The notes under the pieces were generated by a model. It did not search any database and had not been told where the DNA came from. It saw only the letters and a list, made by a program, of their open reading frames with translations. A stretch of 33,290 nucleotides of DNA from Marinifilum sp. (GTDB taxonomy: Bacteria > UBA9089 > CG2-30-40-21), in the NCBI GenBank assembly GCA_020717845.1, contig DYDG01000017.1, positions 1 to 33,290 of the forward strand. The letters run 5' to 3'. The translations under genes were made by a program, and so were the position numbers. Of this stretch, positions 1 through 33,290 are shown in pieces (position 1 is the stretch's first letter; every line of letters starts with the position of its first letter).

Positions 1-8
1 GCAACCGC

Positions 9-83
9 CTATTTTTTTTCGCAAAATGTCAGGAGTTCTGATAATCCTGCAGGTCCTCCACCTAAAACAGCCACTTTAACCAT
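9..83 (-). pseudogene. Broken N-terminus of an FAD/NAD(P)-binding protein
   Basis: A reading frame begins with ATG at 83 behind AAAGGA seven bases upstream and starts MVKVAVLGGGPAGLS, the Rossmann dinucleotide-binding signature (GxGxxG type) found at the extreme N-terminus of flavin-dependent oxidoreductases. After 24 codons it meets TAG just past a run of eight A (minus strand). The other frames stay open to the window edge, so a homopolymer frameshift (real, programmed, or a sequencing error) is the simplest reading; a truncated gene is the alternative. Only about 25 codons are visible, so the enzyme class cannot be given. A structured leader and terminator-like hairpin lie directly upstream. 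Confidence 0.45.
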
Positions 84-109
84 AGTTTTTATCCTTTGTA
101 ACGATGAAC

Positions 110-180
110 AAAAATAAAAAAAGCCAACATCATTTCCTGCTTACGCAAAAGCGTAAACATGGGAAATTCGATGTTGGCTT
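110..180 (-). terminator. Nested hairpin followed by a T-rich tract (terminator or attenuator)
   Basis: Outer arms at 121-131 and 170-180 (AAGCCAACATC) pair perfectly. An inner 5-bp stem (133-137 with 162-166) and a terminal 6-bp stem (141-146 with 151-156, loop AAAA) stack inside. Read on the minus strand the structure ends in T7-A-T5, as expected of an intrinsic terminator; on the plus strand no T tract follows. It lies between the DUF2294 stop and the start of the broken flavoprotein, so it may end the DUF2294 transcript or attenuate the next gene. Confidence 0.7.
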
Positions 181-181
181 A

Positions 182-218
182 CTTTGCAACGACTTCTGTT
201 TAGATAGAAGTCTTTGCC
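182..218 (-). other. Hairpin leader flanked by GGCAAA and GTTGCAAAG
   Basis: On the minus strand GGCAAA (218-213) is followed by a 7-bp stem (212-206 with 197-191, 8-nt loop) and GTTGCAAAG (190-182). The GGCAAA / hairpin / GCAAAG order recalls the first half of the c-di-GMP-I aptamer, but the loop is not GNRA and the second half of that aptamer is not recognisable. It runs straight into the terminator-like hairpin at 110-180. Identity unassigned. Confidence 0.35.
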
Positions 219-246
219 TTAGTCTTCCAAATAATTTTATCTAACC

Positions 247-630
247 TTAACTAATTGTTTTTTTTGCAAATTTTTCTTCCAGATTCTGATCGAGCGTAAG
301 AACAATAATCCGTTCACCGGTTTTCATACTAATATCTGTATGCAAACTTATTATTTGAGAGCCAGTAATTTCTAATATTAACCTTTCCAGTATCATCCGT
401 GAGCCTTCTAATAACAGCATTCGGGTTTTCTTTATTAGTCCTGCCCCCTCATTAGTCTTAGCTAATTGTTCTTCTGCTGGCGTAAGAACCCCCTTCATCC
501 GCACAAAAATCATATCATCGAGAATATAGGTTTTGGTCTCTGCAGGACCTCTGCCCATATGTTCTTTTTCAAATCTAACGATAGCCTCACTAATCTGCGA
601 TTCTATCTGGCCTTTTGTTCTATCTGGCAT
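247..630 (-). CDS. DUF2294 family protein
   Basis: The 127-residue product starts MPDRTKGQIE and carries the DUF2294 pattern: an N-terminal helix (Q-x-E-x-x-I-S-E-A), an RGP motif near residue 28, and a C-terminal half ending in a strand like ERIIVLTLDQNLE. Length is normal for this family of small single-domain proteins, whose role is not firmly established. I start at ATG 630 because GGCGGA lies ten bases upstream; an in-frame start at 675 would add 15 residues unlike the family. A sigma70-like promoter lies about 320 bp upstream (951-980), with a composite repeat between. No partner gene is visible. Confidence 0.75.
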   Translation of the reverse strand: MPDRTKGQIESQISEAIVRFEKEHMGRGPAETKTYILDDMIFVRMKGVLTPAEEQLAKTNEGAGLIKKTRMLLLEGSRMILERLILEITGSQIISLHTDISMKTGERIIVLTLDQNLEEKFAKKTIS

Positions 631-695
631 TTTAATTATCCGCCGATTATTAGTAGGACTTACGCAAAATACCACCCATATCTACCATATTTAGT

Positions 696-899
696 AGTGT
701 TGCGTCAACCCTCAATTGTCGGATAGCTTAATGTAGCTGCAGGGCTTGTCCCTGCCTTTTCCCAATGTAGCGATGCAACATTTTGCGTCTCTACTACATG
801 CGTTAAGCATAACCTGACATATGCAGAGAGGATAGATGGGGTAACACCCATCCTACAACTATATCATCTTTATGCGACACTGGAGGGTTGACACGACAG
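696..899. repeat. Composite repeat element with inverted ends
   Basis: GTCAACCCTC (704-713) and GAGGGTTGAC (883-892) are perfect inverted ends of a roughly 200-bp unit. Inside are three GTAG-hairpins: 733-755 (plus, stem GCAGGG), 767-789 (plus, stem GATGCAA with one wobble) and 835-856 (minus, stem GATGGG). The left end, including CAATTGTCGGATAG, recurs at 32851-32880, and the right internal motif recurs at 33093-33120. No coding capacity. It fills much of the gene-free stretch 631-1241 together with the promoter at 951-980 and the repeats at 1002-1143. Confidence 0.7.
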
Positions 900-950
900 T
901 AGTCATATTTTTCAAAAAAACACTTCTGGAGTGGATATTTTGTCCCTATT

Positions 951-980
951 ATTTTAACATATAAAAACTATTCCTGTCAA
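951..980 (-). promoter_or_regulatory. Sigma70-type promoter, leftward
   Basis: Minus strand: -35 TTGACA (980-975) and -10 TAAAAT (956-951) with an 18-bp spacer, or TTAAAA with 17 bp. An A/T-rich tract like an UP element precedes the -35. It points toward the DUF2294 gene, whose start is about 320 bp away, beyond the composite repeat. A 28-bp box lies 21 bp upstream (1002-1029). Confidence 0.65.
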
Positions 981-1001
981 GAAAAATTTTCAAGCTGTGC
1001 A

Positions 1002-1029
1002 TAATGGGTCAGTCATTGGTAGGGAAACA
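1002..1029 (-). repeat. 28-bp promoter-upstream box, copy A
   Basis: Plus-strand text begins TAATGGGTCAGTC and ends GGTAGGGAAACA. It matches 24161-24188 at 27 of 28 positions, and 24581-24608 on the other strand at about 22-23 of 28. Its end lies 21 bp from the -35 hexamer at 975-980, nearly the same spacing as in the other two copies. It is a regulatory box or the end of a mobile element. Confidence 0.65.
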
Positions 1030-1120
1030 GATAATCACAAATGGTGTGATGTCCATGGTGGAGAGGTGCAGGGTTGCGGTGGAAATGGTGATCGGTGAAC
1101 TGGAAACGGTGCAGGGTGTG

Positions 1121-1143
1121 GTAGGGGCGGGGTCATCCCGCCC
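1121..1143 (+). repeat. REP-like GTAG-hairpin, GC-rich family
   Basis: GTAG followed by a GGGCGGG stem, a 5-nt loop and CCCGCCC. The sequence through 1149 matches 24271-24299 and the reverse complement of 24484-24512 with few changes. It is unpaired here. The remainder of 1150-1241 shows nothing further that I recognise. Confidence 0.7.
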
Positions 1144-1241
1144 TGATTGATAAGGCAAGTTGTGAAAGGCAAAATACGGAGTGCAGAGTGGACACCGCAT
1201 ATTTCCTTCTCCCTCGCCCCTTGTGGGACAGTCTTCATCCT

Positions 1242-2207
1242 TCAACCTATCCCCTTCACATATTCCCGAAACACACCATCGACATCCTTCATGCTTTTTG
1301 CCTCAATCAAATGCTTTCTTAGTTCCCGTGATTTGGGCAGATTATGCGTATACAGGATAAGGTGTTTCCTCATTCGTCGTATTCCTGAATACTCTCCATA
1401 TTTTTCTATAGACTGTTTCAAGTGGGTCATAGCAGCAAAGCATTTTTCAGTTACATCTGATTGTTCAATAGAGCCGTCCTGTTGGGGTGCAGCCATATCC
1501 TTAAATATCCATGGGTTTCCAAGAGCTCCCCTGCCGATCATAACTGCATCACACCCTGTTTGTTGAAACATCCTGGCAGCATCCTGATATTTAAGAACAT
1601 CTCCATTCCCTATGACAGGGATAGAGGTATTTTCCTTAACCTGTCTGATCCAATCCCAGTTTGCCGCCCCTTTATACCCTTGAGCACGCGTTCTTGGATG
1701 GATAGTAACAAAGGATACCCCGCAGGACTGGAGCATATTTACCACAGACACAGGATCCTCTGATTCCTTATCCCAGCCAGACCTTATCTTGGCTGAGACA
1801 GGAATATCAACTGCATTTACCACACGGCTGGTTATCTTACTCATTAGAGAGATATCTTTTAGAAGTGCTGACCCCTCGTTTTTATTGACAACCTTTTTTA
1901 CTGGACAGCCAAAGTTTAGGTCAATAACATCTGGACGAAAATTTTCGGCAACAATGATAGCTGCTTCAGCCATAACATCAGGGTCAGAGCCACAGAGCTG
2001 AATGCCAATGGGTCGTTCCTCTTCACTAAATTCCATCATCTCAAAGGTTTTTTTATTTTTATAGGTAATCGCTCTGGCACTTATCAGGTCAGTAAATACC
2101 ATAGCTGCCCCAAATCTTTTGCATATTATTCTAAATACAGAATCAGTAAAACCAGCCATTGGGGCAAGGACTAACTTACCAGATAGGTTGAAACTTGTGG
2201 GTATCAT
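1242..2207 (-). CDS. dusB: tRNA-dihydrouridine synthase, DusB type
   Basis: FMN-dependent reduction of uridines to dihydrouridine in tRNA. Numbered from the upstream TTG at 2213: the N-terminal FMN-binding LAPMAGFTD (16-24), the catalytic cysteine in NFGCP (Cys103), the Lys of AKIRSGW (142), IHPRTRAQGY (171-180), the phosphate-binding IGNGD (201-205) and IGRGALGNPW (226-235) are all present. About 320 residues is normal. I choose ATG 2207 rather than TTG 2213 because GAGG then lies eight bases upstream; for TTG it would be only two. The gene lies downstream of rpsR with three REP-like hairpins between, so co-transcription is uncertain. Confidence 0.93.
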   Translation of the reverse strand: MIPTSFNLSGKLVLAPMAGFTDSVFRIICKRFGAAMVFTDLISARAITYKNKKTFEMMEFSEEERPIGIQLCGSDPDVMAEAAIIVAENFRPDVIDLNFGCPVKKVVNKNEGSALLKDISLMSKITSRVVNAVDIPVSAKIRSGWDKESEDPVSVVNMLQSCGVSFVTIHPRTRAQGYKGAANWDWIRQVKENTSIPVIGNGDVLKYQDAARMFQQTGCDAVMIGRGALGNPWIFKDMAAPQQDGSIEQSDVTEKCFAAMTHLKQSIEKYGEYSGIRRMRKHLILYTHNLPKSRELRKHLIEAKSMKDVDGVFREYVKGIG

Positions 2208-2250
2208 GGGCAATGCCTCAGGGAAGAGAATTGGTGTGTGGGATTGATTA

Positions 2251-2277
2251 GTAGGGAACGGTTACAACACCGTCCCC
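2251..2277 (+). repeat. REP-like GTAG-hairpin
   Basis: GTAG (2251-2254) with an 8-bp stem carrying one mismatch (2254-2261 with 2270-2277) and an 8-nt loop. It is the first of three such hairpins in the 170-bp gap between rpsR and dusB. Confidence 0.6.
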
Positions 2278-2293
2278 TATTATTCTATGGTTT

Positions 2294-2313
2294 GTAGTGA
2301 GGGTCGAAAGACC
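2294..2313 (+). repeat. REP-like GTAG-hairpin with GAAA loop
   Basis: GTAG, a four-base linker, then stem GGTC, loop GAAA, GACC. Short, but the same layout as its neighbours. Confidence 0.5.
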
Positions 2314-2353
2314 AGATTAATACTTAAACACTAAAGCCATACTGCACAGCTAA

Positions 2354-2375
2354 CGCACCTAATGGTGATCGCTAC
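2354..2375 (-). repeat. REP-like GTAG-hairpin directly after rpsR
   Basis: Minus strand: GTAG (2375-2372), linker, stem CACC with loop ATTA. The GTAG begins three bases after the rpsR stop codon. The sequence GTAG-n-GA-n-CACC-n-TTAGGTGCG is shared with the element at 9981-10001, so these two form one family. Confidence 0.65.
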
Positions 2376-2378
2376 ATC

Positions 2379-2627
2379 TTATGTTACCACATAAGGCAGT
2401 AAAGCTACAACTCGTGCCTGTTTGATGGCAATGCTGACCATACGCTGATGTCTGGCACAATTCTTTGATGCTCGACGATGCATTATCTTTCCTCTTTCGG
2501 TAATATACCTTTGCAATGTGCCAATATCCTTATAGTCTACAGAATCAACCTTATTTACACAGAACCTGCACACCCTTCTTTTAAGTGGCTTACGAAAACT
2601 TTTTCTGCCTTTTTTATTATCCATCAT
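2379..2627 (-). CDS. rpsR: 30S ribosomal protein S18
   Basis: Small-subunit platform protein that binds S6. The product (82 residues from ATG 2627) has the S18 core: VCRFC, DYKDIGTLQRYITERGKI, CARHQR and ALLPYV. The CxxC plus CxxH pattern corresponds to the zinc-binding form of S18. Two adjacent ATG codons (2627 and 2624) follow GCAGG and, further up, AAAGGAG; upstream in-frame codons to 2663 are unlike S18 and are excluded. It is third in rpsF-ssb-rpsR, the usual order, but rplI, which often follows, is absent and dusB comes next. Confidence 0.95.
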   Translation of the reverse strand: MMDNKKGRKSFRKPLKRRVCRFCVNKVDSVDYKDIGTLQRYITERGKIMHRRASKNCARHQRMVSIAIKQARVVALLPYVVT

Positions 2628-2655
2628 AGCCTGCTTTCTCCTTTTATTGGTACTA

Positions 2656-2757
2656 TTTTGCAACTGTTATCCTCTCCGCAGAGAATGTAGAGCTATCTCA
2701 CACTCACAGACAAGATGTCTGTGCTACATTTTTGCAACTGCCATTTTCTCCGCAAAA
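2656..2757 (-). repeat. REP-like hairpin flanked by 25-bp direct repeats
   Basis: Minus strand: GTAG (2727-2724) with stem CACAGAC (2723-2717 with 2711-2705), 5-nt loop. A second GTAG occurs in the opposite sense at 2687-2690. The pair is flanked by two imperfect copies (21 of 25) of a unit ending CAGTTGCAAAA, at about 2657-2681 and 2730-2755. It lies in the ssb-rpsR gap. Confidence 0.65.
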
Positions 2758-2783
2758 GACACAGAAAATGCGGTGAGCAATTA

Positions 2784-3218
2784 CTAAAACGGAACATCAT
2801 CACCTTTATCATCTTCATAAGAAGGAGGATAACCCATATCATTTTTATTTGTTTCAGGATATTCATCTCCATATCTTTCCTGAGTCTCTATTTTCCCAAG
2901 GAATTGAACACGATCTGCTACTACCTCAAGAATACTCCTTTTTTCACCACTTGTGGTAACCCACGAGCGTTGTTGGATACGGCCTTCAAGCAATACAGGT
3001 TTCCCCTTACTCAGGTATTTGTTGCAGTTTTCTGCATGTTTTCCCCAAACGATAATCGGAATAAAACTGACTTCTTCTTTTTTTTCACCAGTCTGGGTTA
3101 TAAAAATGCGATTTACCGCTACTGTAAAATGAACCACTGGTTGTCCGCTTGGTATATGCCGCAACTCTGGATCCTTTGTTAAATTACCGGCTAAAATAAC
3201 TCGATTAAAACTTGCCAC
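2784..3218 (-). CDS. ssb: Single-stranded DNA-binding protein
   Basis: OB-fold protein that coats single-stranded DNA in replication, repair and recombination. The 144-residue product begins VASFNRVILAGNLTKDPELR (GTG start) and has the SSB core with IPIIVWGKHAENC and GRIQQRSW, followed by a low-complexity linker and the acidic tip GDDVPF that recruits partner proteins. GTG 3218 is chosen because GGGAGG lies five bases upstream; an upstream open frame would add 22 non-homologous residues. It is the middle gene of rpsF-ssb-rpsR. Confidence 0.95.
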   Translation of the reverse strand: MASFNRVILAGNLTKDPELRHIPSGQPVVHFTVAVNRIFITQTGEKKEEVSFIPIIVWGKHAENCNKYLSKGKPVLLEGRIQQRSWVTTSGEKRSILEVVADRVQFLGKIETQERYGDEYPETNKNDMGYPPSYEDDKGDDVPF

Positions 3219-3233
3219 AATTTCCTCCCTTAC

Positions 3234-3262
3234 ATAGAGACAAGGGATTGCCTTGTCTCTAT
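3234..3262 (-). repeat. Perfect 12-bp hairpin overlapping the rpsF stop codon
   Basis: ATAGAGACAAGG (3234-3245) pairs with 3251-3262, 5-nt loop. The rpsF TAG (3261-3259) lies inside one arm, and the ssb ribosome-binding site starts a few bases beyond the other. No T tract, so not an intrinsic terminator; it could affect translation coupling or mRNA stability, or be a relative of the REP-like hairpins. Confidence 0.7.
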
Positions 3263-3648
3263 TGCTCTTCTGAAGAATCAACAACTGCTGCTTCAGCCTC
3301 TACATTCGCTACATTTTCCACAATGACCTTTCCTTTGCCTTTATTATCTTTAATCTTAATCAACTCAAATTTTATTGTAGTCATATATCTTAAGATAGGC
3401 AGAGATATTCTCAGCAGTCCTTCTAATTCAGGGATAATATTTTTTGAAGCATTAAAGTAAAGAAGATAGTAAAACGCCTCCTTGTGTTTATCAATAGGAT
3501 ACGCCAACCTTCTCAAACCCCATTCCTTCAACCCTTCAACAATGCCGCTTTCTTTGGTGATAAGTGTTTCTATTTTATTAAATAGTTTTTCCAAATCATC
3601 CTTTTTAGTTTCTGGATTCACAACTAACATACATTCATATTGTTTCAA
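3259..3648 (-). CDS. rpsF: 30S ribosomal protein S6
   Basis: Small-subunit protein that pairs with S18. The 129-residue product has the S6 ferredoxin-like fold pattern: QYECMLVVNPE, then EWGLRRLAYPIDKHKEAFYY (the conserved G-x-R-x-L-A-Y-P-I), and PILRYMTTIKF, followed by a variable acidic C-terminal tail of about 25 residues. The start is TTG 3648; AAGGAGGT lies upstream with long spacing (about 12 bases), and no other in-frame start fits S6. First gene of rpsF-ssb-rpsR, with its own promoter at 3691-3719. Confidence 0.94.
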   Translation of the reverse strand: MKQYECMLVVNPETKKDDLEKLFNKIETLITKESGIVEGLKEWGLRRLAYPIDKHKEAFYYLLYFNASKNIIPELEGLLRISLPILRYMTTIKFELIKIKDNKGKGKVIVENVANVEAEAAVVDSSEEQ

Positions 3649-3690
3649 TGGACTATTGTCACCTCCTTATAACATTTACTAATCTATTAC

Positions 3691-3719
3691 AGTATAGCAT
3701 ATTAATTTAATTTTATCAA
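3691..3719 (-). promoter_or_regulatory. rpsF operon promoter, extended -10
   Basis: Minus strand: -35 TTGATA (3719-3714), 17-bp spacer, -10 TATACT (3696-3691) preceded by TGC, an extended -10. An A/T-rich UP-like tract precedes the -35. The ATATGCTATA core is shared with the gyrA promoter. Twenty-one bases upstream of the -35 a degenerate relative (AACACACTATTAC) of the inner end of the 28-bp box may be present. Confidence 0.8.
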
Positions 3720-3770
3720 GAAAAATTTTTCGAGTTTGTGTAATAGTGTGTTGCTTCTCGCTACTCTCCA

Positions 3771-6700
3771 TTAAAACACAATACTCACATCCATATTTAC
3801 CTTATGAGAGGCATAATCATAAGCTGTATTTAGATGATTATGGATGTCTGACCAGGTATGACTCAGGGCAATATTCATCATCTTGACTACCCACCACTTT
3901 ATTGTTGTGGATGAAGAATAGGATGTCTGATGAGTAGAATCATTGTCATTGCAGGCAAGCATCTCGTTTATAGTTACCTTATCTTTAATAGCATATCCTG
4001 TACCTATGCTTGAAAAATAATCTATGGTTTTCAGGTTAGATGTCTTGTTAAGGTTGTTTGTTTGTTTGAATTCTGAAGAAAAATTCCATTTTGTTGTCGT
4101 CCACCCTATTTTGATGGCTGGAATATCCTTTGACAGGGTATCTTTTTCTGTGCATTCATAGCTAAGCCTTGTCGAGAGACCTTTCTTAAATATTGTCTCC
4201 CAGATGAGGAGGTATGTATCAGTGACGATTGAGTTGGTGATGTCCTGACAGATTCGAGGGGTCAGAGAGGATGTTCCTGCCTGACCGCCCTTTCCGTCCT
4301 TTCTGTCCTTTCCGTTCAGTTTCCACACCTTAAACCATCTGGTAAGCTCACCAGTATAATTATCTGTCTTATTCTTTATCCCATCAGCATCACTTCTTGA
4401 AAATCGATATTGAACAAGCCATTTCCATTTTTCAGATAAAGGAGATAAGGAAGATGTAAGTTTCATATTCCCGCCAGAGGCATCTGTTTGAGAGGTTATG
4501 ATTTGGTGTTCCAGATGCTTTTTTTGAGTATTTTCAAGAAATGTATTCAGAGATGGCAGCAATTTTGGGGTAATCCCCAGCTCCATGGAAAGGATTTGAT
4601 TATTCTGCTTGCTGTCAAGAACAAGGTTGGAGAAATTATCATGGCTATACCTGATGACGCTTGATAATCTGTCCGACGAGGTTACATTTATTGCCCCAAT
4701 GATATTTTCCTCCATAGATATACGGCTATCCTTATTAATATCTTTGCTAATTTTAAGCTTATATTCAGGGATTAGCTCTATCCCTGAGACAGGCTCAAGG
4801 TTAAACCGCAGGTAGGTATGATTGGAAGAGGTATGAAAGTTGTGGACATTATCCCGAGCATTGATATTCATCAAGCGATTAAAAACCCGAACCCTGGCAA
4901 GGCGAAGGATATTCTCCTTAGCTGCATCAAGGCTTATGGTTGTTTTCTTATTAATATTGTCTATTCTGTGCACATCTTTGCTGTCATTCTCATCTTCCTG
5001 CTTATAATCAATGTTGAGTTTGAATGTCTCTGCTGGCTCAAACCTTATCCCAGCTGAGGATATATCTTTTTCAATCTGTTTTTCAAGTGAGGATTTGGAT
5101 TTGAGACTATTTTCGTATTTCAGAGAAAACATGGTTGATGGTGTCAAAGATATTTGTGCCTCAGCTTGATACTGCCTTGTATCACTGATTGACTCAAAAT
5201 CAGAAAGTCCGATAGGGTTAAACCCCTGGTCAACATCCTTAACCCCTGCCTTAAGCTTAACCTGCTCACTTGAGAATTCAGCCTCAACCTTTTTTGCCAA
5301 TCCATCTACTGATGAGCCTTCTTTGGATACAAGGTCATCAATATATATGGTAATTGTCTCAGAGCCAGTATTATTAAGGACAAACTGAATACGGTTAATG
5401 GTCGAAAGGTCAGGCTCTCCATAGGTAACTGCATCTGTGGATAAGCTCTTTCTGATAGAAAGGTATCCCTCCTTACTCAGGCTGGTATCATATTTAAGAT
5501 AATCAGTACTTGCCGAATAAAGGCAAAGTGTTACAGTAACAGAGCCCTGTGCCTTTATCCAGTAATCAATGGTTGAATAAAGGGAAAGGTCAAGTGGGGC
5601 AGTAAATATTTGTTCAATAGTATTTGTTCCTGTGCCGCACATGATGCGCAATACCTGATGATTATCTGCACCATCAGGGTGCGAAATATTCGCAGAGTTT
5701 TTTTCTGCTGAAATACTTACACCAGAACTCAATGTTTTCCAACGGGTAAGAAGGTTGTCACCCTCCATATCATCCAGACATGCTTTTGCATCATTTCCAG
5801 GCTCTTTTGTGCTTCCTGCCAGCTCGCCTGTAATCTTTAACCTTTCTCCAGGATGAATATTGATATCAAAACCAAATATCTGCTGCTTCATCTGTGTCAT
5901 AGCTTGAGTAGTTTTTGCTTTAGAGGCAGCATCAGACTTAAAAAGATATGTGCAGCCCACATCCATCCCTTTATTCAGGCTATACCCGCTCCTCATCCCG
6001 GTAAGGCTGTAACGATTGCCTTCAGCTACTGTTTCATATTCAATCTTTACCTCTGAATCTGCATATATGCCGCTCATGTGTTGATCAAAAAAACGAACCT
6101 CGCCAGTCTCATAATTGATGGTATAATCCAACTCCCTCTGCTTCTTGATTCCATTTACCATAACCCTTTCACTCCCAGGAAGAACCGGCGGGTCAAGCTG
6201 ATATGTCTTGGCTGCATAATCATAATTGATATTAAAGGATGTTTTTGTAGCAAAATAGATGCTGCCATCAGAATAATTAATCTGATAATCTATGCCTCTG
6301 GTAAGGGTTGAGCTGCCAGATATAATAACCTCTGTCCCTTCAATAACATCAGGATAGCTCAACCTATAATAGCTGTGAATCTCTTCATCTGCTGTATCGG
6401 GCCCCTTGATTGTCAGTGTGCCGCTCTGGTCATAAGCCACCTGAATGATAGCATCTATTTCTGCCGGAATGGTGAGAGCAAGGACACGAATTGTTGTAGA
6501 TGGAGAGCCACAGGATTGTGTCCGAATAGTGTAATCAGTATTTGAGGTTAAGCTCGTAAATCCGCTTCCGTTCCCTGCGATACCATCATCAACCAGAACA
6601 TCATTTATTTTCTCTTCTGGCAAAAGCAGATAATATTTCCTCAGCTCATATCCATCTTGAGAAACATACTGTGAACTGTGTCCAATATCTCCTTTATATG

Positions 6701-7145
6701 TAGCGGTTTTAGAGATGCCCCTATTTGTTGCCGCAAATATTTGGGTATTAAACCTATCAGTCTTAAGCCCAGACCTCAGCCCAAACATCCGGCAATTATA
6801 TCCTGCAAACTCTGTTTCATTTAAGACAATATCCATGTGACCAAAAGAGGATGAGAATATATCCCTTTGATAATTGACCAGCATTTCCAATGGGTTTATT
6901 TCTCTGGTATCATCATAATTCATATAGGCATTCAAGCCTTCTTTTGTTTTACCTTCAAGAAGAAGTTTTGTGGACTGGCTTAGCTTGAACCCTTCGCTTT
7001 TATCCGTGGCACTCCCTGTAAAATCGGTATAAACAGAGGAAAACATCTTTATGCCTGAGATGTTGAATGGTTTTGAACTGCCTGTAGCATAAAGCTGTAT
7101 GGGGAGGAACAGGATGATAGATAGAAGCAGCATTCTTTTCATCAT
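3771..7145 (-). CDS. Large outer-membrane beta-barrel protein with inserted jelly-roll domain
   Basis: I do not recognise a named family. From ATG 7145 (GAGG five bases upstream) the 1124-residue product starts MMKRMLLLSIILFLPIQLYA, a Sec signal peptide with cleavage likely after LYA. Residues 270-298 and 324-352 are two copies of a beta module with the pattern G-x-DY-x-INY-x-G-x-I/V-x-F. Residues about 455-607 resemble a carbohydrate-binding jelly roll (LDDMEGD, many paired beta strands, ending ETITIYIDDLVSKEG). The remaining C-terminal half alternates polar and apolar residues as in a transmembrane beta barrel and ends in Phe (NMDVSIVF), the usual BAM recognition end. Probably surface exposed; ligand unknown. 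It lies downstream of coaBC and may share its transcript. Confidence 0.7.
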   Translation of the reverse strand: MMKRMLLLSIILFLPIQLYATGSSKPFNISGIKMFSSVYTDFTGSATDKSEGFKLSQSTKLLLEGKTKEGLNAYMNYDDTREINPLEMLVNYQRDIFSSSFGHMDIVLNETEFAGYNCRMFGLRSGLKTDRFNTQIFAATNRGISKTATYKGDIGHSSQYVSQDGYELRKYYLLLPEEKINDVLVDDGIAGNGSGFTSLTSNTDYTIRTQSCGSPSTTIRVLALTIPAEIDAIIQVAYDQSGTLTIKGPDTADEEIHSYYRLSYPDVIEGTEVIISGSSTLTRGIDYQINYSDGSIYFATKTSFNINYDYAAKTYQLDPPVLPGSERVMVNGIKKQRELDYTINYETGEVRFFDQHMSGIYADSEVKIEYETVAEGNRYSLTGMRSGYSLNKGMDVGCTYLFKSDAASKAKTTQAMTQMKQQIFGFDINIHPGERLKITGELAGSTKEPGNDAKACLDDMEGDNLLTRWKTLSSGVSISAEKNSANISHPDGADNHQVLRIMCGTGTNTIEQIFTAPLDLSLYSTIDYWIKAQGSVTVTLCLYSASTDYLKYDTSLSKEGYLSIRKSLSTDAVTYGEPDLSTINRIQFVLNNTGSETITIYIDDLVSKEGSSVDGLAKKVEAEFSSEQVKLKAGVKDVDQGFNPIGLSDFESISDTRQYQAEAQISLTPSTMFSLKYENSLKSKSSLEKQIEKDISSAGIRFEPAETFKLNIDYKQEDENDSKDVHRIDNINKKTTISLDAAKENILRLARVRVFNRLMNINARDNVHNFHTSSNHTYLRFNLEPVSGIELIPEYKLKISKDINKDSRISMEENIIGAINVTSSDRLSSVIRYSHDNFSNLVLDSKQNNQILSMELGITPKLLPSLNTFLENTQKKHLEHQIITSQTDASGGNMKLTSSLSPLSEKWKWLVQYRFSRSDADGIKNKTDNYTGELTRWFKVWKLNGKDRKDGKGGQAGTSSLTPRICQDITNSIVTDTYLLIWETIFKKGLSTRLSYECTEKDTLSKDIPAIKIGWTTTKWNFSSEFKQTNNLNKTSNLKTIDYFSSIGTGYAIKDKVTINEMLACNDNDSTHQTSYSSSTTIKWWVVKMMNIALSHTWSDIHNHLNTAYDYASHKVNMDVSIVF

Positions 7146-7193
7146 TTTTACCTCGCAGCATATCTTCCTTAGGATATTGATGCAACCTGTAAT

Positions 7194-7225
7194 ATTCAAG
7201 CTGGAAGCTTGAATTACTATCCTAC
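7194..7225 (-). repeat. REP-like GTAG-hairpin supplying the coaBC stop codon
   Basis: Minus strand: GTAG (7225-7222), a linker, then stem ATTCAAGC (7214-7207 with 7201-7194) with a 5-nt loop. The TAG of GTAG is the coaBC stop codon. Outer bases GTAAT and ATTAC extend the stem. Confidence 0.65.
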
Positions 7226-8424
7226 AGCACATCAACTACTAAAATCCGTCTCATGATACATTCAGCGATTCTGTCCTTGGAAAGTAGCGGTATCTTTTCT
7301 TGCCGGCCATGTTTGTCAATAATCGTAACCTCATTCTGGTCAGAGCCAAAGCCAATATCATCCCTGCTAATATCATTGGCAACAATAAAATCAAGGTTTT
7401 TTTCCCTCAATTTTTTGACAGCATTCTCGATCATATTCTGGCTTTCGGCTGCAAAACCAACTACTATCCCACTCCAGTTTTTAGAGGCAACTTCCATTAA
7501 GATATCAGGCGTCTGCTGCATTTGAAGAACTATTCTATCCGCACCCTTTTTCAACTTTTCACTGCTTACCTCTACAGGCATGTAGTCGCTTACAGCAGCC
7601 GCAGAGATGAAAATATCAGATAGCTCAAGGAATTCCATAACCCTATCCCTCATCTGGCAGGCAGAGGTAACACGATATATTTCAACACCAGGGGGTGTAT
7701 CAAGACAGGTTGGACCACTAATCAGGATAACCCTTGCTCCCATCCTTTTTGCTGCTATTGCCAGGCTATAGCCCATCTTGCCTGAAGAGGGGTTGCTGAT
7801 GTATCTAACCGGATCAATCATCTCCCGCGTAGGGCCGGCAGTAATCAATACGGTCTTTGTTTGATTCAGGCTGAAGGCTGAAGGCTGATCATCATTTAGA
7901 CTATTTTTCACTGCCCCAACAATCCTCTCAATAGAGGCTAACCGCCCATCCCCCTCTGTGCCACATGCCAGACAACCATATTCTGGGGTAATAAGCCGAA
8001 TCCCCCGTTGTTCCAATCTTTGAATATTTTCCTGAATGATAGGGTTATGCCACATATGGGTATTCATTGCCGGTGCAATCAATATCTGGCTTCCCATTGT
8101 CAGGGCAAGGGTGGTAAGAAAATCATCTGCAATCCCGCAGGCAATCTTTGAGATAATATTGGCTGTTGCTGGTGCAATCAATAGCAGGCTGCACCTATCA
8201 GACAGAGCTACATGCTCAACCTCAGATGGTGAATTTGCAGAAAAAAGCGAGGTAACGACCGGATTTTTGGATAATGTCTGAAAGGTAAGGGGCGAAATAA
8301 AAGAAACTGCACCCTCAGTCATTACGACATGAATATCATATCCCAGCTTCACCAATTGGCTGGTCAGCTCTGCTGCCTTATAGGCAGCAATACTTCCTGT
8401 TATACCAAGAGCGATTGTTTTCAT
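7222..8424 (-). CDS. coaBC: Phosphopantothenoylcysteine decarboxylase / phosphopantothenate-cysteine ligase
   Basis: Bifunctional coenzyme A biosynthesis enzyme, 400 residues, full length. The N-terminal flavin-dependent CoaC domain shows GITGSIAAYK (8-17), the catalytic His71 in EVEHVALSD, APAMNTHMW (117-125) and the Cys-loop CGTEGDGRL (154-162). The C-terminal CoaB domain shows ITAGPTREMIDPVRYI (194-209), NPSSGKMG (211-218), AAVSDY (276-281) and the KLKK lysines (290-293). The interdomain linker contains QPSAFSLN, encoded by a short repeat that also occurs between gatC and gatA. gmk ends 13 bp upstream. rpoZ, often found between gmk and coaBC, is missing. The last codons run into a REP-like element. 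Confidence 0.95.
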   Translation of the reverse strand: MKTIALGITGSIAAYKAAELTSQLVKLGYDIHVVMTEGAVSFISPLTFQTLSKNPVVTSLFSANSPSEVEHVALSDRCSLLLIAPATANIISKIACGIADDFLTTLALTMGSQILIAPAMNTHMWHNPIIQENIQRLEQRGIRLITPEYGCLACGTEGDGRLASIERIVGAVKNSLNDDQPSAFSLNQTKTVLITAGPTREMIDPVRYISNPSSGKMGYSLAIAAKRMGARVILISGPTCLDTPPGVEIYRVTSACQMRDRVMEFLELSDIFISAAAVSDYMPVEVSSEKLKKGADRIVLQMQQTPDILMEVASKNWSGIVVGFAAESQNMIENAVKKLREKNLDFIVANDISRDDIGFGSDQNEVTIIDKHGRQEKIPLLSKDRIAECIMRRILVVDVL

Positions 8425-8437
8425 ATCCTATCTTTTC

Positions 8438-9070
8438 CTATCTTTTTCTATCTTCCTGCAAGATATTAAATCTCTCTTTAATCTCCCGAGGCATTCTCTT
8501 TAATCGGCTCTTTTCAGCGATAATAATTGTTGACAGTCGTTCTATGCTGACATCTACATCCTCATTGATGATCCAGTAATCATAAAGAGAAATAGCTCGC
8601 AGCTCTTCTTCTGCGGCAAGCAATCTTTTTTCTATCTCTTCATGAGAATCTGTCATCCGTCCAAGCAGCCTTATTCTTAGATCTTCTATAAATGGAGGAA
8701 GGATAAATATCAAAACTGCATTATCAGGATAAAGCTCTTTGACAGCCTGTGCACCCTTGCTATCAATATCAAAGATAACATCTGCGCCAACAGAAAGCAT
8801 ATTCTCGACAAACTGTTTTGATGTGCCGTAATAATCACCATAAGTCTTTGTCCATTCTACAAAATCTCCTTTAGCTATAGAATCTTCAAACCTTTCTTTA
8901 GACACAAAGAAATAATCTATTCCATCTTTCTCATTATCCCTTTTAGGTCTAGTACATGTGGAGATAGAGAATTGAATCTCAGGAAATGCTTTAAGCAATT
9001 TCCGGGTTACCGTAGTTTTACCTGCCCCTGAAGGAGCAGAGATGACTATGAGCAAGCTGTTACTATCCAT
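8438..9070 (-). CDS. gmk: Guanylate kinase
   Basis: Phosphorylates GMP to GDP with ATP. The 210-residue product has the P-loop SAPSGAGKTT (11-20), the GMP-binding STCTRPKR and DGIDYFF, YGDYYGT, and DIDSKGAQAVK. Length is typical. ATG 9070 is preceded by GGGAGG. It follows yicC after 13 bp and precedes coaBC by 13 bp, the common yicC-gmk-coaBC arrangement. A tract of imperfect CTATCTTTTC repeats lies around its stop codon. Confidence 0.96.
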   Translation of the reverse strand: MDSNSLLIVISAPSGAGKTTVTRKLLKAFPEIQFSISTCTRPKRDNEKDGIDYFFVSKERFEDSIAKGDFVEWTKTYGDYYGTSKQFVENMLSVGADVIFDIDSKGAQAVKELYPDNAVLIFILPPFIEDLRIRLLGRMTDSHEEIEKRLLAAEEELRAISLYDYWIINEDVDVSIERLSTIIIAEKSRLKRMPREIKERFNILQEDRKR

Positions 9071-9083
9071 TAATATCCTCCCA

Positions 9084-9947
9084 TTATTCTACATTTTGTA
9101 TCTGTTCCCGTATTTTTTCCAGTTCATTTTTTATTTGCAAGACAGCCTTAACTATAGAAAGGTTATTGGCTTTTGAGCCAATGGTATTTATCTCCCGATT
9201 CAATTCCTGAATAAGAAAGTCCAGAGGTCTGCCTACAGGTTCAGGCTTATCAATAAGCTGTAAAAACTGCTCTATATGACTCTTGGTTCTGACAATCTCT
9301 TCAGTAATATCACACTTGTCAGCATAAATGGCTATCTCCTGTGCAAGTCGAGCCTCATCCATAATTTTTTCCTTGCCAATCAAGGATTTCAACCTTTTCT
9401 TAAGAGCCTCAGTATACTCCATTGGCACGGTTGGCGCCTTTTTTTCTACCTCAACCATATACTCTTTTATCAGGCCTATTCTTTCCAGCAGTTCTGCCTT
9501 AGTCTTTTGACCCTCTATCTCTCGCATAGACAAAACACCATTGATTGCTTCAAAGAGGCAGGACTCTAATCCTGTCCAGAGTGATTCCATGTCAATAGAC
9601 TCTTCCTGCCGCCAGATACTTTTATCAAAAGACATAAGACTGCTTAATGTCAGGTCATCCTTAAGTCCAATATTATTGCCAAGATCTTGCAAGGCTTTAA
9701 CCATTTCATTGGCTAAATTATGATTTAACCTGATACCACCTGTAGCCAATGTTCGGTCATAGTTCACCAGAGCATATAACTTGCCTCGATTAATCCTTGT
9801 TTTGACAAGCTCTCGTATCTTATTCTCCATTGGAAGAAGATAGCCAGGGGTCTTGACGCTTATCTCACAAAACTTATGGTTTACCGATTGAATCTCTACC
9901 GTAAATGGTCCATTTGTAGCTCTTCCATAACCAGTCATACTTTTCAT
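9084..9947 (-). CDS. yicC: YicC family endoribonuclease
   Basis: The 287-residue product starts MKSMTGYGRA, the family's hallmark N-terminus, and ends in the conserved DUF1732 region (RPLDFLIQELNREINTIGSK, then NELEKIREQIQNVE). Escherichia coli YicC is a metal-dependent endoribonuclease of the same length. Start ATG 9947 is supported by AAGGA eight bases upstream and by homology; upstream in-frame codons to 9998 are excluded. It lies between the carbonic anhydrase gene and gmk; the yicC-gmk pairing is widespread. Confidence 0.92.
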   Translation of the reverse strand: MKSMTGYGRATNGPFTVEIQSVNHKFCEISVKTPGYLLPMENKIRELVKTRINRGKLYALVNYDRTLATGGIRLNHNLANEMVKALQDLGNNIGLKDDLTLSSLMSFDKSIWRQEESIDMESLWTGLESCLFEAINGVLSMREIEGQKTKAELLERIGLIKEYMVEVEKKAPTVPMEYTEALKKRLKSLIGKEKIMDEARLAQEIAIYADKCDITEEIVRTKSHIEQFLQLIDKPEPVGRPLDFLIQELNREINTIGSKANNLSIVKAVLQIKNELEKIREQIQNVE

Positions 9948-9980
9948 TGTTTTGTTCCTTTCTTGTAAATAGTATCGAAC

Positions 9981-10001
9981 GCACCTAAAGGTGCTCACTA
10001 C
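9981..10001 (-). repeat. REP-like GTAG-hairpin between cam and yicC
   Basis: Minus strand: GTAG (10001-9998), linker TGA, stem GCACC, loop TTTA. It starts seven bases after the cam stop codon and belongs to the same family as 2354-2375. Confidence 0.7.
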
Positions 10002-10008
10002 AAAAACA

Positions 10009-10653
10009 TTAATACCCAGCAGCGAATTCCTTATTCACCTCAACAACCTCTTTTTTCAATTCGATAACGTCTTCAGTAATATTACCCAGGGTGCTTGCCA
10101 GATGCTGGGAATCAATTACTGTCCCTGATGGAACGCATTTATTATCAGGCAGTTTAACATTATTTGTCACCATGCTGTGATGAAGTATGGCACAATTCTT
10201 GCCCACAATTGCCTTAAACACGGTTGAGTTAAACCCAATAAAGCTACCATCTCCTACAGCACATGGCCCGTGGATAACTGCCCCATGGGCACAGCAAACA
10301 TCCTTGCCAATATATACCGCATACTTTTTTCCCTCAACCATGATATATTTATCCTTGAGTGCATGGATAATAACCCCATCTTGAATATTTGACCCGCTGC
10401 CAATATAGATAGGCACACCCTCATCTCCTCGGACAGATGCACCCGGGGCAATATAAACATTATCCCCAACATATACCTCCCCTATAACCGAGGAATTTGC
10501 AGAGACATAAGCTGTTTCTGCCACCTTTGGCACCTTAGCCCTTTTATTCCAGGAGGTAATGGGTCCTGGGAATATCTCAGCCCCTGCCTTACTTGCAAAA
10601 AGAGCACCAAGAGTACCCAGACAACCCAGAAAAAACCTTCTGTCAATCTTCAT
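10009..10653 (-). CDS. cam: Gamma-class carbonic anhydrase (Cam/CamH-like), exported
   Basis: Hydrates CO2 to bicarbonate; left-handed beta helix trimer. The 214-residue product has a twin-arginine-type signal (DRRFFLG at 4-10, hydrophobic stretch, AGA near 25) and a close match to Cam: ASVRGDEG (72-79, Arg75), SNIQDG (88-93, Asn89 and Gln91), metal ligands His97, His123 and His128 in HAL, AHGAVIH and HGP. The Glu that shuttles protons in Methanosarcina Cam (HALE) is Lys100 here, and the acidic loop that follows it in Cam is deleted (KDKYIMVEGKKYAVY), as in the CamH subclass. ATG 10653 is preceded by AGGAGG. First gene of an apparent cam-yicC-gmk-coaBC unit behind a consensus promoter. Confidence 0.9.
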   Translation of the reverse strand: MKIDRRFFLGCLGTLGALFASKAGAEIFPGPITSWNKRAKVPKVAETAYVSANSSVIGEVYVGDNVYIAPGASVRGDEGVPIYIGSGSNIQDGVIIHALKDKYIMVEGKKYAVYIGKDVCCAHGAVIHGPCAVGDGSFIGFNSTVFKAIVGKNCAILHHSMVTNNVKLPDNKCVPSGTVIDSQHLASTLGNITEDVIELKKEVVEVNKEFAAGY

Positions 10654-10714
10654 TTCTATCTCCTCCTACAGCATTTCGACTTTGCTCAATGACCACATTT
10701 GATTCTCTTGATAA

Positions 10715-10743
10715 ATTATATCAAAGTTAATCTTATTTGTCAA
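10715..10743 (-). promoter_or_regulatory. Consensus sigma70 promoter for cam-yicC-gmk-coaBC
   Basis: Minus strand: -35 TTGACA (10743-10738), 17-bp spacer, -10 TATAAT (10720-10715), a perfect match to consensus. It starts transcription about 55 bp before the cam start codon. Confidence 0.88.
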
Positions 10744-10810
10744 TCACTTTTGAAGCAAACTGCAGGGCAAACGCATTTTAAATTTAGTCACCCGCAAGTG
10801 TTGGATAACA

Positions 10811-10841
10811 AAGCAGCACAAGCATCCTGCTTGTGCTGCTT
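10811..10841. repeat. Perfect 13-bp hairpin in the divergent intergenic region
   Basis: AAGCAGCACAAGC (10811-10823) pairs with 10829-10841, 5-nt loop. No T tract on either strand. GCAG at its foot is a known variant of the REP tetranucleotide, so it may belong to the same repeat class. Apart from this and two promoters, 10654-11032 shows nothing else recognisable. Confidence 0.6.
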
Positions 10842-10944
10842 GAAACCCTTACCCATAGATGACTTTGTTGATTTACTACCTTTTAGTATCTTAGGCATAC
10901 AGCATGTGGTTATTTGGTGGATACTAAGTCCAGCCAAGTTTTCC

Positions 10945-10973
10945 TTGACATGAAATAGATTAAGTGATAAAAT
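10945..10973 (+). promoter_or_regulatory. Sigma70-type promoter for the envelope gene cluster
   Basis: -35 TTGACA (10945-10950), 17-bp spacer, -10 TAAAAT (10968-10973), 60 bp before the start codon at 11033. It likely drives the three plus-strand envelope genes. Confidence 0.82.
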
Positions 10974-11032
10974 ATGTATGTGTATATGATTCATAACATC
11001 CTTTGGGTGTTAATCTTTTTAGGAGCAAAAAT

Positions 11033-12541
11033 ATGCGAATTATTGGACAATTTATATGCAACCTCTCTATGATTATCCTGCCAGTATTATCGTATGCCCA
11101 AGATGTTGCTACAGATAATATTCTGCCAACCATTACCATCAATACCCCGCAAGAAAATGCTAAGGTCTTTCGCAAGGTTATTGTCAGCGGTATAGTTAGT
11201 GATAATATAGGCATTCATCGGTTGTTGGTTGATGATGAGGAGATAGGTATTTCCTCTGGAAAAAGTGCCTTGTTCTCTCATGAGATGCATCTGCCAAATG
11301 TTGGAGAGCATACGATTGTTGTTACAGCTTATGACCTGGCTGGTAATAAAGCAACACAGAAGGTAAGGGTTATCTCCAGAATAGAGGCACATGTGGCTGT
11401 AATTGATTTTGCAACAGAAAATGTCTCACAGATAGAAGCAGTATTTGCCAGTGATGTTGTCCGCAGAAGCATAGTTAATTCAAGGGTTTTTAAGGTAGTA
11501 GACAAGCAAAATATGGAGATGATCTTAAAAGAACATGCCTTTCAGCAAACTGGTTGCACTACAGAGGATTGTGCCATAAAGATGGGGCATATTCTTAATG
11601 CTCAGTATATGTTTGTCGGTAAGCTCAACTCTATAAATGAGATATACTATCTGTGGGTAAAGATGGTAGATGTGGAAACCGGAGAGATTGTCATGGATGA
11701 ATCAGAGGAGTGTCCTTCCCGCAAACCAAAGGACATGGAAAAGATAGCTGACCAGATAGTAGGCAGGATAATTGGAAAACTAATTGGCAATGAAAGACTT
11801 ACACAACAAAATAACCACTTGCCTTCTGTTTCTGAATCACACGAGTCATGTATAATGCAACTCTCTGGCAATAAGGCAGTTATAAATAAAGGAAGCTCTG
11901 ATAGGGTAAAGAAACGGGATCTATATACAATCTATGAGGATGGTAAGCTGATTGGATTATTGCAAATAGGTGAGGAGGTCTATTTGGAAAAGGCAGTTGG
12001 TGTGATTACCTGGAGGGCAAAGGGTAAAACAATAAAAACAGGGTCTCCAATTGTGTATCTTGGCAGGAAAAAGGTAGGTGGGATTGGAGTTATGTTTGGT
12101 GGGCATGATGATGTGTATGGAATGAATTTTTACTGGGATTATATAGACAGCAGGTCTAATCTGGGATTTCAATACGGGCTTGGCTGGTATGAGGATGATA
12201 GGTATGATGATACTTCTTATTCTTCTACAAGTATTGATATAGATTATTCATTGCCGTTTCTGATTAAATACCATATGGATCCTAATAAGAGCTTGCCTGT
12301 TTCAGTCTATATGGGATTTGGCTCCTCAAAAGCATCTTACGAATATCGTTATTATAGTAATTACGGCAACATATATGATAGGAATGAGGGTCGTGTGCCA
12401 GTGATTAATCTTGGGGTGGATTTCTTTACCAGAAGTACAGTCCATTTTACCATTGATTGGAAATACTTTATGGGAGAAGAGTTCCATGGATATGATACCG
12501 CTATGAAGATATTGTCTGGAGGTGTTTCTGTTAACTGGTAG
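11033..12541 (+). CDS. Envelope protein: Ig-like domain, CsgG-like domain and C-terminal barrel
   Basis: No named family recognised for the whole. The 502-residue product starts MRIIGQFICNLSMIILPVLS (signal peptide, cleavage near YAQ). Residues about 30-115 form an Ig-like fold (VSGIVSDNIGIHRLLVDD, TAYDLAGNKATQKVRV). Residues about 118-230 resemble the CsgG/TolB-like periplasmic domain (VAVIDFATENVS, QYMFVGKL, MVDVETGEIV). Residues about 275-340 resemble a FlgT C-terminal domain. Residues 347-502 are a small barrel rich in alternating aromatic residues, ending VSVNW, consistent with outer-membrane insertion. ATG 11033 has AGGAG eight bases upstream; an upstream TTG at 11003 is rejected. Two lipoprotein genes with related folds follow. 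Confidence 0.72.
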   Translation: MRIIGQFICNLSMIILPVLSYAQDVATDNILPTITINTPQENAKVFRKVIVSGIVSDNIGIHRLLVDDEEIGISSGKSALFSHEMHLPNVGEHTIVVTAYDLAGNKATQKVRVISRIEAHVAVIDFATENVSQIEAVFASDVVRRSIVNSRVFKVVDKQNMEMILKEHAFQQTGCTTEDCAIKMGHILNAQYMFVGKLNSINEIYYLWVKMVDVETGEIVMDESEECPSRKPKDMEKIADQIVGRIIGKLIGNERLTQQNNHLPSVSESHESCIMQLSGNKAVINKGSSDRVKKRDLYTIYEDGKLIGLLQIGEEVYLEKAVGVITWRAKGKTIKTGSPIVYLGRKKVGGIGVMFGGHDDVYGMNFYWDYIDSRSNLGFQYGLGWYEDDRYDDTSYSSTSIDIDYSLPFLIKYHMDPNKSLPVSVYMGFGSSKASYEYRYYSNYGNIYDRNEGRVPVINLGVDFFTRSTVHFTIDWKYFMGEEFHGYDTAMKILSGGVSVNW

Positions 12542-12600
12542 CAAATACACAAGGTTGATAGGCTATTAGCCTGAATTATATTAACAAGGAGGTGAGAAAA

Positions 12601-13047
12601 ATGAGGATTCTTGTGTTGTTTGGTTTGATGTTGGTTGCATTTGTATTGAACAGTTGTGCCCCAAAATCAGAGTTCATCAAAAATGGTGAAATCAATCGGA
12701 CAATTGGTTATGAGGCAGTGGGTGAAAATGATATTATGGCAACCGGGATTGGTGCGGCTGACCCAGCCATAGAGAATAAAACCCAGCGGCTGGCAATGTC
12801 AAGAAATGCAGCCATTGTGCAGGCACAGTATGAGATGCTTACTGTTATCAAGGGGGTAACCCTTACCGGCGGCATCACTGTAGCCAGGGCAATGGAAACA
12901 GATTCACTTCTGGCAAGCAAGATTAATGCTGAAATCAAGGGGGCAGAAATAGTTAAGGCAGAATGGACAGCTGATGACGGCTGTGTCGTTACCTTGAAGC
13001 TTCCGAAAAAAAGGTTGAAGGCCATGGGATTGAAGATGATTAATTGA
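12601..13047 (+). CDS. LPP20-type lipoprotein
   Basis: The 148-residue product starts MRILVLFGLMLVAFVLNSC, a lipoprotein signal with lipidated Cys19. The mature part has the LPP20 pattern: a Gly-rich GIGAADP, then QRLAMSRNAAIVQAQYEM (many such proteins have A-x-x-A-A-x-x-A-Q) and a C-terminal WTADDGCVVTLKL. The role in most bacteria is unknown; related proteins sit near outer-membrane or flagellar assembly factors. Start ATG 12601 with AGGAGGTGA upstream; an in-frame GTG at 12592 lies inside that ribosome-binding site and is rejected. Second gene of the cluster. Confidence 0.8.
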   Translation: MRILVLFGLMLVAFVLNSCAPKSEFIKNGEINRTIGYEAVGENDIMATGIGAADPAIENKTQRLAMSRNAAIVQAQYEMLTVIKGVTLTGGITVARAMETDSLLASKINAEIKGAEIVKAEWTADDGCVVTLKLPKKRLKAMGLKMIN

Positions 13048-13063
13048 GGGGTATTATTTACAA

Positions 13064-13083
13064 GGGCGAACAACTGTTCGCCC
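13064..13083. repeat. Palindromic hairpin between the two lipoprotein genes
   Basis: GGGCGAACA (13064-13072) and TGTTCGCCC (13075-13083) are perfect inverted repeats with two bases between; ACA and TGT extend them across one mismatch. No T tract. Probably another intergenic REP-like unit; GTAG itself is not preserved. Confidence 0.6.
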
Positions 13084-13111
13084 CTGTATCAGAACACGGA
13101 GGGAAGGAATA

Positions 13112-14209
13112 ATGAAATATTTACTTACTTGTTTGATGGTTTGTCTATTGTTTGGTTGTGTGGCAACCAGAGAGGCAATTATTAAATCAACTGCAGCAAC
13201 AGAGGTGGTAGAGGCTGAAGGGCAGTCACCGATTATCAAGGATGACTTGACTGGTGCCAGAAATGCAGCACTCTCTGATGCCCAACGAGCTGCATTAGGG
13301 CTTGTTGTTGGAGTCTACGTAACAGGTGAAACCCTGGTCTCTAAAGCAGTCCTGTTAGAAGAAAACATCCTCGGACAGACACAGGGATATATAGAGAAGT
13401 ATACTATCCTCAAGGAATATCGTGAGGGTGAGTTTTATAAGGTGTGGATCAAGGCAGCAGTCAGAAAAGAAGATTTAGCCAGAAAGATAAATGAAATGCA
13501 GCTGGAAGAAAAGCATCCGCCAATTGTAGCCTTCTGGATTGATGAGTATATAGAGGATAAAACAGCAGAGGTATCAATGATAGAGCTGCAGCTGAGCCAG
13601 CATCTTATCAATGCTGGCTTTCGTGTCAGCGACGATAAGCCAAAGAATACCTTTGCTTCCTGTGAAGATGTTGAAAAACAGGCTGAAAGGGTTAATGCAG
13701 ACATCCTTGTCCTGGGCAGGGCAGCAAGCCACTTTGTGACAGATAAGGATTTAGGCGGACTGATCTCTTATCGGGCAACCGTTTCCTTGAAAATAGTCAA
13801 AGCAAATACCAGAGAGGTAATGGCTGTCCTCAATGAGACCTCTGGCGGGGTGGATATAACCAGAGAGGCAGCCGCAAAGGCAGCACTGATTCGAGCTATT
13901 GAAAAGGTTGATCTTGATTTTGCCAAAAGGCTCTACGAAACATTGGAAAAGCAATCGGGCATTGCCCTAAAAATAACCGGGATAACTGACATCAGCCAGC
14001 TGAATCTGATTAACCGTTTAATACGTTCATTCATAGAGGTAAAAGACTCACGAGTAATGAATTACTCTGGAAACTCAGCTGTAATGGAGATTGCCTTAAA
14101 AAGGGGCAATGCCACAGATATTGCCCGCCGTCTGGAACAGATTAAAGAACAAAGAATCAAAGTCCTATCTGCTGGACAGTATGATATTGATGCAGTGGTG
14201 GAGAGATAA
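13112..14209 (+). CDS. FlgT-like lipoprotein with LPP20-type N-domain
   Basis: The 365-residue product starts MKYLLTCLMVCLLFGC with lipidated Cys16. Residues about 30-125 match the FlgT N-terminal/LPP20-type domain (GARNAALSDAQRAALGLVVG, then VYVTGETLV and YREGEFYKVWIKAAV). Residues about 137-265 look like a TolB/CsgG-like fold (IVAFWIDEYIED, NADILVLGRAASHF, VSLKIVKANTREVM). The C-terminal 90 residues form another alpha/beta module (LINRLIRSF, VMEIALKRGNATDI). In Vibrio FlgT helps assemble the flagellar H-ring; no flagellar gene is present here, so an envelope-assembly role is only inferred. ATG 13112 with GGAGGGAAGGA upstream. Last gene of the plus-strand cluster. Confidence 0.75.
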   Translation: MKYLLTCLMVCLLFGCVATREAIIKSTAATEVVEAEGQSPIIKDDLTGARNAALSDAQRAALGLVVGVYVTGETLVSKAVLLEENILGQTQGYIEKYTILKEYREGEFYKVWIKAAVRKEDLARKINEMQLEEKHPPIVAFWIDEYIEDKTAEVSMIELQLSQHLINAGFRVSDDKPKNTFASCEDVEKQAERVNADILVLGRAASHFVTDKDLGGLISYRATVSLKIVKANTREVMAVLNETSGGVDITREAAAKAALIRAIEKVDLDFAKRLYETLEKQSGIALKITGITDISQLNLINRLIRSFIEVKDSRVMNYSGNSAVMEIALKRGNATDIARRLEQIKEQRIKVLSAGQYDIDAVVER

Positions 14210-14211
14210 GG

Positions 14212-14262
14212 TTTCACGCAAAGCACACAAAAGTGGTTCTTCTTAGCGAGCTTTGTGTGAAA
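14212..14262. repeat. Imperfect inverted repeat after the FlgT-like gene
   Basis: TTTCACGCAAAGC (14212-14224) and GCTTTGTGTGAAA (14250-14262) pair with one mismatch. It starts two bases after the stop codon at 14209. No T tract. Confidence 0.55.
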
Positions 14263-14267
14263 TATCT

Positions 14268-14398
14268 GGTTCTTTAACGAATCATGTGGGTAACAGTTCA
14301 GCTAACCGCAGAGACGCAAAGACGCAGAGAATAAATCAGAGGACAGAGCATATTGGTAAACTTAAATTTGACTTACCCACATGATTCGTTAAGAAACC
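14268..14398. mobile_element. 131-bp MITE-like element
   Basis: Arms 14268-14293 and 14373-14398 are inverted repeats identical at 24 of 26 positions and include AACGAATCATGTGGGTAA. The interior has CGCAGAGACGCAAAGACGCAGAGA-like text and no ORF. No target duplication is obvious. Confidence 0.7.
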
Positions 14399-14484
14399 TA
14401 CATTTGTAGCTGCGCGAGGCTTGCCTTCGCTCAAAAGCGACCGCAAGGAGGCAGCACCTCTGGCAGGTCGCAGCTACAAATGTA
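14399..14484. repeat. Paired REP-like element with 18-bp loop insertion
   Basis: Perfect 16-bp inverted ends TACATTTGTAGCTGCG (14399-14414 and 14469-14484). The left half is a plus-strand GTAG-hairpin (14406-14430). The right half is a minus-strand one (14477-14437) with stem GCGACC, the same stem as 17113-17135, but with a 23-nt loop instead of five. The extra 18 nt correspond to the repeat unit AGGCAGCACCTCTGGCAG (14449-14466). The right arm supplies the stop codon of the YfhO gene. Confidence 0.75.
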
Positions 14485-16864
14485 CTTGATGAATCTTTCG
14501 CCAAATAAGCATTCCTGCAACAAAACAGATAGTAATGAGGCTGATAAGCAGGCTCCATTTCAACCATGGGGGGTCATAGACTACCCTGACTGTATGAGCA
14601 CCCTTTTTTAGCTCTATTGCCCGCAGGATATAATTTGCCTGATAAATCTTCTGTTCTTCACCATCAACCATTGCCTTCCAGCTAGGATAAAAAATTTCAC
14701 TCAAGACAAGAAAACCGTCTTGAGCCAGTCCAACATTCATGATTAGCTCGTTTGGAGAGTGTTTTATTATCTCTGGGTATGCCTCTGCCCCTTTATGAGC
14801 AACTGGCTTTATCGTTGGTTTCTCTTCCAGGATTACCTCATCTGTATACACTATCTTTTTGAGTGCCTTAAAAATAGCCTCCTTCCCATGAATAACCCTG
14901 AAATTATGAACTATCCAGGCAGATTTCATATAATTTTTGTTTTGATAAATGTTTATGGTGCTATCAGAAAATGCCAGTCTGAACTGGGGATGAAATATTG
15001 GGTGTTGAGACGGGATAATGAAATACTTAGCACCCAGCAGATCCAGCAGTCTTGAATATTCGGCAATCCTCATCACTACTGTGGGTGTTTCCATGGCAAG
15101 ATTCTGGCTGATATTGATAAACTCTTGATACCTTTTGAGAATGGTGGGAGAATATCCGCCAATATTTGGTATCCCATACAACATCCCGCGATTCAAGGAG
15201 GCATCATCAGTCATGGTAACAATACGAAAAGGCTCTTTGTCTTGTTTTAGAAAGTCAACCATGTTTCTGTCCCATTCACACCTACTGTTATCAACAGTAG
15301 TAATATACGGAGAGCAAAATATCCAGAGGTCAGCAAGGATAATGGCTGGAATCAGGTATCTTACCCATGCCATGCCCCATCCTTTGCCGCATATGTAGAG
15401 AAGCATAGCCCCAAGCATGAGAAAAACAGCCCCAATAAACATAGACTTTTTGGCTATCAATAGCATTCCAGAAAGATGCTCCTTGAGGTCAGGGGCACCA
15501 AAGATTCGCTCCTCCAGTCCATAGCTTGCCTGAATTAGATTTTGCCATGTCTCTGCATCAACAAAAAATGATGCCAACATAGCCAGCATACCCAAAACAA
15601 CAAATATCTGTGCGAATAAAACAGCCTGCTTTTTCTTAAACATTTCCATAAGGCTGCTGCTGCCAATTCCAGCCAGAACAGCCAGACAAAATGTCCACAG
15701 ATACATTGCCCGTCCTGGAACCCTGAAAAGGTCAAAGCCAGGGATGAACTCATAGCATAATTTATATATAACAGTATATTTTCCAAAGGAGAGCAGGAGT
15801 GAGGCTATTGCCAGGACAGAAAAAAGAATAGTATGTGCATTTCTTTTGGACACAATAGCCATTATTGCCAGTATTAGTGGGATAATCCCCACATAGCCAC
15901 AGACCTCATGCAGCAGCCCGCGTCCCCAGTAAGGAATATCCAGAGAATTGCCAAAGAGCATGGGGAAAAAAAAGGATAGAATATTTTCAAATGGAAAAGA
16001 TGAAAAGGTAATAAAGTTATATCCTGCCCCTTCGCTTCTGCTGGAATAGGCAGGCAATTCAATGGCAGGAAATATTTGGGGACATGCCAGGCAGGCAGAC
16101 AGTATGCCCATTATTCCCAGTAATGGCAATAATTTGATTGTTGCAGAATATTCCTTGCTGATAATAATCATTCCCAGTCTGAAAAAAGCATAAATTCCGC
16201 TCAAAAGATAAGTGTAAAACGAGATTTGAGGATGGCCAGACAAAAATTGGATGCCAACTGCCAGACTTCCAAGCAATACATAGGAAAATTTCATGGTTTG
16301 AGCTGTCTTTTCTATGGAGAACAGGATAAGCGGCAGCCAGATGCTGGCAGAAAATACACAGGCATGTCCAGCATAGAGATGAGTTATCTGAAACCCTGAG
16401 AGCATGAATATCAAGGCTGCACTCAAGGCTCCTATCCAATCACATTTTAGTGACTGCATAAACATATACATAAAACATCCGGATAAAAAGAGGTGAATAA
16501 CAGCACTCCAGGTTATCCCAAGGTGTGGCGGCAATAGGGTAAATATAGCCAGATTTAAGGGATAAAACACTGCTGGCTGCATCCCTGCAGCACATGGCAC
16601 CCCTGAGAATATACAAGGATTCCACAGGGGAATAATACCATCCTTGATTGTTTGAGCAACAAATGAACGCAGGTAAAGCAGGTAATTGGTGATATCTCCA
16701 CCTGATAAAACTCGCGTGTCATCTATTGCCTTTTGGAAAAACAGGATGCTGAGAGCAAACAAGCCTGGGAATATAAACCATGCAGGGTTTATCCTGCTCA
16801 TAGAGGCAGTTTCTTTGGCAGCAGACGGTGCATGTTGGTCTTGATGCTTTTTCTTTTTGGACAT
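14474..16864 (-). CDS. YfhO-type multipass membrane protein
   Basis: The 796-residue integral membrane protein has a cytoplasmic basic N-terminus (MSKKKK), about a dozen hydrophobic segments, a soluble region (about 540-765) and a final membrane segment near the end. Early motifs GGDITNY (55-61, Asp57), PLWNPCIFSGVP (79-90) and VFYPLNL are typical of YfhO/GT-C-like proteins, which in Gram-positive bacteria help glycosylate cell-surface polymers using lipid-linked sugars. Substrate here unknown. ATG 16864 is preceded by AAGGAG. The stop TAG (14476-14474) lies inside the GTAG of a REP-like element, so the last few residues (QVHL) are encoded by the repeat. A MITE and terminator separate it from the upstream penicillin-binding protein genes. 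Confidence 0.82.
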   Translation of the reverse strand: MSKKKKHQDQHAPSAAKETASMSRINPAWFIFPGLFALSILFFQKAIDDTRVLSGGDITNYLLYLRSFVAQTIKDGIIPLWNPCIFSGVPCAAGMQPAVFYPLNLAIFTLLPPHLGITWSAVIHLFLSGCFMYMFMQSLKCDWIGALSAALIFMLSGFQITHLYAGHACVFSASIWLPLILFSIEKTAQTMKFSYVLLGSLAVGIQFLSGHPQISFYTYLLSGIYAFFRLGMIIISKEYSATIKLLPLLGIMGILSACLACPQIFPAIELPAYSSRSEGAGYNFITFSSFPFENILSFFFPMLFGNSLDIPYWGRGLLHEVCGYVGIIPLILAIMAIVSKRNAHTILFSVLAIASLLLSFGKYTVIYKLCYEFIPGFDLFRVPGRAMYLWTFCLAVLAGIGSSSLMEMFKKKQAVLFAQIFVVLGMLAMLASFFVDAETWQNLIQASYGLEERIFGAPDLKEHLSGMLLIAKKSMFIGAVFLMLGAMLLYICGKGWGMAWVRYLIPAIILADLWIFCSPYITTVDNSRCEWDRNMVDFLKQDKEPFRIVTMTDDASLNRGMLYGIPNIGGYSPTILKRYQEFINISQNLAMETPTVVMRIAEYSRLLDLLGAKYFIIPSQHPIFHPQFRLAFSDSTINIYQNKNYMKSAWIVHNFRVIHGKEAIFKALKKIVYTDEVILEEKPTIKPVAHKGAEAYPEIIKHSPNELIMNVGLAQDGFLVLSEIFYPSWKAMVDGEEQKIYQANYILRAIELKKGAHTVRVVYDPPWLKWSLLISLITICFVAGMLIWRKIHQVHL

Positions 16865-16903
16865 TTTCTTCTCCTTATGTTGTTGCTTGTGGCCGTAAAA
16901 AAG

Positions 16904-17105
16904 GGTGGTGTCTGAAATTAGCTAAAAGTTTGCCACAAAGGCACAAAGGCACTAAGATGCACAAAGAAAATTTTAAAGCACTCATTAAAGATGGAATGAA
17001 ACGGATAATTTTGCAAGATATATCTTAGAGAACCTTCGTGTCTTAGTGCCTTTGTGGCAGAAATTATCCGGCAACTAACAAGCCAAGCTATTCTCAGACA
17101 CCACC
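16904..17105. mobile_element. 202-bp MITE with 12-bp inverted ends and 8-bp target duplication
   Basis: Ends GGTGGTGTCTGA (16904-16915) and its perfect complement (17094-17105) are flanked by TAAAAAAG on both sides (16896-16903 and 17106-17113). Inside, TCTTAGTGCCTTTGTGGCA (17041-17059) pairs with 16931-16957, which carries an 8-bp internal duplication. No transposase. A second copy in opposite orientation begins at 33239 and matches over 52 bases with one difference. It is inserted in the T tract of the terminator at 17107-17135. Confidence 0.88.
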
Positions 17106-17106
17106 T

Positions 17107-17135
17107 AAAAAAGCGACCACAAGGGTCGCAGCTAC
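17107..17135 (-). terminator. REP-like hairpin acting as intrinsic terminator
   Basis: Minus strand: GTAG (17135-17132), CT, stem GCGACC (17129-17124 with 17118-17113), 5-nt loop, then six T. It lies about 90 bp after the stop of the second penicillin-binding protein. The stem matches the right half of 14399-14484. The stretch 17136-17227 also holds AAAAACTTGAACATCGAG (17189-17206), repeated exactly at 33142-33159, and nothing else I recognise. Confidence 0.75.
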
Positions 17136-17227
17136 AAGAATATTGGCTGGCTTTACTACTTTGAACTGTGGTGGTTCTTAAAGCCACAAAAAACTTGAAC
17201 ATCGAGAGCAACAACCCAACGCATCTC

Positions 17228-19291
17228 TTACTCAGCTATCCCATCCTTTATCTCTGTCTTCATCGGTATCTTTGGTGGAGCTGACACCTTTCTTGGTTTA
17301 AGATGAATTGTACAGCTTCCCGTTGGCTCTGTGCCAGTGATAAATATCTCCTTTTTTGTCCTTGGGCAATATGGGGCAGCCTTCATGCCAGTAAATGGGT
17401 CAATGACAGTCTCAATGATACCATTTGGTCTTATGAATGAGGCTGGTGGTATGCGATGGTTGATATTAAGCATAAAATCCCGCCATATTGGAGCGGCTAT
17501 TTCACCACCGCACATCTTCTCACCCATGGAGATCTGTCCCTTATCGTGTCCAACCCAGACACAGGTAAGGAGTTGAGGAATAAAGCCAATAAACCATGCA
17601 TCTGCACAATCGTTTGATGTTCCAGTTTTTCCAGCTGCTTCCCTTCCGAGTCGATTACGCAGGGCAGCTCTGGCTGTTCCACGTTCAATGACTCCTTTGA
17701 GCATATCAAGCATGATATAGGCTGTTTGAGGAGAGATTGCCTGCTTTTGTTTGGGCAGATACACATTCAGAAGATTCCCTTCATAATCCTTAATATATCT
17801 AACAGCCATAGGCTGGACAGCTATACCGCTATTAGCAAACGGGGTATATGCTGCAGCCATCTCCAGTGGTGTTACCACTGAGACGCCGAGACACAGGGTC
17901 AGGTCGTTATCAAGCTTGCTTTTTATACCCATTCTTCTGGCATAATCAATCGCCTTCTTAGCCCCCAATTTATTAAGCAGCTTTACTGAAGCAACATTTA
18001 TAGATTGCTCCAGGGCATATCTTAAGGTAATGGTTCCAAGAAATTCATCCTCGTAATTCTTGGGTTTCCATGTTCCATATGATATTTCTGCATCATTGAG
18101 CAGACTGGCAGCAGTAAAACCAGAATCAATAGCCGCAGTATAGATAAAGGGCTTAAAGGCTGAACCAGGCTGCCTGTGGGTGTAAATTGCTCGATTCATT
18201 CTATCAAACCCTGTTATTCCACTGCCGCCAACCATTGCCTTTATCTGTCCAGTTGTTGGATCAAGGGCTATTAATGCCCCTTCTATTCTTGAGTCAACAG
18301 GATTATCTTTATTTAGCCTGATCAGTGCATCCTTGAGCACCATCTCTGCCTGGCGTTGGAATCCAAGGTCAATTGTGGTATATACCTTTAATCCTTTTTT
18401 ATATATTGCATTCTTCCCATATTCTCTAAATACATCTTCTCGGATATATTCTACAAAGTAGGGGACATTATTCCTGGTTGTTTTAATATTGCCCGGCCCC
18501 TTCCTTAAAATTCGTTTAAGTTTCCCCCCCATTACTCTTTCAGCATCCATAGCCTCTTGCTGAGTAATACAGCTTGCCTTTACCATCACCTCAAGCACCT
18601 GTTTTTGTCTTTCAGCTGCCTTATCAGGGTTAATAAACGGTGAAAATTCCTCTGGTGTATGAAAAAGCCCGGATAGAAGTGCACATTCGGCTAATTTTAA
18701 GTCTCCTGCAGCCTTTCGGAAGTAACATAGTGAGGCTGCCTCAACCCCATAATTCCCATGACCAAGAAAGACGCGGTTCATATATCGGGAGAGTATCTCC
18801 TCTTTGGTAAACATCTTTTCAGCCTGCATAGTGAGAATAGCCAGCTCTAACCGATGCTGGAAGGTATTCTCTTTATCTGGAAGCAAGGGTGTTAATAGCT
18901 CTTCGGTAATAGTCTGGCCAGTTTCCCTCAGCCCATTCCTCTTTCCAAAGGGAAGGGGTGGTAATATAGAGACAATCTTTTCAAGGGTTATCCCCTTGCG
19001 TTGATAGAAATCAGGGTCATTAGACAGAACAACCGCATCCACCAGATACTCGGGTATCTCCTTGAAAGCAATCATCTTTTGTCTGGTAACAGTAAAGACA
19101 GCAATTAATTCATCCTTGTTTGAATAAACGCTTGTGGACAGGTCGTGATATTCTGGGATAGTATCATTCTTTAGCGGTGATAAGGAGGGCAAGCCCTTAA
19201 GAATATCCCGCATATAAAGTATAGAGGCAATACTTAAGGCAATAATAATAAAGCAGGCAGCAGCCAATAGGAGTTTAAACAATAGTTTCAT
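17228..19291 (-). CDS. Class A penicillin-binding protein with degenerate glycosyltransferase domain
   Basis: A 687-residue paralogue of the upstream gene. One N-terminal membrane anchor (about 4-26), then a GT51 domain whose active site has decayed: the catalytic Glu of the ED motif is Asn91 (SNDPDFYQRKG instead of TEDxxFxxHxG), the following His is Arg, and the GGSTITQQ motif reads GQTITEEL. The more distal RYMNRVFLGHGNYGVEAAS stays conserved. The transpeptidase is intact: SAFK (377-380), SIN (430-432), KTGT (555-558). Predicted to cross-link but not polymerise glycan; this is inference. The start ATG 19291 lacks a clear ribosome-binding site. A palindromic REP-like unit separates it from the bifunctional copy. 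Confidence 0.88.
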   Translation of the reverse strand: MKLLFKLLLAAACFIIIALSIASILYMRDILKGLPSLSPLKNDTIPEYHDLSTSVYSNKDELIAVFTVTRQKMIAFKEIPEYLVDAVVLSNDPDFYQRKGITLEKIVSILPPLPFGKRNGLRETGQTITEELLTPLLPDKENTFQHRLELAILTMQAEKMFTKEEILSRYMNRVFLGHGNYGVEAASLCYFRKAAGDLKLAECALLSGLFHTPEEFSPFINPDKAAERQKQVLEVMVKASCITQQEAMDAERVMGGKLKRILRKGPGNIKTTRNNVPYFVEYIREDVFREYGKNAIYKKGLKVYTTIDLGFQRQAEMVLKDALIRLNKDNPVDSRIEGALIALDPTTGQIKAMVGGSGITGFDRMNRAIYTHRQPGSAFKPFIYTAAIDSGFTAASLLNDAEISYGTWKPKNYEDEFLGTITLRYALEQSINVASVKLLNKLGAKKAIDYARRMGIKSKLDNDLTLCLGVSVVTPLEMAAAYTPFANSGIAVQPMAVRYIKDYEGNLLNVYLPKQKQAISPQTAYIMLDMLKGVIERGTARAALRNRLGREAAGKTGTSNDCADAWFIGFIPQLLTCVWVGHDKGQISMGEKMCGGEIAAPIWRDFMLNINHRIPPASFIRPNGIIETVIDPFTGMKAAPYCPRTKKEIFITGTEPTGSCTIHLKPRKVSAPPKIPMKTEIKDGIAE

Positions 19292-19308
19292 TTGTGACTA
19301 TAGGCAGG

Positions 19309-19331
19309 GAAAGGTCGCGACCTTTCTCTAC
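19309..19331 (-). repeat. REP-like GTAG-hairpin between the two penicillin-binding protein genes
   Basis: Minus strand: GTAG (19331-19328) followed by a perfect 18-bp palindrome, half-site GAAAGGTCG (19326-19309). No T tract. Confidence 0.7.
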
Positions 19332-19354
19332 ATCCTACAGATTCCTCCTCCATT

Positions 19355-21568
19355 CTACTCTTCCAGCATAACTTTATCAACATCTTCTTCTACTACCTCT
19401 TCCTCTGGCTGTGGTTCTGCGGTATTTTGTCTCTGATTATCATGTGGAGGCGGGCCAGCGTGAGTGGTACAATACTTTACTGGTTCTGTGCCTTTAATAA
19501 AATGTTCATTTCTCATCCATGGACAGTTTTTAGTAGCCAACAACCCTGTAGCTGGATCAATGCAGGCTGTAATTACCCCTTCTGGCTTTGGAAAAGAAGT
19601 AGGTGGTATTTTATTGATAATTTTAAGCATAAAATCCCGCCAGATAGGAGCAGCCACAACACCGCCAGCCATTCCATGTCCCAGGGTAATCTGTCCTTTA
19701 TCATAACCTACCCAGACACAAACAACCAATTGCGGGGTATATCCAATGAACCATGCATCAACATATTCATTGGTTGTCCCTGTTTTTCCGGCAACTTCTC
19801 GACCGAGTCTGTTGCCAATAGCAGCTTGTGCAGTTCCTCGCTCGACAACCCCCTTCAGCAGGCTGGTCATGATATATGCTGTTTGAGGGGAAATCACCCT
19901 TTCCTCCTGAGGCATACTTTCCTTAATAACCACACCATCCTTATCCTTTATGCACTTGATGGTTATAGGTTCTGTTCTTATCCCCTGATTGGCAAAAGGG
20001 ATATAGGCAGTGGCTATCTCCATGGGTGTAACCTCTGCTGTGCCAAGGGCTATAGACAGATCAGGGCTTATGTAGCTTTTTATCCCCATACGGTGAGCAT
20101 AAGAGGCAACCTTTCGTGGGGTTACCTTTTCTAATAATCTGATGGAAGCCACATTTATAGATTTCTCCAATGCCTCTCTGAGTGTAACAATACCCTCAAA
20201 CTTATTTTCATAATTTTGTGGTTCCCATTCTTTCCCATCGGTTCCCATGTATTTTACAGGTGAATCCTCAAGCAAAGAACACGGGGTAAACCCTGAATCA
20301 ATGGCCGTTGTATAGATAAATGGCTTAAACGATGAACCAGGCTGGCGATGTGCCTGAATTACCCGATTGACCTGATTAAACTTACTAAATCCGCTTCCAC
20401 CAACCATTACCTTGACATGCCCGGTAGACGGCTCAATAGCCACAAGAGCACCCTCTATCCTTGATGATTTGTTTTCCCTGTTTTTATTCAAGTCATCCAG
20501 TGCCTTAGAAAGAACACTTTCTGCTGCTTTCTGCATCTCTATATCCATGGTAGTATAGACCTTTAGCCCACCCTTATAGATAGCATTATCCCCATACTCC
20601 TTAGAAAGTATTCGTCTGGTATACTCTGTAAAATATGGTGATACATTTATTGTTGTGCAGGCTTTAGCAAATGCCTTTTTGGACATTACAGAGAGTTGAT
20701 TGCGAAACTCCTCTTTTGCCGCAGTTACTTGTTCAGGGCTGGCAAACCCCTCCTTTTCCATTCGCTTTAAGACAAAAGCATGTCTTTCTGTGGCTGCATC
20801 AGGATGGCTGATGGGTGAAAAATGGCTTGGAGAGCATGGGATACCGGCTAACATGGCACACTGAGCAAGGCTTAAATCCTTAACATGCTTATCAAAATAA
20901 AAGAGTGCTGCACTTTCAACCCCATAGTTTCCATGCCCAAGGTAGATCTTGTTAAGGTATCGTTCTATTATTTCATCTTTAGTGAGTTTTTTTTCGACCA
21001 TTAAGGCAAGGATAATCTCCTGGATCTTACGGCGATAGGTTCTTTCCTGGGTAAGGAAAAGATTTTTCACTAATTGCTGGGTAATGGTGCTCCCGCCCTG
21101 AGATATCTTGCGAGAGACTATATTTACCAGAAAAGCTCTAAGGATTCCCTTTGGATTGATCCCGCGATGTCTATGAAAGTCAACATCCTCAGTAGCAATA
21201 ACAGCATCTATTAAATTTTTGGGAACATCATGAAGCTTGATCATTTCCCTGCGGCCTACAGAAAAGACACAGATAAGTTCATCATTTTGAGAGAAAACCT
21301 TGGTTGGCAGTTCCCAATATTCCATTCCCTCTGTCTCTAAGATAGGGGTAAGATCAGGCATAGAGGATGAAAACCCGATAATAATACCTGTAGCAGCTCC
21401 AACAAAGGCAAGAAAGGCAAATAATCCACTAAGAATTATGAGTTTTGTCAGAAAATTAGGGGATTTAAGATCAAGCCCTAACTTAAAGTTAAATCTTTTC
21501 TTAAAGGCAGACAGGGGTTTTACCGAAGCATACCGCTGATAAAGCCTCCTTCTTCTCCTCCGAAACAT
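19355..21568 (-). CDS. Bifunctional class A penicillin-binding protein (PBP1a type)
   Basis: Peptidoglycan glycosyltransferase and transpeptidase, 737 residues. A polybasic cytoplasmic tail (MFRRRRRRLYQR), one membrane segment (about 41-66), a GT51 domain with all motifs: catalytic Glu127 in ATEDVDFHRHRG, GGSTITQQLVKN (158-169), RRKIQE with Glu184 and YLNKIYLGHGNYGVES. Transpeptidase motifs: SSFK (412-415), SIN (470-472), KTGT (595-598). The C-terminus is acidic and Pro-rich. ATG 21568 follows GGAGG by five bases; an in-frame TTG at 21580 is rejected. gyrA ends 27 bp upstream, so the three genes are probably co-transcribed. Confidence 0.94.
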   Translation of the reverse strand: MFRRRRRRLYQRYASVKPLSAFKKRFNFKLGLDLKSPNFLTKLIILSGLFAFLAFVGAATGIIIGFSSSMPDLTPILETEGMEYWELPTKVFSQNDELICVFSVGRREMIKLHDVPKNLIDAVIATEDVDFHRHRGINPKGILRAFLVNIVSRKISQGGSTITQQLVKNLFLTQERTYRRKIQEIILALMVEKKLTKDEIIERYLNKIYLGHGNYGVESAALFYFDKHVKDLSLAQCAMLAGIPCSPSHFSPISHPDAATERHAFVLKRMEKEGFASPEQVTAAKEEFRNQLSVMSKKAFAKACTTINVSPYFTEYTRRILSKEYGDNAIYKGGLKVYTTMDIEMQKAAESVLSKALDDLNKNRENKSSRIEGALVAIEPSTGHVKVMVGGSGFSKFNQVNRVIQAHRQPGSSFKPFIYTTAIDSGFTPCSLLEDSPVKYMGTDGKEWEPQNYENKFEGIVTLREALEKSINVASIRLLEKVTPRKVASYAHRMGIKSYISPDLSIALGTAEVTPMEIATAYIPFANQGIRTEPITIKCIKDKDGVVIKESMPQEERVISPQTAYIMTSLLKGVVERGTAQAAIGNRLGREVAGKTGTTNEYVDAWFIGYTPQLVVCVWVGYDKGQITLGHGMAGGVVAAPIWRDFMLKIINKIPPTSFPKPEGVITACIDPATGLLATKNCPWMRNEHFIKGTEPVKYCTTHAGPPPHDNQRQNTAEPQPEEEVVEEDVDKVMLEE

Positions 21569-21595
21569 TATGACCTCCAATAAGTCCTATAAGTC

Positions 21596-24070
21596 TTATT
21601 CTGTTGCCCCTTCCACCGCAGCTATCGCTGTTACCTTATCATCACCTGTCAGCTTAATCAACCTTACCCCTTGAGTATTCCTGTTAATAACCGAGATATC
21701 CTTTGCCCGGCAGCGAATCATCTTTCCTGCCTCTGTCATAATAATTACCTCATTATCATCAGCTACCTCACGAATAGCTATAACTGCACCATTTTTTTCT
21801 GTAATCTTAATATCAATAACCCCGCTGCCGCCCCTTGATTGATCCCGATACTCAGAAATCTTTGTCCTTTTACCATAGCCTTTAGCTGTTACAGTCAAGA
21901 GGATAAGATCTTCCTTTGCAACCACCATGCCAACCACTTCATCATGATCAAGCACATTACCATCCTCATCTTTTAACTCTTTCAACCTTATCCCTGTTAC
22001 CCCGATTGAACCACGGGCAACGGATCTAACATCTGTTTCATTGAACCTGATGGCTTTACCCAGCTTAGTTGAAAGGATAACATCATTATGCCCATCTGTC
22101 AGCTCCACTCGAATCAGTTCATCCCCTTCATTCAGTTTAATGGCAATTATCCCCATGGACCTTGGACGGCTATATTCTATCAATTTGGTTTTCTTGATTA
22201 TCCCCTTTTTCGTAGCCATCAAAAGATAAGCATCCGTGCTAAATTCCCTAACCTGAACAGAGGCAGTAATCTTTTCACCTGGCTCCAATTGGAAGAGATT
22301 TACCAATGCCTTACCCTTGGCTATTCGTCCAGCTTCAGGTATTTCATGCACTTTAAGCCAGTAAACCTTGCCCATGCTGGTAAAGAAGAGAATGTAGTCA
22401 TGGGTAGATGCCACATAAACATGCTCAACAAAATCCTCTTCCCGTGTGCTCATGCCGGTTACACCCTTGCCGCCCCTATGTTGTGCCTGATAGGCACTCA
22501 AGGGAATTCTCTTGATATACCTTGCATGAGAGATGGTGATAACCATCTCTTCTTCAGTAATCAGGTCCTCTATATTAATCTCCTGAGGCATTTCTGGAAT
22601 TATTTGTGTTCTTCGTCCATTAGTGTAGTCCTTTTTTACCTCCAGCAGATCCTTTTTAATTATTTCATCCACCTTTTGCTCAGAGGCAAGGATTGATCTG
22701 AGCTGCTCTATGAGCCTGATAAGGTTCAGGTATTCTTCCTCTATTTTGGTTCTCTCAAGGGCAGTCAACCTCTGGAGCTGCAACTCTAATATTGCCTGAG
22801 CCTGCACTTCAGATAGATTGAAATTAGCGATCAATGCCCTTCTTGCCTCAGCCGGGCTTTTTGATGCCCGAATGGTAGCAATAACTGCATCAAGATTATC
22901 CAGAGCAATCTTAAAACCCTCTAAGATATGTGCCCTTTCCTCTGCCTTTTTAAGCTCATATTTAGTGCGTCTGACGATAATGATACGGCGATGATTGATA
23001 TAGTATTGTATCACCTGTTTAAGATTTAATATTTGAGGCTGGTTGTCAACCAATGCAAGCATTATCACCCCAAAAGAGGTTTGCAGTCTGGTATGTTTAT
23101 AGAGCTGATTCAAGACCACCCTTGCATCAGCATCCCTTTTTATCTCTATGACAATCCTCATTCCCTCACGGTCAGACTCATCCCGCACCTCGGAGATATC
23201 CTCCAGCTTCTTTATCTTTACCAATTCAGCAATCTTCTTGATCGTTTCAGCCTTATTCACCTGATAGGGTATCTCGGTGACAATAATGCTTTCCCTGCCT
23301 GATTTTGCTGTTTCAACGGTTGTTCTTGCCCGGGTTATGACTTGCCCCCTGCCTGTCCGATATATCTGTTTGAGGTTTTCCTTGCCAAATATAATCCCTC
23401 CAGTTGGGAAATCTGGTCCTGGGATTTTTTCTACAAGCTCTTCTATGGTTACCTGAGGGTTATCAATGACTTCAATCGTAGCGTCAACCACCTCACCAAG
23501 GTTATGCGGGGGAATGTTGGTCGTCATCCCCACAGCAATCCCTGTGGAGCCATTAAGCAAAAGATTGGGAACCCTTGCTGGAAGAATCGAGGGTTCCTGA
23601 AGGCTTTCATCAAAGTTTGAAACAAAGTCAACGGTTTGGGCATCAATATCCTTGAGCATTTCAGAGGCTATCTTAGTTAATCGCGCCTCTGTATATCGCA
23701 TGGCAGCTGCATTATCGCCGTCAATTGAGCCAAAGTTACCCTGACCGTCTACCAATGGGTATCGATAAGAAAAGTCCTGAGCCATTCTAACCATGGTCTC
23801 ATAAACAGCTGAATCCCCGTGGGGATGGTATTTACCAAGCACCTCTCCAACAACCCTGGCTGATTTTTTATATGGCTTATCATGGGTAAGGTTGAGATCA
23901 TTCATGGCATACAAGATACGGCGGTGAACAGGCTTAAGCCCATCCCTGACATCTGGCAGGGCACGTCCAACAATAACGCTCATCGCATAATCAATGTATG
24001 AACCCTTCATCTCATCTTCGATATATTTTGGTATTATCTTCTGATTAGACAGATCGTATATGGTTGACAT
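21596..24070 (-). CDS. gyrA: DNA gyrase subunit A
   Basis: Type II topoisomerase subunit, 824 residues. Catalytic Arg125-Tyr126 in [10 protein letters not shown]; quinolone-resistance region [17 protein letters not shown] with Ser87 and Glu91 (Escherichia coli Ser83 and Asp87). A GyrA box is present as QHRGGKG (530-536), with His where Arg is usual; the box marks it as GyrA rather than ParC and is needed for DNA wrapping. Six-bladed C-terminal pinwheel repeats follow. ATG 24070 has AGGGGAAAAG upstream. It is first in gyrA-pbp-pbp and has its own promoter at 24112-24140. gyrB is not in the window. Confidence 0.97.
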
Positions 24071-24111
24071 TTATCTCTTTTCCCCTCTCTTCACGAATTT
24101 AATTTTACATT

Positions 24112-24140
24112 AATATAGCATATAAATGTTGAAAAGTCAA
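24112..24140 (-). promoter_or_regulatory. gyrA promoter, extended -10
   Basis: Minus strand: -35 TTGACT (24140-24135), 17-bp spacer, -10 TATATT (24117-24112) preceded by TGC. The ATATGCTATA core matches the rpsF promoter. A 28-bp box starts 20 bp upstream of the -35. Confidence 0.83.
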
Positions 24141-24270
24141 GATATTTATCATGCTCTTAGTAATGGGTCAGTGATTGGTAGGGAAACAACAGGAGAGGGT
24201 GATCGGTAATCGGTAATCAGGTAATCGGTGTTTAGGAACAGAGTGCGGAAATGGAAGGGTGAATCAGGCG

Positions 24271-24293
24271 GTAGGGGCGGGGTTTCCCCGCCC
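24271..24293 (+). repeat. REP-like GTAG-hairpin, GC-rich family, left member of a pair
   Basis: GTAG with stem GGGCGGGG, loop TTT. With 24490-24512 it forms an inverted pair (27 of 29 bases identical over the extended repeat), a BIME/REPIN-like layout. A third copy is at 1121-1143. Confidence 0.75.
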
Positions 24294-24393
24294 TGATTGG
24301 TCGAACCGTAGAAACAGAAGGGCGAATCGAACCCGGAGAGCAGTGTGGGAATGAAGGAACGGAGCGAGGACAGGAGGGTGGTACGAGGTGCGG

Positions 24394-24429
24394 AGGTAGC
24401 ACCTCTGGCAGAGGCAGCACCTCTGGCAG
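24394..24429. repeat. Tandem 18-bp repeat
   Basis: Two adjacent units, AGGTAGCACCTCTGGCAG (24394-24411) and AGGCAGCACCTCTGGCAG (24412-24429), with a degenerate third following. The same unit occurs once at 14449-14466 and once, with one or two changes, at 32944-32961. Each unit can fold as GAGG-YAGCA-CCTC. Confidence 0.8.
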
Positions 24430-24489
24430 AGATGTTGCCTCCACACCCCACACCCTACACCACTCTCCAATTTCCAGCCGAATCAATCA

Positions 24490-24512
24490 GGGCGGGGTGA
24501 CCCCGCCCCTAC
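24490..24512 (-). repeat. REP-like GTAG-hairpin, GC-rich family, right member of a pair
   Basis: Minus strand: GTAG (24512-24509), stem GGGCGGGG (24508-24501 with 24497-24490), 3-nt loop. Inverted partner of 24271-24293. Confidence 0.75.
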
Positions 24513-24628
24513 GATTACTGCCCCTTGCTTCCTGTTCCCCCATTTTCGCACCACTCTTCTATCCCCATACTACTCCCAGCTGTTTCCCTCCCGTTCACTA
24601 ACACATTACTCAATTAGCATAAAACTTC

Positions 24629-24657
24629 TTGCAATAATACCTGGCATATGGTATACT
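24629..24657 (+). promoter_or_regulatory. gatCA promoter, extended -10
   Basis: -35 TTGCAA (24629-24634), 17-bp spacer, -10 TATACT (24652-24657) preceded by TGG. A 28-bp box ends 20 bp upstream of the -35. Transcription would start about 22 bp before the gatC start codon. Confidence 0.78.
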
Positions 24658-24685
24658 ATCTAAAAATAGATTATTGAGGTAAAAA

Positions 24686-24979
24686 ATGGCTATTACTAAG
24701 AAAGAGATTGATCAGGTATGCTCATTAGCAAGATTAGAATTAAGCAGCTCCGAAAGGGATGAATTCACCTGCCAGATTGATTCTATCTTGGGGTATGTGG
24801 CTAAGATTAATGAACTGGACACATCAAATATCCTGCCCACCTCTCATCCCATTCCTTTGACCAATGTCATGCGTGAAGACGAGAGAGGGGAATCATTGCC
24901 GATAGAGGATGTCCTGTCTAATGCCCCTGATGAGAGAAAAGGATACTTTTGTGTCCCAAAGATAATTGAGGGTGAATAG
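24686..24979 (+). CDS. gatC: Asp-tRNA(Asn)/Glu-tRNA(Gln) amidotransferase subunit C
   Basis: Small subunit that stabilises GatA and links it to GatB in the transamidosome. The 97-residue product has the GatC signature: VCSLARLELSSSERDEF, ILGYVAKINELDT, REDERGESLP and the C-terminal YFCVPKIIE. Length is normal. ATG 24686 is preceded by GAGG. gatA begins 42 bp later. Confidence 0.95.
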   Translation: MAITKKEIDQVCSLARLELSSSERDEFTCQIDSILGYVAKINELDTSNILPTSHPIPLTNVMREDERGESLPIEDVLSNAPDERKGYFCVPKIIEGE

Positions 24980-25021
24980 GCTAAAAGCCTTCAGCCTTCA
25001 GTCTATTAAAAGGAGAATCCG

Positions 25022-26470
25022 TTGAATCTTGAGAAACTTACCTGCCATGAAATTCATGATTTGCTTAAATCCCGGGAGATTACCTCGACAGAGGTTACCT
25101 CAGCTGTTATTAGTAGAATTGAGTCGCAAGAACCAGATGTCCATGCCTATATTACGACTACCTTTGATGAGGCATTGGAACAGGCAAGGATAGTGGATAA
25201 GGAGATAGGTCGTGGTAAAGAATTATCCCCTTTAACAGGTATTCCTATTGCCATCAAGGATAATATGTGCACCAAAGGTATAAAAACTACCTGCGGCTCG
25301 AAAATGCTGCATAACTTTATCCCCCCTTATGACGCCTTTGTTATCCAGAGATTAAAAGAGGCAGGAGCAATCATTGTTGGCAAGACGAATATGGACGAAT
25401 TTGCTATGGGGTCATCAACCGAGACCTCTTATTTTGGTCCAACTAAAAACCCATGTAATTTAGAGTATGTTCCAGGAGGGACAAGCGGCGGGTCTGCGGC
25501 TGCGGTAGCTGCACATGAGGCAATTATGGCTCTTGGGTCTGATACCGGAGGGTCAATAAGACAGCCTGCTTCCTTTTGCGGGGTTGTAGGACTAAAACCC
25601 ACCTATGGACGGGTATCAAGGTTTGGGCTTATTGCCCATGCCTCTTCCTTTGATCAGATCGGACCAATAACAAAGGATGTTACTGATGCTGCCTTGCTGA
25701 TGAAGGTAATCAGCGGCTATGATCCAGCAGATTCTACCTCAGTAAAGGTTGATGTGCCGGATTATCTAAGCTATTTAACAGGAGACATGAAAGGGATCAA
25801 GATTGGAATCCCTGACGAATATTTTGCTCAAGGGATTGATTCTAATGTAAAATCTACGGTTCTTGAGGCTATCAACCTTATTACAAAGATTGGTGCTGAA
25901 TGTGAGAATATTTCCATGCCTCATACTGAATATGCCATCCCCTGTTATTATATCTTAGTTGCATCTGAAGCCAGTTCAAATCTGGCCAGGTATGATGGGG
26001 TGCAATATGGTTATCGGGATACCTCTGTCCAGAATCTTGTCGAGATGTATAGTAAGATCAGAACCGACGGGTTTGGCAGTGAGGTAAAGCGGCGGATTAT
26101 GCTTGGCACATATGCCCTGTCCTCTGGATATTATGATGCCTATTACCTACAGGCACAAAAAATGCGTACCTTGATAAAGCAGGATTTTGATAAGGCTTTT
26201 GAAAAATACGATGCCTTAATTACCCCGGTCTCTCCTTTCCCAGCCTTTAAGATTGGCGAAAAAACAAATGATCCACTGCAGATGTATTTAGCCGATATCT
26301 ATACTGTAACTATTAATCTTGCCGGTCTGCCAGCTATAAGTATCCCTTGTGGATTTTCAAAAAATGGTCTTCCCATTGGGCTTCAGATAATCTGTAAACC
26401 GTTTGATGAACAGATGATTTTTAAGATTGCCTTTGCAGTTGAAAAACATCTTGACAGAGCAAAAAAATAG
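25022..26470 (+). CDS. gatA: Asp-tRNA(Asn)/Glu-tRNA(Gln) amidotransferase subunit A
   Basis: Glutaminase subunit that releases ammonia for transamidation of Glu-tRNA(Gln) or Asp-tRNA(Asn). The 482-residue product has the amidase-signature Ser-cisSer-Lys triad: Lys79 in PIAIKDN, cis-Ser155 in PGGTSGGS and nucleophile Ser178 in [23 protein letters not shown] follows. Start is TTG 25022 with AAAGGAG seven bases upstream. A 16-bp repeat, AGCCTTCAGCCTTCAG (24986-25001), lies in the gatC-gatA gap and is also found inside coaBC. gatB is not in the window. Confidence 0.96.
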
Positions 26471-26478
26471 ATGTATAC

Positions 26479-26688
26479 TTGTGTGCAAAAAGGAGTATTC
26501 CTGGACCAGATGGCATTGGAACTATAACAACGACTGAATATAAACCACAGTTTATTGTTGGGACATTCGGAACAAAAGGAGGATTGCTCGATTTGGTTTT
26601 AGGAAATGCATTAGGTAGCTGTACAATTATACTCTTTGCACTGTTTATCTATGCAAATTTTATTAGGAGGCCTTTATGGTTATCTTAA
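26479..26688 (+). CDS. Small putative membrane protein (doubtful)
   Basis: An open frame of 69 codons from TTG 26479 begins directly after gatA and ends with one hydrophobic segment (SCTIILFALFIYANFI) and a basic tail. No ribosome-binding site at a sensible distance and no family recognised. Its last 13 bases overlap the next ORF. It could be a real small membrane protein with a rare start or a remnant whose 5' end has been lost. Confidence 0.35.
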   Translation: MCAKRSIPGPDGIGTITTTEYKPQFIVGTFGTKGGLLDLVLGNALGSCTIILFALFIYANFIRRPLWLS

Positions 26689-26879
26689 TTCTCTTTTGTA
26701 TTATAGGCTCTGCTGTTATAGTAGGTATATTATTTGGATGTGGGGCTCTTTTCCTGAGGGTCAATGATTACTTTTGGATTCGCAAGGAAATTCGAATGCA
26801 AGCCCCTAACCAAGTGACAAAGGTAATTTTTCCAAGGTTGGAGCAATTTCTTACCTCTCATAACGGCAAAAAGCTTTAA
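26676..26879 (+). CDS. Small single-pass membrane protein, unknown
   Basis: Sixty-seven residues: an N-terminal hydrophobic segment (about 1-27) followed by a mixed charged region (YFWIRKEIRMQAPNQVTKVI). ATG 26676 has a strong AGGAGG seven to eight bases upstream. Family not recognised. Placed between gatA and the accessory islet, overlapping the preceding small frame by 13 bases. Confidence 0.5.
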   Translation: MVILILFCIIGSAVIVGILFGCGALFLRVNDYFWIRKEIRMQAPNQVTKVIFPRLEQFLTSHNGKKL

Positions 26880-26897
26880 AGGACACTATTACCTCGT

Positions 26898-27016
26898 CAG
26901 AGTGTGTAAAAACTCGATTTCTCAAGAATTACCACACAATATAAGGTAGCAAGCAACCTTGCTGTATCAATATATTGTGGTGTTTGCTCATGAATTTTGA
27001 GTTTTTACACACTCTG
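26898..27016. mobile_element. 119-bp MITE with 18-bp inverted ends and TCGT duplication
   Basis: Ends CAGAGTGTGTAAAAACTC (26898-26915) and its perfect complement (26999-27016) are flanked by TCGT on both sides (26894-26897 and 27017-27020). The interior has a partial second inverted repeat (CCACA/TGTGG). No coding capacity. No second copy in this window. Confidence 0.85.
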
Positions 27017-27044
27017 TCGTGATAATTAAAATTATGGGTTATGA

Positions 27045-27114
27045 GTAGGGTGGGCATTGCCCACCAATCTATTCCCTCCATCTACATCTTTTTGGTGGGC
27101 GATGCCCACCCTAC
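27045..27114. repeat. REPIN-like pair of GTAG-hairpins
   Basis: Left: GTAG with stem GGTGGGC, loop ATT (27045-27065). Right: the same on the minus strand (27114-27094), loop ATC. Extended arms match 22 of 23. This 70-bp head-to-head pair is the clearest BIME/REPIN in the window. The rest of 27115-27196 shows no convincing promoter. Confidence 0.85.
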
Positions 27115-27196
27115 CCCTAAGATTAAATGTCAAGACACGGCTTCTTCCCTATCTTTGTGTTAAAATTGTATTACAGACAGTAGAGGAAAATTTAAA

Positions 27197-29956
27197 ATGA
27201 GTATCATCTCCCCCCACTTAGAAAAAATCTTACAACAAAAAGAAAGCCCTATATGGGGTGGATATGTAAATATGTTAAAGCTTTTGAAAAGCATATTCTC
27301 TCCTAAACATTGGATATTAGAATTTCTTCAGAACGCAGAAGATGCTAAAGCAAGTAAAATTTCTATTCGATTGGAACAAGATTCTCTTTATATCCTTAAT
27401 GATGGTAACACATTCCAAGATAAAGATTTCTACTCCATCTGTGATGTAAATTCTCGCAAATCCCCTGGTTTGGGTACTTGGGGATACCTTGGTATTGGCT
27501 TCAAATCTATTTTCCAAATTACGAAAGAGATTCATATACATTCAGGTGATTTTCATTTTATGTTTAATGAGAATAAATGGAATAATACCAACATCTTGCC
27601 ATGGGAAATTTTACCGATAGAGATTAACTCAATAACCCTTCCGGAAAACTATACTACAGGATTTTATATTCCACTTCAAGATACAGAAGGGCAAAAGGTT
27701 CTTGAAGAAATTAAAAATTTTCTTACCAGCAATAGCTTTGCAAAAGAAGTTATTGTTTTTCTTAAAAACATTGAAACTATAGAAGTCTATACACCGCAGA
27801 TGTCTTTTACCATTAGGAAAGAACAAGAATACCACCAGAAGATTGCTTTTGGAGAAAAAGAAATTATTGTAGTAAGAAAAGAACTGCTTCATGAACAAGG
27901 AGAGGATGAAAAATCCAACTATTTAGTATTTCGCAAGATTGTTGAGGTTCCATCAGATATTAAGGAAGATGAGACAACCATCCGTGTTCGTCGCTCTAAT
28001 GTGCATAACAAAGAAATAGGGATTGTTTTTGAATTAGACAAGGAAAGGAATATTCAATCTTTAATAGGCAAATTAGCCGGTGTTTACTCCTTTCTACCAG
28101 TTGAAGGGGAACAGACAGGCTTGCCTTTCGGGATATTTGGGGATTTTATCCCTCACCCAGGGAGAGATCTTATCAATTATGTAGCAAAGTGGAATTACTG
28201 GTTGACTAATGAAATAACCGAACTTTTCAAAACAATAGTCAAAACGGTTTTATTGGATAATCCTCTTTGGAAATTCTTTCCCGCCCAATTGATTAACTCA
28301 TTGAATAATTTCAGCCCTGCTTCCTTTGGTGGTCCAAGCAGAGAATTTTGGGAAGAAAGAATAAGGAAACCCATTCAAAATTTTCTTGAATCCGAAGCTC
28401 TTTATCCTGATAAAGAGGGAATAGCACGAAAATTAAACGAACTCGTTAAGGTAGATGAGGAGATTATTGAGATTCTCGGGGATGAGATATCGGAATTTTC
28501 AGGGAAAAAGATTGTTCATCCCATAATAAAGAATAAACTTAGCTTAGAACAGGTAGGGATATACGATCTTCTATTCGAAGAAGAACTTCTTAAACATTTC
28601 AAAGGTCAACCAGAAAAATTGACAAGATGCTATAGTCTTATTAATACCCTTAGTGATTATTATATTGGGGGCAGAGGAGGTAGAGGTTGTCGTTTAATGC
28701 ATATCCCCTTTGTCCTTGCAGATGATGGAGAATTATATCCTCCTGGGCAGGTAACAGTAATAAAAATAGAGAAGGATGCTCTTCCAAAAATTTTGGTTCC
28801 TTTTATCCCTGAAGGTGGGAAACTTTTGCATCCAAAGATTGCTGAAGATGGAAAAGCTGTTTGTCAATTACGACGATGTGGGATTGACGTCACAGATGGA
28901 GATGATATTTCAAGAACATGCCGAGAACGAATTCAAAATATCACAGATTGGGGTATGTGCCCTAAAGAGTGGGAAATTCCTGATACCCTTATCGAAGCCA
29001 CTCTATCTCTTATTATATCTGAAGGATATACAGGATTAAAATTATCACGATTAGTGGCTCAAGATGGTAGCCTTCAACCACCTCAAGATCTATTTTTCAT
29101 AGATGCTCCTTCAAAGTGGACTCCACTTTGGAAATCTCTCTTTTTCTCTAATCTTCAGCCTGTGCATGAGAAATACTTTATGCAGGAGAATCTTAAAGAA
29201 GAAGTGACTGAATATGTTAAGAATTTGGGTGTAATTGATAAAATTGAGGATAGCCAAATAATTCAACAAATAATTCAACAGGTCATTACATGTAATATAG
29301 AAAAGTACCCGGAGTTTTGGGAATATCCCGATACACTTATTGAAGTTACATTATTTCTTATTGCTCATGGAAAAACATTAGAAATATCTCAGTTTGTAGC
29401 CCAGGATGGGACTTTTCATGTTCCTCAGAATCTATTTGTCCCTGAAGCTTCTCTTGACTGGACTCCGTTGTGGAAAGAGCACCTTCTCCCTGGTTTTCAA
29501 CCTGTGCACGAAAAATACCTTAAGCAAAGGGAAATATTAGAAACGGTTAAGGAATATTTTAAGTTATGCCATCTCCATGGATTCGAAAGAAACGAAGATA
29601 AATCTCTTGTTGAAATAGTAGCATACGAAATAGCAGAAAGAGAACTAAGCAAAAAAGGTCATCAAATTAGGCGAGTGAATCATCGAGATAAGTTAGGATA
29701 TGATTTAGAGTGTCAAGAACATTGCAAAAAGGTCTTTGAGGTAAAAGGAATGGGAGACCCATGTGATATTAAACTTGAAAAAAGTGAATATCGGGCAGCT
29801 AAAGAAAGAGAAGAAGATTATATCCTTATCTGCGTTTATAATCTTCCCAATAAACCTGAAAATGTGGGGTATAGAGAGATTTCTAATCCTGCAAAGATTT
29901 GTGAACCCATAGAGGAAGCAAAGGTGCCAAAGAATGAATGGTGGAGGAGACAATAA
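27197..29956 (+). CDS. Sacsin-like GHKL ATPase fused to a DUF3883 nuclease-like domain
   Basis: A 919-residue cytoplasmic protein with no signal or membrane segment. The N-terminal GHKL (HATPase) motifs are: N box ILEFLQNAEDA (Glu42, Asn46), NDG (68-70) and the G2 loop GYLGIGFKS (96-104), as in sacsin-type ATPases. A middle alpha/beta region follows. Residues about 594-681 and 710-795 are a tandem duplication (PDTLIE.TL.LI, VAQDG, WTPLWK, QPVHEKY). The C-terminus (about 803-885) fits DUF3883 with PD-(D/E)xK-like residues: Asp836 in GYDLE and Glu848-x-Lys850 in FEVKG. Such ATPase-nuclease fusions occur in bacterial defence loci, so a defence role is inferred, not shown. ATG 27197 follows GAGG. 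A+T-rich relative to its neighbours, with toxin-antitoxin-like genes downstream. Confidence 0.75.
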   Translation: MSIISPHLEKILQQKESPIWGGYVNMLKLLKSIFSPKHWILEFLQNAEDAKASKISIRLEQDSLYILNDGNTFQDKDFYSICDVNSRKSPGLGTWGYLGIGFKSIFQITKEIHIHSGDFHFMFNENKWNNTNILPWEILPIEINSITLPENYTTGFYIPLQDTEGQKVLEEIKNFLTSNSFAKEVIVFLKNIETIEVYTPQMSFTIRKEQEYHQKIAFGEKEIIVVRKELLHEQGEDEKSNYLVFRKIVEVPSDIKEDETTIRVRRSNVHNKEIGIVFELDKERNIQSLIGKLAGVYSFLPVEGEQTGLPFGIFGDFIPHPGRDLINYVAKWNYWLTNEITELFKTIVKTVLLDNPLWKFFPAQLINSLNNFSPASFGGPSREFWEERIRKPIQNFLESEALYPDKEGIARKLNELVKVDEEIIEILGDEISEFSGKKIVHPIIKNKLSLEQVGIYDLLFEEELLKHFKGQPEKLTRCYSLINTLSDYYIGGRGGRGCRLMHIPFVLADDGELYPPGQVTVIKIEKDALPKILVPFIPEGGKLLHPKIAEDGKAVCQLRRCGIDVTDGDDISRTCRERIQNITDWGMCPKEWEIPDTLIEATLSLIISEGYTGLKLSRLVAQDGSLQPPQDLFFIDAPSKWTPLWKSLFFSNLQPVHEKYFMQENLKEEVTEYVKNLGVIDKIEDSQIIQQIIQQVITCNIEKYPEFWEYPDTLIEVTLFLIAHGKTLEISQFVAQDGTFHVPQNLFVPEASLDWTPLWKEHLLPGFQPVHEKYLKQREILETVKEYFKLCHLHGFERNEDKSLVEIVAYEIAERELSKKGHQIRRVNHRDKLGYDLECQEHCKKVFEVKGMGDPCDIKLEKSEYRAAKEREEDYILICVYNLPNKPENVGYREISNPAKICEPIEEAKVPKNEWWRRQ

Positions 29957-30051
29957 ATTCACTGACTTAAGCAATATAAGAGCGAAACTCAATTGTCTTG
30001 ATTCACCGTGAACCAAGACTCTGTCAAAATAAAGAAAGAGGGAGTTTGAAT

Positions 30052-30309
30052 ATGCCAATAATTAGCAGATTTCTGGGCATCACTATAACAATGTATTGGG
30101 ATGATCATCTTCCACCACATTTCCATGCTAAATACGGCGAGCATGAAATTACTGTCAATATTCTTACTGGAGTGGTGGAAGGCAGATTTCCCAAAAGGGC
30201 GATACAACATGTTTTAGAATGGTATGAGTTACACAAAGATGAGTTGATAGAAGATTGGGAAATCTGTCGCCAACAGGAAGCACCAAAACCAATTGAACCA
30301 CTGGAGTAG
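30052..30309 (+). CDS. DUF4160 protein, putative toxin-antitoxin component
   Basis: Eighty-five residues from ATG 30052 (GAGGGAG nine bases upstream). The DUF4160 signature MPIISRFLGI, MYWDDHLPPHFHA (His23 and His25) and YGEHEITVNI is complete. DUF4160 genes are commonly paired with DUF2442 genes, as here, and the pair is regarded as a putative toxin-antitoxin module; which partner is toxic is not settled. The downstream gene starts four bases after this stop. An in-frame upstream start at 29998 would add 18 unrelated residues. Confidence 0.85.
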   Translation: MPIISRFLGITITMYWDDHLPPHFHAKYGEHEITVNILTGVVEGRFPKRAIQHVLEWYELHKDELIEDWEICRQQEAPKPIEPLE

Positions 30310-30313
30310 ACAA

Positions 30314-30601
30314 ATGATATTACATGTAACAGATGCAAAGTATTTGGATGAACACAAAGTAGAAGTTTCCTTTAATGATGGCCGAAAAGGGATCGCCGAC
30401 TTGAGTAATGCTTTACGAGGCTCTGTTTTTCAACCATTGAAGGACAAATCTATTTTTGCACAACTCAAGTTGGATAAAGAACTGGATACAATTTCATGGC
30501 CAAATGGTGCTGACATAGCACCAGAATGTTTATATTTTCAAGCATTCAAAGACGATCCCGAACTACAAAAACAATTCAAAATATGGGGCTATATAGCCTA
30601 A
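30314..30601 (+). CDS. DUF2442 protein, putative toxin-antitoxin component
   Basis: Ninety-five residues from ATG 30314, with GGAG seven bases upstream inside the previous gene. Typical DUF2442 blocks: FNDGRKGIADLSNAL, FAQLKLDKELDTISW and PNGADIAPECLY. Translationally coupled to the DUF4160 gene. The stop TAA (30599-30601) follows a perfect 12-bp palindrome, GGCTATATAGCC (30587-30598), and overlaps a GCCTAAC motif discussed under findings. Confidence 0.86.
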   Translation: MILHVTDAKYLDEHKVEVSFNDGRKGIADLSNALRGSVFQPLKDKSIFAQLKLDKELDTISWPNGADIAPECLYFQAFKDDPELQKQFKIWGYIA

Positions 30602-30718
30602 CACGTCGCTGAACCCGATAGCGGGGACTGTGGCGTGATTCTGAAAATTTTATGGTTTATCAAAATTTTATTTTGCTTATGAAAAGTTAGTAGTAATCCT
30701 CTTTCATAGGATGTTATT

Positions 30719-30990
30719 GTGATTATCAATGAAGTCATTTGGAAGGAAAAATTTGTTAAGAAAATTGAAAGTAAATATAAGGTAACTACTTTTGAGGTAG
30801 AAGAAATCTTGCGAGGTAAAATGAAAGTTCGTCGGGTGACAAAGGGAGCTGTCGAGGGTGAAGATGTATATTTAGCATTAGGACAAACCACAATGCAGGA
30901 CGGTACCTTTCCGTATTCTTTATTTTGAAAAAGAATCGCAGCGTGCTGCCTATTAGCACACGCGATATGGATAGCAAAGAAAGGAACAGT
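30719..30990 (+). pseudogene. Toxin of a BrnT/DUF4258-like pair, frameshifted
   Basis: The first part (GTG 30719, AGGAT upstream) reads VIWKEKFVKKIESKYKV, then EEILRGKMKVRRVTKGAVEG, EDVYLALGQT and stops at 30928. The expected C-terminal part of the same family, VFFILKKNRSVLPISTRDMD, is present in another frame from about 30911. A one-base shift between roughly 30889 and 30911 would join them. After the shift the frame runs without a stop into the antitoxin gene, so the original toxin stop is also gone. Likely an inactivated RelE/BrnT-type toxin; a sequencing error could mimic this. Confidence 0.6.
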
Positions 30991-31233
30991 ATGAACGCAA
31001 ATAAGAAGAAAGATGCAGTCCGGTTTTGGGATACTCACTCTGCTGCTGATCACTGGGACAATATGAAAGAAGTAGAAATAGAATTTGATATTAAAAGGCA
31101 TAAGTTCTTGGTGCCATTAAATGATCAGATTTATCAACTTGCTAAGAAACGAGCAGAAGTAGAACACTCCTCGGTTTCACAGATAGTGAATACATTGTTG
31201 GCTCATGATCTGGTTGGAGCAGTAGCACGATAG
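30991..31233 (+). CDS. CopG/BrnA-type antitoxin
   Basis: Eighty residues from ATG 30991, with AAAGGA six bases upstream. The N-terminal FWDTHSAADHWDNMKEVEIE and the ribbon-helix-helix-like C-terminus (VPLNDQIYQLAKKRAEVEHS, then SVSQIVNTLL) match CopG/BrnA-type antitoxins. It is the partner of the frameshifted toxin and would repress its own promoter if functional. It is kept intact while the toxin is broken. No gene is seen in 31234-31370. Confidence 0.75.
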   Translation: MNANKKKDAVRFWDTHSAADHWDNMKEVEIEFDIKRHKFLVPLNDQIYQLAKKRAEVEHSSVSQIVNTLLAHDLVGAVAR

Positions 31234-31370
31234 GGGAAGGTCAACCCTGGCAAATCAGTCTAATAAACTTATCTGGGTATTATCGGTAAAACGGGAATTG
31301 TATCGCCGATGGACTGAGGACAAAGAACAAACCATTGGGGTTGGGCAAAAATATATTAAGGGGATTTGAA

Positions 31371-32834
31371 ATGGCTACAAATAATACTGATACTAATGGC
31401 AAAAAGGGTAAGGTTTTAATGATTTATACCGGTGGAACTATCGGCATGCTTCCAAAGGAAGAGGGTAATCCACTCAGCCCCTTAGTCCCAGCCAATTGGG
31501 GAAAACTGAAGAAATTTGCTCCTGTTTTAGAGTATCTTCCTTTAGATGTTGCTTTACAGGAAATGAAGCTAATTGACTCTTCGGATATGAACCCTGACTA
31601 TTGGATTAATATTGCCAGGGTTATCAGAGACAACTATGAGAAATTTGATGGTTTTGTTATCCTCCATGGCACGGATACAATGACCTACACAGCCACAGCC
31701 CTTTCTTTTTTACTTGAAAACCTCAACAAACCTGTCATTATTACAGGTTCTCAATTATCAATTGGCCAACCAAGAAGCGACGCAGTGCAAAATCTGGTCA
31801 CCTCTTTAACCCTTGCTGCTGCTAAGAGCTTTAACCTACCATTGATTCCAGAGGTCTGTATCTGCTTCAATAATGTAATATTACGCGGCAACCGGACAAG
31901 AAAGGTCAGCTCAAGCGGCTATTCGGGATTTGACACTCCCAATTACCCAAAATTGGGAAAAGCAGGTGAACATATAAAAATAGATACAAAGGTAATTCGA
32001 AAACCGTCAACAGAAGGATTCTTTGCCAATGAAAATCTGGAGAAGAATGTTATGTTGTTTGATATATTTCCAGGCATAAGCCCGGAAATACTAAATAGCG
32101 TCTTTGGTATAGAAGGTTTGAAAGGTGTGGTTTTTAGAACCTATGGGGCAGGCAATGCCCCTACCAATGAAGACTTCCTGAAGGAAATTGAAAAAGCGAT
32201 TAACAAAAAAAACCTGGCGATTGTTAATATTACCCAATGCAATCAAGGAATGGTGGAGATGGGTCTTTATGATGCCAGTGCCACCCTATCCAGGCTGGGG
32301 GTTATAAGCGGAGTGGACATGACTCCAGAGGCGGCGTTGGTCAAAATGATGTTCCTCCTTGGACAGGGATATGATATTGGAACAGTAAAGGACCAGATGC
32401 AAAAAAACCTCCGTGGAGAGCAAAGCGTTAATGTATTTAATTTTGTTTACGAAGATGGAAAGGCAGACAAGGTCTACAAAGCCCCTACTAAACAACTGCC
32501 TGCCGGTTTTGATAAAAACATGATTGTCAGTGTCAATATCAGGATTGATGAAGCCATATTACCCAAAGAAGTCAAACAGGAGGAAATAGAACTAGCGGTA
32601 TTCATGAATTATCCCGGTGCTGATGAGAATACCGATACATCTATCCCTCAATGCCTTGGAGTGCTGAAGGGGATATATAATGGAGAGCCGGTAAATCTCA
32701 TCCTTGGCTGTAGCGAACGATTCAAACAGGTTATAAATCCCGACCGTCCTATTCAGATTGCGATTATAGCTAAAAATGAACATACTGTCCGATGGGAGGG
32801 CGCTTTTATCTCTGTATATACAAGCGTGGAATAA
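31371..32834 (+). CDS. ansA: L-asparaginase (type I) with extra C-terminal domain
   Basis: Hydrolyses asparagine to aspartate and ammonia; cytoplasmic type, no signal peptide. The 487-residue product has the catalytic YTGGTIGM (Thr23), LIDSSDM, FVILHGTDTM (Thr101, Asp102), ITGSQ, RGNRTRK, TYGAGNAP and NLRGEQ, aligning with Escherichia coli AnsA to about residue 350. The final 120-odd residues (VSVNIRIDEAILP onward) are an unassigned beta-rich extension absent from AnsA. ATG 31371 has AAGGGGA upstream; an in-frame upstream start at 31335 is rejected. Confidence 0.9.
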   Translation: MATNNTDTNGKKGKVLMIYTGGTIGMLPKEEGNPLSPLVPANWGKLKKFAPVLEYLPLDVALQEMKLIDSSDMNPDYWINIARVIRDNYEKFDGFVILHGTDTMTYTATALSFLLENLNKPVIITGSQLSIGQPRSDAVQNLVTSLTLAAAKSFNLPLIPEVCICFNNVILRGNRTRKVSSSGYSGFDTPNYPKLGKAGEHIKIDTKVIRKPSTEGFFANENLEKNVMLFDIFPGISPEILNSVFGIEGLKGVVFRTYGAGNAPTNEDFLKEIEKAINKKNLAIVNITQCNQGMVEMGLYDASATLSRLGVISGVDMTPEAALVKMMFLLGQGYDIGTVKDQMQKNLRGEQSVNVFNFVYEDGKADKVYKAPTKQLPAGFDKNMIVSVNIRIDEAILPKEVKQEEIELAVFMNYPGADENTDTSIPQCLGVLKGIYNGEPVNLILGCSERFKQVINPDRPIQIAIIAKNEHTVRWEGAFISVYTSVE

Positions 32835-32850
32835 GAGAATAAATGCCTGC

Positions 32851-33120
32851 CTGTCGTGTCAACCATCAATTGTCGGATAGTAGGGACAGGGGAGAGCCTC
32901 TCTATGTGGCTTGCCTCTGTCCACGTAACTGCACAATTACAAGAGGTAGCATCTCTGGCAGTTGTAGAGGATGGGTACTAACCCATCTATCCCCTCTTTG
33001 GTTTGCACATACCGCAGAATGAGGGATACTTACAAAACATCTGGATGGGTAGAAATTGTTACACGTTGCTTTGTTTGTCCTGCGTTGATGGAATAGATGG
33101 GTTAGCACCCATCCTACAAC
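32851..33120. repeat. Composite repeat related to 696-899
   Basis: Starts CTGTCGTGTCAACCATCAAT, matching the left end at 696-726 (22 of 23 in the core). Contains a possible GTAG-hairpin (32880-32922, stem GGACAG with a nested insertion), one 18-bp unit (32944-32961), and an inverted pair of GTAG-hairpins with stem GATGGGT (32964-32987 plus; 33117-33096 minus). No gene. Confidence 0.7.
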
Positions 33121-33190
33121 TGAATACCTAAGCAATTACCGAAAAACTTGAACATCGAGTAATAGAAAATATAAACTTGCCACAAAAATA

Positions 33191-33219
33191 TTGACAACGT
33201 AATAATTTTGTGGTAAGAT
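33191..33219 (+). promoter_or_regulatory. Sigma70-type promoter near the window edge
   Basis: -35 TTGACA (33191-33196), 17-bp spacer, -10 TAAGAT (33214-33219), then GGAG (33225-33228) and ATG (33235-33237). The hairpin arms TTGCCACAAAA and TTTTGTGGTAA overlap the promoter. The coding frame is interrupted at once by the MITE copy at 33239. Confidence 0.65.
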
Positions 33220-33238
33220 TGTTGGAGTAGAAAAAATG

Positions 33239-33290
33239 GGTGGTGTCTGAGAATAGCTTAGCTTGTTAGTTGCCGGATAATTTCTGCCAC
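33239..33290. mobile_element. Second copy of the 202-bp MITE, cut by the window end
   Basis: GGTGGTGTCTGA (33239-33250) and the following 40 bases match the reverse complement of 17054-17105 with one difference. It lies in the opposite orientation to the copy at 16904-17105. The eight bases before it, AAAAAATG, are again an A tract. Confidence 0.88.

Follow-up and report, generated by a model that had tools for sequence, protein, structure and literature searches.

GTAG-footed REPs have been described as a superfamily (Di Nocera 2013, PMC3733652) with GTAG at one end, a stem of 6-13 bp, a short loop, head-head and tail-tail dimers and an association with RAYT genes, in which stems are numerous, single genomes contain several families and the changes in the stem are complementary. 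Heterodimers are preferred in many of its families, which was recorded in 2013 without an explanation, although avoidance of long palindromes was suggested (PMC3733652). In TnpA-REP/RAYT subclass 2.4, which is spread over many phyla, the canonical REPs are long, with a stem that is built on three G-C pairs, and both double-foot palindromes and REPs located within RAYT genes are known; nearly half of the RAYT genes are accompanied by more than a single REP subfamily (Quentin 2018, PMC6006769). In the REPIN/BIME layout, two different REP subtypes form inverted pairs that occur together with a RAYT, as in the Y-Z2 pairs of E. coli (PMC3116915, PMC6006769). Experiments in vitro with two group-3 TnpA-REPs have shown that these depend on GTAG, on particular bases of the loop and on pairing of the stem, while most stem changes are tolerated (PMC8266576).

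The DNA analysed here (the window, 33,290 nucleotides) is the entire contig C39 of a draft genome, G000 (2.55 Mb, 181 contigs, 94% complete). Its hairpins are very probably GTAG-footed REPs of about nine families, several of them arranged as inverted pairs in the REPIN/BIME layout, which are non-autonomous and are spread, now or formerly, by HUH single-strand tyrosine transposases (TnpA-REP/RAYT). This reading is based on the polar enrichment of GTAG, the multicopy families, an intact RAYT gene with hairpins of its own family on either side, the matching of further families to RAYTs of relatives, and presence/absence differences between congeners. The window contains the following elements:

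693 to 903, no strand: MITE with terminal inverted repeats of about 21 bp, AGTAGTGTTGCGTCAACCCTC (at 696 on the plus and 888 on the minus strand), enclosing GTAG units of three different families (F at 733, A-like at 767, B at 856)
733 to 755, plus strand: F-family REP GTAGCTGCAGGGCTTGTCCCTGC within the MITE; the family also flanks the RAYT of G000
767 to 794, plus strand: decayed double-foot palindrome akin to family A, GTAGAGACGC..GCGTCTCTAC
835 to 856, minus strand: B-family REP GTAGGATGGGT..ACCCCATC, decayed
1121 to 1143, plus strand: D-family REP GTAGGGGCGGGGTCATCCCGCCC; D flanks a RAYT in congener G001
2251 to 2276, plus strand: I-family REP starting GTAGGGAACGG, decayed; the G001 orthologue is better paired
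2294 to 2312, plus strand: H-like unit GTAGTGAGGGTCGAAAGACC with a short stem; RAYTs of G004 and G007 have the H type at their flanks
2354 to 2375, minus strand: H-like unit GTAGCGATCACCATTAGGTGCG with a short stem
2705 to 2727, minus strand: E-family REP GTAGCACAGACATCTTGTCTGTG; about 65-70 bp around it are missing at the orthologous place in G001
9980 to 10001, minus strand: H-type unit GTAGTGAGCACCTTTAGGTGCG, missing at the orthologous place in G003
14406 to 14430, plus strand: F-family unit with a GAGG-type arm, altered, assigned by eye
14437 to 14477, minus strand: F-family unit with a GACC-type arm and an enlarged loop, assigned by eye; mixed head-head pair with 14406
17113 to 17135, minus strand: F-family REP GTAGCTGCGACCCTTGTGGTCGC
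19309 to 19331, minus strand: hairpin GTAGAGAAAGGTCGCGACCTTTC; the G001 orthologue has a compensated A-T to C-G change
24271 to 24293, plus strand: D-family REP GTAGGGGCGGGGTTTCCCCGCCC
24490 to 24512, minus strand: D-family REP GTAGGGGCGGGGTCACCCCGCCC, inverted partner of 24271
27045 to 27065, plus strand: C-family REP GTAGGGTGGGCATTGCCCACC
27094 to 27114, minus strand: C-family REP GTAGGGTGGGCATCGCCCACC, head-head partner of 27045
32964 to 32987, plus strand: B-family REP GTAGAGGATGGGTACTAACCCATC
33096 to 33117, minus strand: B-family REP GTAGGATGGGTGCTAACCCATC, head-head partner of 32964

In a sample of 1.284 Mb of G000 (about half of the genome, window included), the units cluster into about nine recurrent, discrete families, and the possibility that their stems are as varied as those of chance hairpins was therefore rejected. 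Family A consists of double-foot palindromes (GTAGAGACGC..GCGTCTCTAC); families F, B, E, C and I are characterised by GTAGCTGC, GTAGGATGGGT, GTAGCACAGAC, GTAGGGTGGGC and GTAGGGAACGG, respectively; families D and G are of the GTAGGGGC type; and family H combines GTAGTGAG with the loop CTTTAG. By description, the GTAGCTGC, GTAGGATGGGT and GTAGGGTGGGC families resemble the published GTAG superfamily. The foot is found at the 5' end only, apart from families A and I, which have the double foot described as a variant (PMC6006769). The stems are palindromic, 6-13 bp long and closed by a short loop, with the exception of 2294, 2375 and 10001, which have stems of 4-5 bp and correspond to the GTAGTGAG..CTTTAG type seen beside RAYTs of order-mates, and the units are multicopy and dispersed between genes. 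The preliminary description had listed 20 coordinates, all of which do carry GTAG, and 15 of them belong to genome-recurrent families (733, 856, 1121, 2251, 2727, 17135, 19331, 24271, 24512, 27045, 27114, 32964 and 33117, together with 14406 and 14477, which are altered copies assigned by eye). However, 767 is a one-sided decayed copy within the 211-bp MITE, and at 7225, the source of the quoted stem ATTCAAGC, the GTAG lies about 7 nt away from the stem and thus is not a foot.

The hairpins are real. A unit was counted as strict if a perfect stem of 6 bp or more began 0-2 nt after GTAG, and dinucleotide shuffles of the gaps served as the chance model. The gaps of the window contain 10 strict units, compared with a mean of 0.17 and a maximum of 2 in 200 shuffles, and the gaps of the 1.284 Mb contain 246, compared with a mean of 6.85 and a maximum of 13. 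As had been proposed, GTAG is enriched over other feet: it ranks first of the 256 tetranucleotides in the 1.284 Mb, at 9.8 times expectation, those ranking next overlap with it, and it still ranks first, at 6.7 times, once units in the neighbourhood of MITEs and full palindromes are left out. CTAC placed at this 5' position shows no enrichment (0.98 times), and thus the layout is polar, with GTAG on one side only. It should be noted that the initial statement that such hairpins occupy almost every intergenic gap went too far: the listed sites fall in 7 of the 19 window gaps of at least 40 bp, and a strict unit is present in 130 of the 726 gaps genome-wide (18% of those in the 1.284 Mb), counts that are approximate because the gaps were delimited by a simple ORF caller. 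Crude ORF calls (short ORFs or tiny gaps) masked 17135, 24271 and 10001, and the real coverage of the window is about 9-10 gaps.

With the PF01797/NF047646 profiles, RAYT-like genes were detected on contigs C65, C69, C53 and C90 of G000, in line with the RAYT/REP system suspected from the window. The intact gene C69:13696-14148 (150 aa) lies between inverted pairs of F-family hairpins, the GTAGCTGC family that also occurs in the window, and together they are a REPtron. The C69 protein scores 75.2 bits and the C90 protein 111.5 bits with NF047646, which has a cut-off of 80. In an alignment of the C69 family, the only solved relative of which is TnpA-REP 4er8, the HUH motif, the WQ..YYEH..R region (GTAG contact) and the Tyr motif are conserved, and Y130 is the putative catalytic tyrosine of the C69 protein. 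The RAYT-like gene on C65 encodes a DnaA-like C-terminus, and no REP was found beside it. A second RAYT of G000, that on C90, is flanked by GATC-footed hairpins, for which the guide-pairing scheme of PMC8266576 would predict cleavage at GA or GT rather than at CT or CA. Few related genomes were available, namely the congeners G001, G002 and G003, and G004 and G007 of the same order. The expectation that the flanks of RAYT genes match each hairpin cluster held for F and, in the relatives, for D (G001), G (G002) and H (G004 and G007); for E, an E-like type, not E proper, lies beside a RAYT in G001, and for families A, B, C and I no RAYT was found among the relatives examined.

Copies of family F all share GTAGCTGC and the loop CTTGT and differ in the four inner pairs (AGGG, GGGG, GAGG, GACC, AACC). 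Selection for perfect stems, by which imperfect, drifted stems would escape, does not bias a test of F copies picked by the 5' foot and loop only, in which 50 of 52 inner stem cells pair, compared with 26 when the 3' arms are shuffled (maximum 42). At 80 RAYT loci of many phyla, GTAG is 10.8-fold enriched at hairpins near the gene. Two or more comparable units, picked by their perfect stems, are present at 35 loci, and at 23 of these the stems around the one RAYT differ. This multi-locus variation agrees with the stem tolerance observed in vitro (PMC8266576) and provides, from dozens of RAYT loci, a comparative counterpart to the result that the stem chiefly needs to pair. The two explanations offered for the variety of stems in the window, several RAYT families or a stem-tolerant system, thus both apply, since several systems coexist in the clade and one RAYT is accompanied by several paired stems. 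Nevertheless, there is no support for regarding the diversity as unusual, and the baseline of a single stem per genome is not borne out by the literature, because coexisting systems and stem variation, including multi-family genomes and complementary stem changes, have both been published (Di Nocera 2013, PMC3733652; Quentin 2018, PMC6006769; Corneloup 2021). A higher conservation of the loop than of the stem at single RAYT loci was rejected, since the per-site values over the RAYT loci show no difference (0.21 for the stem, 0.20 for the loop), and therefore constancy of the loop is claimed only for F and for individual pairs.

Inverted pairs of the BIME/REPIN kind, which the preliminary description had also reported, occur several times in the window, for example, 14406/14477, 24271/24512, 27045/27114 and 32964/33117. 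All 32 inverted F pairs found combine an xxGG arm with an xxCC arm (12 of 12 in G000 and 20 of 20 among the places listed for G002), whereas chance pairing would give about half. Next to RAYT genes from many phyla, the two stems are unlike in 20 of 21 inverted pairs. Like is joined with like in G000 in families B and C, and also in 24271/24512, the D pair of the window. Unlike in the REPIN/BIME pairs of E. coli, the two F arms differ in the inner stem pairs, with loop and length being equal. A two-class code of REP pairs, in which a GG-type and a CC-type arm share foot and loop, is a tentative and rather doubtful possibility; the arms might then either be marked as separate ends that the transposase distinguishes or remain dissimilar so that the pair does not collapse into a single long palindrome. 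The strictness of mixed-arm pairing renders the heterodimer preference testable.

The compensated changes, including that of A-T to C-G between the orthologues at 19331, would also be accounted for if template switching at quasi-palindromes, by which a change in one arm is copied to the other, maintained the pairing in the absence of selection, and compensated stems would then be uninformative about recognition by the transposase. Template switching of this kind is an established mutational process. Nevertheless, it leaves the fixed GTAG, the constant F loop and the systematic pairing of two stem classes unexplained, and thus it appears unlikely as the reason for the paired stems.

The MITE at 693 to 903, complete or partial copies of which are numerous in G000 and G001, carries three families, and 23 of 72 F-type units lie in a MITE context. 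Most copies might thus have been spread by other elements, i.e., MITEs with their own terminal inverted repeats, with REPs as hitch-hikers and a minor role of RAYTs. However, GTAG is also the top foot outside MITEs, F units occur in 46 distinct contexts without conserved flanks, and the GTAG hairpins flank RAYT genes of many phyla, which makes predominant spread by MITEs quite improbable. The number of F copies is 105 in G000, 299 in G002 and 0 in both G001 and G003, and thus family sizes shift quickly within the genus. Orthologous gaps of the relatives differ in the presence or absence of units; in the only clear-cut case, 2684-2752, an imperfect direct repeat lies at the boundaries, and the difference may thus stem from a deletion between the repeats.

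In the favored REP/RAYT reading, the published biochemistry suggests that the RAYT would bind one DNA strand folded as a hairpin, with GTAG serving as the guide for the cleavage dinucleotide, and would recognise bases of the loop and the shape of the stem, but not most of the individual stem letters. The stem would then be free to drift as long as it pairs, and varied stems could build up above an unchanging foot. In this reading, the diversity as a whole is the sum of stem tolerance and of several RAYT systems, some of them absent from G000, and part of the GTAG units (families A, F and B) has been carried along inside the MITE. A main role of the hairpins as intrinsic transcription terminators or as some other kind of structured RNA end, with GTAG being incidental, is very improbable, since, although many units lie between genes and TTTT follows within 10 nt after 25% of the non-palindromic units compared with a background of 6.7% (a count that includes MITE copies reading GCCTTTTCCC), three quarters of the units have no T run, GTAG is the top foot and polar, the units form sequence families that flank RAYT genes, and an Rfam search of the window yielded no match. 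Some units may serve as terminators.

Varied stems are normal for the GTAG REP group, and the hairpins are a known kind of mobile DNA; a new GTAG recognition system was rejected, since published GTAG REP families share the anatomy. The window adds REP/RAYT families from a little-studied bacterial lineage. By description, the long REPs with three bottom G-C pairs and the double-foot families A and I resemble subclass 2.4. The C69 RAYT differs from that subclass, as it has no internal REP and its REP starts with GTAGCTGC, not with GTAGGGGC. REPs do occur inside RAYT genes, between the HUH and Tyr motifs, in relatives, as in 51 of the 80 loci, an arrangement that was dismissed as a novelty because it is known for subclass 2.4 (PMC6006769).

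At a second TnpA-REP (RAYT) transposase gene of the draft genome, on contig C90 (G000), the foot of the flanking hairpins, GATCGTTCAGGATA..TATCCTGAAC (L023:4116-5018), is GATC, not GTAG. About 24 copies of these hairpins are present in the sampled part of the genome, the type also occurs on 13 of its contigs, and stem changes from T/C to A/G are compensated. GATC-footed hairpins, with unrelated stems, were found also at two related RAYTs in the distant genomes G073 and G019. A GATC foot was not found described in the literature searched. The hairpins beyond the draft genome lie in two stretches:

L300, 1327-1450: GATC-footed hairpins
L303, 1400-2140: GATC-footed hairpins

Among 80 RAYT genes from many phyla (L095-L174), 51 hold a GTAG REP within their own reading frame, almost without exception 8-32 codons past the HUH motif. 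In 17 of the 21 testable cases the internal REP matches REPs outside the same gene, versus about 3% with shuffled loci. REPs within RAYT genes were already known for subclass 2.4 (PMC6006769), and what is added here is the figure for the inside-outside match.

The window also carries a MITE of about 211 bp (693-903) with 21-bp terminal inverted repeats, which contains three different GTAG REP units and has many full or partial copies in the genome and its congener (G001). Further repeats, at 16897-17114 (about 210 bp, dispersed) and, alongside it, 17108-17206, have many copies in the genome. As to protein genes, 3771-7235 encodes a product of 1154 aa that matches the SprA/Sov model of the T9SS translocon weakly and in part (58.9 bits against a cut-off of 200), and 27197-29956 encodes 919 aa with an N-terminal ATP-binding domain of the sacsin type (NF047352, above cut-off).
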